Under the pieces are notes generated by a model. The model did not search any database. It was not told the DNA's origin and worked only from the letters and a program-made list of their open reading frames with translations. A stretch of DNA of 64,000 nucleotides from Euborellia annulipes (lineage: Eukaryota; Arthropoda; Insecta; Dermaptera; Anisolabididae). The stretch is from assembly GCA_023213315.1 (NCBI GenBank), contig JAKCPI010009509.1, positions 1-64,000 of the forward strand, read 5' to 3'. Below, piece after piece: positions 1 through 64,000 of this stretch. Each line of letters opens with the position of its first letter. The first letter of the stretch is position 1. The translations under genes were made by a program, and so were the position numbers.

Positions 1-90
1 AATATTTTAATGAATGATCATTTCCTCTCCTATTTAAAATTTTCTTAAAAATATATAAATAAATTAGAAATTCTAGTTTATATACATACA

Positions 91-305
91 AGTGGTAAGC
101 CCGCCGGAGGCTGCGCCCCTGGACCCCCTTGCTCACCTTTGGCGAGCAAATGCATCAAATTTATTCTTGCTCACTGTTTTGAAAATTTTAAAGTGTTAAA
201 TTTCCCTCTCTGACTCTGCTACCTCTCACTCTAACTATTCAGCGAGAGAGTGAGTGGTAAACAGGCACATAAAACGGAAGCGAGTGGCTAGCGCTTTATA
301 TATTA
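91..305 (+). repeat. GC-rich interspersed repeat, family A
   Basis: A GC-rich block resembling CCGCCGGAGGCTGCGCCCC, then a small hairpin of the form TTGCTC...GAGCAA, leads into an AT-rich body containing TTAAATTTCCCTCTCTGA. The same order is seen at 14235-14480, and the GC-rich head recurs in pieces near 3690, 8400, 28750, 30520, 54950 and 62930. No coding content and no clear target duplication were found. Class unknown; it could be a SINE or a non-autonomous element. Confidence 0.6.
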
Positions 306-971
306 GAATGATATGATCATCTCACAAGGGGCACCTCTTGGCGAGTTGAGGCTGAATTCATTTTATGCCAGTCTTCCCCTCCCCAATCAAGCATCGAACC
401 AAGAGAGGTCGTTCTATTTCTTCTGGATCATACTCTCTTTAAATTTAAAAGTTACTTTAATACAAGACAATATGTATTTTGCATTACATATAATATCCCC
501 CCACCCACCATTGTCTATATACTTGACTATTAGGATCGAAGTTTTTCGTAGATGAGCAAAGAAGTGGGACTTTGGGAATTTGACTAGCCCCACCCCTCTG
601 GTAGGAGCTTTGCCCGGAAGAAGCTAAAGCAGTTTAATTACTTGATTGGAGTTGCGCCAAGCCGGTGTCTGTAGAGAGACATTTAGCGCCCTTCCATACC
701 CCATAACTCCGTATTCTACAGGCTTCTCACCACGCCAATTCGCAAATAATGCATTTCTTTTAACTCTTGTTTAGCGTTAAATAGTTTTTACTTTTGCTTT
801 TAAAAACATCTATTTTTAAAGAAGTAATACTTTGTGTATATTCCTTTAACCCTTTAACGCCGGAATAAATTTTTCTTTATTTTTCTCAAATAACAAATTG
901 AATATATTTATTATGGTCTACTTAAATGAAATATCATTAAAAAATACTTTCCCGTATTCACGGTATTGACT

Positions 972-1115
972 GTGATCATATGATCACGCTAGGCGTTTAT
1001 GGGAGCAAATTTTGAAAAAATGAAAAAAATTATAATTTTTTTTTTACAACATTGGAAATATTTATTTAGATCTAATAGAAAATTTCGTAAACGCCTAGCG
1101 TGATCATATGATCAC
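972..1115. repeat. Perfect 28-bp inverted repeat with nested palindrome
   Basis: The arms at 972-999 and 1088-1115 are exact reverse complements. Each contains the 16-bp palindrome GTGATCATATGATCAC followed or preceded by GCTAGGCGTTTA. The loop is about 88 bases of AT-rich DNA. The string AACGCCTAGCG recurs at about 9547, so this belongs to a dispersed family. Probably a fold-back element; nothing coding is visible. Confidence 0.75.
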
Positions 1116-1699
1116 GGAAAATTTATCTTGAGTTTTTGCTATTATAAATAAAAATTATTTTAATTTGTATTACATTATTAATAAATAAGTACATTTAAGA
1201 TAAATAATCCATACGATTTGAAATAATAAAATATTACTAACTTGGAATGTATCTCAGTAGCTGCCAGGGGCGGATTAATGCAAGTTTGTCGGGGGGGGGG
1301 GGCGGTTTTTTCAACTTTTGATTGGTAATTGAGGAATAGATTAAAAATTCTTCTTGTGAATGAAAAAAAAAATCCTTTTACAATATATTTGGCAAATGAA
1401 ATAAAAGAAGATAACGATAAGGAATGCGATCTTTGTCTCTTATGCAGAGATAAAGAGATAAAAAGGAAAAAAGACATTTGAGGGAGAGACAATGCAGAAC
1501 AGGTGAAATGTTAAATATTGACAAATCAGGCTGAAGGAAGAATCTAAATAATTCATATGACTGACAAAAATTAACACTACTACTAAATAAAAAATTATTT
1601 GCCCCTGGCTTAAAAATTTTTACTGGAGTAAATAATAATTTAATAAAATATGATAAACAAAAAAAAAAAACAAAAAAAAATGTAATCAATAATTTTTAC
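1116..1699. other. AT-rich interval with one G-run element end
   Basis: Contains a terminus-like stretch CCAGGGGCGG at about 1266 followed by a G run, and TTTGCCCCTGGC at about 1598 in the opposite sense. The flanking 8-mers do not match, so an element could not be confirmed. Otherwise low-complexity AT DNA with no gene. Confidence 0.4.
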
Positions 1700-1990
1700 G
1701 AATTGTTGCGAAGTCAACGATTGATTAAAATTCAAAAATCAATTATTTTTTAGATGCTCTTTGAAATGTATATTCCCATTTTGCCATTGAAATCTTCTGA
1801 GGACCAGTTTACTCTTGTATTTCCTAGAAAGATAAGAGAAATGTTTGCCATGGTAACAAAATATAAATATGTTCGGATTCCTATACTTATAAATTTTACA
1901 TCTTGAAATTAGTATGTACCGTACAGTCGGAAACTAAATATATGTCGACACAAAAAATCTAGTGCGACCAGTCACACCAGATTTTAATAA
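1700..1990 (-). repeat. Fragment of ACTTTCTCTTACC-family repeat
   Basis: Minus-strand copy of the body of the high-copy family whose best copy is 6502-7118. Shared blocks include the part reading ATTATTTTTTAGATGCTCTTT, the CATGGTAACAAAATATAAA stretch and a terminal hairpin-like GTGCGACCAGTCACACC. Confidence 0.75.
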
Positions 1991-2028
1991 ATCTTAATCA
2001 TTTAAATTATTAAAATTTTATTTGATTA

Positions 2029-2307
2029 CAAGAGCGGATCCAGAGGAGTTTCTAGGTGGGGGGGGGTAATCTGATGTGACTGGTCGCACAGCACAAAATT
2101 TTTTTTTCTTACATTCGGTAATTTAAAGGTGCATTCTTTACTTGTTTACCAGAATATAAATACAAATCTAATTTTTAAGTATTAATTTTAAAAATTTTAT
2201 ATTTAAAATAAAATTCAATTCCCAAAAAAAAAATATTTTCTCAATTCTCGGGGAAAGGGGTAATTACCCCCTCTACCCCCCCCCCCCCCCCCTTATATCC
2301 GCCCTTG
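2029..2307. mobile_element. hAT-type non-autonomous element, 279 bp, 8-bp TSD
   Basis: Starts CAAGAGCGGATCCAG and ends TATCCGCCCTTG, giving imperfect terminal inverted repeats. The flanks 2021-2028 and 2308-2315 are both TTTGATTA, an exact 8-bp target duplication as expected of hAT transposases. G and C runs lie just inside the ends. The interior includes TGTGACTGGTCGCACAGCAC, also an end segment of the ACTTTCTCTTACC family, so the element has absorbed part of another repeat. No ORF; it would need a transposase in trans. Confidence 0.85.
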
Positions 2308-2667
2308 TTTGATTATGACGTCAAATGCAAGTCTTGCGCCATGCCATTGAAAACCTGTGTTTCTTGTCATTTGATTATGACGTCACATTTGCATGCAAGT
2401 CTTTTAACCAAGTGGCATGCTTATTTGATAAGCCTTTTGTGATTGGCCGATAGTGAAACCACTCACCAATTAGAGCGCTTCTTTTAGGCGGGTGTTGGCA
2501 TCAAATCTCTCTTTCTGCTTGCTGTCTGTCTGTGTATCTGTGAACAAAATATCCCAAGAACGGAAAGAGCTAGGAGGTTGAAATTTTATATACAAGTTAG
2601 GCGGGGTGCCTAACTCCCAGGGACGTGACACGAAACTTTTGAACAAAATTAGCCAAAGAGTACTAGT

Positions 2668-3192
2668 CAGTGGCGGATCCAGAGGTGTTTCTCGGGTTGG
2701 GGGGGGGGGGTTACCCTGGAGTGACTGGTCGCACAGCACACATTTTTTTCTTAATTTCGGTAATTTAAAGGCGCATTCTGTACTTGTTTGCCAGAATATA
2801 AATACAAATCAAATTTTTAAGTATTAATTTTTAAAATTTTACATTAAAAATACATTTTTTTTTTTTTCGAAAAAAGTATTTTTGCAATTGGAAGATTTTC
2901 GCTGGATAAGATGTATAGGAAAGAACTGGAGAATAAAAACCAGCAATTGATTGAAAACTTCGCTTGCACTTGCGTCTGACCCCTGCTTCTCCGAGAAATT
3001 TTAAAATAATCCTCAACCATTGTTTGACACGGGCCCTCCACCAAATCATTTGTTTGCACTGATGATGACTAGGCGTAATGCCAGTCGAAATATTTGCCAA
3101 TTAAAGATGATGTGAGAGGGTCCATCAAAAGTATTTTTTCAAATATCAGCCGGATAATTACCCCCTTTACCCCCCCCTTGTATCCGCCCTTG
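2668..3192. mobile_element. hAT-type non-autonomous element, 525 bp, 8-bp TSD
   Basis: Ends are CAGTGGCGGATCCAG and TGTATCCGCCCTTG. Flanks 2660-2667 and 3193-3200 are both GTACTAGT, exact 8 bp. Removing the element and one copy of GTACTAGT restores the sequence seen in uninterrupted copies of the host repeat, which confirms the boundaries. Related by its ends to 2029-2307, 19366-19743 and 46017-46276. A hammerhead-like core lies inside at 3059. Confidence 0.9.
3055..3105 (+). ncRNA. Hammerhead-like motif, GAAAT variant
   Basis: CTGATGA at 3059-3065 is followed by a stem II hairpin (TGACT pairing with AGTC, extended by GGC/GCC with one bulge) and then GAAATATTTGCC instead of GAAACGTC. The same variant core occurs at 58969. 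The usual GUH cleavage site is not obvious, so activity is doubtful. Confidence 0.4.
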
Positions 3193-3245
3193 GTACTAGT
3201 ACTTTACTGATGTAATTTTTCAGTTTTTTTTTCGATTTTCTCGCG

Positions 3246-4660
3246 CCTAGTGCGCCTTCCTCCTGATTAGCCCACTATATATCGCCGCGATATATCTTAG
3301 GGAAAACTTATAACTTATCACTTATACATTTCTAATTTAGAGGTCCTATTGAAATTTAAAATTTTTTCCTCTTCTAAGAGTCTAGACTAAGCCTTAAGGG
3401 TTTAATATTTCTTAGTGAGACTTTTTTTTTTAAACATTACATAAAAGAGTTAGGAATTTTTAATAACTTTAAAAGATTTTTTTACAGGTGATGTATATAA
3501 GCCTACATATAGACAAAAGTTTGTCAAGGGCTGAAGGCTATTTTAACTTTAGCCAAAATGTTAAACATTATTTTTTTATCTTGAGAAAGTTAACGAAGAG
3601 AAAGTAATCAACGGATCAACGGGGGATAATGATTTTTATAATTTATTTTGATTTTTATAATTTAGATAGTTGCTTAGCCAGTCTGCGCAGCGGCGGGCTT
3701 GCGCCTAAGCAGCCAGGATCCCTCCATACCCTAAAATAATTAACTCATTATATATTGAAAGAATTTTGACAGAAAAATAATATTTGTTTACTTTCTTTAA
3801 AAAGTCAATTCTTTAATGTCTCAAAAAAGTTGCTCCCCATTAATATAAGTTACAATGGATAGGAAATGCAATTGATGACATCCATTTATTATTATTATAA
3901 CTTATCTTTACAGAAACATTTTAACTCAAATTAATCGGAAAATAGATTTTAGTTGATACAATTGATCAATACAATACAAAACAATAATCAAAGTATGATT
4001 AGTTGAAAGCCGGTAATTTACTAGAGAGGAGGGTTTCCCTTACTATGGGGATTAAGTATATTAATCCTAGTTTAAATTATAATTTAAACTTGCTTAGCGT
4101 TGTCTTTTGCTCACAATGAATATAAATTTTTACTTTTTAAGATATTCTCCACTCTTTTACTTTTTTTAAACCAAATCTCCATTTAATAAATTCTCTTTTT
4201 TTTCGTCTTAAAATTCAATTTCTATTCAATCATAACTCAGTCAAAGAGCAAAATGGCATCTTGAGGCAGGATAAGAAGAAAATAGCAGAAATTGACGATA
4301 TTAGAATAAAAATTATTTCTTCTTCTCACTTGAGAAAAAAGTAGCATTATTGTTTTTTTTTTTCAAAGCTTTTTTCATCAACCTATTAAATATAAAATTT
4401 AATAAGCTTTTATTTTATTAACCATTTACAAAATCTTCAACTGCAATTTGTTTTGTCGTGAAATTTTTAAATAGCTTGAAGTTTAAGGTTGTTCGGACAT
4501 TAGGGCACTTATAAAGATTAAAATCTAATTTTTTAATATGATATTAATCACTATCATATATTTATAAAATAATTTTTTGAAGCAGATCTGCCGAAGGGTT
4601 ATCGTGTAATTAATTATTAAAAATGGACAATACAAGTACAGGTGCAGCAAATAAAAAGAG
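3246..4660. other. Gene-free AT-rich interval
   Basis: Contains a family A head fragment at about 3676-3725 and homopolymer runs. No ORF, RNA or bounded element could be supported. Confidence 0.5.
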
Positions 4661-4671
4661 CCAAATGCCGA

Positions 4672-4718
4672 AAGGTAGACGTTTCGGACAAAATTTTATT
4701 TGTCCATCCTTAGTCCTT
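4672..4718 (-). ncRNA. Hammerhead ribozyme-like motif (one core change)
   Basis: Minus strand: CTAAGGA at 4713-4707 (consensus CTGANGA, G to A), stem II GGAC/GTCC around an AT-rich loop, then GAAACGTC ending at 4678. Stem I arms are AAGGA and TACCTT. Predicted cleavage would fall between 4678 and 4677. Same family as 6376-6426, on the opposite strand 1.7 kb away. The core change suggests loss of activity. Confidence 0.55.
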
Positions 4719-4884
4719 GTAGGCTTATAAACTAATTAGGCACAAAGTTGTCATTGTTGTTGAGGCACAAATTTGTGCACATGTATATTTTTTATAAAAA
4801 CAGGCAAGTGTTTAATGCTTCGTGAGAATCTATAAGATAATGGCTTATTGATAATATCTTATAAGATGCATGGCAACCATTCCT

Positions 4885-5291
4885 CCTACTTTTTTTTACC
4901 ATCAGAAGTACAAAAATAGTCTGCTTCAAAAGAATTCAAGAGCAAATGAGAATATACATTTTAAAGAGCATGTAAAAAATATTTGATTTTTGAATTTTAA
5001 TCAAAATAGTTAGAGCCAATTTTGAGAAAATAAAAAAAAAAAAACTGAAAAAGTACATCAGTAAAGTACTAGTACTTTTTGGCCGATTTTGTCCGGGAGG
5101 GTAGCTAACTTAAATATAATATTTCAATCCAGTAGCTCAATTCCTTTATACTAAAAATATTAACACACACTCAGACAGACAGACCAATTTGCGGGACCCA
5201 CTTTTTTGGACTCAGGGGGTCTATCAAAATCTTGACATGGAATTTTTGACATGATCGCAATACTTTCTTTAATAGGGTAAGAGAAAGTAAT
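4885..5291 (+). repeat. ACTTTCTCTTACC-family copy, 5' truncated
   Basis: Body and 3' end match 6502-7118, including TACATCAGTAAAGTACTAGT, CACACTCAGACAGACAG and the terminal GGTAAGAGAAAGTA. The 5' end is missing. Confidence 0.8.
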
Positions 5292-5806
5292 AATAATGTA
5301 AAAAAAAAATTCAAAATTCTCTTTATTTAGACCAAGAGCTGGAAAAGGTTTTATTTGTGTAATTTGAAAAGCATCTCATTATTTGAATAGAGTCAATAAA
5401 TGGCGTTAATTTGTCATCTTATTCCTTGGTGCACTCATTAAGAGAAGTTTCAATTTTGTCTATGACAATTTATGAATGCAAGTGAATGAATGCCGAGTCA
5501 CCTAGGGCCCATATAGACCTCTCTATTTATGCATAAGATACATGATATCGTTAAACAAGGACATAAAGCAGATATTGTTTATTACAATCTTAAACTCAGT
5601 GCTGTATATAATTGTCCTTTCATCCCAGCCAGCCAATCCTCTGCTCCTGAGGCGGATGTTGCTTCAAACAAAGACGTAATAAAGATATTTTCGAGGTCTA
5701 ACTTATTATTATCTCTTTTTTTTTGATAATTCATTTAAATTATAGCTTACCATTTCGATAATAAAAAATGTTAGTATATAAATTTAAAATTTACAGATGC
5801 TGGGCC

Positions 5807-6080
5807 CAGTGGCGTAGCGAAGCTTAACTCCGCGCCCGGGGCACAATACTTTTTTAGCCCCCCCCATTCGGAAACCATATAATATTATATGTAAAATATA
5901 CTCGCAAATTAATAAATACATAAAGTAAAATAAATAAAGTCAAAGGCTCAAACTAGGCTTTAAATTTGAGACAAAATTATCCAGCAATTTTTTGTTTTGC
6001 GGACTATTTGGAGCCCCTTTGTGAGTAACGCCCGGGGCATGATGACCCCCCCCCCCCCCCTCCCCTTCGCTACGCCACTG
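5807..6080. mobile_element. hAT-type non-autonomous element, 274 bp, 8-bp TSD
   Basis: Perfect terminal inverted repeats CAGTGGCGTAGCGAAG and CTTCGCTACGCCACTG. Flanks 5799-5806 and 6081-6088 are both GCTGGGCC. A C run lies just inside the right end. The interior is AT-rich without a transposase. Confidence 0.92.
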
Positions 6081-6375
6081 GCTGGGCCATTTAATCTTCA
6101 TGTTCAGATGTTTCTTTCTCGACACTCTTGTTGAATTTAGGTGTTAGGTTTTCAAATTATTAAGAAAATATTTTTGTGAAATCCTACAGTAAGACCGCAC
6201 TTAACACGTTCCAAATAAATGGCATGCCATCACAACATGTAATCAATGAGGAGTGAGACTTATAGACTCTCACGGAACATTGACACTGGCCTGATTTTAT
6301 AAAAAAATATACATGTGCATAAATTCGGGCCGCAACAACAATGACAACTTTAGGCCTAATTAGTTTATAAGCCAA

Positions 6376-6426
6376 CGAGGACTGAGGATGGGCAAGTAAA
6401 ATTTTGTCCGAAACGTCTCCCTTTCG
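6376..6426 (+). ncRNA. Type I hammerhead ribozyme, minimal helix III
   Basis: Core CTGAGGA at 6382-6388 fits CUGANGA. Stem II is GGGC paired with GTCC (one G-U) around an AT-rich loop. GAAACGTC at 6410-6417 supplies the GAAA box and a GUC site with almost no helix III. Stem I pairs GGA with TCC and, after an internal loop, CGA with TCG. Predicted cleavage is between 6417 and 6418. Such hammerheads are known from Penelope-like retroelements and may act as dimers. Downstream lies a TTTATTTGCTGC tail shared with the copy at 4672-4718. Confidence 0.75.
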
Positions 6427-6501
6427 GCATTTGGGATCCAAAGGCTCTCTTTATTTGCTGCACCTGTACTAGCTGTCTTCCATTCCATAACATCAACAGC
6501 A

Positions 6502-7118
6502 ACTTCTCTTACCTTCGGTAATCGAAAGTTGTGTTCTGTGCTTGTCACACCGTGTCGACATATATTTAATTTCCGTCGGTATAGAAGAATTCAAGATGTA
6601 AAATTTATAAACATGGGAAAATATTTATATTTTGTAACCATGGCAACCATTTCTCCTATCTTTCCTATGAAGCACAAGAGTAAAGTGTGCTTCAAACAAT
6701 TTTGAGGGCAAAACGAGAATATACATTTGAAAGAGCATCTAAAAAATAATTGATTTTTGAATTTTAATCAAAATCGTTAGAGCGAATTTTGAGAAAATCG
6801 GAAAAAACTGAAAAAGTACATCAGTAAAGTACTAGTACTCTTTGGCCGATTTTGATTAAAAGCTTATTTTTCCGGTTCCGGGGGATGTTTAACTTATATA
6901 TAAAATTTCAGCCTCTTAGCTCAATTCCTTCATGCTTAAAATTGAACACACACACACCCACCCACCCACACACACACACAGACAGACCATGTCTCGAAAA
7001 CCAGATTCAGGGGACCTCAAAACGTGAAGATCCATCAAAATCTCGACATCGAATTTTTGACATGAATCCAATACTTTCTCTCTATATATATTGCATATAT
7101 ACATAGGTAAGAGAAAGT
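6502..7118 (+). mobile_element. Best copy of the ACTTTCTCTTACC-family element
   Basis: Starts ACTTCTCTTACC and ends GGTAAGAGAAAGT, so the termini are inverted repeats. Internal order: a TTCGGTAAT hairpin zone, TCGACATATATTTA, CATGGCAACCATTTC, TACATCAGTAAAGTACTAGT, a CACACACA/CAGACAGACC stretch, GGGGACCTCAAAACG and TCGACATCGAATTTTTGACATG. No transposase. At least fifteen full or partial copies occur in this window on both strands. Probably a non-autonomous DNA element; superfamily not determined because no clear target duplication was seen. Confidence 0.75.
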
Positions 7119-7919
7119 AAAAAGAAATCAGAAGTCTTATGGTGAAGGGGTGGGACAAATGCTCTCCTATGCTCCCATCTCCCCCTTAAATGAGGGCACT
7201 GCTTTCAGTGCACGCCTCTGAGGATCAACTTCTTTTCTTTTTGTACATGGATTCGACATCTAAAGAAAAAGAACAGAGACAGAAACAAATACTTAAAAAT
7301 AAAATAGTTATCTTACTTTTGCCAGTCAAAAAAAAAAAAAAAAATTCTAAAATCCTTTTGGTTTTTTTGTAAATATAAGTTTTTATTTTATCATTAGAAT
7401 TTTTAAACAACCAAGTTGGAATGTTCTTACTTAGTCTTTATCCCAAACAAACAGTGCTTAAAGATGTTAGAGCTAAGATCCATAGAAGAAAGGAGTGAGG
7501 AAAGTGTCAAATACTTTTTATATTGTGATAAATGGCTGAAGAAACTGTCCCGAGTTGACTTGAGCTTTCCTAATCTTCGGTTATACGTAGTCAGAGAAGA
7601 AGACTATTCTTAGTTAAGGGTAGGCCAGGCTGACAAACTATCCATCAACAACTTTATTACTATCTATAAGGCATCTATTTAGGCCTACTTACTTAGTAAA
7701 TTCGCTCAGAATTTTCTCAATTCAAATATATAATAGGGAAAAAAAAGTATTTTATTTTTATAATGTGAGGAATTAAATAAGTTTCTTATAATACCCGTAA
7801 AACCTACACCACTTTCCCTCAAAACTATAATAAAATAATTATATTTTGATATCATGGCAACCATTTTTTTATCTTTTCTATGAATACAAGAGTAAAGTGT
7901 GCTTTAAAAGTTTCTGATG

Positions 7920-8060
7920 CCAAAGATTAAGGGTTCGCATTCCGCCTCAGACGAAAAATTTATTTCGCTTGAATTGATACAATTCAATTGAAATAAATAG
8001 GGACTGAATTTAAATGACCTCGCATGCCGAAAAAGACTTTAAATAAATTAAAAAAAAAAA
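7920..8060 (+). repeat. SINE-like unit
   Basis: GGGTTCGCATTCCGCC resembles a Pol III B box. It is followed by a TTGAAATAAATAG block and the tail GCATGCCGAAAAAGAC with AAATAAAT. The block order recurs at 22188-22370 and 36478-36760, where the head is more clearly tRNA-like. Confidence 0.55.
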
Positions 8061-8399
8061 AAATCAAAATGGCCTCAGTAGCCGAAAAAAATATTATTTT
8101 AAAATTTTTGAAAAAAGTCGGTCATAAAAGTCGCAAAAGTCGTTTTTAAAAATCTCCAAAAACCTTTCTTTTTATGAGATCACTGGAGATGTCTAAGAAA
8201 ATCTGAAAAAGTCTCAAAATTGACAAAAGCCGAAAGACTTTTTTCCCGCTCTCTAATCAGCCCAAAATAATGTCTATAATAGGTCAAAAATGGTAATAGG
8301 TCTATGGAGTTATGATGCATTTAACTGGCCCGCAACATCATTTGGGATGGCCACCCCTGGTCTAGAGCACACTTGCAATACAACAAAAAATTGTAATAA

Positions 8400-8485
8400 A
8401 CTTGCCCGCCGAAGCACGGAGGTTCAGGGGATGCAGCCCCCTGGCTAGGCAGAAAGCCCTCCCAAGGCAGGCTTTCGGCTAGTAT
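8400..8485 (+). repeat. Family A head fragment
   Basis: CTTGCCCGCCGAAGCACGG followed by GCAGCCCCCTGGCTAGG and a G/C hairpin-rich stretch resembles the GC-rich head of 91-305 and 14235-14480. Confidence 0.45.
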
Positions 8486-8769
8486 GGTATATAATAATAA
8501 TAATATAATATAATGAGATAAAAATGAATATATTAAAATTTAGGGTATAGGGTATATTTATTTAATAGCTGGCAAAGTTTTTAACCAATAAATTATTCCC
8601 CCAGTGAATTAATTAAAATTTATAACATCCAAAGAAGAACTATGGATGAACTTTTTAGAGAATTTTTTTACTATAACTATCCAATATAGCTACTGAATGA
8701 TATAGTAAAAGATGGCCTGGAGGGGGGGGATGATTGGCAGCCGAGCCTAGTCTCCAAATGGCTAATAAG

Positions 8770-9010
8770 CAATTAGCGGCCGAGGGTGGCGTTGTCGGAG
8801 TCGGCGATGCTCGTCGGCTCTCTCCGGTTAAACCCGGACGTCGGCGTCGGCATCGGCGTCGCGCGCGCCCCTTTCAGTCTTTTTGAATCAAAGAACGAAC
8901 GGGACGGGGACGCTCAGTCCGGTTGCGACCGCGACGCGACGCGCAACAATGCGCGCTTGTGCTTTAAGTGGCTTAAGTGACTTGTTGAACAGAACTGACA
9001 GACACGGCGC
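8770..9010. promoter_or_regulatory. CpG-rich island, possible promoter
   Basis: About 240 bases are strikingly GC- and CpG-rich against a very AT-rich background, with repeated GTCGGC hexamers and GCGCGCGCCC. A 64-codon open frame (8786-8980, plus) is probably a by-product of the composition. Could be a promoter or first exon of a gene whose body is not visible, or a foreign segment. No core promoter motif identified. Confidence 0.35.
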
Positions 9011-9079
9011 TCTTGACGCTGCCATCAAAAAATAAGGTAGATAATTAAATTTCTCCAGATTAGATTCGGTATCCATGCT

Positions 9080-10730
9080 GAAAAACGTCCGCGGTTGCTA
9101 TCATCTCTGTTACCATCCTCTCTCCCCCTCCATCCCCCCATCCTCCCACGACTTACTTGATAAATGACAAAAACGCCTGCCGTAAAATCCGTAAAAAGCC
9201 TTCTAAATATTGAATCTAACTTTCATTGCTACTGCTCTACAAAGAGCCGATAAATATCGAAATTTCCTCCTGATACCGGAATATGCTATATTATTTTAGA
9301 TATAGCCTACTATAAACTTATACTTCGGCAACTTGTTTTTTCGTATTTTTTAGCTGATTAACCCAAAGTAAGCTATTTATTATATTGGGAACTTTGGGCC
9401 ATAATGAAAGCAAAAGAACAAACTCAAGTGCCGGCAAAATAGTGAACTTAAATTTTTTTTTTTAATAACTATAAAATTTATTTCATCAAGTTCATTGAAT
9501 AATATAAAAATTACAAAAAATGATATAATTTTTGTTTTTACACACAAACGCCTAGCGTTTTTTGTAAATCTATTATTGGTAATTACAATTCAAATATTTA
9601 GAAAATATCTCAAAGATTCTTGAATGAAATAGTATGACATTTTTTTATTTTTCTTTTTTAATGTTTTATAACAATATAAATTTTCTTGGCTCACATCTTA
9701 ATAATTCGAGTGTATTCTGGTCGGTCTTTGCGATAATTAATCACTTTAAATTATTAACAAACTGATAGCAGAAGAGTATTTTAAAGAATAATTTATTATT
9801 TGATTCCCAGATGTTAATGTCTTTTTTATTATTTTTTTGGAATTCGAAAAAAGATACTATTTTTTGAATATAGTGTCAATTTTTGGAAAAGCGAGGCAAC
9901 ACTTGAGAGAAAAACATTTCTGACATCTGAGGGTATTTAGGGTATTCATTTTATTTAGTATATATTAGTAATAGTATATCTTTTAGTAATTTTTGAGATT
10001 TACAATATATAGGCTATTTGAATAAGATACTATATTAATATTCAATGAATACCTCGATTCAGACTTGATCTTCATAGATATATTAGTATTTAACAATTTG
10101 TGAATATACTATTTTATTTATTATATATATATTAATATATAATGTAAATAAAATTTTTATCACTCAAGAGTCGGGAGAAAATCATTGATCCTTGGAAAGT
10201 GAAGCTAAACCTCTATCTCTACTTCAAAACTTAAAATATTTTTTACAAAAAAGAATTAATAAATTTAAAACACTTTTAGTTAAATAAAATTTATATCACT
10301 TTTTTTGTTTTGAATTTTGAATTCATTGTAGGAAATAGCTAATTTAATATCAGAAGAATCAAATCATCTGGTTAAAATAAAGTCATTTAACTAGATTATG
10401 AACCCGGGCATAAGAGAGCCGGATGATGATTATATTATTATCATAGTTAGATCATGAATTACTCTTAACTTTTATGACTTTCCCATCCCCAGTGCTACTT
10501 CCATTCATCTAACAAATTTGTGTTTAAAATCGGCATCAAGTGAACAAACGATATATTAAAAAACACGACTAATATATGTAAATCAATACAAAATTCGAGT
10601 GTCCCAAGAAAGAAGATCAGTGCCGAGAAAGAAGTGTGTTAAAAGAGGTGAGATGCTTTATTTTTCAATCCTTCAAGTTGCGCATGAATATGAAAAGGAT
10701 GATGAAAATTTTGTATACTAAATAAGTGCA
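9080..10730. other. Gene-free AT-rich interval
   Basis: Starts with a pyrimidine-rich stretch (9095-9145) and continues as low-complexity AT DNA. Contains AACGCCTAGCG at about 9547. No gene or bounded element seen. Confidence 0.5.
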
Positions 10731-10732
10731 AA

Positions 10733-12003
10733 TGATGTATGTAGTGTTTGACATTTTACAATTAATTTTTAACCTTGTTTTATATGACACTTGTTATTAA
10801 TGTTTGTATATTTTTTTGGGTATCTACGCTACCTTTTGTTTTGTAAAATATTTTGTAAATATAAATTTTTATTATTATTGATTTGTAAACTTTAAAAGGT
10901 GCACACTTTTTATTGACTACTTCAGAACTCCTTTAGGGCCGGTAGCTTCACCTATGGGTAGTTAGTTGACCTATAATTAGTGTGTAATGCAGAAATCCCC
11001 TTCCTAGGAACAAACCCTCTTCTGTTTGTGAAGCTAGCAATTTAATAAATAATCATAACTTATAAAAATTATTAAAAATAAAAGTTGAAATTAATTTAAA
11101 TAAATATTATAAATTAAAATAATTAATTCTTTACCAAAATTTAAAACTTACAATGCGTTAACTGAAGTTAGAACAATATTCGACTCGCCAGAGGAAGTTG
11201 CCAATCCTCGAATATGGTTCCAATTTGGATATTAGAAAATATTCAAATAATCAACTTCAACACCTTGCCATATATCCTAGGAATATAATCCTGCCTGACA
11301 TAAAATAAATAACAAAAAAAAAGGATATATTACAAATTGCTTCTGTTCTTTATATTCGTGAAGTTAAGATGCTTGTGCCAGGATTGTGTTTCTAATATCT
11401 CCCGTTTGTTATATCCTAAACTCAACTTTTGCTTACAGCTAATTTAACGGAGACCTGGGCTAAAAATTCAACATATACCCATATACATATACTCGAAAGC
11501 TGGGTTATCCAATTGAAAGCAAAATGGCTACCTCTGATGCAAGCGACCCTAACCTTTAACATGTTGTAAAATATATCACATCTCATCATTTTATGGTTAA
11601 AAGAAGTTGAATCAAAATAAAAATAACAAATATATACTTCTTTTATCAATCAAATGATGAGATGTCGTTTATTTTACTATAAGAATAAAACTGAAGAGGG
11701 TTTCTGCACTACAAAAAAAAAAAAAAAAAAAAAAAAAACACTTAACAGACTCCACTAACTTCCCATAGATGATGCTACCGGGCCTTAGTATCACGTTGGG
11801 GTCACCACTAAAGGAGCTCTGAAATAGTCGGAAAAGTGTGCATCTTTTAAAGTTTACAAATCAATAATAATAATAATTTATTTTTTCAAAATATTTTTAC
11901 GAAACAAAAGGTAACCTAGATACCCAAAAAATATACAAACATTAATAACAAGTGTCATATAAAACAAGGTAAAAAATTAATTATAAAATGTCAAACGCTG
12001 CAT
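10733..12003. mobile_element. Large fold-back element, about 200-bp arms
   Basis: Sequence 10733-10937 reappears inverted at about 11810-12003: GACATTTTACAATTAATTTT, ATGACACTTGTTATTAATG, GTATCTACGCTACC and GGTGCACACTTTT each have reverse-complement partners. The similarity continues inward through CTATGGGTAGTTAG with a short indel. The 860-bp centre has no transposase-like ORF. Probably a non-autonomous TIR or fold-back element. Confidence 0.75.
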
Positions 12004-12423
12004 GTAATGATATGAAACAGTGGCGTAGCTCTAATTTTTATTTATATTTATTCACGCGACACCTTTAATGTGTATTTTAAATGCTAGTATCGATAGTATT
12101 TTACTTATGCTTTATTTAAATTTATTGTGTAATAAAACATTTTAATAAAATAAACTCTAATAGGTCTACTTATACGTAAATGTTATGAAGCATATAGGTA
12201 TGTATCAGTGAACAGTACATGTTCTAGAAATCGGCTCTTCCGGATAGAGAAAAAACAACTCTAAAGCACAGAGTGCCTTTAAGCTATGCAACCCACACAC
12301 AGATGGATGTAGAGGGAAGTGCTTAATCAGGAAAATTTGTCTTCAATCTTACAAAAATAAATAAATTAAAAAAGTAAATTAACATCCCGTCTTTAAGCTC
12401 TCAAGGAAAGTCTGAGTCATAAC

Positions 12424-12935
12424 TAAGGTGACCATACATACCGTTTTGAACGGGACAGTACCGTTTGTTTTTTGTTTTTTTTTTCATACTTCTCGGCTAA
12501 TAAAAATGTCAATTTTGTCCCGTTTTGAACAAACTATAGTTTTTGTAGAAAATTGAACCTCGTCTTATTTATGTTTCCTAAGACTTTATGCTAAGGAATA
12601 CTTAAAATTAATTCCCCCCCCTAAATTTTTCAATCGATTCTGTCACTACAGAATAATTATCTATAGAATTAGTATGTTTATTTAATAAAACTTTTTTATC
12701 ATCTTTTTTTATGAATACATAATTTTTGAAGAGTTGTCAATTAGAAGGGGTCTATGAACCATTTGTTTTGTTTGTCAATATAACCTTTATGTATATTATG
12801 CATAAATAAATAAATGGCGTTCAAAAAAATTGCCCTTAGACCCCTTCTAATTCTCAACTCTTCATTTTATTGCACCTTCCTTGTTTTTGACATTACAATG
12901 TCCCATTTTTGCCACAAGACAATGTGGTCAGTCTA
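12424..12935. mobile_element. hAT-type non-autonomous element, 512 bp, 8-bp TSD
   Basis: Starts TAAGGTGACCATACA and ends GTGGTCAGTCTA, so the terminal repeats are imperfect. Flanks 12416-12423 and 12936-12943 are both GTCATAAC. The TARGGTGACCA-type end followed by a CCCGTTTTGAAC block is typical of animal hAT families. No transposase inside. Confidence 0.85.
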
Positions 12936-13218
12936 GTCATAACTCTCGTGAGCTAAAGGTCTAATAAAGTTTATAAATTAAAAAAAAAAAATAAATCCCT
13001 GAGATTAAAAATTTAAGTTTTCACGATTGTTATAATTAGTAATGTAATATATTTTTGCCATTAATTGAGATTTATTTTAGTTAATAATTAATAATCAAAC
13101 TCAGTTTGCGTTTTTTTTTTTTTTTTTTTTTACTATCACCTGATGACGAGAGGTCACGTAGTTAAATTATTAATTATTTACTAAAAATAAACCACGACTG
13201 ATCCCTAAAACGTCCATA

Positions 13219-13398
13219 AATTTAATTTAATTGTTCTTGTTAAAATTGTTGAATATTTATGACTTAAAATAAAAGCGTGGGGCGCTCATTGATAGCTTAA
13301 GGAATTGTCTATAGCCTCGGAATCCTCTCGAAGCGCCCACGCTTTTATTTTAAGTCATAAATATTCAACAATTTTAACAAGAACAATTAAATTAAATT
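13219..13398. repeat. Long near-perfect hairpin (68-bp arms)
   Basis: Arms 13219-13286 and 13332-13398 are reverse complements apart from one base gained or lost in a G/C run. The loop is 45 bases. Each arm includes TATGACTTAAAATAAAAGCG. Near-identity of the arms implies a recent origin or ongoing conversion. Could be a fold-back element or a source of hairpin RNA. Confidence 0.85.
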
Positions 13399-13534
13399 AT
13401 TTCTCTTTTTTTAGTTCAATTTAAATAAAATTAAAAGCATTTTTTACTTCCAAAGGTTTGTTATATAATATGTGTTGTGGCGGGATTCCCCGGGTCTCCC
13501 CTACTACATATATGATTGAATGCCTATATTGACA

Positions 13535-13589
13535 GCCCTCAACCTCTGAGGATGGTCTTAACCAAGACCGAAACGTCAGCATAGAGGGC
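13535..13589 (+). ncRNA. Type I hammerhead ribozyme, minimal helix III
   Basis: Stem I pairs GCCCTC (13535-13540) with GAGGGC (13584-13589), with an internal loop and inner CT/AG pairs. Core CTGAGGA fits CUGANGA. Stem II is GGTCTT/AAGACC with loop AACC. GAAACGTC (13570-13577) gives the GAAA box and GUC site; predicted cleavage is between 13577 and 13578. Downstream are AATAAA and TTTAGCTGCC. This is the most complete example in the window; all core bases are present. Confidence 0.85.
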
Positions 13590-13906
13590 CTAATAAATGA
13601 AATATATTTAGCTGCCATTCTTTTCTTTGCACACTAAAAAAATATTTTTTTTTGATAATTTTCATAGATGGTTTAATTAATCTTTATTTTACTGTGCAAC
13701 TTAAACTTTTGGAATTAAATTAGGAATATTAAGTAAACGAAAAGAAAATGTGCGAGGCTCTTAGATTGGTAGTTCTTATTTAAATTATAAAATGGGGATA
13801 ATTTAAGTTTATATAAATTATTATTATATTGAATAAAACGACATCCGGTACAAACTAAAAAAATTTTGCCCACTCAACACTGAAGTTTTTACTTTATTTA
13901 TTTATT

Positions 13907-13953
13907 CCGCACGGCTGACGTTGCGGTTCTGAGTTCGAACCATGTACAGAGCT
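13907..13953 (-). ncRNA. Decayed hammerhead copy
   Basis: Minus-strand relative of 14060-14109: the 3' side CCGCACGGCTGACG is kept, but the GAAAC box reads GCAAC and the CTGAAGA core reads CTGTACA. It forms an inverted pair with the intact copy about 100 bases away. Confidence 0.6.
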
Positions 13954-14059
13954 TCAGAACATATGTACCTGGTCATCGCATACTGTTTATATATTTAATA
14001 TATAAGAATTTGGTTCAATAATGTATAAAATCCACTATGACACTTTCATAATGACTTTT

Positions 14060-14109
14060 CGCCAGCTCTGAAGATGGTTCAAACACGGAACCGAAACGTC
14101 AGCCGTGCG
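14060..14109 (+). ncRNA. Type I hammerhead ribozyme, minimal helix III
   Basis: Stem I: CGC/GCG outer and GCT/AGC inner with an internal loop. Core CTGAAGA. Stem II GGTTC/GAACC with a 7-base loop. GAAACGTC (14093-14100), predicted cleavage between 14100 and 14101. Followed by AATAAA and TTAGCTGG. Same family as 14519-14570 and the decayed inverted copy at 13907. Confidence 0.82.
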
Positions 14110-14234
14110 GAATAAATCAATAAAGGAAAAACCTTAGCTGGATCTCTCATTTTCTACCCTCTTATTAATATAATATCACAGCTATAAATTGGATTTTATA
14201 CATTTTTAATATTATTATTATATATATTATAGTA

Positions 14235-14480
14235 TGACAAGTGGCCGCCTTCGGCTGGCTTTTCCACTTGCCAGGGGGCCTGCGCCACCTGGACTCCCTT
14301 GCTCGTCTTCGGCGAGCAATTTCAATAATATTAAAGTTTTAAATTTCCCTCTCTGATTTAGTTTTAAATCATTGACTCAACTTCCTTTTATTCTGGCCAA
14401 TCAGCGCCATGATAGGCACATACACGCAGGGACAGGAAGTCATCCCCTAGAGCTTTATGTTATAGTATGATGATGATAAT
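14235..14480 (+). repeat. GC-rich interspersed repeat, family A
   Basis: Second long copy of the family seen at 91-305: GCCTTCGGCTGGC, CCAGGGGGCCTGCGCC, a TTGCTCG...CGAGCAA hairpin, then TTAAATTTCCCTCTCTGA and an AGGCACATA block ending near GCTTTATGTTATAGTATGAT. Confidence 0.65.
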
Positions 14481-14518
14481 AAAAATGTTCAAAAAATCTA
14501 CACATTTATAAAGAAGTT

Positions 14519-14570
14519 TTGCCAGCTCTGAAGATGGTTCAATCATAGAACCGAAACGTCAGCTGTGCAA
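14519..14570 (+). ncRNA. Type I hammerhead ribozyme, minimal helix III
   Basis: Stem I: TTGC/GCAA outer, GCT/AGC inner. Core CTGAAGA. Stem II GGTTC/GAACC with loop AATCATA. GAAACGTC (14553-14560), predicted cleavage between 14560 and 14561. The stem I bases differ from 14060-14109 but remain paired, which supports a conserved RNA fold. AATAAA and a GGCTGC tail follow. Confidence 0.85.
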
Positions 14571-15349
14571 ATAGAATAAATATATTGTGTATAGGCCCTA
14601 AAGGGAAAAAAATATGGCTGCATTTTCTCATATCAATTAATATGACATCCCAGCTATACAATTGCGTTTTATTAAATAAAATATAATTTTGTATTAATTT
14701 TTTAACGGGAGAAGGGCAAATCGCATGGCTAATCCAAGGGCCAGTAGCCCGTTTACAGTGCAGAGCGGTATCTACCAATAATTTAAATTAATTGAATAAA
14801 TAACGGTTATCATTAAACTAATATCGAATATAAATATAATTCATTGTATTTATTGGAGAGATTGATTCGTTGTTCTCTTAGACGAATGCAGGGATTATAT
14901 TCAATTTTACTTTTCCTTGAAGGAAATTATTATTTTCATATAGCCTACAATTACTAATTAAAAGATGGAACTTTTTAAAATTATTTTTAAGAACAAATTT
15001 GGCCTCACTCTGTATTAAATGCTTATTTACTTTTCTCTCTAACAAAATGTACAAATCTGCCTTTTTTAATTGCATCAATCTATACAAATTAAAATGCTTT
15101 AATTGCGTTAAATTTAATTATATATTTTTTAGATTTTTTCACCCGTTATCTATCTATGTAATTAACGTAATAAAATTTTATATGTGGGTCATTCAAAGAG
15201 TCGAATTAACGTGATGCATGGGAGAGGGAAGCGAATTCTACAAAAATAAAACTTCAAAATTCAATCAATATTCATAATCAGGTGCAACAAATGCCTTTAT
15301 GTTATCAGTATTTACTTATTTATTTAGGCCCCTATGTTAAAAATATGGT

Positions 15350-15480
15350 GCGACTGGTCGCACAGCACACAACTTTCTCTTACCTTCGGTAACCAAAAAT
15401 TGTGTACTGTGCTTGCCACACCAAATTTATTTTTTGTGCCGAGATATATTTATGATAGTTTCCCATAGCACCTTGGTTAA
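15350..15480 (+). repeat. 5' end fragment of ACTTTCTCTTACC family
   Basis: GTGCGACTGGTCGCACAGC, CACAACTTTCTCTTACC and TTCGGTAA, then TTGTGTACTGTGCTTG, ending near TTTCCCATAGCACC, as in other copies. Confidence 0.7.
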
Positions 15481-15484
15481 CTTG

Positions 15485-16255
15485 CTACAAGCGCTTAAAA
15501 TGATTTACTGCTTGAAATAAACTATTAATTTATAATAAAAAATTATATATAATATTTAAAAAATATATATATACCGGGGGGTAGGTCCACTGCGCGCAAA
15601 GCGGGGGGTGCGGGGTGTGCTCCCCGCGGCCCCTCTTTTTTTTTTTTTGGAAAAAAAAAAAATAAATTATAATATGAATATTTTTCAAAATTTTATTCTC
15701 ATATTTGGATATTTTATACACAATAGAGAATCCTAAATAAATACAAAATTTCATAAGAATCGGAAAAAATGTTTTTAAATGTGTAAAAAGTTCCAAAGGG
15801 CACCGACCATCTCCATTTATTAATTATTAATTATCATCCCCATCTGTATCAGTCACTGGTGGTCTTAATTTGTCTGTAATATTAAAATCAACTATAACGT
15901 GCCAGGCTTAAATACTTATTGAAAAAGAACGGAATTATTAAAAAAAAAAAAAAATCATATTCACTTCAGGGGGTGTGTATTTGCTATAATATCAACTCGA
16001 AATTCTTATTATTTCTTTAAAAGAGGCTGAAATCTTATTTGTGTGTAATACTATTAATATAATCATGAGAATCGAAATTTAATTAATATAATCATTAGAA
16101 CCTTGTTTATTAAAGCTTTTGTGGTTTATATTATTATTATTCGACTGCAGTATAAACAGTAGAAACGTTGACAGTATTTATTTTTTTAATAAATAATTAA
16201 CTACAAAATAAATAAAAATAATACAAATATACTTTTCTAAGGTACGATAGGGTTC
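15485..16255. other. Gene-free interval with one GC-rich patch
   Basis: GC-rich patch at 15573-15635 (GGGGGGTAGG, GCGGGGGGTGCGGGG) beside a T run suggests an element end, but no partner was found. Otherwise AT-rich without genes. Confidence 0.4.
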
Positions 16256-16264
16256 CTTAAAAAC

Positions 16265-16325
16265 AGCCTAAGGGGTCGTATGAATCTGAAAAGCCGAAAC
16301 GTCAACCTGGCACGGCTTTAATAAA
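16265..16325 (+). ncRNA. Degenerate hammerhead relative
   Basis: GCCGAAACGTC (16293-16303) is followed by AATAAA and TTTAGCTGCC, matching the tail of the 13535 family. The upstream half lacks a good CTGANGA and stem II, so it is not expected to be active. Confidence 0.4.
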
Positions 16326-16329
16326 ATAC

Positions 16330-17740
16330 ATTTAGCTGCCAAAAGGCTTGAAGTTATGTGGCTTTGGGTTATTATGATCCAAAAAAAGTTATATTTTAAA
16401 GGTAAATGAAAAATAATTAACGAAAATCGGTTCTATTTTTACCGATTAAATATGATTGACTGTGAAAATTATCTCTTTTTTTTAAATTGTAATTTTTTTC
16501 CTTTGATGGAAAAAACATTAATAGCTGGCATTTCGCATACTGTCGATAATTGATTCATAAATAATTCAATTTTATACGAATTAATTTCGTTATTAATATG
16601 AAAAAAAGAATATTAGAATTTTTAAAAGATCAAAACATTTTTATGAATAACGAAAAGTAGACTGTAAATAAAATTTATAATAATTAAATCAAAAATCCTA
16701 TTTATTTCTTTTAAAGAAATTTTCTTTTATAAGTAAAATAATGAAAATTTAATTCAACCCTTTCATCCCCCCCCTTAGCTACTCCCCTGCGCTTCAGTTT
16801 TGGGCTCTCTTTCAGTCGAGGTGCAGAGCTAATAACTAACAGTTAACAGCATTATGGATAGAAAACTTGTAACTTACTAATAGTTTGGTTATTAAAACAA
16901 CGTCTTTGTCCTCTGATCAAGTCAACTGAGTGTCAATTGTGAAGCTCCATTAGAGTAGCCTATTGTCAGAAACTGAGTTCTTCGGCTTTCGAATATTTTT
17001 TCAAAAATTTTCACCCCCCCCCACCTCTAAATTCTGACCTAAATTACTTTGGTTAAAAAATATTTTTTCATAAATAATGAAGTGGTCGTGAAATTATGCC
17101 CATTTGGAAAAATCGCATATGCTGTGGGGGCCCATAACTTAAATATAAAATTTCAACCTCGTAGAGCTGAAAATCGATATGTAAATGCACATTCATTAAT
17201 ACTTTCAGATTTTATTCAAATAATCTACAGACTCATATCTTCTATTATAATGAGAGTGAAAGAGAAAGCAGATCGAATGCAAGCCAACTGGCCAAGGTCA
17301 ACGAGATCATAAAAGACGACAATCGGGAGTGACGTCTTCATCCAAAAATAGAAAGGCGCGCAGACGTCTGTGTCTGTCAATCTACTAACTAACCTGAGAT
17401 ATAATATTGTCCCCTAAAGATGATTGTTTAAATGTTCAAATTAGGAAATTTCTTTTAAACAAAAGGTGTTCAGAATGATGAATAAAACAATTTTGTTTAT
17501 ATAAATTATTTAAATATTATTAATATTTCAAGGGAATATTTTGATTTTTCTAATTCCTTTATCAGAAAAGCAATAGAGATTATTATTGTTAAGCAATGCC
17601 GAGCTGTACTGAAGCTCGGAATGGATGACCTCCAAAGAGCAAGGGAATGAGAGAAGTGTAACCTCTAGAAGCCTCAAATCAAAATAATCTCACTTTAAAA
17701 GTCGATAAAATAAATTTGAAAAGACCAAAGTCGGAGTCTT
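16330..17740. other. Gene-free AT-rich interval
   Basis: AT-rich with short C runs near 16768 and 17015. A short fragment of the ACTTTCTCTTACC family (ACTTAAATATAAAATTTCAA) lies near 17138. No gene recognised. Confidence 0.45.
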
Positions 17741-17749
17741 TTCTCGAGT

Positions 17750-18182
17750 AATTTGTAGTCAAAAAATGAGAATATACATTTTAAAGATCATCTAAAAAAA
17801 TATTTTATAGTTAATTTATGAATTAAAAAAAAAAACTCGTTGAAGCCAATTTTGAGAAAATCGAAAAAAACTAAAAAAGTACATTAGTAAAGTACTAGTA
17901 CTTTTTGGCTGATTTCGTTTAAAAGCTTATTCACACGAGTTCGGAGGGTGCCAAACTTAACTATAAAATTTCAACCTCCTAGCTCATTTCCTTCATGGTC
18001 AAAAATGTCCACACACACAGACAAACACACACACCCCGACCAATTTGCGGAACCCACTTTTTTGAACTCAAGGGACCTCAAAACATGTATATCCATCAAA
18101 AAAATCTCCACATCGAATTTGGGACATGATCGCAATACTTTCTCTCTATATATATATTTCATATATAAGGTAAGAGAAAGTA
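17750..18182 (+). repeat. ACTTTCTCTTACC-family copy, 5' truncated
   Basis: Body from AATGAGAATATACATTTTAA through TTAGTAAAGTACTAGTACT to the terminal GGTAAGAGAAAGTA at about 18168-18182. Confidence 0.8.
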
Positions 18183-18299
18183 AAATTAATGGAAAATTAC
18201 TGAGCATTACTTAACTTGAGGGTACAGAGTGCAGTAATTAATTGTTTGCATACATTTTTTAAAAATATAATAAGTACATCATTAGTTAGACGACCTATA

Positions 18300-18606
18300 A
18301 TTCGGGTACTAGTACTTTACTGATGTACTTGTTTAGTTTTTACTAATTTTTTCAAAATCTACTCTAACGATTTTTCAATTTTACGACTCTGTTTAAAACT
18401 CATAAATCAACTATTATTTTTTAATAAGTAGGTCTATATCAGTGACATTTTTCGTGAAAATTTTTTGAAGTACACTTTACTGATGTGGAAGCATTCGTAG
18501 CTCAGCGCCATTTATGAATCGCGTGGTCAAGTTTGGAACTTAGGTGCTATGGGCAACTAAATATATCTCGACATAAAAAATCTGGTGCGACCAGTCACAC
18601 CAGATT
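18300..18606 (-). repeat. ACTTTCTCTTACC-family fragment
   Basis: Minus-strand body beginning at GGTACTAGTACTTTACTGAT and ending in GTGCGACCAGTCACACCAG. With the copy just upstream it forms an inverted pair. Confidence 0.75.
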
Positions 18607-18609
18607 TTT

Positions 18610-19360
18610 TCATATAAGAGAGTGATTTTTTTTTATGCCGGAGACCAGAGGCCTGGCAACTGTCAATTCTTTGGCATTAAATTTAAACAGTCTAATAATA
18701 AAATGTGTCTTTTGAAGTAGAAGATATCTCATTATCGATTAATCCTTTCGATTGATTAATAAACAGCAATTGTAATTATGTATTAATACGAGGATATGAA
18801 GGGAAACGAACTAACAAACCAATTAGGGATATCTATCGTATCAAGGGGGAGGGGGGGCGAAAAGGAGATCACAAATAAATAGCGCCAAGTCTCTCTATTC
18901 AATTAAAAAGAACGCGATGGACCCGAACGGACCAAAACGGAACCGAAGCCAGAGGACCACTTTAGCCAAATTGATATGTTTCGGTAGGAAACAGCCGACC
19001 CAATTAAATGTTATCAATTCTAAATTTACTTATTGTCTACGATAATGTTATTCCAATGAACACCCTTGGAAAAAATTCCAAAAAAGGGAGAATTTCGAAC
19101 CCGGTTTATTGCGTTAATTAAATTTCCCATAGAAGAGTTGGCCAATTTGTTTCTCTCACAAAAAAAGTAGAAAGGCTTATAAAATTTTAAAAAGATAAAA
19201 ATAAAACTCAATGGAGGGATTGATATTATAGTGGTGGATTAGGCCAGTATACTAAAATTAATATTCCTCCCTACTTTTAATACAAATTTATTTTTACTTT
19301 TTAATTTTAGAATTTAAAATTTCTTCCCAGTTCAAAATTTTAGTACGTACATTATAGAGT
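18610..19360. other. Gene-free interval
   Basis: Less repetitive than its surroundings; includes a more GC-balanced stretch at 18900-19000. No ORF or RNA gene could be supported. Confidence 0.4.
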
Positions 19361-19365
19361 AGAGG

Positions 19366-19743
19366 CAAGGGCGGATACAAGGGGGGGGGTAAAGGGGGTA
19401 ATTACCCCCCCCCCCGAGATTTGAAAAAACGGGAAAAATTTTAGAAACCGCGAACGTAGCATGAAAAATTTTTGGTTCCGCAAACGGAACATGTGAAAAA
19501 ATTTGGTTCCGCGAACGGCACATAAAAAAATTTTTGGTTCCGCGGGAGAAAAAAATTTAGGGTCTCTAATAAAAAGGTAAAATATTTTTCCGGACGGGAA
19601 AAATTTTTGGTTCTGCGAACGGCACATGAAAAAATTTTTGGTCCCGCGAAAAAATTTCTATATACGCCTCTGGTGCTGTGCGACGAGTCACACCAGATTA
19701 CCCCCCCCCCCCCCCCCGAGAAACACCTCTGGATCCGCCCTTG
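19366..19743. mobile_element. hAT-type non-autonomous element, 378 bp, 8-bp TSD
   Basis: Starts CAAGGGCGGATACAAGG and ends GGATCCGCCCTTG. Flanks 19358-19365 and 19744-19751 are both AGTAGAGG. Its interior (about 19440-19650) is a degenerate tandem array of GGTTCCGCG with AAAAAATTT spacers. Long C runs sit inside both ends. No transposase. Confidence 0.92.
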
Positions 19744-20159
19744 AGTAGAGGAGAGAGGAGACAAAACCCACCATTCTCTAAACTAATTTCATGTTAGTAT
19801 CCTATTTATTTTAATACAATGTAAAATCGTCAATTATTTGAGTATGAGTTAAATGTTGGATTATTCCTTTAAAATAGAGCTTCCTCTAGCCCAGGTATCT
19901 CTTTATTAGATTTAGACCCACTAGAGACATTTATTTATGGTGTAAAAAATAAAATAAATATATTTTGTAAAAAGGGTGTTGAATTTCGCGGGCCGCAAAA
20001 ATGTTCAAGGCGGACCAGAGGTTGGTCACTCCTGCTCTAGCTAATCGAAACGCTTGTGGACATCTGGCAAGGAATTATTTTATCATTTAATTTTTTTAAA
20101 TAATTTTTAATTTATTATTTGACAAATAATAATTATAGTGAAAAGAGCAGGAATAGTTA

Positions 20160-20470
20160 GAAATAAAAGCCTCCGTTTGCTTCAATCAATCGAGACGTTT
20201 CGGGTCAATTTTATTTTCCCATCTTCAGTCTTTCAACACTGTCTCGGTTCCTGGTGTTAGTTATAGGAACACAATACGCACATGAACAGGATTGTGAGTA
20301 AATTTTGCCCGCAATGTTGTCTCTCGTTTATTTTGTTAGAACAAAATACTGTTAATATGCATGTATTGTGGTCCTATAATTAACCACGGTAGCGAAGATA
20401 ATGTTTAAAGATTAAAGATGGAACAATAAAACCCGAAACGTCTCGATTGGTTCGAGGCTTTTATTTCTGG
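20160..20470. repeat. Inverted pair with hammerhead motifs at both ends
   Basis: AAATAAAAGCCT...CGAGACGTTTCGGG at the left is mirrored by CCCGAAACGTCTCG...CTTTTATTTCTGGC at the right, with about 170 bases between. The hammerhead-like cores point outward on opposite strands. Confidence 0.7.
20185..20237 (-). ncRNA. Hammerhead ribozyme-like motif
   Basis: Minus strand: CTGAAGA (20228-20222), stem II GGG/CCC around an AT-rich loop, GAAACGTC (20201-20194). The core is intact. Stem I is weak (GA/TC plus a short outer AA/TT), so the fold is less certain than at 13535. The plus-strand partner near 20411 has a mutated core (TTAAAGA). Confidence 0.55.
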
Positions 20471-21779
20471 CTGCTTTTGCACTTTTCACTATACAACGAT
20501 TACAGGCATTAGCAAAATTAGAATAATTTTTATTTTTTATTTATTAAATATCTTTTTCGGCACAAAAAACGGCGTCCCAGTTGAGCTTTGCCCCCCCCCC
20601 CCCTCCCTCAAAGGCTAGTTACGCCGCTGTCAGATTATTCAACTTAGAGCCTACTAAAAATTATTTTAATGCTTTATTAATTTGTGGAATCTAAAAATAT
20701 ATTTATTTTCTTTAATTCCTTCTGAGAAACAATGGATGACGTCATTCTCCAAACCGGTCTCGATTGCTTAGAAACAGGTTATTGAAATAATTAACGAGAT
20801 GTCATCAAAGTTTGTCAAGAGAAATAATCATATACGTATATTTCAAATTGGCATATCAAATAAAGTTTTTTTATATTCCATCAAAAAATGAATTATTTAT
20901 TTTTGAATTGAAAATTTAATTTTTTTTTTCTTTTAATAGGTTAGTTTTATATTTTAATTATAATAAAAAAAGAAATATTAATGAATAATATTGGCGGGAT
21001 CCCTTGATGCCTTGGCGGGCTAGGCTAACAACAAGAAAGGCTTTAACCAATCAGAAGCCGAGAAAATTGTTACGTCACTCAACAAGCGGTATTTCAGTCT
21101 GGTCGACATCTCCTTTATTAGTTGAATTTGAGATAGTGAAGTGTTAACATAATGTTAGTGTTTGTGATTGTGTGTATATCAAGACAACCCTTTCATTTCA
21201 TCTCTTCACATTAAATAGTGAGTAAAATTAATATTATTTATTTATCTGGACCATTTATTATAAAAATACAAGTGTATTATACGTGTAAATAGAATTTAGA
21301 ATAAAGGTTAATTAGTTCATCCGAGTCACCGCCAGGATGGCGCCAGCGTACGGCTCTTTATTAAATTTACTCTTTGCCCTTGTCATGGGCTCTTGTGCGC
21401 TTTGAAATTCTCAGAATGTTTAAGAATCTATTAAAATTTACACAGAAGAAGGAAATGAACTTGAATCTTTCATAATAAATGGACCATGTTTAATTAAAAT
21501 AATAATATTTGCACAAATTTAACAGAAGGTTCTTAAAAACGTTTGCTGTTTTGTTTCTTCCGAAATCATATCTTATTCCTTTTATTTTTTACTTTCTTTT
21601 AAGATTACAAGCCCCCTAAAAGCTCGTTTAAAATTTTATTGCCCTTATCAAATTATTATTTTAAAATTTTTTTCTTCTTTTGCGACATATATACTAATAA
21701 ACTGAGAGAAGACGAGAAGATAATATCTGAAATAGGTTTACAATGCCAGCTGGTCAATTCTCAATTTTATTCTATTATC

Positions 21780-22130
21780 TCAGTTTGCGACTTGTAGGCA
21801 GGGCCGCAGACAGGGGGGGGGCAGGGGGGGCTATAATTATAATTTTGTCCGGTTTGGCGTCCGGATCTGAGAAATGTCCGGATTTTACTAATATGAACTA
21901 AAAACGTGGCCAAATTGAGGAATTTTACTCCGCGTCGCACCTTTGGTGCCCCATAATATTTATTTTTGAATTTAAAATGCTTATAAATCAAGCTAAGTTT
22001 GATAATATATTTCACGTCTCAGGATCTGAATTTTTAACTCAGATTTCAGAACCTAATTTTTAAAAAATTTTTCCATACCCCTGACCATCGGGTTGTCTGT
22101 CCGTCAGGCCTCAATAAATTATGGTAACCC
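21780..22130. other. G-run element end and unassigned interval
   Basis: CAGGGCCGCAGACAGGG followed by G runs at about 21799 looks like a TIR terminus of the kind seen elsewhere here, but no matching right end or target duplication was found. Confidence 0.35.
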
Positions 22131-22187
22131 TAGGTTTAGGGAATTTTGACAAATTTTTAAATAACTTTTTTTATTTAATTAAATATT

Positions 22188-22370
22188 ATTGCCCGTGACC
22201 CGTGGCTCAGAGAGAAGACAGTAGCTTCTCGCGCCGGGGCCCCGGTCACTTCCCGTCACAAGCGATAAAAAATTTTTCATTTGGTTTGGCTACAAACCAT
22301 TTGAAATAAATAGAGATGGGGTCTAAATAGCATTAGATGCCGAAAAAGACCTTTAAAAATAAATAAATAT
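22188..22370 (+). repeat. SINE-like unit with tRNA-like head
   Basis: GTGGCTCAGAGAG resembles a Pol III A box and GGTCACTTCCCGTC a degenerate B box about 45 bases later. The body has CATTTGGTTTGGCTACAAAC and TTGAAATAAATAG, and the tail is GATGCCGAAAAAGAC plus AAATAAAT. Same body and tail at 7920-8060 and 36478-36760. Confidence 0.6.
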
Positions 22371-22794
22371 TATAAACTATGTATAACTTTTTCAAAAATT
22401 GTGTCAACACTTCGTGATATGTTTAGATTTGTTTATTGGTATAAATACTTGGACTATCTCGACATTCACCCTTATAACCAAGTGTTTTAATTTAATTTTT
22501 AAATTTTTCTATATCAACAAGTGTTTTTATATTTAACAAATTTTGTATTCATTAATTTGTTATTAATAATCTTTCAAACTCAATTAATATTAATCTTTTT
22601 TTTATTTATTTACTTATATCAATTTTGATCCTTTTGTTTTGTTAAAAAAAAAAAGCTAAAAATAGCTAGCCATAAAAAGGCAAATCCTTTTATGATATTA
22701 AGAATAAAAACCACTTCCAATTAAAAGTCTTTTTTCCAAAAATGTTAAATATTTGATAGCAAAGGCGGATTTAAGCTGCTGCTTTGTGAATTCA

Positions 22795-23525
22795 AAAAAA
22801 ATCTCGACATCGAATTTTTGACATGATCGCAATACTTTCTCTCTCTATAGATTTCATATATAGGCTAAGAGAAAGTAAAAATCTGGTGTGAATGTCTCAC
22901 AGCACACAACTTTCTCTTACCTTCTGTAATCGAAAATTGTGTTCTGTTCTTGTCACACCAGATTTTTTGTCTCGACACATAGACCTAATTATTTTAGACG
23001 GTATAGTAGAATTCAAGATGTAAGATGTCTACAGACACATATACAGAAACCATTTTGCGAGAAGACCCACTTTTTTGAACTCAGAGGACCTCAAAACATG
23101 TATTTCTATCAAAATCTTGACATCGAATTTTTTATATGAATTGAATACTTTCTCTCTATATTAATATATTTATTAACATATACAGTATATATAGATAAGA
23201 GGAAGTAAAAATCAGATTTTTTGTCTCGACATATATTTAGTTCCCGACAGTACGAAACATTTGAATTCAGAGGCAAAATGAGAATATACATTTTAAAGAG
23301 CATCTAAAAAATAATTGATTTATGAATTTAAAAAAAATTTGAGAAAATCGAAAAAACTGAAAAAGTACATCAGTAAAGTACTAGTACTCTTTGGCCGAAT
23401 TTAATCAAAAGCTTATTTTCACGCTCACGGGGTGTGTTTAACTTATATATAAAATTTCAGTCCCATAGCTCAATTCCTTCATGCTTAAAATTGAACATCC
23501 ACCCACCCACAGACAGACCACCATA
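22795..23525 (+). repeat. Cluster of three ACTTTCTCTTACC-family pieces
   Basis: A 3' tail (22795-22878), an internally deleted copy with both ends (22908-23208) and a 5'-truncated copy (23215-23525) lie head to tail, each in plus orientation. Confidence 0.75.
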
Positions 23526-23879
23526 AAAAAATACATACAGGAACAGACCCGACATTTCATCGCAGACACTTTGGTACGGTTTAATCAGCAAGGTTTAAAA
23601 TCAGTGGTTTCCAAACTTTATGTTACAACGCCTCCCTTAAAAATATTTAATCATATGACGCCTCCCCCTCCCCCATTTTGTAAAATATACAACACTTCGT
23701 GATATGTTTAAATTTGTTTATTGGTATAAATACTTGTACTATCTCGGCATTCACGTTTATAACCAAGTTTTTTAATTTAAATTTTCCTATATCAACAAGT
23801 GTTTTTCTATTTAACCAATTTCGTATTCATCAAAACAAAAATTTTTAATGCTAAAAAATATAAATTCCTAGTCATATGT

Positions 23880-24065
23880 GGCCAAAATTATTGTGACGTT
23901 TCGGTTAAGAGCTGGAGGCGAGAATAAATGAAATTTTAATTTTGAATGAAAAATGACAATTTTAATTTTGAAATTAAAATTTCATTTATTCTCGCCTCCG
24001 GCCTTGAAGATGGCCTAGACTAGTGGCCTAAACGTCACAATTAAAGAAATAATTTTGGCTGAGTT
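23880..24065. repeat. Palindrome with degenerate hammerhead ends
   Basis: CCAAAATTATTGTGACGTTT at the left mirrors AAACGTCACAATTAAAG at the right, with GGAGGCGAGAATAAATG and its complement nearer the middle. The plus-strand half has TTGAAGA, GGCC/GGCC and TAAACGTC: the hammerhead layout with two core changes, so it is probably inactive. Confidence 0.6.
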
Positions 24066-24630
24066 TGGAAAATTGCTCGCTGTGGCTAATATTCGCGCCT
24101 CCCCTTAAACTAATCCGCGCCTCACAGTTTGGAAAACGCTGGTTTAAATCATAATCAGTAGTCGATGGCTTATTTATTTAAAATTATGTTGATTAAAAGT
24201 GTCTGTGACGATTAAAAAGGGGGGGCAGTAGCGTATCCAGGTAGGGGCGAAGGGGGCGCTCGCCCCCCCCCCCCCGCCCCAGGCGCATCAAGCCTTTCCA
24301 GCTTTTTACCTAAATCTCGGACTTTTTTTCCCGGAATCTCAGGATTTTTTTTTAGAAATTTCATTATAAATTCATTTTTTATCACAAATCCGGAGAAAAT
24401 TTACAAAAAAATTGCTCGAACGAGATTCGAATACTAACAAAAAAGTCAAATGACATGCGTATAGCCTACTTAAAAAAAAAAGCTATAATAGAAAACGGCC
24501 CTCCAGTTGAGCTTTGCCCCCCCCCCCCCCCTCGCCCTCAAAGGCTAGTTATTTTTTCTTAATATGAATTTGCTTTATATATTGAAAGGTATATTTTAAT
24601 TTTGTTTGTTTTTTGTTAGATGGTTATAAT

Positions 24631-24997
24631 TAGGGTCCGACCGAAACAAGATTTTCAGCCGAAACCGAAACCGAAACCGAATATTCGGCCTCAACCTTAG
24701 TTTCGGCCGAAACCGTAACGAAACCGAAACTTGTATTTCCTTAAAAAAATTTTATATTTTTTTTTTTGAAATTTTTTCCCTCCATGAAAATCATTTTACC
24801 TTTTTTTTAGGGAGACAAAAATTTTTCTCCTTCAAGTGCAAATCATTTGACCTTTTTTTTTTTTTTAAGACTCAAGTTTCGGCCGGCCGAAAGTTTCGGC
24901 TACTTTTTGGCCGAAATCGAAACTACGGCCGAAACCTTGATTTTTGGCCAAAACTGGCCGAAACCGTAACCGAAACCGAATATTCGGTCGGTTCCTA
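24631..24997. mobile_element. TIR element of CCGAAAC repeats, 8-bp TSD
   Basis: Starts TAGGGTCCGACCGAAAC and ends GGTCGGTTCCTA. Flanks 24623-24630 and 24998-25005 are both GTTATAAT. The interior is largely tandem CCGAAAC / GTTTCGG units and a GAATATTCGG palindrome. Related partial copy at about 61578-61650. The CGAAAC here is part of the simple repeat, not a hammerhead. Confidence 0.8.
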
Positions 24998-25005
24998 GTT
25001 ATAAT

Positions 25006-26515
25006 TGGATAAAATTAATAGGTGATGATTAGAAATCTAATTTTTCTATTATTTTTCTACACTAAATTTTTTCATATCAATCCATCCCAGTCCCCGGGCC
25101 TCTCAAAGACAAATATTTGGGGGCCTATGCCGGCTCGGGGCCTGGGGCGCCCCCCCCCCTCCCTCGGTACGCCTCTGCGGGAATCCACCCTATGATGCTT
25201 AATGCTTATTCGAATTATTTATATTTTCTAAAACACCCTTTAGCAATGAACACCTTAGAGAGCTAGAGATAAGATAGGCCAAGATCACGTATTTGTAATT
25301 AACAAAGAAAGCCCAGGGGGAGAAACGTGCGTCCCCTGTCCCTGTCCCCACACCATAGTTAGCTAATCGATCGGGTCCTCCGAAAAATGACAGCCAACTA
25401 GTTGCTGTTATTTCTTTTCAATTAGAAAAAAAATAAATATATGAACTAAATTGCTAAAACTAAAATATGAAATGCTAAAAAAATTGCTCATTTACGGAAG
25501 CTTTTAGCGAAGAAAGCAAATTGATATCTGAACTCGTTTAAAAGTTATTTAAAATCAAAAAAATACCCATAAATGACCATTTAGTGCCCTTAAAATCTGA
25601 ATTTCGGAAAATCGTTTCTTAAATAACGCCTATGACACAAAAGGACTCTAAATGCCAAACTACAGCTTTCAAAGTCTTACAGTTTAGGCTGTGCGATAAT
25701 TGTCAGTCAGTCAGTGAGTCTCTTTAATTTCTTATTTATTAAAATTTTGATTCTTTGTTGACTTATCTTATAGGCTTCTTACAATCTGCCCTGGAATAAT
25801 TAAATGTTATTCTCTATAGATACTTAAAAATCTCTACTTAATTTCCGGAATAAGATTTTCAAAGAACATCTGAAATAAATATAATTGAAGGAAATGGACC
25901 AATTTCAAGTTAAAAATTCTATCTGAATGAACTTTTATTTTCATAATCTGAAAATCTTAAATAGCTTATATATCAGATTGAATTTTAAGTAATTTATCAT
26001 ATAAAATATGTTATCCTTCCAGTTGGAAATCTTTGATTTCTAATTAAGAATAGGCTTTGACTGTTTTAGCTAATCTAGCGTAAGGTTTCCTTTACTAACA
26101 AACATCTCATTCGAGTAACTGACAAACAAACAGTAATTTATTGCCTGGTCTTTCTTGGCTCTCCTATTCCAGACATTAGATTAGCCAAAACAAATCTCCT
26201 GACGGCGATAAACCATAGCCTAAGTGACTGAGGCATGAACCTAATCTCGTCATGCACAAGATATATTAAAAATACAATTGCTATTTGTTTATTTACATTT
26301 TCCACATACAAAAAAAAAAAAAAAAAACGCCTTAAGATTTGTTTACATTTTTACTAGTGAATATTAATATTAGTCCTTTTATTTAAATTCAAATCTCCGA
26401 TTATGTATAAATAGAAGTTAAATTCATTAATTAATTTTGACAATTCTCATATTTTAAAAACAAATTTATAAAAAGACTTGGATATTTTATTTTTATGATA
26501 ATATAAAACTCTGAG
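25006..26515. other. Gene-free AT-rich interval
   Basis: Contains a C run near 25150 that may be an element end, and a more complex stretch at 25250-26250. No gene recognised. Confidence 0.4.
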
Positions 26516-26560
26516 AAGAGTGGCGTAGCTACCGTATATACACTGTAGGCCTATATATAT

Positions 26561-27185
26561 TAGGGTGGACCGAAAAAACTTATTTTTGTATTTGGAAGTT
26601 GTAAAAGGTGCGAATTATATAGACAAAAAAAAAAAAAAAAAAAATATCAAAATCGGTTGACATCTTCCGGTTGTGCATAAGACCTAAAGTTTCACAAAAT
26701 GTGAACAAAACTTGATTTTTGTGATTATTTTTTTAATTTTTTTAATTTTGAATTAGATGTTTTCGTAATGTATTAATAATAGTTTGTAACATCTTCAAAA
26801 AGAGCCTAAAAACATTGTGTTTTAATTTGGTTTAGATAACTTGATATCTTCCGGTCGCGCATAAACCCAAATTTGTCAAAACAATGAAAAAGTTATATTT
26901 TTACGAGTTTTTTTTTTTTTTTATCTTTAATATACTTTTTTAACGTAATAGTTATAGTATTTTTATTTTTGAACATAAGACAATTGTCTTTTATTATGGT
27001 GTGAATTCAAAAATTTTAAAAAATGAAGTTTTTTTTTTCATATTTTGTCAAACTTTAAGTCCTATGCACGACCGGGAGTGGTCAACCGATTTTGATAATT
27101 TTTTTTTTTGACTATATAATTCGCAACTTCCGCGCTATTACAACTTCGAAATAAAAAAAAAAATCAGTTTTTTCGGCCCATCCTA
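26561..27185. mobile_element. TIR element, about 60-bp termini, 625 bp
   Basis: Begins TAGGGTGGACCGAAAAAAC and ends with the complement TTTTTTCGGCCCATCCTA. The terminal similarity extends inward to GAATTATATAGAC / GACTATATAATTC. Flanks are TATA-rich, so a TA target duplication is likely but cannot be proven. No transposase. A related end lies near 62835. Confidence 0.75.
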
Positions 27186-27189
27186 ATAT

Positions 27190-28440
27190 ATAACGTCCTG
27201 AAAATCCCCACTGATTATAACTAAGGTTATTGGAATAGACAAGATGGCTGATCCGCCCCCAAAAGATTTTTGCGTACCCGTTTTTGATTGGTTTGACGCG
27301 TCTGTGGTCCTCCCCCCCTCTACCATTCGCAAATAGAAAAGCAATGTGTTTATTTTTGTGGAGTTCATTTCTTAATATTTATTTAAATTCCTTTGCATAT
27401 ATAATGTTAAGTTTTACACCCTTATTGATGTTATTGAATTATTATTTGATCAATATATCATTGATTGATATACCAGCTAGTCACGGCATCTAAATAACAT
27501 CAGACCTTAAAAAAATTAAAAAAACTTTGTTCTATCTAATAAAATAAAATTAATTTGGAAGAATGTTTTTTTTTCCCATAATTAATATAGGCCTATTTTT
27601 TTATTAAAAAAAAACAAAAAAACAGAAGAGAATCACTAATAGGCCTTTAGCCCCTACTAAATACTGTAATCTGAAACAATTTGGCGACAATCTTTTCGCC
27701 AAAATAGATAAATAAATACGCATGCGTGTTTTTCGGCGAAAGCGTGACGTGTTCTGTGGTCACATCAACATCCATCAGGAATGGAGGGAATTAAAAATTA
27801 CATCATAGCTGAATATAATTTATTGTTCATTGTATCTGACCAAAAGCGAAGCGACACACAACCCTTCTCATTTCGAAGGGGGAGGGAGCCCCAAAACCCA
27901 AAACTGCATCAAAGTGGATGAACGTGATTCTAATACACATCAGCCAGAAAATGCAATGATTAATGCGCGTTGCATTCATCCATTGCATAGCGCCTACAAT
28001 GCCTTCATAGAGACAATCAACCGCCTATTGTATTTTTTCTTTTCTTTTTTTTAATTTTTTGTTCGACTCGTTATGTAGAGAATAAAAAGACAACTTATTT
28101 TTTCGTTTGTTTTGTCTAAATATTAGTATTTGGGAAATATCTCGTTCTGCTAATAAATTTTATTTTATTTATATATTGAGGATGTATATGCATATATGTA
28201 ATCAGAAATCAATATAATTTTATAATTAGAGACCGGATTTTAAGCAAAATGCTTATTGCTCAATTTTATAAGCAACCATTAGATATTTAATTTATATAAG
28301 AATTAGGAAAAACTAAGTGCATTGAGATTGCATTTTTTTTTTTTTTGAGTTTTCATGCTTTTTTCCCTTTCGTGCTTATTTGAACTTATTTTACGGATAT
28401 TTGTAATTTTTTTTTTTTATTATTAAAAAACTTTTTCTTA
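27190..28440. other. Gene-free interval
   Basis: Mixed AT-rich DNA with a slightly GC-richer stretch at 27720-28020. Open frames here are short and lack recognisable similarity or splice structure. Confidence 0.4.
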
Positions 28441-28460
28441 TTCACACACGCATACACCAG

Positions 28461-28612
28461 GGACGTTTATAAGGGGGGCGCCCCTCCCCAAAAAATTTTC
28501 CAAAAACCCCGCAGGGTGAAAAAATTTGGTTCCGCAAAAAAAAAAAATTTCGCAGGGCGGGGCGGAATAAATTTAGTTTCTTTAAAAAAAAATTTGTATA
28601 CGCCATTGGTAT
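28461..28612. mobile_element. Probable TIR element without clear TSD
   Basis: CAGGGACGTTTATAAGG at the left and GTATACGCCATTG at the right are imperfect inverted ends. The interior has the GGTTCCGC/AAAAAATTT composition found in 19366-19743 and 30028-30278. Flanking 8-mers do not match. Confidence 0.5.
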
Positions 28613-28729
28613 GAGTAAAAATTGCTTATGAGATGCTTTTTTCAACTTATATGCTTATTTAACAACTTTTTATTCAAGTTTTTTATGCTTTTTTAAGCAC
28701 TTTTTTCCATTTTTTTATGCTTTTTGTCC

Positions 28730-30019
28730 GGTCTCTATTTATAATATACCATCTGCCGAAGGCGGACATTGCACCTAGTCAGCGGGTATGTGTTTTACCT
28801 TGTTATGTGTCTTGCCAAGGGGTCTTTTTGCCTCCGAACCACTAACAGCGTGTGGTAATTATTACATTTAAATAAAATAGAAGAGTAAAAATTGAAATTT
28901 AGAGCTATTCCTAGGTATATGGGTAGCCCTGATTTCAAAAATGCCATCAGTTTTTTCCCATCACCTTTAGTTTTAGAGATTAGAGAAAATTAAATTTTAA
29001 TAGAAAATGTTCTCTAAAGCCTCTCTTGTTTTGAATTTTCTAGATTTTTTTTAAGCCGTTACCCCTTAAAAATATCCAGGTCGTTGAATTACATAGAAAG
29101 ATAAAGTTTCAGCCCAATTGGAGGTGGTTATGTGTTGAAACGGCTAAAAGTTTAGAAAAAAGGAATTTTTAATCAGTTTTTTTTTTCAACTTTTGACATC
29201 CCTAATACAATTTTAACCATCCCTGAATGCAAAAAATATATAATATATTTGAGATATCCTATAGTTCTTTAGCTTTGCAAAATCTATTAATTATTATCGA
29301 AATTATGAACCAAATAGTTAAATATTTATAAATAGTTAATTCCCGTGAACTCTAGTTTCGCCTAAAAGATAGGCAACCAAAGTGTTTTTCACCAGGCTGT
29401 TAATTGTTTTTTTGTTTATTTGGTTTGGTTTTATTTGGTTAATAATAAATGGATTTTTACCAATGAATGATTTTTTGGAAAGCTAGAGAACTATAGAATT
29501 CCCTAAATATAATGTATTCTTTTCCTAACTGTTTGACCAACTTACCGTCAGAATTTCGAAAAGTATGATAATAAAAATTTAATATAAAATAAACCCTGTT
29601 TTCCTCTTCTGCTCTCAAATAGCGCGATTCTCCCCTTCAGTTATTTTTTAACAAACATTTCTACTCATTCATCAGATAATTAAAGTATCTCTCTTTAAAA
29701 GAGCATAAACTCCTCACTGACCTAACTTTCTCAGGAATCCCGTTCTACAATCTTACAGAGGCCACTAAAAAAGAGTTATCAAATGTTGCTGTCGGGTGGA
29801 ATGGCATCCGCAAATCGAGCGGACATGCCCTGAAGTTCATTCCTCCACCCCTATTAACTTAAAATTCTCTTAAAGGTATACCGGCCTCTTGTTCTTCAAT
29901 GTCCTAAACACACAACTCCCCACTCCCTCTTCTTTTTTTAATTTAAGCTAACCTCAATTATTACGATTATAATAGGGTGTAATGTGCTGGTCAATCGGCA
30001 CATCGAATATGAATCTAAT
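28730..30019. other. Gene-free interval with family A fragment
   Basis: ATCTGCCGAAGGCGGACATT at about 28749 resembles the family A head. The remainder is AT-rich and unassigned. Confidence 0.4.
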
Positions 30020-30027
30020 ACATGAAT

Positions 30028-30278
30028 CAGGGGCATATATAAGGGGGGGCGAGGGGGCCCGGGCCCCCCCGAAATTTCCCAAACACATATAAATATATAG
30101 GGATATACAGACATCAGCGCAACAAATTTTTCCGCAGGATGGACAACTTTGGTTCTCAATAGAAAAAATGTTCCGCAAAAATTTCGTGTGAAAAAAAATA
30201 GTTTCTTAAAAAAAATTTTCCGCAGAAAAATTTTTGAGTTCGGCCCCCCCCCCGAAAAAATTTCTATATACGCCCCTG
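30028..30278. mobile_element. hAT-type non-autonomous element, 251 bp, 8-bp TSD
   Basis: Starts CAGGGGCATATATAAGG and ends CTATATACGCCCCTG. Flanks 30020-30027 and 30279-30286 are both ACATGAAT. G/C runs lie inside both ends; the interior has the GGTTC/AAAAAATTT pattern. No ORF of its own. Confidence 0.9.
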
Positions 30279-31288
30279 ACATGAATTGAACACACTGTCA
30301 TCTAATACTTAATGGAAGACACTCTTTACTTTTTTTAAGACAATATAATTACTATAGGCCTTTCTGGAAATATCCAAAACTTGATCTTTCCAGCTCAAAA
30401 CAGAATTAAATCGAACACCCAGATTCCTGAATTTTTAATCTATAATTGTTAATCTGTTTGTAATTTTAAAACGAAATATATTAAAAAGGACTTAGATAGA
30501 AAAGGAAAGATTAGGATCTGCCATAGGCGGGCCCGTAACAGTAGGAGGAAGGAGTTCAAGGGGGAAAGCCCCCCTGGCTAGACAAGAAACTCTCTGTAGG
30601 CGGGCGGCATGGCTAGTATCTAATATAAGTAGTAACTTATATATTAATATATGTAGATATTCTCCATATAGAACTATAAAGATAAAGAATTAGGACAAAT
30701 TTCCATTTGATAGACATTTGAACCACCTGTTTTACAAGTGGAAGAAAGTAAAAAAAATAAAAAGTAGATTTTAAGAAATTGACACGACTCTGGATAATTG
30801 CGACTTGTGCCCGAGTTCGAATGCCTTGCGAATTCTAACTGTAAGGGTGGGAATGAGAAGGGGGCATACCTCCAAAAGGAACCCCACAAATGCCTGGGAA
30901 CCCGCAGCTTGCCACACACCTGCCGATCCCGGATCATCTTTAGACCGTTATTTATTGCCAACTTGTTAAATATTCTAATAGCGTTTGAAAAAGGATTCCA
31001 TCAAAAAACAAAGTTGATGGTTCATTAAATTTTCATTCTAGACTATCTTCATATATTATTTATTAAAATAAGGAACCACTAATTATCATCAATTAATCAA
31101 ATATTGATGGTAATGAAAATAGATTAAGTGAACTCTAATAAATAATTAATAAATGAATTTATAATTAAATATAAAAATAAGAAATCAATATATATATATA
31201 TATATAATACATAAGAAATTATATATTGTACTGATATATCACGCTTGAACCCGTGAACAAAATTCATACAATTTAATGTTTATTAAAT

Positions 31289-31605
31289 CAAATAGCTGAC
31301 AAAAGAGAGGGTGTCCCCGGGAGTCGAACCACGGATCCACCGATATATAGCTACTCAGTGTGCCCTACCACTAGACCACAGCACGGCATTCGGTTATTTG
31401 AATTCACTCACTGGATGCGCCTGGTTGACGGAGAAATTTGTGGCTACGAAGTTGTGCCTATTTCTCACGATGAATATTATAGTAGTCTGAGTGAATTCAA
31501 ATAACCGAATGCCATGCTGTGGTCCAGTGGTAGAGCACACTGAGTACATATCGATGGTTCCGTGGTTCGTCTCCCGGCGGCACCCTCACTTTTGTCGGCT
31601 ATTTG
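31289..31605. repeat. Fold-back element with tRNA-like arms
   Basis: CAAATAGCTGACAAAAG at the left mirrors TTTTGTCGGCTATTTG at the right. Each arm carries, reading outward from the centre, a tRNA-like unit: GTGGTCTAGTGGTA or GTGGTCCAGTGGTA (A box) and GTGGTTCGACTCCC or GTGGTTCGTCTCCC (B box). A CACTG/CGGTG pair could form an anticodon-like stem, but the loop is too long and the acceptor stem is poor, so these are not functional tRNAs. The central part has GAATTCAAATAACCGAATGC. A second copy lies at 59505-59690. Confidence 0.75.
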
Positions 31606-32441
31606 AATTAAAATTAAATTGTATAATATTTAAATATTAATTAAATGAAAATATCAAAATTTTTAGAAGCACTTAAAAAAATATCTTTAGAGAATTTTTT
31701 TTTGGATTTTCAAGAAATTAATTACCATAATGATTTAATTAGTCATATAAAAAAAAATCCTATTAAGAAAGTTTCTATTGAATTTAATTAAATCGAATAG
31801 AAAAATTCCTTACAATCACAAAGTAATTGGGTTGTAACCATGGGCGTACCCAGCGAGGGGCAGAGGGGGGCAGCTGCCCCCCCCCCCCTAGATGAGGGGA
31901 TAAAATAAAAGTTTCACTTTAATATATTAATATATAAGCATTTTTTTAATAAAGCCCCTCGGGGCTCAGGTACTGCAATATATACGGTATTTTAAATATA
32001 TTTTTGTTCAATAATATTTATTTTTGGTTTACAAATAGATAGCGTTAACATGTTTCGGCTATTATCAGAACTGAAAAAAAATACCTGGTATATACATAAA
32101 GTATATAATACAAGATAATCATACTTAGATGTTAGTCAAAATTCAAAAAATTCTTTTATGACAATTTGATAAAATACCTATTAAAAAATTTAAATACGAC
32201 ACATGAGTTCGGGAACTGCAACGTTGATGTTGAAAAATTGAAAGTTTTGGTGGTATCTTTTTTTTCGTCTCACTATCCACGGCCGCGAAATTTTTTTTTT
32301 CGGAGGTATTGAGTTAGACGTACTTTTGCCTTGGACACTTTGTCCAAAAGATTTCGAGTTATTGTGCGTATCTAAATACACAGCATTTTTTCGATTTACC
32401 GAAGTTTACAAGTTGAAGAGCTCGGATTAGGAAAAATTGAA

Positions 32442-33918
32442 TTATCGAGGGCCGACAATATTTCTATTATTTGCTTTTTCTCGGGAATGAATACGTGAAT
32501 GTCTGTTGAGATTAGATTTTATATTAAATTGTTTAGAACAAATATCACATTTATATTCTTTTAGACCAGAATGAATACGTAAATGTTGGATGAGATGACA
32601 TTTTTGATTGAATTGTTTAGAACAAATATCACATTTATATTGTTTTAGGCCAGAATGAATAACTAAATGTCGATTTAAACTGTTTTTGAAATTAAATTGT
32701 TTTGAACAAATATCACATTTATATTCTTTTTGGCCTGAATGAATACGTAAATGTTGGATGAGATAACATTTTTGATTGAATTGTTTAGAACAAATATCAC
32801 ATTTATATTCTTTTAGGCCAGAATGAATAGGTAAATGTCTTTTGAGTTGACATTTTTGATTGAATTGTTTTGCACAAATGTCACATTTATATTCTTTTAG
32901 GCCAGAATGAATACGTAATAAATGTTTGTTGAGATAACATTTTTGATTGAATTGTTTAGAACAAATATCACATTTATATTCTTTTTTACCAGAATGTGTA
33001 ATTAAATGTGTGTTGAGATTAAATTTTCTGTTAAATTGTTTAGAACAAATATTACATATGTGAGTTCTCTTCGAATGTATTCTTTTGTTGGCGAATGATG
33101 TTTTCAAATTCTTCTTTTTAGAATTTGATTGAGAATTTTCCTTATCATTTTTCTTGAATTCGTCCTTCTTGCTTTTCTCTAAAGTTTCTTCTTTTTCTGA
33201 AAATGAAATATATTAATCAAAAATAAAAAATATAAAATAAAATGAATACAAATTATCAATTGCATTACGTTTACCTTTTTTTGATCGTTTTTTGATGAAA
33301 TCAAAATTTCTTTTGTCCATGCTTTGTATAACGTTTAATAAACATTTTTTAGAATGCTTCCATAGAAAATATAAATTTATAAAGTTGGTTTTACAAAAAA
33401 TACATGGGAAGACTGGACCTATTGGAAAAACAAATGAAATTGAAAAAGAATTAAACAAAATATGTGTCTGTGAATTAATTTTTATGGAAGCTTAAAACCC
33501 TCAAATAAGAAAAATTCTATTTTAAAGTCGGCAAGTGTTTATCCTTATCTTTGAGGGCTTCTAAAGTATTTATTGATGGTGACAAAGAAGTCGGCACCAA
33601 CGTTTATATAAAATGAATAAATATTATTTGGAGAGAGTTGCTGTTTATGTTTAGAAATATGCAAAGGCAAATAGGGCTGCAGCAAAAACAAAGCCTTTGG
33701 ATGCCAAATGCCGAAGGAATCGTTTCGGATGTGAATTTGTCTACGCGTAGACAATGTATGTAGACAAATAAACAATATCCATGTAGACAAAGTAGACAAT
33801 TAAAATTTAAAAATTTGGCGGGACTAACAACACCATAATTTTTTATGTATAGTCATAAATATAATTTTTAGATACTAATATACACGAAATCAATAGGTAA
33901 AGAGTGATTTGAACAATT

Positions 33919-33966
<48 letters not shown>

Positions 33967-34573
33967 TAGTGTTCGTAACTAATTCATTAAAATGTCTGTT
34001 TATTGGTTAGTTCCACGTTTAGACATTTTTATGTATATGAATTTCTAGGCTGTTTCTAGAAATGACAGATCACTGATCTGAGATGAGAGCCAATGAAAAC
34101 AAGCGCTGACACATTTGTCTACATTGTCTACATCTTTGTCTACATTATGAAGTAGACAAATCAAAATATACTTAATTTGCCCAACACTGTTTAGAAATAT
34201 GCAAAAGCAAGTAGGGCTGCAGCAAAAACAAAGCCTTTGGATGCCAAATGCCGAAGGAATAGTTTCGGATGAAATTGTATTTGTCCATCTTCATTTCTTA
34301 TAGGCTTGAGATCTTTTCAAAAATATATATATAAGCCTTTGAGGACTATGAGATGGACAAATAAAATTTCATGCAAAATTTTCTTTCGGCATTAAAAGCA
34401 CAAAGGAATAAATTAATTTATGTAAACGTACGATTATGTGATTTAAAAAGAAAACGAATTACTACAAATAAATGAAAGATGAGATTGAGGTTATAAAATA
34501 AAAATAAATTACCAATATGAATGGGGTATTTGATATCATGGTTTGAAATGTCTTCTTGCTTGATCAAAGACAT
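32442..34573 (-). CDS. C2H2 zinc-finger protein, three exons, 343 aa
   Basis: Join of exons 34573-34513, 33490-33275 and 33196-32442 (minus). The ATG at 34573 opens a peptide starting MSLIKQEDISNH. Introns are 1022 and 78 bp, both GT-AG and both phase 1; the summed CDS is 1032 nt with TAA at 32444-32442. Exon 3 encodes seven tandem C2H2 fingers (about residues 140-329) with CDICSKQF signatures and unusual HSG(L/K/Q)KEYK linkers instead of TGEKP; finger 2 has H-X4-H spacing. Exon 2 holds a possible C-X2-C-X12-H-X3-C finger (C50, C53, H66, C70), and a Lys/Ser-rich linker follows. Likely a nuclear DNA-binding regulator; target unknown. All fingers are intact, suggesting a young or selected gene. 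Exon 3 is certain to be open; exons 1-2 are inferred from splice signals and phase. It lies wholly inside the hAT-like element 31839-35698. Confidence 0.75.
33649..34270 (+). repeat. 82-bp direct duplication flanking an insert, in intron 1
   Basis: 33649-33730 and 34189-34270 differ at only a few positions; both include GGGCTGCAGCAAAAACAAAG and TGCCGAAGGAAT. The 458-bp insert has TTTGTCTAC near its left and GTAGACAAA near its right end and an (AT)n run at 33925-33959. The duplicated part resembles the tail of the 4672/6376 hammerhead family, here with the GAAACGTC lost. Confidence 0.7.
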
Positions 34574-35879
34574 TTTTTAAACAATTTGAATTAGGACGTT
34601 TAATAGTTCAAAGGATGGACAAATTAATAAAATAAAAGTATTAAGTTTATTTCTCGGAGGATAGTACCGTACAGAAATAGTTTCCTGCAATCAGGGGGGG
34701 GGGACAAGCCTATGGAAGAATTTGGAGTGCTTTTAGAGATTTAGTTCCTATGTTCAGAATGAATTAATGAACGACAACCTTATTCTGAGATGGGGCTAGT
34801 GTCGCCTGCTTGGTTCGCGTGAGCATGCGCACTAGGCACCAAGCCTCAAATAACTGGCAAACAACAACACCCATATCGGCCATTTGTAAAAAAAAGTGTC
34901 AACAACGTGAAATTACATTCATAACCTTAATTTAAGGGGTCGCTGTATCAGATTTTTTAAACACACCACTTTTTTTACTACATGATGTCCCTTCCCGTTT
35001 ATTCCCTGCCTGTAATAATCCTGACAGAAATGCTAGAACAAGGATGACAATTTTATGTGATATTTAGTGGATATCACAGATCATAAACATATAATTGAAT
35101 TGAATCTCCAAATTCAATTCAATTAGAATTTTTAATTGTTTTATATTTTTTATAATTAGATTATTTCAAATTATTTAGCTTTTTGTTTTGGTGTTAACCA
35201 TAAAAAGAACCTAGAGGTGTGGCGAGGCGGCAGATATAAAAAATATATATTTTCTTTATGAGATTAACAAAACAAATCATTTCTATTTAAAATTTTGTGC
35301 AAAAGATAAATCAGGATTGTAAATTAAGAAATTTAGTCTTACAAGTTAGATTATTTGAAAACTCACAAAAAGAAACACCTGAATTTTAACTTGTAGAGTA
35401 AGGTGGCATGGACGTACCCAGCGAGGGGCAGAGGGGGGCAGCTGCCCCCCCCTAGAAGCAACAAAAAAAAAAATTAAATGTTTATAAAGTGATGAAACGA
35501 AACAAAATTGGTGGATGGCGACGGGAAATGATTCTTTTTGTTAGGACTCGAGGGTTTTTAGGCCTTTAATTCGAAGGCTTTACCCCTCTATATAAAAAAT
35601 AGCTATGTCACAATCTGGACGACCATGATCTGCCCCCCCCCTGGACGACCATGATCTGACTATGCCTCCCCCTAGTTTTGATCCTGGGTACGCCCATGGT
35701 TGTAACACATGAAATGTTCGATTTTTTAAATCTTAATCTTTATAGAGGATTAAAGCGATGTCCGTTGGTTCCTAGAAAAATATTTTTTATCTGTAATAAA
35801 CAGTTGTTAATCCTCTATTTGCTACTATGTTTCTTTTTTTCTCTAAGTAGGCATAAATATTTTAGTTTAATTTTAATCG

Positions 35880-36256
35880 TGGCCATAGAAATACGCGATT
35901 TCCTTTTATGAGTACAAACTCGGCCATTCCGCTGCCATAAAGCAAGGAATATTAATCATGCGTTTGGTGAAGAAAGTTCTAATGAAAGAACCATCCGTCG
36001 TTGGTTTACAAAATTTTCTTCCGAAGATACGACGCTAGACGCCCCCGTCGACACCCTGACGTTCGTTCAGCTTGTGCGGAACCCAGGAATCTAGCTCTTT
36101 TACCTTTCCAATCAATTTTAAATGCCTGGAAACTGTCTTATGATTTGTGCCTAGCTTTGACGCAAGTTCTCTGACTGTCCACAGCTTTTTTAAGATCTTC
36201 GTCGTCCAGGCAGCCTGGGAGTTTGTACTCTTAAAAAAAAATTGTTCGGAACACAC
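35880..36256. pseudogene. Mariner transposase remnant with inverted inner block
   Basis: Plus strand 35880-36040 encodes, with a frameshift near 35910, the mariner N-terminal helix-turn-helix region (ARNINHAFGEES, ERTIRRWFTKF). The next expected part (TVRELASKLG, KTVSRHLKLIGKVKEL, SWVPHKLNE) lies on the minus strand at 36256-36041. The order is that of one transposase, but the second block is flipped. The catalytic DD(D) region is absent. Non-functional. Confidence 0.85.
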
Positions 36257-36477
36257 GCGTTTCCATGGTCACGATCCACTATAAAGATTAAGATTTAAAA
36301 AATCAGACATTTCATGTCATACAACCCAATATTTTATTCAAACTTCAGCCCTCTTAGGATAGAACCTATTTCTGATATGTTAAATTCAAAAACAATTTTA
36401 GTAACTACTTCCACACTTACTAAATGGAAATATCCATTGCAAACAAAAGAAAGTGATCCCCCCTCCACGTGGCCCAG

Positions 36478-36760
36478 AGACTGACAGATGTCAATATTGA
36501 TAGTTTTAAAGCCACGGGGCGCGGGTTCGGATCCCAGGTAGTTCGATGAATTTTTATTTAAATCATTTGGTACGAAATGGTCTAAATAAATGTGGCTTCA
36601 TAACGGCGCTACAGGGGGCTTCGGGGCAAGCCCCCCGCCCCCGACAATGCTGCCCTCCTAGATGCCCCCCCCAATTTTTTTTTTGTTTCTTTCTTCATAT
36701 ATATGTATATTGTCCCTATATGGCCTAAGATGCCGAAAAGACATAAAAAAAGGGAAATAT
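36478..36760 (+). repeat. SINE-like unit interrupted by G/C-rich insert
   Basis: GGCGCGGGTTCGGATCCCAG is a good B-box-like head, followed by ATTTAAATCATTTGGT and CTAAATAAATGTGGC. The tail AAGATGCCGAAAAGACAT is separated by a G/C-rich insert (about 36600-36720) with G and C runs typical of TIR element ends. Confidence 0.55.
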
Positions 36761-37199
36761 TTTTTTTACCAAATATTCCATTTGTGAAAAGGAAATAGCT
36801 CAAAGCAAAAGGAATTAGCGCAATTATCCTCCAGTGAATATCATTGTACGAGCTTAACATAAGATGAAGAGCAATCGCAAGTCCTTTCGGGATGGAGCCA
36901 AAAGGTTTTAGTATTAATATTTTTGCTTTCATTTGTTATAAATTCATATTTTATCTAAATTTCATTCTTTCTCTTTTTCTTTTTCATAAAAAAAAAAAAA
37001 AAAAACTTTACGATGAGTTTTAAGCATTAATTGAATTTTATGAGAATAATTTTTTTTTTCTGAAAATTTAAAAAAAATGCTTCGTTATCAAAAAGTCTAT
37101 CTTGACAATTTATTCAAATTAAAATTTCATGTCTAAATTATACATCCAGAGAGGAGTTCCTTGTGAATATGGAAATATTAAATTGATTTTTAAATTAAT

Positions 37200-37487
37200 T
37201 TAATTCGATCCTTTTTTCTCTCTCTCTAAAAATGCTCTTCGTTTTCTTGACTTTTTTACTTTTTTTTTTTTTTGAATCTCAATTCTTGTAATTGCCAAGA
37301 GGTGTGGGCAGAATACAATTAAGCAATTTAAGTGGATGCAATTGCCTTTCAATGGAATCGGATTCTCGCAAGTTGAGCATTCAAGCATCAAATGTTGCCA
37401 TCCGGCTGGCTTGCTTAATTGTGCTTCAACTTTGCCGCGCATTCTAATTATTATATTTAATGCAACCACGAGAATCAATACAATCAT
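37200..37487 (-). other. Complex-sequence island, possible small ORF
   Basis: Less AT-rich and non-repetitive compared with surroundings. An ATG at 37487 opens 95 codons with a hydrophobic start and two Cys pairs, ending in a Lys/Arg-rich low-complexity tail. No family recognised and no splice structure seen. Could equally be conserved noncoding DNA. Confidence 0.2.
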
Positions 37488-37689
37488 ATTTATAAAATCG
37501 CAACATAATTATACGAATATTTCATATATAAATACCGTATAATATAAAATCCACATACATTTTGGATTTGTCTACTAAAAAAAAAATAATTTTTTACTTT
37601 AAGCGTGAAGGAAATGAGCTACGAGATTGAAATGTTATAATTAAGTTAGTTAATTTCCTAAGTCGTGAAAATATGCTTTTTAAACAAAA

Positions 37690-38175
37690 TAGGCCAAAAA
37701 ACACTAATACTTTACTGATGTACTTTTTCAGTTTTTTTTTCGATTTTCTCAAAATTAGCTCCAACAATTTTGTTTAAAATTCATAAATCAATTATTTTTT
37801 ACATGCTCTTTAAAATGTAAATTCTCATTTTGCCCTTGTAATCTTTTGAAGTACACTTTACTCTTGTACTTCATAGGATTGGAAATGGTTGCCATGGAAA
37901 CAGAGTATAAATGTTTTCCCATTTTGATTAAAATTAATAAATCAACTATTTTTTTAGATGCCCTTTAAAAATTATATCATTAAAATTTTTCGTGGAAATT
38001 GTTTGAAGTATAAATACAATTTACTGATGTATTTCAGATTTTTACCTATGAAATTCATGTGGTCAAGTTTGGAAGTGAGGTGCTATGGGAAACTAAATAT
38101 ATGTCGACACAAAAATCTGGTGTGACACCGAAGGGTAAGAGAAAGTTGTGTGCCGTACGTTAGTGACACCAGATT
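37690..38175 (-). repeat. ACTTTCTCTTACC-family copy
   Basis: From ACTAATACTTTACTGATGTA through CATGGAAACAGAGTATAAA to the hairpin terminus with GGTAAGAGAAAGTTGTG and a flanking CACCAGATTTTT. Confidence 0.8.
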
Positions 38176-38179
38176 TTTT

Positions 38180-39300
38180 AAATTTTATATTTCAAATTCT
38201 TATTCTTTGATTGTTGATAAATCATTTATATTATGGCTACATCAGTTAAATTTTATTGATTCATAGAATAAAGGTAATATATAAATACTCTTTTAATCGG
38301 GTTAATTGGCAAACAACGAAAGCTTTTTTCAAATGAAATTTATGTGAGCGAATGTAAAAGCAAAATACTCGTATTAAAAAAAATGAGGCAGAGAGAAGGG
38401 AAGGCTTTCAATTGGTTAGCCATCATAATTTTATAAACGACGCGTTGGTCTCGATTCATTTCCATTTTTTAAATTTAAAGCTAATTGATTGACTGATTGA
38501 CGAATCGGATTTAAAAACAAGCTCGTTTAAGTAATTTCCGGCTATAAGGAAACGTCGACATTGGTTTTTGTTTTGTGACAAAGGGCATTAATGCTTGCAT
38601 GAATGTTCCTCATGCATGAACTCTCTTAAAGAATCATTCATCTTGTCAATTAATTAGCCATACCAAGACGCTTGACATGGGCTCAATGCCTCCATTTGAC
38701 ATTGAGATTATTTTTTAATAACGGTAGTTGACAATCAATGGTTTTGTTACAATTTATTTTCTATTTAAGGAAGGTAAAGAAAGAATTAGAATTGTTCGCT
38801 TGTTGATACTGAACAGAGGAGTTGGCAGCCAATAAGTGAGCCTCTATATTAAATAAAAACTCTCGAGTGTTTCGGCTTTATTCTACAAATGCCATCATCA
38901 CTCAATTAGAGCTGGGAAGTCATACATTAATTAATATTTAAGTTGTTCGCTTATTATTAAGGATCTAAAGCGGTTCGTCTAAATCTCTAGCCAATCAGAA
39001 AGCTTATTTTGAACTGTCACGTCTCTCATTGGATTATTTTGTCCGTTTTTTTTTTTAAACAATTTATTTGACATATATAATATTTTCATTTTTAAATAAA
39101 AAATAAATTTTTTTCTAATAGAAATTTTTTTGAATTTCAAAAAAATGCGTCGCTTCCTGGACCCCCTTACTCGCCATTGACGAGAAATTATCCACCTTGG
39201 GCTGGTAAGTTCATTACTAATTTAGGATAACTACATAAATAATTTCCTCTTCTTTATAAAAGGGGGTTGCCTACCCCTAATCCCAATCAATGATAGCATA
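38180..39300. other. Gene-free interval
   Basis: AT-rich. Minus-strand GTGATGATGGC...GCCGAAACACTC near 38860-38895 resembles a hammerhead relative that has lost its cleavage site. Nothing else supported. Confidence 0.4.
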
Positions 39301-39309
39301 CCCATTTTA

Positions 39310-39735
39310 CGTTTTACGTCTCTGGTTGGTTCCTAACTTAAATATAAAATTTCAACCCCCTAGCTCTTTTCGTTCTTCCATGTTGCGAAAACCACTTTTT
39401 TAGACTCAGGGGACCACAAAACGGATATATCCATCGACATCGAATTTTTGACATGAATCCAATATTTTCTATATATAGGGGAGAGGGAGGACATTGGGAC
39501 ACGAGGCACATTGGGACATTCGAATTTTAGCTCTACTAAATATAAAGTTTGAGTTGTACTTTTTGACCGTTAGGGTGCATTAAGTACCCATTTTATTAAG
39601 AAAAAATTTTCTATAATAAAATGGGCACATTTAGTAGAGATAAAATTCGAATGTCCCAATGTGCCTCGTGTCCCAATGTCCCCCCTGTCCCCTACATATA
39701 TATTCCCTTAACTAAGAGAAAGTAAAAAGTAATTT
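39310..39735 (+). repeat. ACTTTCTCTTACC-family 3' part split by a TIR element
   Basis: ACTTAAATATAAAATTTCAA to the CTATATA zone at 39477, resuming at 39693 and ending AAGAGAAAGTAAAA. The gap is the element 39478-39692. Confidence 0.75.
39478..39692. mobile_element. Fold-back TIR element, 215 bp
   Basis: Left GGGGAGAGGGAGGACATTGG and the complementary right end CCCCCTGTCCCC share about 60 bp of inverted repeat with internal GACACGAGGCACATTGGGAC. It sits in a TATATA stretch of the host repeat, so a TA duplication is probable. Too short to encode anything. Confidence 0.85.
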
Positions 39736-40259
39736 CATTAAAATATATATTAATATAATCTAACTCTCCAATTATAAATTTTTAATTAATATTTTACAAT
39801 TGCTAGAGCTACAGATCAAATGAAGAGACAGAGAGGAAATAAAATATTTCAATATAAGCCTATTGACTTTTAATTAATTAATAAAATTAAACAAAATAAA
39901 TTTATATTTAAAATTTTAAATTCTCTATAAGTGGATTAGTGGTTATAAAAATTTAATTTATAATTATATTTATACAAATATAATTATATAAATGTTAAGT
40001 ACAGAGCTTGATAATGTCTTTGATTTAGGGGCTTACTAAGGGCCTGTTGCTTCAGTTCTATTAATAGTTGACTAGCTATCCCTCGGATTAGCTTGTTGAT
40101 TATAACTTTCGCGTCTTTTTATTTCTAGTTAAGATACTCATATGATTAAATAATGGCCCAGATCGTATTTAGCTAGCTAAGACCCAAAGGCTTAACTAAG
40201 GGATGAAATTAGAAACACAAGCCTTGTTTATTTTTTCTTTTTAGAAATTTTTAAATTTT

Positions 40260-40310
40260 TGTAAAAAATTCTTTCTCTCTATATATTTCTTATATAGGGT
40301 AAGAGAAAAT
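40260..40310 (+). repeat. ACTTTCTCTTACC-family 3' tail fragment
   Basis: CTTTCTCTCTATATATTTC followed by GGGTAAGAGAAAATA, the family's 3' terminus without its body. Confidence 0.6.
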
Positions 40311-40627
40311 AAAAAAATTAGATTTAAATAATTATTTTAATTAATTTTAATTTTAAATTTTAATAATTTTTATAAATGATGTTGTTTATTAAACACTGCA
40401 CTGAGGGGAAAGGGAACCGATGAAAATCTTAGCTTTTGAAGCGGCTGATAGCTTATAGGGTAACAATGTCTTCTTAACTTGGTAACAAAACAAAAATATT
40501 TTAACGTTGTGTTTAATATAAAATTGGCCTCCTTAATCTCACAAGCAAGGTTATGATTTTGATAGCTTTGAAATAAAAGCAACATTTCAACGTCGCTGTT
40601 AAAACTTTGTTTAGAAAATAGCATTTT

Positions 40628-40960
40628 TTTAACCCTGATTGTTTTTACATTACTTTTTAACCCCCATTTGTTTAATTTAAATTTTAACGTCTGTTTTTAG
40701 AGAATAGACCTGAATAAGCTTTTGATCAAAATCGGCCAAAAAGTACTAGTACTCTACTAATGTACTTTTTCACTTTTTTTCAAAGTTTGCTCCGATTTTA
40801 ATTAAAAGTCAAAAACCAATTATTTTTTAGATGCTCTTTAAAATGTATATTCTCATTTTTGCCCTTAAAATCTTATGAAGACCACTTTACTCTTGAACTT
40901 CATAGGAAAAATAAGAGAAATGATTGACATGGTAGCAAAATATAAATATTTTCCCATGTT
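40628..40960 (-). repeat. Adjacent fragments of two TIR families
   Basis: 40628-40712 matches, inverted, the left end of 46973-47559 (TTTTAACGTCTGTTTTTAG, AGAATAGACCTG). 40713-40960 is a minus-strand fragment of the ACTTTCTCTTACC family. Confidence 0.65.
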
Positions 40961-40973
40961 TTTACACCCCAAT

Positions 40974-41159
40974 TTACATCCCTAATTTTACACCTTCTTT
41001 CTTTGCCTTAATCCCGCGGTGCGGGGTCGGCGGAGGGGGTGGGGGTTTTGCGACTGGCCCGTCGCTCAGTCTGACGCCTGTTGAAAATATAGAAGCGAAG
41101 TGACTGACACGTAAAGAAAAGTACTGCCAATCCCAGCTAGGGCAGCTCGTGGTCGCCAT
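40974..41159 (-). promoter_or_regulatory. GC-rich patch with AAGATGGCGACC, possible promoter or first exon
   Basis: Minus strand: AACAAGATGGCGACC at about 41165-41150 combines a YY1-like motif with a good start context and opens 61 codons (MATTSCPSWDWQYF...) ending at a stop at 40974. The patch is GC-rich with a G run at 41030-41045. No downstream exon or recognisable domain, so this may be only a CpG promoter or a repeat end. Confidence 0.25.
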
Positions 41160-41169
41160 CTTGTTTAAA

Positions 41170-42345
41170 ATATAATAAAGATTTTGAAGAGAATTTCAAC
41201 TTGATTGTAAAAAATAAGCTAGTTATTTGACAGTTTTCCCCCTGCTAGCTCACTCTTGTGAGTTGCATAAAATTATCAAAAAATAAATTAGTTCCGTTTC
41301 TTAAAATCTCTGCAACCTTTCATGTTATCCATTTATATGTGAATATTAAAAATTCGTGAAATGTTTTCATTATTTATAAAGCAACAATTGCTGACTAAAT
41401 TAACACTTGATCCTAACTCGTGCCAACAAAATTAGTGTGTGACCCCTTAGAAAGGAAAAGCTAATGTATTTTATTTTTCTCGCAATTTCTATGCTTACTT
41501 GATATGTGATCTGAATCTGTAATAAACTATAAACATATTATTTCCGTTCAGACTTGTATAGCTATACATTTTAACCAGCTGTTTATCTCACTGATGAAAA
41601 TGCCTCATGTTTTTGATTTACATCTATTAATGGAATTTAAAAATTTTATAAAGGAAAAATTACAATTTTCGAGTACCTAGGCGGTAAAATGTATCTACTT
41701 TTAGAGATTAAAAAAAAAAAAAAATTTGCGTTTCTTAACAATACCTTCTCTAGAATATTCTTTTTGAAAAATTATCCCCTCTAGGGGCAAGTTGACTCGA
41801 ATCTAACAAGATCAGGAGGCCTCCCTTGAACACTCTAAATGGAAGCTGACTCTTAGAATTGTGGGACGATTTCTTTTTATATTTTACTTGGTGGAGTCAT
41901 TGAGACTCGAAGTAAAATTTTTTTCACTGCATTGATTTCTTTTTTCAGTCAATTAATGAAAATAGAAATCAGCTTTTAGATTTGAAATTTAATTGTTAGT
42001 TATTTTTAAAGATTTAGTTCTTTTGCACTAATCTCATGCACTAATTGAATTAATAATATAATAATCATATACACACAGAAATAGTTTTAAAATTTGATTA
42101 AAAATAGATAAACTTTAAAAATGTTACAAATTTACCCAAAAAAATTAAAAATAACGTCATTGAGCGATCACATCATAAAAGGACCCGGCTCGCTAAAAAA
42201 CCTACAATTGTTACTTTATAGTAGGCCTACCTGGTATATGCCCGTACAAATATCTAATTTCGAAAAAAAACCTATTTATTTTTTAATAGAAGAATTAAAT
42301 TCAAGTACACAAGGTTTTGTGTTTCAATGATATATTTATTTAATA
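41170..42345. other. Gene-free AT-rich interval
   Basis: No repeat boundary, RNA or gene could be supported; open frames are short and low complexity. Confidence 0.4.
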
Positions 42346-42349
42346 TTAA

Positions 42350-42394
42350 CACTTTATACGCATTTCGACACCATACGTGTCATCTTCGGAAGTG
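42350..42394 (-). ncRNA. Hammerhead-like motif, CCGAAGA variant
   Basis: Minus strand: stem I CACTT/AAGTG, core CCGAAGA (consensus CTGANGA with U4 to C), stem II GACAC/GTGTC with loop GTATG, then GAAATGCG instead of GAAACGTC. The stems are well formed but both core boxes deviate. Confidence 0.4.
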
Positions 42395-42710
42395 AATTAC
42401 ATACTATGTATGGACAAAAAATGCAAACTTGTATTATTAACTAATGACAACTCTATTTATATATATATATAAAATTTAAATATCGGCGTTCTAATTAGTA
42501 AAGTGTAGCTCCACTTTTTTCTGAAAATCATTTTTTTGTATTTTCTATTGAAAAATATCAATCTCCTTATGCCCTTATGAATTTTTCAGTTCGAAAATTT
42601 GCAGCACGAAAAGTGTTTAACATTGGCTCTAACAATGACAATGAAATGTTTTTTGGCTCTCCTGAAAAATAAACAAAAATGAACTTTTCTAATTAGAACG
42701 TCGATATGCT

Positions 42711-42763
42711 CTTTGAAGGCTGAAGATGGCAGGGTTGATCCCAGCCGAAACGTCCCAATAAAG
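42711..42763 (+). ncRNA. Type I hammerhead ribozyme, minimal helix III
   Basis: Stem I: CTTT/AAAG outer and GG/CC inner. Core CTGAAGA (42720-42726). Stem II GGC-A-GGG paired with CCC-A-GCC, loop TTGAT. GAAACGTC (42747-42754), predicted cleavage between 42754 and 42755. Followed by AATAAAGG and a TTTGGCTG tail. All core positions intact. Confidence 0.82.
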
Positions 42764-42880
42764 GGTGTTTATTACTAAATAGAGGCTCAATTATTTGGCT
42801 GTATCCTCTTTCATATTAAACATGTCAGCTACAGCCACGATCTCTTATTCAATTTATTAATTTTTGTATGCATCGCTTTG

Positions 42881-42930
42881 TCGTCCAATGCATTGAAGAT
42901 GGGAGCGAAGCGTTCTCGAAACGTCAACGA
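42881..42930 (+). ncRNA. Hammerhead-like motif, C3 mutated
   Basis: TTGAAGA replaces CTGAAGA. Stem II GGGAGC/GTTCTC pairs with G-U wobbles, and GAAACGTC at 42918-42925 is intact. Stem I is poor. Loss of C3 should abolish cleavage. Confidence 0.5.
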
Positions 42931-42954
42931 AAATAATTTGAGAATTTTTTCTTT

Positions 42955-43330
42955 AAAAGAATATATTTTCAACGGCTTTAGTTAAGGCCATCTTCGGAAC
43001 TGATAGATGTCATTATATATATACATTTATATTTGGTATTGTATTACGTATTGACTCTTGGTGTACCACAAAAATTTTTTTATCATATCTTGCAAATTTG
43101 GTATCGGAAACGATATAGTGACTGGCTAATGAACAGTCTATTTGAGCGTTGGTTGAAAAATTCCTTCCTTTTCAAACAAGGCTCTATCTAGTTAAAAAAT
43201 TTTTTGTTTAAGAAAAATTTTTTCTTTTCTCTTTATGTTACACCAGAGGTCATACGTAATCCAATACCAAATATAAATTTATATACAAGATGACATCTAA
43301 CAGCTCCGAAGATCGAAATCAGAATTATAT
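42955..43330. repeat. Inverted pair with CCGAAGA half-cores
   Basis: The minus-strand motif near 43000-42965 (CAGTTCCGAAGATGGCC) mirrors plus-strand CAGCTCCGAAGAT near 43302. Between them TTGGTATTGTATTACGTA and TACGTAATCCAATACCAA form inverted arms. The 3' GAAAC box is lost in both. Confidence 0.6.
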
Positions 43331-43439
43331 TTTAGACTCGGCCACCAAAATTGAATAAATTAAGTATGGTACTTTCGTAAATAATACCGGTATATCTGCC
43401 CTATTGTATTTCTTTAGCTGTGTCTTAAATTTTTGGCTA

Positions 43440-45940
43440 AGTAAAGAGGTCGCGAGCCCGAAGGGCTGGGGACCGCCATAACATCTCATGTCTTACTAAT
43501 TCTCTCATTAGATCAGGGGGGGGTGCGACCTGTTGACGAGCCTTGCATTCTACATTATTTTTTTTTTTAAATAATAATATTAACTCTAAATTTTCCTTAA
43601 TAAACAATAGTTATATAGTAATTAAAAAAGAGAATATTAATATAAAAAAAGACGTTTCTCTAATGAATGCAAATCTAAGGATTTGAAACTCAAGCGATAG
43701 GGTCTATACATTAACAATGAATCTATTTGGTGAAGCCCTCAAGCATTGTCTTTACGAAACAGAGATTTAATACCCTGCATCCACAATGCAAATCGCGCTT
43801 TAATTAAATTTCCACCAATTCTCGAAATAAGTATCTTCAATAATTTACTCGATAATAACAATAATAATAATTTCTGTCGATTTTAATTAACTCAGCAGGT
43901 GAGGGTGGGGAGGGGGGTAAGATATTTGGTGTGATGTTTGGCATCCTGATGCTGATCCGTCAAGAAAATGACAACGAGTCCTTTTAATTTTGCCCTAAAG
44001 AGGAATGAGGCCTTTGAGGGTCGCAAGGGAGCAACCCTCCTCAACCCCTTTATCCCTGGAGTCCTGGAGACCAGGAGTCATGGGGGATGCCTTGCGTTCC
44101 TGCCAGGGCTCCAGGCTTTCCCCGATACACCAACTATTCCTGTTATTTGCTAACTCTTCAACTAATATCATTCTTGTCACCGTTTTTATAAATAATAAAA
44201 AAAAAAATTACTTTCATTGAGGTAAAAAATTTGTTTTGCTTGAATGATTAATAAGCTAGGCATTGTTAGATGGATTAGTGTGTAGAAGAACGTGTCTGTA
44301 GCGAATTGAGCAAAAATCTTTGGTGATCTTTTTATAGTTTCAAAGGGTGCATTCAAATATTATCGAGAAGAGGGAATAAAATTCAAGTGGTCTTTGAGCC
44401 TCGCAAGGGGACAAAAAACATTTTATAAACGGTTATAAATACCTTTTTCTGTTGATTCTTTTCAAAATCTTTATTATATTTTTAACGAAAAATTAATCAG
44501 CGGGGCTGCAAAACTTTCCCGTTCTTCTTTTAACTCTCTACTATATTTTTATAAAATATAGCAACGCATTTTTATTACGTTACTTGACGAATTCTGCCAA
44601 TTTCTTTAAGCCGCGTAAAAGAACTTCGTTCAAAAAAAAAAAAAAGAAAACAATTCAAATTGATAAAAAAATGTCATTTTGTCTATGACTTATCTGAATC
44701 ACCTTAAGATGATACTTATAACCATTAGCAAATTTTTTTTTCCTCGTTTTTATTAGAATAAATCCTCGCTCAATGGACTGTTATAAAATGTATTCTAGGA
44801 CTGGATGCAAACGTCTTAATTATTACCGCTTCGTTTCAAAATATTTAGTCCAGGGGATGATGAGTAATTCGTGGTTAAATATTTAACACTCATTTAATCC
44901 ATTCACTGCCCGCCGTTTCACTCCCCTTTTAATAGGCCTACCATCTTACAACCACCAAGGACTATAAATTTTCCAAACTTTATCCTTATCCGAAGGGTGA
45001 TTTCAAAGATTTAAGCAAAGGCTTATAATTTTAAGAATAACACACGTTAATGATTAATATTAATTAGAATAAATATTTTTTTAGATAAAATTATAATACG
45101 AAATTTGATAAGCCACAACAAATCCATTACTAAATTGTTTTTTCAACAATTACGAATCCATTCCTCACTCCACAAACCAAAAAGCTTCATACACACTCAC
45201 ATATACAAACGCTCTTTAAGATTTTTTTTCATTTCTGAGGTCCTTTTAACCTGAAGCGCAGAAACAAAGTGCCTATCAATGGAATGGCGCCATTAAAATT
45301 CTCTAAGAAAAAACCATTGCATTGATGACTATGCCCGCGAGTGTTTGTCAATTTTATAATAATAATTGTTAATTAGTGATAGGCTACAATTATATTGTAT
45401 ATTTAATTTAATAAAGTAGTGATGAAAAAATATTTAGTTTACTATTTTTTAATTTATTTGTCAGTTTAAAGTTGAGCAAGATTCAAACATATGATTTTGT
45501 AGTTCAAAGAAACTCTAGAACTACAGTATTCCAGAGAGAGAGAGATGAGTGAAACTTGCAAGCCAATCGCAATCGGCTCTACAACAACTTTAAGCCTTTC
45601 GAATCAGCTTGACGACTTAGAAAAGTTTTTAAAAATAGTCAAATGTGTAGGTAGTTCACCTCTGAGTCGTTTTTTTTCCTTTTCCCCTTTAATAAAACAA
45701 CAGTTATTTATGAGGAGAAGATCACAATCACTTGGGAGACCAATCAATATCCTCCAAAAAACTTTTTGAAAAATGAATATTACAATATTTAGAATATAGT
45801 GAAGATAAATATATTGAAAAATTAACTGTAGAAATTATGAGAAAAAAATTAACTTTGATTTTAAAATAAATATACTTGTGAATTAGTGTAAGAAGTATAT
45901 TATTCATTAATCTGGCTGCTAGTGTTTTTAAGTAATTGTG
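43440..45940. other. Mostly unassigned interval with a GC-richer island
   Basis: 43990-44140 is GC-rich and non-repetitive (CTGGAGTCCTGGAGACCAGG), with overlapping short frames on both strands but no recognisable protein. A short C/G hairpin lies at 43450-43470. The rest is AT-rich with no feature seen. Confidence 0.35.
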
Positions 45941-46016
45941 TTTACACACACACACAGAGACGCAGACATAATTCCAAAAATGTTTTTTTATAGTATACGA
46001 GTAAGTCTTGGGAAAG

Positions 46017-46276
46017 CAAGGGCGGATCCAGAGGTGTTTCTCAGGGGGGGGTAATCTGGTGTGATGGTCGCACAGCACACAATTTTTTCTTAATTTCAGT
46101 AATTTAAAGACGCATTCTGTACTTGTTTGCCAGAATATAAATACAAATCAAACTTTTAAATATTAATTTTTAAAATTTTACATTAAAAATAAATTTTTTT
46201 TGAGAAAAAAGTATTTTTTTCAAATCTCGGGGGAGGGGGGGTAATTACCCCTTTACTCACCCTGTATCCGCCCTTG
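46017..46276. mobile_element. hAT-type non-autonomous element, 260 bp
   Basis: Starts CAAGGGCGGATCCAG and ends TGTATCCGCCCTTG. Flanks TGGGAAAG (46009-46016) and TGGGGAAG (46277-46284) agree at 7 of 8. Interior matches 2029-2307, including CTGGTGTGATGGTCGCACAG. Confidence 0.85.
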
Positions 46277-46972
46277 TGGGGAAGTCATTCCCGAAATTTT
46301 TTATTTCACGATCCTTGTTCAAGGATTATTTTAATATTTAACTCAATTCTAACTCAACAAATATTAAACCTTTCTTTATTTATTCATACTTTCATTAATT
46401 TTTTTTCAACTTTAATAAAAATAATCTAATAGATAATAAATATAGAGCAAGGAGATTATGGTAAAATTAAGAAGAATTTTAATATAGCATGTAATTCGGT
46501 CATTAAAATATGTTAATTTAATATGATAGTAGAAGCGTTTCTATCATCATGGAAATTACAGCCATTTGTAAACTAAACTACTTTTGGCGGCAAACGAAAT
46601 GACCTGTTATATAATTTTCACATATACCATAAATGGTTTTATTTTTAACAACCAATTAATACATTATTACCATTTTTAAAGAGGACCAATGACTATAATT
46701 AGTAGAGCGATATAGGCATTGAGAAAAATATAGCATAGAAGATATGTATATCGGTCAGTACGGGATAGCATTGTGTTTAGCGCACCAGTTGCCAAAATTT
46801 GTCGCGGACCACTAAACACACCCTACACCTTCATCAGACTAAATTGTAGTTTACTTTATATTAATGTAAGGTGGACGAGAAGGGAATTCTCTACTTCTAA
46901 ATTGTATAAAAAAATCACCAGTGTTGATATAAATTTTATTTAACTTTTTATTCAATATTTAAATCAATCATT

Positions 46973-47559
46973 CAGGTCTATTATCTAAAAACAGAAGTTA
47001 AAATTTAACATCAACAAATGGGTGTTAAAACGTAAAGGAATAACTTAAAAAAAAATACTATTCTCTAAACCAAGTTTTAAAGGCGACGTTAATATTTTAT
47101 TTTTTAGCACCAGATGTTAACGATTCATATGAAGATAGCTGCTTTCTGCTTGTTCGTGTTTTTAGACCCCTCGATAACCACACGCGCATGCGCATTTCTA
47201 ACGTGATTTGTTATTTTCAATCTACTAGGCCTATCTAACACATCTGCCTTAAAAAATGCTATTCTCTAAACAAAGTTTTAACAGCGACTTTAACATGTTG
47301 CTTTTATCTCAAAGGTGTCAAATCATGACCTTACTTTTTAGGTTAAAGACGCCATTTTGATGCATTAAATACGGCGTTAAAATATCAAAGGCACCCCCTA
47401 GACATTACATTAATTTTTAACACTATTGACTAAATGTTAACGATTTGGCTTTAAAGTTTTTGCTATCAGAATAGCAATGTGAGGCAAGCAAGTGTTAAAA
47501 TGAATTAACGCTGTTTACAGCTGTTAAAAGTTAAAATTTTTGCTTAGAGAATAGACCTG
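46973..47559. mobile_element. TIR element with CAGGTCTATT ends, 587 bp
   Basis: Starts CAGGTCTATTATCTAAAAAC and ends TTGCTTAGAGAATAGACCTG. Internal units TATTCTCTAAACAAAGTTTT and CTATTCTCTAAACCAAG repeat the terminus, as if built by duplication of its own end. No clear target duplication. Related fragment at 40628-40712. Confidence 0.7.
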
Positions 47560-48115
47560 ATTGACTGTTAAAAATATAATAAGTTTTAAAATTTGTTATT
47601 CCAGTTTTATTTATTATTTATTTATTATAAAAGTTTTTTATGGGCATTATTATTGAATTTCTGGTTTATCCATGTGTTTTTTTATTATTAAAATATACAA
47701 CGTCTAAGCTATTTTATGTCGGGATTGAAATATTGCACAGAAAATCTCAAGTTATTTACCGTTTATTGATTTTACATTGTTTTATTACTATATATTGAAT
47801 ATAATATCCCCTTTGAGAAAAATCTTGGCAAATCGAGTCATCTGTTGATTTTTTTAATCATATTTTTCATTTTTCAAAGAGGTTGCTGTCGCTTCCAGCT
47901 TTTACAAAAAAAATAATAATAGGTAGTTTTTATTTGATCTCACACATTCTAATTGAAAGGGAATCATTTAAGTTATTTAATTGGATATTTTGAAGAATCG
48001 GTATCCATTAATTAATCTCTCCAATTATTTTTGTAAATGATTTCATGTAAACAGTGATTTAAAAATATCAATATTAATCTTCAAATATGGAAAAGTTGAA
48101 TAATTTTTTAAAGAA

Positions 48116-48205
48116 AAATCTGGTGTGACTGGCGCATAGCACACAACTTTCTCTTACCGAAGGGTAAGAGAAAGTTGTGCACCGTGCTGGTCACACCAGA
48201 TTTTT
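48116..48205. repeat. Perfect-type hairpin terminus of the ACTTTCTCTTACC family
   Basis: AATCTGGTGTGAC...CACACAACTTTCTCTTACC, a GAAG loop, then GGTAAGAGAAAGTTGTG...GTCACACCAGATT. About 90 bases fold back on themselves almost perfectly; partial versions occur at the ends of many family copies. Confidence 0.85.
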
Positions 48206-48224
48206 GTGTCTTCCCTTAGCCCTT

Positions 48225-48715
48225 AAGTTCCAAACTTGACCACGCGATACATAGATGGCGCTGAGCTATGAATGCTTCCACATCAGTAAAGTGTACTTCA
48301 AACAATTTCCACGAAAAATTTCACTGATATACTTTTTAAAGAGGATCTAAAAAATAGTAGATTTATGAATTTTAAACAAAATCGTTGTAGCGAATTTTGA
48401 GAAAATCGAAAAAAAGTATTTCAGTAAAGTACTAGTACTTTTTGGAAGATTTTGTTTAAAAGCTTATTTTCACGACTTGGGAGGTTACCTAACTGAAATA
48501 TAAAATTTCAACCTCGTAACTCATTTCCTTCATGCTTAAAAATGTCCACACACATACAGACGAATTTGCGGCACCCACTTTTTTGGACTCAGGGGACCTC
48601 AAAACATGTATTTCCATCAAAATCTGGTGTGACAAGCACACACAGTACACAACTTCCAATTATCAAAGAAAAGAAAAATATGTGTGCTGTGTGACCAGTC
48701 ACACCAGATTTTTCT
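48225..48715 (+). repeat. ACTTTCTCTTACC-family copy
   Basis: Body with TTTCAGTAAAGTACTAGTAC, CACACACATACAGACG and GGGGACCTCAAAACATG. At 48622 it runs into a second hairpin-type end (TCTGGTGTGAC...GTCACACCAGATT). Confidence 0.75.
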
Positions 48716-49554
48716 TATTACAAAGCAAAATGTTTCTAGTGCAATTATCATTACAAAACCCCGTTATAAATTTTTTAAATATCTCTAGTATAGGTTATAA
48801 CAAAATAAATTTATTTCCTTAAAAAAATTGAGTTTTAAATCTTTATGAACTATCTGGAATTAAATCTTGCATGTATTTAATTGTTTTCTATTCTTAACAA
48901 ACTGAGAAAAACAGTTTTATTATTATTATCAGTTTAATTAATATCAGATATTACTTTGAATAAGGAAAAATAAAGATTATATTAATAGCAGAAGTAATCA
49001 TGAAACCTCACTCACAATTACAACATTAATATTCAAAATGAAAAATTAAATTCATAAATACAAATATCTCTGGCAAATTATAATTGCTTAATGACCATAA
49101 GTTCTCTTAAATTCCACTTTTATAATTAAAGAGAAAAACTCTGACCTTTACTTGAATGCTAACTACAGTATATAAATATACATAGGCTATATAAGCAGCC
49201 TAATAAAGTTCCTTAGATTTATTAGTAAAATAAGAATACTTATTATGATCTTTATCAATTTACCAACAAAAGGATTTATATTTTAAATATAAATAATGAA
49301 AAATTAATTGTTTTGAAACAATAAATTTATTCTAAAAGCACTCGGGAGCACAATCAAAAATATTTTAATAAATTATGTTATTTTGAATCTACTTAGTTAA
49401 GATATCTTTTAGGCTTGAGCCTTGACCTATTCTTTTATAATTAATTCAAATTCTCTAAGGCCCAATACACACGAAGCTATTCAAAATAAACTCAGTGCCG
49501 ACGCAAAAATATTTGAATAAAAACTTTTAAAATAGTATAATTTATCATAATATG

Positions 49555-50585
49555 ATTTTTCTGTCGAGATTTATTTAGTTTCTGCTGATATAATAGAATT
49601 CAAAATGTAATATTTATATATATGGGAAAATATTCAGGGGCGCCGGAACGAATTTGAATCAGGGGGGGGGGCAAAATTTTTTTTTAGAAATTTAAAATAA
49701 TTTAATATGTTCAAATAAAACAAATCTACTATAAAGCTTTAAAAATTTTAAATAAAATCACAATTTTAATAAAATTAAAATTTTTAAAAATTTGCTAGTG
49801 ATTTTATCAAAAATTTTTTTAGGTTATATAGTAGATTTGTTTTATTATATTTGAAGGGAATAAATATTTTTAATTTTTTCTTTTAATTCAATATAAAATG
49901 TTTTTTGAAGTTAGAAATACAATAGGGTCTATAAAATATTTTGGAAAAAATGAATTTCTTACTCTTTTAATTTTTTTAATTTAAAAGATTTTATTTTTAA
50001 AAATTAAAAATGTATCGTTTTTAAAAATAAATGAAATAAAAGAAGACATATCGCCCCACTCTGTCCCCTCTTATAGGAAGCCAGGGGGGGCAACGTACCC
50101 TTGCCCCCCCCAGTTCCGGCTCCTATGAAAATATTTATATTTTTTTACCATGGCCTATGAAGTACAAGAGTAATTGAGTAAATTGTGCTTCAAACAACTT
50201 TGAGAGCAAAATAAGAATATACATTTTAAAGAGGATCTAAAAAATAATTGATTTTTTTAGTTTTAATCAAAATCGTTAAATTTTGCAAAAAACTGAAAAA
50301 GTACATCAGTAAAATACTAGTACTTTCTGGCCGATTTTGTTCAAACGCTTATTTTCACCCCCCCCCTGGCTTTAAATATAAAATTTCAACTTTTTAGATC
50401 AATTACCAATTCCTTCATGCTTTAAATTGACTCACAGACAGACGAATTTGATGAACCCACTATTTTTGGACTCAGGGACCTCAAAACATGTATTTCCATG
50501 AAAATCTGACCATCGAATTTTTGCTATGAATCCAATGCTTTCTCTCTCTATATATTAAGATATATATATAGGTAAGAGAAAGTAA
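49555..50585 (+). repeat. ACTTTCTCTTACC-family copy split by a hAT insertion
   Basis: 5' part 49555-49634 and 3' part 50128-50585, ending GGTAAGAGAAAGTAA, join across AAAATATT as in 6502-7118. Confidence 0.85.
49635..50127. mobile_element. hAT-type non-autonomous element, 493 bp, 8-bp TSD
   Basis: Left CAGGGGCGCCGGAAC, right GTTCCGGCTCCTATG. Flanks 49627-49634 and 50128-50135 are both AAAATATT, and removal restores the host repeat. G/C runs inside both ends; interior extremely AT-rich. Confidence 0.9.
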
Positions 50586-50589
50586 AAAA

Positions 50590-53090
50590 TTACATAAAAC
50601 TTTCAAAATTAAAAAAAAAAGTACTACGTTATTTCCGGTTGACGTATTTATTCTAAAAGATGATAGGCCTACAGATTACAATTTTAGTGTATTATAATAA
50701 TCACGCATTTTTATGTAGAGTATACGAGAAAGTTCTAGGCGTGGTCAGTCCCGAATTTTTACAATATACTTTTCTTAGATTTGATTTCAGAAAAATATTT
50801 AGGCTAATTTTTTTATTGAATTAAAGCAAATTAATTATTAAAAGAATAACAAACTTTTTTTTCTTTGGCTCACAACTCATCCTATACCTTAAACTAAATT
50901 ACAGATCTCGTCTTAAGTCGATTCACTTTTCAACATAGTAAATTATTGAACAGTGGCTTCTTAAATATTAATTATAAGCGAATTACTCGGCTGGATATTG
51001 AATATTTTATAAGTGAACGCACTCTATGATGTGTCTGTTACTTTTACTCTGCTATTAAACTTTAAAATATCACTATGACAATCAACTTGAGAAGGACATT
51101 TATATAAAAAGTAAAAAATGAGATATATACATTATAAACATTATGATTAAAAAGATGTTGCGCAATTTTTAATCAAAGCACAGTTTCTCTCTTTTCAGAG
51201 AGAGGGAAGGCTACGCTCATAATAAATTTATTTATTTATTTATAATTCCTTTACTTATCTTCATAAGAGGGAACTCACTATTATTATAAATATTCGGTTC
51301 GGTTTCTTTTTAATTAACTACAGATGAAATAAATTAAAATTCGGAGAGTTCAAAAGCAGAATTATAAAAAAAAACACAAATTCTAAAAATATGTTTTCAT
51401 TTTTTATTTATTGGTAGCCTTTGGGAAACGAGTCGGAAAATAAAATATTGGAATAAAATCTTTTTCAATTAGAAAACCATCCAAATTTATAAATAAAACA
51501 ATTAATAATTAAACTTAAAAAAAAAATGTAGGCCTATATTTACAAAATAATAATTATTATTAAAGGTCATTATTAATTAATTTGATTTTGAGAAAAATTA
51601 TTAAATCAACCGAATTTCTATATAATGATTGAAAATATTTATATTATATCCCCCTGCACGATTTGTGCTCACTTGTTAAAGGTCCGCATTTGTCAAATTT
51701 GGGCTGCCCCTAGTTTCTGCAATCCATCTTAGTTTTTCAATTTTAAATTCACTTATTTGACCACAATAGCCTATATCTAATAAAGATTTTTATTTCATTT
51801 TCGTTACAGGGCTGATTCCTTAGTGTGTGTGTGTACGTGTGTGCATCGTATTTATGTTGTCAACAATCTGCTTCAATTGGTATGTAAGAGTATATATTTA
51901 TTTATTAATCTTAATGTTATATACTTTTTTTTTTATTATAAATTCAGTAAAATTCTGAATTGCAAATACTCTATATTTATGTATAGACACTAAAAAATCA
52001 TAATACACATATTTAAAAAGTCCTATAATAAGAATAAGAATTTTTAAGGCCCAAAAGCGCAAAAAAAAAAGAAAATATTGTTTTTGAGGTTGGGGCGATC
52101 TTTTACAGTAAAGGGTGAAAAAGGTTTTAAAAATAATAAATAATAATAAAAGAGAGTTTAAAAAAAAAATTTAAATAATGATAATAATTTAGAATTTTAT
52201 TTATATATTCTTTGAAGCAAAGCTTCTTAGAGAAAAAAAAGAAGAAAATACAATAAGTATTATTACTTTCTTTTACCCTATATTTTATTTACAGAGTAAG
52301 TTTAAAATCTGTAATTTAAATAGACATGATATTCATTTAATGAGAGGATTGACAGAATCATTTTTTTTTTTTTAATATTGATAAATAAGGGTGAAAAAGT
52401 TTTGTAGATGAAGTAGAGATGGAAAAGGGCCCTTGAAAGTCGATTTTCGATTTTGGAATCGACTTGATATTTTTCGATTCTCGGAATCGATTAATCATTT
52501 CTGAAAGTCGACTTTTTAAAAACTCTATGGGTAGAAAATTAAATTGAAGAAAATATTAAAATTCCTTTTTTTTTTTTTTTTTCTCCTTTGGGGGGATTTT
52601 TCCTTTTAAATAAAAAGAAAAGAAAAAAAAGCTTACCTAGAGACGGGAGGAAACTGGCAAATTATCATTATTTATAAGCCTATTAACAAGGCTACCATAT
52701 AATCTTTTTGGGAAAGAATGTTGTATAATTACCAGGCGCACTCGGTAAGTGCTGCCACTATTGTCAGATTTGTTAACTACCTTTATGGGCCATAAATGAA
52801 ATATGAAAAAAATTCCTTTTTTCGAATTCTAAATTTGCTTACCGCTAATATTGACTTTACTTGAAGTTGGAAAAATTTTGCATACACAGTCAGTCCCAGA
52901 TCAAAAAATAAAAATAATAAACACTTGTATTTTTTTTAGAATAGTCTCAATGGATCTGGGACAGACTGTGCAACTAAACAAGGTTAACTAAAGTTTCCAG
53001 TTGGAGAATTCGTTACTTTTATTATTTAATATTAATATTAGATTTTTTAATATTTTTGAGGTGGAGTTGACTTCTTTATTATAATTTCTA
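50590..53090. other. Gene-free AT-rich interval
   Basis: Low-complexity DNA with (GT)n at 51822-51844 and GAATCGA-type simple repeats at 52438-52510. No gene, RNA or bounded element supported. Confidence 0.45.
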
Positions 53091-53094
53091 TTTA

Positions 53095-53470
53095 AATTTA
53101 AATCGGTAACATTAAAAGTATGTAAAATTAATTCAAAACACTCGCTATAACCTCATCATTTGAAGTCCAGTGAGCCATTTCTCTATATTTGGGAAGAGGA
53201 AGTAATCATTGGATGCCAAATCCGGTGAGAACGGCGGATGTAAAAGTAATTCGAAGCGTAGGTCATGTAATTTTGTAGTAACAGTGTGCAAGCCTATTAT
53301 CGAGGGAAAAGAACACTTTCTTGAATACCGTAGGCATGACTTTCTCTGCAGATGCAACTGTTTTCGCTTTCTTTGCTAGACTTTCACCTTCTTCCATCCA
53401 CTGTTTGGACTGATGCTTCGTCTCTGGCGTTTAAAGTCGAATCCATGTTTGATCTACTGTTTTAAAAAGA
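53095..53470 (-). pseudogene. Mariner transposase C-terminal remnant
   Basis: Reading down from 53470 in shifting frames: QTWIR, TPETKHQSKQW, KKAKTVASAEKVM, then after a gap KLHDLRFELLLHPPFSPDLA and NDYFLFPNIEKWL. These are hallmark segments of mariner transposases in the right order, including the HPPxSPDL block next to the last catalytic Asp. Several frameshifts and a missing central section show it is dead. Confidence 0.88.
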
Positions 53471-53840
53471 TGACCCAGTTTAGCCCAAGAATATATTTTT
53501 TTATTTCAAAAATTATAGATATAATTTTATTTTTTATGTCAATGTGAGACTCCTCCTCTTGGAACTGACCATATTATATATAACAAAGTCTAATTAATAT
53601 TAGCAGGCGAGGGATATTTTTAACTATTGCTTTTATTGGTTAGCCAGGCTGATAAATGAAAGCTAGGCTAAAAGAGATGCTTGAGTTGTGAGGGGCAACA
53701 AATTGCTGCCACTCGTCTGCGTCTCGATTGCTTTCTCTTCCTACATATATATACAGAGCAGCACGCCATTGAGTTAAGGGGTCGAATTCGTGTGGTGAAG
53801 TAGCTGCCGCTTATATAAATAAGTTTTTTCTTTTTTTTTT

Positions 53841-54312
53841 TCACTTTACCTCCATGGTTTTGATCATTCGAAGCACGTGCCCGCGGTAAAGACATTTTGA
53901 CAAATCACTCGTATTCAACGGTAGCAATCGGATAAAATCAACAAAAATTTCACTATATTCTTTTCCATTATCTACGACAGCTAAAACTCGTTTAGTTCGG
54001 AAAGCTAAAAAAAAAATGCTTTGAGTTTCTAAACAAAAAGGCGTCTTTTAGTCAGCTCATTACCTCTGCGTTGTATTATCTCCTGAGCGATTGTCTTACC
54101 TTCAACATAAACTGCAAGTGGATGAAAAGTATTAAAAATTATTGGCGTTGTCGCATACACTCTAATCTCGCTTGAGAACTTATAGATAAAAATCGCCAAG
54201 TTAAACAAAAGAACACTGCAGTACAAATTAGATATGAAATTAACTCGTTTGCTATTGTGCTGATAAAAATAATGGCCTCGCTCTCTTTGCGCTTCTTCTT
54301 TCGGTCATTCAT
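53841..54312 (-). CDS. Candidate small gene, three exons, about 121 aa, unidentified
   Basis: Proposed join 54312-54159, 54111-54064, 54004-53841 (minus). ATG at 54312 gives a basic start (MNDRKKKRKESE) then a hydrophobic stretch of about 25 residues. Introns of 47 and 59 bp are GT-AG, the second with a long pyrimidine tract before its AG; both are phase 1, and the CDS totals 366 nt. Exon 3 is open for 51 codons from FRTKRVLAVV to RMIKTME and then reaches VK-stop; alternatively GTAAAG at 53849 is a donor to a missing exon. The segment is less AT-rich than its flanks. No family recognised. The small introns and lack of similarity leave real doubt. Confidence 0.35.
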
Positions 54313-54314
54313 TA

Positions 54315-56620
54315 GTGATTCCTTGCAGTTCTTAAATCCAGCTTCTTATAAGAACTCGCGCTTTCTCAAACAATCGTATTAACAAAAGCATTTTTAAAAC
54401 TGCTTTTCAAATATAATCAAATATGATCCTTATAATGGGATGCTCCAATTTCATCGAGAAATTTATTCATAACTTGAAATGTAAACTTTTTGTTTGGATC
54501 TAAAGAATACATTTTCTCTCTGTTACTTTTAATAATTATATTTAAATTATTAAAAAAAAAATGACGTCAACTAGAAGAAAGAATAGAAAAAAGTTCAAGT
54601 TCATCTGAGTAAATAAATAGAACTGAAATATTATTTTCTGAATTTATACACAGGAACATATATGGCAAATGGATTTTTCTGGCTGGGAGGGGGGACGAAC
54701 TTATACTTATTTAAAGCTTCGCCCTCCCCCACAAACATATTTATAAAATTATATAATATTGCAATATATTGTATTTTGTTCATTCAAAGGACTTTACCAA
54801 AGGCGAAATCTTAATTAAATTTTTTTTTATACCTGCCAGGGCCCGGGTCTTCTCAAACTGTTTTATTTAAAGTTTTTTAAGTATATGTTGTTTATGTAAG
54901 GCATTGTCGAAAATATAGAAGTATTTCTATATACATGTATTAGATGCGTTAGGCTGCCGGCTGCCTTTGGCACCCCTACCGCGCTAGGCCCTGGCGGGCG
55001 GCGTCTCAGGTTATGACTAAGAGCTATCCAGATAAAATGTATTTTAATTAAGTTTGCACCGTAATATGAAAAAAGTTATTTTAAATAAAGAAGCGCATTT
55101 TAAGGTGTGGAATTTCATTTTTCAATTATTTACATCCTGGGGGCGAAGAATCAAAAAAACTTTTTGAAATGGGCAATTTTAAGGGGAAGAAAATTTTATT
55201 TTCCATTTTAAGGATTTGATTATATAAATTAATATATTTTTCGCAATTCGAGTTTGAACTTCTGCTTTCCAATGCCTTCCTTTGGAAGATTTGTGAGCCC
55301 ATGTTAAGGTGGGTTCCCTCCCCTAAATCGACATAATGATAGCCTAAAACCATCCCCGAAAAATTCTCTACCCAGTAAATAAAACTCCATGAAAATCGGT
55401 CCAGAGTCTATGCTTTACAGACAGACGGTCATTTAAAGCGCCATTATGAACTAAATTGAGATTAGACCGCCATCTTGTAGGGAAAAAAAGATCTACCTCT
55501 TTATTTAAATCACAACATTATTACTCTGTGCCCTTTTTTGTATAAAACAAGAAGTCATTGGTATTGTTTACAATTGTGTCCCCTCTCTCAAATTTAGGTT
55601 AATAGCGCTTGGTTCCTTCGTGCATAACATCGTTCAAATAGTATACGAATAACCGTTATCCAGCAATCACACCAAGTCATGAGCGCCTAAATTTAACACA
55701 AAGTGATTTAGATTGTTTTTTATTTAATGATAATGACGCCATAAATATATATTTAAAATTAGCTCTTTCAAATAGAAGCTTTTTTTTTTTTAATTTATTA
55801 TTTATTTTGGTGGTTTTTCATTAGACTCTTTTGAATATTATAAACTCTTTTTAATTGATAATTAAAGCCTCCATCCAGAAACACACAAAGCCTTTATAAT
55901 TACATAAATTATATACTCAAATCTTTAATCATTAAACCGCTCAATTCCCCCACTTAACTTATTGTTAAATTAAATATATATTATTATTTAAGATTATTTG
56001 AAAAGTTTAATCAACAATGCAATACGAAAAATTTTTATTTCAATTGAAAAAAAAAACTTGTTTCATAAAAGAAGTAAATAATTTTTTTCGCATCGACTTC
56101 TCGGCATTATAGGCCTTTTGTATTTGCCAGGGTGGCGATTAAAGCCTTGGTCGAGAATTCGCAAAGCTACAAAGTCCCCCCCCCCCCTCCCCCTCCCCCC
56201 TAGCTCAGCCACTCACTCCCTCTTTTTGAATTTTTATAAATCTTTCTAAATTGTTTACTTTTCTTTTTGTTATTTATTCCTTTATACAAAAGAAATAAAT
56301 TCTTAAGAAAATTAATTAAAATATTTCTTTTAAATTAAAACTCGGTAGATTTTTAAACTTTTTTTTTGAATAATACTTATAATTATTATTTTTTACACCC
56401 TTTTTGTTTTACAATAAATGAGAGTTTTTAATATCCTATTCTATTTTGACTAAACTTTCGAGGCCCTGATATTTAATTTATATACGTATATTAAAACTCT
56501 CCTTAATCAAGAGTTTCTGTGACATCCTGATTCCTTCAATCAATTAAAAATAAATAAATATTAAATAGTGAGGAGATCAAGGCAGCCGAAAGTAAATAAA
56601 AAAAACAAATATTTTTCTTC
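54315..56620. other. Largely unassigned interval
   Basis: Minus-strand 54512-54417 encodes a 31-residue open piece (MYSLDPNKKFTFQV...) of unclear status. A family A head fragment lies near 54950-55015 and a C run at 56168-56202. Otherwise AT-rich with nothing supported. Confidence 0.35.
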
Positions 56621-56636
56621 TGCGTTATTTCATACA

Positions 56637-56690
56637 CTTGGCGACGTTTCGGCCTTCATCAGGACATTAAAATACCTGGTATAATGAATT
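56637..56690 (-). ncRNA. Hammerhead-like motif lacking stem II
   Basis: Minus strand: CTGATGA, then only AGGCC, then GAAACGTCG. Both core boxes are perfect but stem II has collapsed to a loopless GGCC. A relative with further changes lies at 32045-32075 (minus). Weak or no activity expected. Confidence 0.5.
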
Positions 56691-56799
56691 TATCGGCATC
56701 TGCTACTTTGAGTTGCCAAGAGCCCCTCTTAGCTTTAGGCAAACATAGCACTTGCAATTCGTCTTCTTTTCTCACTCGTTAATATGATAACTGCATAAA

Positions 56800-58095
56800 A
56801 GAAAAAAAAATCTCGACATCGAATTTTTGACATGAATCAAATATATAGGGTAATAGAATAGAGGTTCCTTGTTTAACGGCTTACTATGGGGTAAAAATTT
56901 TATTATAAACAGTAAATTTGACGAATAACATTTAAATATAAAGAACAAATAAATTGCCTAAAGAATAAATTTTTATTTGGAGTCAAAAAATAAAATTTTA
57001 TAGAAAATTCTCAATATTGTCATATTCAATATATAAGTTTACTATGGTATTTGGAAAAATACTGGAGAAAAATTCCTTAGCTGTTTGTACTGTTATCACA
57101 TTCGAATGAATAAACTCCTTAAACCTGTTCTACTTCTACTCAGAAAGGTGAAAATATTTTATAAACTCTCTTGCGGAAAATCATTTTTTTTCCCTATAAA
57201 ATATTCAATAAAAGAAAATTTTCAATTCGTCTTCGATTTTTTTTTTTTTTTATTACAGTAGTCATTTTATTTTTTATAGAGATTTGATCTCTGTATATAT
57301 TTTTATACAAATTTAATCAATAATTATTTTGGAGATGCCAATCAACTTAATCAGTTTAAATACGATGGAAGTTTGAAAATAAAAAGCGAGATAATTTTGA
57401 GTAAACACTTTTATGGTAAGAAAATGGAGCTCGGAAAAGCATTTCGCTCGGTTTGTTTTACTTCGTTTAGCCAATAATTGATGGCATTCTAAAAAGCATA
57501 TAAAAAATTCTTTGCCACCTTTATTTTATGAATGTAAGTAATCGGTATCTGATAATCGATATTTTTCTTCGCTTTTTACCCCCTTTGTCTCCTGGGTTAA
57601 AGTCAATATTCTTTTAAGAGATTCTATAAGAAACGAGTATGGAAATGGTTAGCTCATTTTTTTAAATTATACTTTAGTAAATTATTATACTCTGTATATT
57701 GAGACATGAGATGTCTTTTCGATATTTTTTATAAAGAGATAAAAAAAATTCCCATAGATGAGATGTAGGTTTAATTAAGGTTATATCAATATTTTCGAAC
57801 GATAGCTACCTCCGGAAAAGTTGACTCATACTGAACAAGTCTACATTTGGGAACCACCAAAACCTACAATCTTCAGACTTTCAAGTCTAACCTCAACAGG
57901 CATCTTCTCAGTTCCCGCAGTTGAGTTTCCCCTTTTAAAAAAAAAAAAAACTTTTTCTTGGTGTCCCGAAAAATGGCCCACGAAAAAACGCCTCCTGCAA
58001 CAAATTCTTCTCATATAAGCCTATTCTCATATCCTATTTTATCAATATAATAATAGGTAGGTTTGGGAGACCTTATTCAGTCAGTTTAAAGAAAC
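56800..58095. other. Gene-free AT-rich interval
   Basis: Starts with a short 3' fragment of the ACTTTCTCTTACC family (TCGACATCGAATTTTTGACA). No gene recognised in the rest. Confidence 0.4.
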
Positions 58096-58140
58096 AAAAT
58101 ATATTTCAAAATTATATCTTATTTAATTTATTAATTTTTC

Positions 58141-58193
58141 TTCCTCATACCACAGGTTTCGACCGTTTTGCCGCAGGCCTTCCTCAGTGAGAA
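58141..58193 (-). ncRNA. Hammerhead ribozyme with GUA site and real helix III
   Basis: Minus strand: stem I TTCTCA/TGAGGAA (one bulge), core CTGAGGA (58187-58181), stem II GGCC/GGTC (one G-U) plus loop, GAAA, then helix III AC/GU closed by loop CTGTG and a GUA cleavage site at 58150-58148. Predicted cleavage is between 58148 and 58147. Unlike the GAAACGTC group, helix III here has a proper loop, so it could fold alone. Confidence 0.7.
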
Positions 58194-58515
58194 TAGAGTC
58201 AAATTTGTGGATGCATTACAAAAAAAATAATTAAAATACAATACACAATTGTTAAGATGTCACACCTATAATTGTGTGTTCATCAACAAAGATCCAGATC
58301 TCTATCTATATGTGCGCCAGCAATGCATTTAATTTTTCGGGCAGTCGATTTGTTTTGGAAAGAATTATTTTTCAGAAAACTATTTAAAGACATCTGGGCT
58401 CGAAATTTAAATAGTTTTTTGAAAGTCTGGATCTTTGTTGATGCTCACACAATTATAGGTATGACATCTTAACAATCATGTATTGTATTTTAATAATTCC
58501 ACAAAATTGACTCTC

Positions 58516-58569
58516 TTCTCACTGAGGAAGACCTGCGGGACAACGGTCTAGACCTGTGGTATGAGGGAG
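58516..58569 (+). ncRNA. Mutated partner of the 58141 hammerhead
   Basis: Core CTGAGGA, stem II GACC/GGTC and stem I TTCTCA/TGAGGGA are kept, but the GAAAC box reads TAGAC, which should abolish cleavage. Confidence 0.65.
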
Positions 58570-58714
58570 AAAAATTAAAAAATAAATAAGATATATTTTT
58601 CAAATATACAGGATGAGGCATAATAAAAGGCTGTTAAGTAAAAACACTTCTTTAAAATATATCATAAAATTAAAATACATGAAAAAGCATTTTCCGCAAT
58701 AGTAAAAACATCGT

Positions 58715-58853
58715 TTAATTTTTGAAGATAACTCCGGTAAGATGGCGTCCATTTAGACGCACATATTTCTCCAGCCGAACCTTGAAGTGACTCATTACAT
58801 TGCGCAGCATTGATTTGAACAACTTCCTATCGGAATCGCACTTTCAGGGCTTC
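58715..58853 (-). pseudogene. Transposase C-terminal remnant
   Basis: Minus-strand frame reading FKSMLRNVMSHFKVRLEKY then VRLNGRHLTGVIFKN and a stop at 58715. The spacing of LRNVM, RLEKY and NGRHL before the stop resembles the C-terminus of arthropod IS630/Tc1-mariner-type transposases; this is family knowledge, not a search result. The upstream part is degraded. Confidence 0.5.
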
Positions 58854-58949
58854 AATTTTTCGAGGAGGGTTAAACTGATTTTCAGATAAGTTAAATCGAC
58901 AGTCCTGGATGAGTGCAAATCTATTTTATAATTTTTAAGCACGCTCCAC

Positions 58950-59020
58950 ATTTGAATAATTTGAGACACTGAAGAAGGGATGCGTTATGCAATCCGAAAT
59001 ATTTGCTAAATAAATTATTT
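58950..59020 (+). ncRNA. Hammerhead-like motif, GAAAT variant
   Basis: CTGAAGA at 58969-58975, stem II GGATGC paired with GCAATCC (one bulge), then GAAATATTTGC. AATAATTT and AAATTATT can pair as an outer stem. Same variant as 3059, also followed by AATAAA or AATTAAAG. Confidence 0.4.
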
Positions 59021-59504
59021 TACTGTGGAATCGCTGGTTTATTTTCCCTATTAACCATATTGAATCGCCCCAGCATACTTAATTTCATCTAATCTTGCCA
59101 TATATGTTATATTATCTTTCTAATATGTTTCTGTTTATTTTTTTTATTCCATCCACAGGATCGATTTTAAGAAATGCTAGAAAATGTACTAAAGAAAAAA
59201 AAACAAAAAAATAAATCAATAAGGTAAATATAAATTTTTAACCTTTCTTTCTTTTTCTCTAATGAAAGAAGGCCTCAAGATAACATCTCTCTGTCAATCT
59301 CTCCCTTCGCCCTTCTAATAAAACTTTTCGAAGGGCCACAATCTTGATGAAACATGGAATCAATATGATATCAGTAAAGGCCATCTTGGGCCAAAGCGTT
59401 TACGAAGGGAGGATGGACGATTTCGGAACTGACTCCCCTGAAAAACTATTTATGTGTATCTTGGAGAAAATTTAAAACATATGTCTTGTCTGTTTTTTTT
59501 TTTA

Positions 59505-59690
59505 ACAAACAAATAGCCGAAAAAAGATAGGGTGCCGCAGGGAGTTAACCTACCGATTTGTACTCAGTATGCCCTACCACTGGAGCAGAGCACGGCATTT
59601 GAATTCAAATAACCGAATAGCGTGCTGTGTGTGGTCTAGTTGTAAGACATACTGAGTATAATCAGGTAGATCAGTGCCTCTATTGTTTAA
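59505..59690. repeat. Second tRNA-like fold-back element
   Basis: CAAATAGCCGAAAAAAGAT, GAGTTAACC, GCCCTACCACTGG and the central GAATTCAAATAACCGAATAG match 31289-31605. The plus half has GTGGTCTAGTTGTAAGAC. Arms are more decayed and the right end is lost. Confidence 0.65.
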
Positions 59691-60019
59691 AAGTAGGTAC
59701 AAGTTTAAAAAAATAAAAAATACATAACATAAGAGAACTGCAGTAATATTATCTAATTATTTTCATGAATTGGATAAGGGATGGAGGAGGTGGGGGGGGG
59801 GGGGAATTCAACTCTTCTAAATCCTTCACAAAAAATATTTCCAAGAATTTTTCCCTTTGTACTCTAATTTGTTTAATTTATAAAAAACATTTCTTATATC
59901 AATATATTCGAATTTTTTCTTTAAAAAATATATGTACATAATGACCACTAACAGTTATGATTTTCATTCTGTATTAATGATTGTAAAACTATATTTATAA
60001 AAGAAAAATGTTTCATTGT

Positions 60020-60068
60020 TTATAGCTCCGAGGATGACTTTGACCAAAGTCGAAACGTCATCTGTTAG
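60020..60068 (+). ncRNA. Hammerhead-like motif, U4 to C
   Basis: CCGAGGA (60028-60034), perfect stem II GACTTT/AAAGTC with loop GACC, GAAACGTC (60052-60059). Stem I is weak. Only one core base deviates. Confidence 0.55.
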
Positions 60069-60274
60069 AAATATATATTTTTTATAAAGAAAAAAACCTG
60101 GTTGCGTGTTCTTCTAACTTTCAATCCTGATACCAATTCCATCAACCATAAACTACCTTTATACTATTTAAACTTTTTTTGAAGTGGCTGTGGGAAGGGT
60201 CCTCATATTAAGATACAGCCCCGTGTCCCGCCAGCTCTCGGCCACCCTGCTAGGCAGGGCGTAAATAACACAGA

Positions 60275-60595
60275 CCCTGTAATGCGGGGGGGGGGCGCAG
60301 AGGCCTGGACGCAAAAAAATTTGCCAAGTGGCGAAACAATTCGGTTCCGCAAAAAAAATTTTTCGCACGGGGGAAAAATTTCGTGTTCCTAAAAAAAAAA
60401 ATGTAAAATTATTTTCATGAGGGGGAAAAAATTTCCGAACAATTAAAAATTTCCTGTTCCTAAAAAAAAAGGTAAAGTGATTTTCAAACAATTTGGTTCC
60501 GCAAATAAAAAAACTTTTCGCGCAAAAATTTAGGCGGAACAATTTGGTTCCTTAAAAAATTTTTTTCCGCGGGGCGGAAAAAATATAGTATTTAT
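60275..60595. repeat. GGTTCCGC/AAAAAATTT degenerate tandem array
   Basis: Repeated GGTTCCGC, GTGTTCCT and TTTTCGC units with A/T spacers behind a G run, the same composition as the interiors of 19366-19743 and 30028-30278. Probably a decayed relative; no target duplication seen. Confidence 0.55.
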
Positions 60596-61261
60596 AATTT
60601 AATACAGATTCATGATAAAAATATTTTTCAAAAAATGCAATTAACGCTGGTAGAGAAAAAGACCCTCTCAGAAAAATGCAAATAAATAATTATTTAAAAA
60701 TTTATTAAAAGTGGTACTTTGTTAATAAGTAAATAATGTAATCGTTTTGTCAAAAGATTTCATTTCACAGAGAAGAGAAAAGTAAAGTCTGCAGCCGAGG
60801 AAAAAAAAGAATCCCATTGAGGAGCTCCTTAGGGAATCCCTTTTAGGGGAATTCTCTTGGGGGAATCCACTTGTTGTACGAATCCGGCCAATTTATTGCA
60901 GCCGGCGTTCACCGACTCTCCTCGTCGTCCTTTATCTATTTCTCTCTATCCGCCTTCCTTTATCTATTCCATCCTTTATTCGTAAACATCTCCGTCAAAA
61001 AGACGCAACATTCAGATCCTCCCTTCAACCTGTGATTTATCTACCAATTTTACGACTCTATTTGAATATGCTTCACTTTTATATTACACAATTAACCACA
61101 AATTTAAAGAATTTTTTTTACAAGGGTGAATTTTATTTTATCTATCTAATCTTCTTCTTTATCATGAAAATGAAGGATGAAATCTCTAAAAAAAAAAATG
61201 CATTACTCTCATATTTATGTTAGATCAAATTTGTTTGAAATATTAGTTTATTCTGAATAAA

Positions 61262-61425
61262 TGGTGATGTGACTAGTCGCACAGCACAAAACTTTCTCTT
61301 ACCTTCAGTAAGGTAAGAGAAAGTTGTGTAATGTTCTTGTTAAGAGATGAAAAATAAAATTCCATAAGAATCTTATTATGAATTTTTATTATAGAAAAAA
61401 AAATATATAGGTAAGAGAAAGTAAA
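61262..61425 (+). repeat. Short deleted copy of the ACTTTCTCTTACC family
   Basis: Starts GTGATGTGACTAGTCGCAC, contains ACTTTCTCTTACC and GGTAAGAGAAAGTTGTG, and ends GGTAAGAGAAAGTAAA. Confidence 0.7.
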
Positions 61426-61934
61426 AAAGTTCAAATGATATTCATTCGCAACAGGAAAAAGTAAAAAATGGAGTGATTTGAGTTATGAGGGGAAAATTTA
61501 TTAAAAATATATAGCCTATATATTTATTTATTTATAAAACGATAGTATAGGAAATTTTAAGATAAAGTTTAAAAAAAGTTTCGGTTTCGGCCGAAACTAA
61601 AATTAAAACCGAAACTCGGGTTCGGTTTCGGCTGAAAATCTAGATTAGGTCGGACTGGTATTATCTAGTGCTAGTAGCTTTAAACCGAGTGAAGGAAAGG
61701 GCAAAAGTAGAAATAGACGACAATAAATTTATTTTAAAGTTTATTGCTCTGTATAACCATACTTGTATTTCAAAGTTGCTTACATTAAAGCTACACCTAT
61801 TGTCTGTTAAAGTTCATTTTAACTTCGAAAATGATCTTTCTACATCACTGGACACCGACAAGACAACTACAAATTATTTAATATAAAATAATTGTTTGCA
61901 AATTTTTTTTTAAAAGAAATTGAATATTTTTTTT

Positions 61935-62450
61935 TTTCTCTTACCGAGAGAAAGTTATGTTTTGTGCTTGTTACACCAGATTTTTTGTGTCCTACATATA
62001 TTTAGTTTCCGACAGTACGATTCATTTGAATTCAAGATGTAAAATTTATAAACATTGGAAAATATTTATATTTTGTTACCATGGTAACCATTTCTCCTAT
62101 CTTTCCTATAAAGTACAAGAGTAAAGTGTGCTTCAAAAGATTTCAATGGCAAAATGAGATTTGAAAGAGCGTCTAAAAAATAATTTATTTTTGAATTTTA
62201 ATCAAAATCGTTGGAGCGAATTTTGGGAAAATCGAAAAAACTGAAAAAGTGCATCACTAAACTACTAGTACTTTTTGGCCGATTTTGTTTAAAAGCTTAT
62301 TTTCACTCTTCTGGGGGTGTCTTACTTAAATGTAAAATTTCAACCTCGTAGCTATCTACGTTGCTGAGATATTTTGTTCACAGACAGACACACTGACAGA
62401 CTAATTTGCGGGAAGCACTTTTTTGGACTCAGGGGACCTCAAAACGGATA
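61935..62450 (+). repeat. ACTTTCTCTTACC-family copy, 3' truncated
   Basis: From TCTCTTACCGAGAGAAAG through GTTACCATGGTAACCATTTC and AAAAGTGCATCACTAAAC to GGGGACCTCAAAACGG; lacks the terminal GGTAAGAGAAAGT. Confidence 0.8.
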
Positions 62451-62459
62451 TTAAGATAA

Positions 62460-63690
62460 TAATCTTAATTCCATCGGTCAGCAATAATAAACGAACAGAT
62501 TAGCTCCTACTTCCTCTTAATTTTCCGACCTGATGCTAATAAATAATGCAAATATATATTTTTTTTAATCACATTTATGAATAAATTAATCAAATCATAT
62601 TTTGCAAAAAATTCAAGTTATTATATAATCATTAAGGATAAATATTTCCAAAAAAATATAAAAAAAAGACAAAAAAATTGTGTGATAAATTTTTAATAAT
62701 TTATCATAGAGATTAACTGAGCGCGATAACGTTATGGATAAAACATATGACATGAGAGCAAACGTCCTAGGTCGCCGGTGTTATTTATATATTTAATAAA
62801 AAAAAAAACCGGAGGACGTATCAGATCTCTTCTATAGGGTGGACCAAAAGAATAACACTCGTTAACATTAACGAAGAAAAAAAATGTTTTATAGCATTAT
62901 ATTTAACTGGTATAACTGGCTGCAATGACTGCCTTCGGTGGGCCTTCCTTCTAGCCAGGGAGCTGCGCCCCCCTGACCCCCTTTTCGCCAATATGGAATA
63001 ATTCTTGTTTAAACATAATTGTTATGTTAAGATGTTAAGTATTAAAATCGCGTTTTTAATCTTAACTTAATAATTAGAAAATGGGAATGATAATGAGAAA
63101 TCAATAGATGTTAAAAACTGAGAACAATATTTATTGAAGATTTGAATCATTTTAATTTATTTTAAAAATTATATTTTATCAATTTAAAAATTGAATAATT
63201 AAATCTCACAATTATTTTTTTATAATTCGTCATTTATATTAAATTTCAACTTTCCTATTTTTGTCGTCACGGGGAAGGATCTTGAGTTCAAGTAGGGTAG
63301 TGGGGTGACACCAAAAAGCGTCTGCCAGAGGTGTCATAAATCATAAAGCTGCCAAAAGGAAAAATAATAGATTTGTGTTCAAATATTGAAAAAATTTGAT
63401 TTTAATTAATTCCTCAAAACATTTAAGAAATTCAAATTATTGCTACGTTACTCACTACATGTATTTAATTTGAAAAAGATTAATTGGAAATTGTGGATTT
63501 CTATAGAACATATATTAATACATACATACATTTTTCCATTTCATTTATATATATATATATAGATTACAGTTATGTTTTTATCTCATAAAACACCATTATG
63601 TACATTTTTCCTTTTACCATCTTTGCCGCTCTAGGTTGCAGCCTACTTAGCCTATTTATAAATACAGCCCTGAGTCAAATAAATTTCTAT
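62460..63690. other. Gene-free interval with element ends
   Basis: TAGGGTGGACCAAAAGAA near 62836 resembles the end of 26561-27185. A family A head lies near 62930-63000, (AT)n at 63547-63562. No gene supported. Confidence 0.4.
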
Positions 63691-63990
63691 AAATCCTTTG
63701 TCCGAATGTCTGTCTGTGATCAAAATAAATTCTAAAGGAAAAATAAGCTACGGGCTTGAAATTTTATATTAGTTAAGTTAGGTACCCCATTGAGGCGATA
63801 ATACATGTAAGAGTGAGGGAAGGGGGACAAAGGGGTCTATAATGCCCAGGGCGCCACTCTCAAAGGGCGTCAAATGCTTCCCTAGATAAACAAGATTTTC
63901 TGAAAAATTTTAATTTTTTTAACCAGAGTCGCACAGCACACACAACTTTCTCTTATCTTCGGTAATAACGAAAGTTGTGTACTGAGCTGT
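63690..63990. repeat. ACTTTCTCTTACC-family fragments
   Basis: Minus-type 3' body (GTCTGTCTGTGATCAAAATA, GAAATTTTATATTAGTTAAG) followed by a plus-type terminus CGCACAGCACACACAACTTT at 63931. Runs to the window edge. Confidence 0.55.
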
Positions 63991-64000
63991 CCCTTTAAAT

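Follow-up and report, generated by a model that had tools for sequence, protein, structure and literature searches.

Hammerhead sites in the window

How did a single window of 64 kb (the whole stretch of DNA that was analysed) come to hold many hammerhead ribozymes, and what kind of element carried them there? Minimal type I hammerheads have reportedly been described in animal genomes and Penelope-like elements (PLEs), by Cervera and de la Pena in 2014 and by Lunse in 2017. We searched the window with a covariance model, R1, trained on 32 hammerheads from other contigs and none from the window, and obtained 14 hammerhead-like sites with E below 0.02, of which 10 reach E<=2.4e-5 (the E-values are rough). 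The sites and the elements to which they belong are listed below.

3051..3103, plus strand: hammerhead of GAAAUAUU type (R1 E=0.016), related to L096:552-600; self-complementary AUAU replaces ACGU (by eye)
4622..4875, minus strand: inverted, tail-less arm of element P1, 85% inverted match to the right arm
4669-4721, minus strand: decayed hammerhead of this arm, core CTAAGGA (R1 E=2.9e-8)
6220..6484, plus strand: direct arm of P1 with hammerhead 6374-6426 (R1 49.3 bits, E=3.3e-11)
6455..6502, plus strand: P1 terminal stem TTGCTG...CAGCAA, running into the one-sided tail past 6484
13538..13586, plus strand: hammerhead with stem I GCCCTC/GAGGGC (R1 E=3.5e-10)
13885..13957, minus strand: inverted arm of element P2 (13885-13953) with decayed hammerhead 13908-13957 (R1 E=0.0059)
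14060..14132, plus strand: direct arm of P2 (14064-14132) with hammerhead 14060-14109 (R1 E=3.7e-11)
14135..14184, plus strand: P2 terminal stem TAGCTG...CAGCTA
14520..14569, plus strand: second P2-family hammerhead, direct orientation (R1 E=1.8e-10), 83% to 14040-14122
16262..16310, plus strand: hammerhead remnant, GAAACGTC at 16296, 5' core lost (no R1 match)
20134..20296, minus strand: inverted arm of element P3 with hammerhead 20185-20236 (R1 E=1e-9)
20342..20493, plus strand: direct arm of P3 with decayed hammerhead 20404-20451 (R1 E=0.0068)
23895..24036, both strands: element P5, a 49-bp hairpin (23907-24005) with hammerhead parts on both strands
23895-23902, minus strand: half hammerhead of P5, GAAACGTC
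24005-24036, plus strand: hammerhead of P5 (R1 E=6.8e-4)
42712..42763, plus strand: hammerhead with stem I CUCUUU/AAAGGG (R1 E=7.8e-10)
42796..42837, plus strand: terminal stem TGGCTG...CAGCCA of the 42712 element, same family as L024
42885..42934, plus strand: hammerhead with core TTGAAGA, no clear partner (R1 E=2.4e-5)
56634..56670, minus strand: very short hammerhead-like site CTGATGAAGGCCGAAACGTC, no partner (R1 E=5.1e-6)
58100..58298, minus strand: inverted arm of element P4 with hammerhead 58144-58195, 3-bp stem III (by eye)
58426..58608, plus strand: other arm of P4, hammerhead core lost (TAGA for GAAA)
58961..59012, plus strand: decayed hammerhead-like site of GAAAUAUU type (R1 E=0.49), 84% to L096:554-601
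59923..60132, plus strand: 3' end of a Penelope-like element, no clear inverted partner, with hammerhead 60020-60068 (R1 E=1.7e-6)

The first-pass annotation had claimed many hammerhead loci of at least eight families at a density of about one per 4 kb, and this picture holds: sites grouped by eye form at least eight families, and the density is about one per 4.6 kb when all 14 R1 sites are counted. A descriptor combining the exact core, a stem II of at least 3 bp and GAAACGTH matched six times in the window and never in 300 order-2 Markov windows, and the pattern CTGANGAN{6,30}GAAAC gave seven matches vs 0.30 expected from 100 shuffles. That annotation had also proposed a covariance search; in the R1 search its three test loci, matched at 13538-13586, 14520-14569 and 42712-42763, all rank within the top five. 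The sequence is eukaryotic and AT-rich, and amplified libraries can yield inverted repeats, but chance matches or assembly artefacts have a negligible probability: besides the empty simulations, the 903-Mb genome contains 23,138 strict ribozyme matches (a lower bound because the pattern is strict) vs 0 for the reversed-pattern control, the arms within elements are diverged (70-99% identity), and many elements are flanked by TSDs.

Rfam gave zero window matches at the gathering threshold, and its evalue mode named no hammerhead family over the window, nor on 13500-14620 or 58100-58610. The silence at the gathering threshold is weak evidence, because three IMG/VR loci with hammerheads that look sound by eye are equally silent. 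Matches of miRNA type over P2 and P4 were read as hairpin matches to palindromes, not as miRNAs.

Several window sites are decayed (CTAAGGA at 4713, half of the site at 16270 lost, GAAA lost at 58522), and those at 13546, 16270, 42893, 56662 and 60028 lack a clear inverted partner. For the 13538-13586 hammerhead, an inverted partner was sought and none was found within 4 kb, and that at 42712-42763 has none nearby and a partial one ~4 kb off. The 3' part of the 16262-16310 remnant is similar to 13564-13617. Ribozyme function of the 56634-56670 site is doubtful because its stem II is nearly loopless.

Ribozyme class and covariation

Judged by their sequence, the window sites are type I hammerheads with minimal helix III. 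The predicted ribozymes possess the CUGANGA/GAAA core, stems I and II and a UH cleavage site, whereas helix III is absent within one molecule and self-complementary for dimers. All six strict window matches contain GAAACGUC; by eye, stem III variants comprise AUAU (L096 and window 3051) and ACUAUAGU (L101). A short stem III stands in place of the minimal helix III in P4, in L095 (3 bp) and probably in L097, again by eye. The P4 hammerhead at 58144-58195 is of type I with stem III ACC UGU GGU, as in the autonomous copy L095 (by eye), and its score with R1, a model that has no stem III, is poor (E=0.56); the L095 hammerheads score E=0.19. Two RNAs can pair through the self-complementary ACGU, and cleavage in such a dimer is therefore the probable mode; dimer cleavage has been reported for other PLEs (cited in excerpts of PMC7761336).

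The compensating stem I changes noted at first pass (CGC/GCG, TTGC/GCAA and GCCCTC/GAGGGC) are present as described. Sampled elements comprise at least 23 ribozyme families; position 1 of stem I pairs in 23/23 families, with all four Watson-Crick types represented and a shuffled mean of 9.9, and the stem covariation score across families is 0.704 vs 0.165 after shuffling.

Outward-facing palindromic elements

Of 59 ribozymes sampled from the genome matches, 52 are accompanied within 1.5 kb by an inverted partner; all 52 pairs face outward, and the remaining 7 ribozymes have no partner. The first-pass reading rested on the motif and overlooked this outward-facing inverted pairing. Direct partners, both weak, occur for 2/59, and this layout makes it very unlikely that the elements are retrozymes, which are made of short direct repeats in tandem, contain type I hammerheads and move via circular RNAs. 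The two share a non-autonomous, short and dispersed character and the type I hammerhead, but animal retrozymes are described as tandem repeats with canonical hammerheads (PMC7229834, excerpts), and the sample showed no hammerhead-bearing direct repeats of about 170-400 bp arranged in tandem. The elements also resemble the minimal animal and PLE hammerheads, which are of type I without a usable helix III, with dimer cleavage proposed, and which occur as thousands of dispersed copies with a link to pLTRs; as excerpted, however, these accounts describe tandem copies or dispersed motifs, whereas outward inverted pairs prevail here, many tailed on one side (PMC7761336, PMC7229834).

Sampled elements are 123-1050 bp long, and P1 spans about 1.9 kb. 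Within sets sharing one ribozyme, the ribozyme lies 59-73 nt from the end in 14/18 elements and total length ranges from 123 to 774; the ends are fixed and the centre is variable. Arms were compared with each other and with those of other elements, with the aim of telling one template from two. For elements with a relative at score >=100, their own arms are closer to each other in 6 cases and another element is closer in 21; the count is tilted against own arms, since they compete with the best match among many other elements, and it does not separate the two cases. Pfam, run on five of the six frames of the P1 interior, gave no match at E<=0.1.

Target-site duplications, tail and terminal stem

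TSDs were sought at any position up to 60 nt outward on each side, the threshold being the 97th percentile of swapped flanks. A TSD exceeded the threshold in 24/51 elements and fell below it in 27/51; the highest real score, 17, was equalled by single swapped flanks. In a separate count, TSDs were found in 24/42 elements vs 11/210 swapped ones. Of the 24 elements with a TSD, 20 have one flush end and the other end 16-37 nt out, one is flush at both ends and three are of other kinds. Among elements with a TSD score of at least 9 (24 of them), tails measure 10-37 (median 29), in keeping with the optional 30-40-bp tail that PLEs have at one end. The tail box is found on one side in 30/47 elements, on both sides in 1/47 and on neither in 16/47, for which age may be the cause. 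Window copies look old, and P3 alone passes the TSD threshold, at positions without a clear interpretation. The tail of P1 resembles those of L084, L088 and L092, and CAGCAA was looked for at the left end of P1 and not found.

Arm and tail together form a covarying terminal stem, T[N]GCTG in the arm and CAGC[N']A on one side only. Both motifs were found in 26 elements, 22 of them distinct, and the variable bases pair in 22/22 (8 A-U, 8 G-C, 3 U-A, 3 G-U), with 19 Watson-Crick pairs observed vs 8.4 after shuffling. The pattern does not cover every family: L029 (ACGCTGG/CCCAGCATA) and L079, for example, deviate from it. Searching for the longest stem between arm and tail gave at least 6 bp in 18/24 elements, compared with 41% of swapped pairs and 8/24 on the tail-less side; this contrast is weak overall, and the position-specific test is the informative one.

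Inverted repeats flanked by TSDs might also be expected of terminal-inverted-repeat (MITE-like) DNA transposons carrying hammerheads by chance. We consider this origin highly improbable, as the TSDs vary in length (9-20 nt matched), one end bears a unique tail, the centre varies more than the ends, and there are RT/GIY-YIG elements built in the same way. Symmetric ends with a fixed TSD length were not observed.

Relationship to Penelope-like elements

The first-pass assignment of the type I, minimal helix III sites to PLEs gains support from the inverted pLTR pair, the one-sided tail and the TSD anatomy, and further from copies with GIY-YIG and RT in the same genome. With 150 of the 710 genome candidates scored, the GIY-YIG profile gave 118 matches over the cut-off; neighbouring opposite-strand matches within 6 kb were outward in nine cases and inward in none. 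L095 has an 825-aa ORF with RVT_1, hammerheads in its pLTRs (by eye), an inverted pLTR that is 100% identical, and TGGCTG...CAGCCA; pLTRs in direct and/or inverted orientation, joined head to head, thus occur in RT-bearing L095 as well as in the short elements. L098, a Penelope-like copy with GIY-YIG and RT, shares the GAAACGUC ribozyme, and its sequence aligns with the window around the site at 60,020 (59976-60132, 80% over 168 bp, E=4.7e-36; 59923-59970, 83% over 48 bp).

In the window itself, tblastn queries made of the L095 ORF and of other copies' 3' pieces detected neither RT nor GIY-YIG, and Pfam was likewise negative in the window pieces scanned, in agreement with the absence of RT noted at first pass; the combination is found in other genome copies. 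None of the window sites is a complete PLE; they are derivatives, either non-autonomous or truncated.

A close architectural parallel is Penelope of Adineta vaga, in which an inverted pLTR is joined to a direct one, most commonly head to head, one pLTR has an optional 31-bp tail, TSDs are 8-10 bp, and a few solo-pLTR inserts lack the Penelope ORF, a likeness to the copies here (PMC3846280, excerpts). By contrast, the sampled elements are too short for an RT ORF, belong to many ribozyme families and carry predicted hammerheads, a word absent from that paper. PAc, a Poseidon element of Anolis carolinensis, likewise has a hammerhead, a tail bounded by two RT starts and an AC-rich stem-loop; the covarying stem was not met in the excerpted account (PMC11167929). 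Hammerheads in PLEs and inverted pLTRs are already known, whereas what appears to be new is the scale, the restriction of the tail to one side and the covarying stem in which it takes part. Excerpts of PMC11167929, PMC3846280 and PMC7761336 treat the PLE insertion route, the frequent inversion of pLTRs and the purpose of the hammerhead as open. A genome with >23,000 strict ribozyme copies, the sampled ones mostly fossil two-ended insertions, makes these questions testable by counting, since start sites, tail asymmetry, junctions and terminal-stem covariation are readable from sequence.

A possible insertion route

We regard it as quite probable that RT-less PLE palindromes with a one-sided tail, generated by two-strand priming at two RNA sites, explain the observations. 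In the typical copy an inverted pLTR meets a direct one head to head, with 3' ends outward, and each carries a predicted type I hammerhead some 60-70 nt inward of its outer end; a tail of 16-37 nt marks one side alone and a TSD often flanks the whole copy. RT and GIY-YIG endonuclease would be supplied in trans by PLE proteins encoded elsewhere in the genome, and resident PLEs would in this way mobilise the RT-less copies. By the most likely route, both strands of the target DNA would be cut and both would prime reverse transcription of pLTR RNA, one starting at the distal end of the terminal stem-loop and so producing the tail, the other starting within the loop, some 30 nt further upstream, and the two cDNAs would meet in the middle. 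The one-sided tail and the covarying stem suggest that both DNA strands serve as primers and that two RNA sites are used. PAc in vitro does cut and extend both strands, with RT starting at the two tail-bounding sites, but the two strands do not differ in start site (PMC11167929, excerpts); PAc therefore does not predict the one-sidedness seen here, where 20/24 natural copies use one site per end.

A further proposal, which we consider unlikely, is that the dimeric hammerhead acts as a template-pairing device: two pLTR RNAs joined via a self-complementary stem III (ACGU, AUAU or ACUAUAGU) would be loaded into a dimeric PLE protein, each priming on one target strand, one from the distal and the other from the proximal start. 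On this view PLE insertion would ordinarily yield head-to-head inverted pairs tailed on one side, which would be no aberration, and the ribozyme would serve to set up, then release, the RNA dimer.

Self-priming by fold-back is a doubtful competitor of two-strand priming. Here a single cDNA (or antisense RNA) would turn back on itself at an internal palindrome close to the 5' end of the pLTR and be copied; priming at the target would thus involve one strand alone. Such a route was proposed for A. vaga Penelope on account of head-to-head repeats with palindromes at the junction (PMC3846280, excerpts), and a near-perfect central palindrome is common to many family A elements (by eye). On its own, however, fold-back does not account for a tail-less end that stops ~30 nt before the tail end, the arrangement seen in 20/24 elements. 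Moreover, the tail arm is short in L045 and long in L028 (by eye), which also argues against fold-back, although a central deletion after insertion could produce the same pattern.

Hammerhead ribozymes in the window

The first-pass annotation had described many type I hammerheads with minimal helix III within this 64-kb window, and exact searches bear this out. So does a covariance search: with R1, a model trained on 32 hammerheads of the same genome, 14 window sites are found at E<0.02, 10 of these at E<=2.4e-5, and because the training hammerheads all come from other contigs, the window is an independent test of the model. Rfam models did not report the window hammerheads; at the gathering threshold they were also silent on three IMG/VR viral contigs (L002, L005 and L014) whose type I hammerheads, judged by eye, look sound and have a stem III that is long; R1 matches them at E of about 1e-4 to 1e-5.

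The ribozyme structure is supported by covariation. Among 71 distinct hammerheads in 23 families (from loci L016–L101 of the same genome and the window), all 23 families keep the first pair of stem I (shuffled mean 9.9), in four Watson-Crick types, and 22/23 keep the second. Pairs I.3, I.4 and II.3 to II.6 are above shuffling as well (p 0.013 or less; 23 families), and II.1 and II.2 are nearly invariant and so carry little information on pairing. In the 32-sequence alignment, 88.2% of cells are paired, versus 57.8% after shuffling and 20–48% with slid partners. The helix III sequences ACGU, AUAU and ACUAUAGU are, by eye, all self-complementary, which would be consistent with cleavage as dimers.

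Outward-facing palindromes

Four inverted repeats in the window (P1–P4) carry hammerhead pairs with the ribozymes pointing outward, and the window has further hairpins:

4622-6484, P1, inverted repeat with outward hammerhead pair
13885-14132, P2, inverted repeat with outward hammerhead pair
20134-20493, P3, inverted repeat with outward hammerhead pair
58100-58608, P4, inverted repeat with outward hammerhead pair
23907-24005, P5, fifth hairpin, one half and one whole hammerhead
34247-34393, hairpin palindrome, very decayed hammerhead-like site inside (R1 E=0.29)
39470-39700, hairpin palindrome, no R1 match

No clear inverted partner lies within 4 kb of window sites 13546, 16270, 42893, 56662 and 60028, and site 42720 has a partial one only, about 4 kb off.

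Genome-wide (903 Mb, 25,949 contigs), a strict pattern of exact hammerhead core and stem II descriptor gave 11,661 forward and 11,477 reverse matches; the reversed-pattern control gave none in the same 903 Mb. The window holds 6 strict matches, one per 10.7 kb versus one per 39 kb genome-wide, and is therefore denser than the genome average. We sampled 59 distinct strict sites in the order of the listing (L016–L045, L075–L094). Of these, 52 have an inverted partner no more than 1.5 kb away (score >=50; null maximum 31), outward in every case (52/52), and two have a direct partner, both weak.

Element ends and the terminal stem

Target site duplications (TSDs) were sought on both sides, from just inside the palindrome end out to 60 nt beyond, in 51 elements, four of them from the window and some at duplicated loci. 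Scores exceeded the threshold (>10, the 97th percentile of 306 swapped-flank trials; top swapped score 17) in 24 of the 51. Of these 24 elements, 20 end flush with the palindrome on one side and 16–37 nt further out on the other; a common start site at both ends would leave both flush, as observed in one element (L042), and the remaining three (L035, L055 and window P3) show no clear assignment to either pattern. Across 18 elements in seven groups, each with a common ribozyme sequence, the ribozyme-to-outer-end distance is 59–73 nt in 14 (26, 55, 75 and 83 in the others) and total length ranges between 123 and 774, so the ends are more fixed than the centre.

Of 47 elements, 30 have a tail box, CAGC[N]A, on one side, 1 has it on both and 16 have it on neither. 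An arm of 26 of the 30 one-sided elements contains T[N]GCTG, and its variable base pairs with that of the tail box in 22/22 distinct cases (8 A-U, 8 G-C, 3 U-A, 3 G-U). Watson-Crick pairs number 19/22, versus 8.4 on shuffling (never more than 16 in 5000 shuffles). The end without a tail is situated between the two halves of this terminal stem. Outside the pattern are L029 and one L086 element, with ACGCTGG and CCCAGCATA, in which GCTGG is able to pair with CCAGC, and L079 (tail CGGCC). Of 17 window sites examined, 14 lack the stem; it is seen in these elements:

P1, TTGCTG/CAGCAA, tail side only
P2, TAGCTG/CAGCTA
42712 element, TGGCTG/CAGCCA

Autonomous relatives in the genome

The same genome has Penelope-like elements (PLEs) with the same parts. 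When 150 of 710 candidates from a GIY-YIG search were scored, at least 118 exceeded the cut-off. One locus, L095, encodes a GIY-YIG domain and has an ORF of 825 aa that matches RVT_1 (E=1.5e-8); among the 19 homologs of this ORF, the two with a species name are insect proteins, and the best homolog, not one of these two, is 53% identical. In L095 the PLE terminal repeat (pLTR) has an inverted copy on the 5' side, which is 100% identical to the direct pLTR over 159 bp and to the 3' pLTR over 147 bp. By eye, the inverted and the 3' pLTR each hold a hammerhead whose stem III has 3 bp (R1 E=0.19 only), and the 3' end of L095 has TGGCTG...CAGCCA. GAAACGUC (R1 E=3e-9) is present in L098, which is the 3' region of a different GIY-YIG ORF; L098 also aligns with window 59976-60132 (80% over 168 bp) and with window 59923-59970 (83% over 48 bp).

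Among six 3' regions, R1 matches are strong in L096 and L098 and weak in L101 (E=0.012); L100 is doubtful, L099 is bacterial, and in L097 a hammerhead is plausible by eye. The strong pair in L096 may belong to a palindromic insertion of its own. Where a contig has several listed GIY-YIG hits, neighbouring hits on opposite strands no more than 6 kb apart are, among the matches listed, outward in 9 cases and inward in 0; the list also includes one inward pair separated by 9.3 kb and two pairs on the same strand.

The locus with the best GIY-YIG match, L099 (G000:C21118:23550-24950), we take, also by eye, to be a bacterial UvrC-like ORF, and it was rejected as a PLE; at least one contig of the assembly is therefore probably bacterial.

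Probable mode of mobilization

The elements combine outward palindromes, a one-sided tail, TSDs and a terminal stem. We propose, as the most likely route, that resident PLE proteins move the short ribozyme-bearing RNAs, with reverse transcription primed from both DNA strands, and that the two strands use the two start sites on either side of the tail, one each. The in vitro study of PAc, a Poseidon PLE of Anolis carolinensis, reports that both strands are cut and extended and that two start sites bound the tail, but no start-site difference between strands (PMC11167929). Self-priming, rather than priming by both strands, is a possible route, and has been put forward for A. vaga (PMC3846280).

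Minimal type I hammerheads are known from PLEs and from scattered sites in animal genomes (PMC7229834, PMC7761336), and inverted pLTRs and tails are already known (PMC3846280, PMC8969392). In the titles and abstract openings of the papers listed we found no description of palindromic PLE copies with ribozymes as a dominant form in a genome, nor of a covarying terminal stem; this does not prove absence in either case.

Other features of the window

Two putative mariner-like transposase fragments were recognized by eye, the first with weak helix-turn-helix matches only in Pfam and the second with no Pfam match:

36038-36268, minus strand, putative mariner-like fragment
53148-53375, minus strand, putative mariner-like fragment

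A C2H2 zinc-finger array with an 84-bp period lies on the minus strand at 32442-33107; its best species-named relatives are insect proteins.

A dispersed high-copy repeat, a few hundred bp long, seems not to be related to the ribozyme elements. L100 has it too, downstream of its GIY-YIG match; the window copies of the repeat are:

4944-5290, repeat copy
6711-7100, repeat copy
17764-18165, repeat copy
23276-23520, repeat copy
48319-48622, repeat copy
50209-50565, repeat copy
62145-62462, repeat copy
37598-37966, minus strand, repeat copy
40713-40964, minus strand, repeat copy
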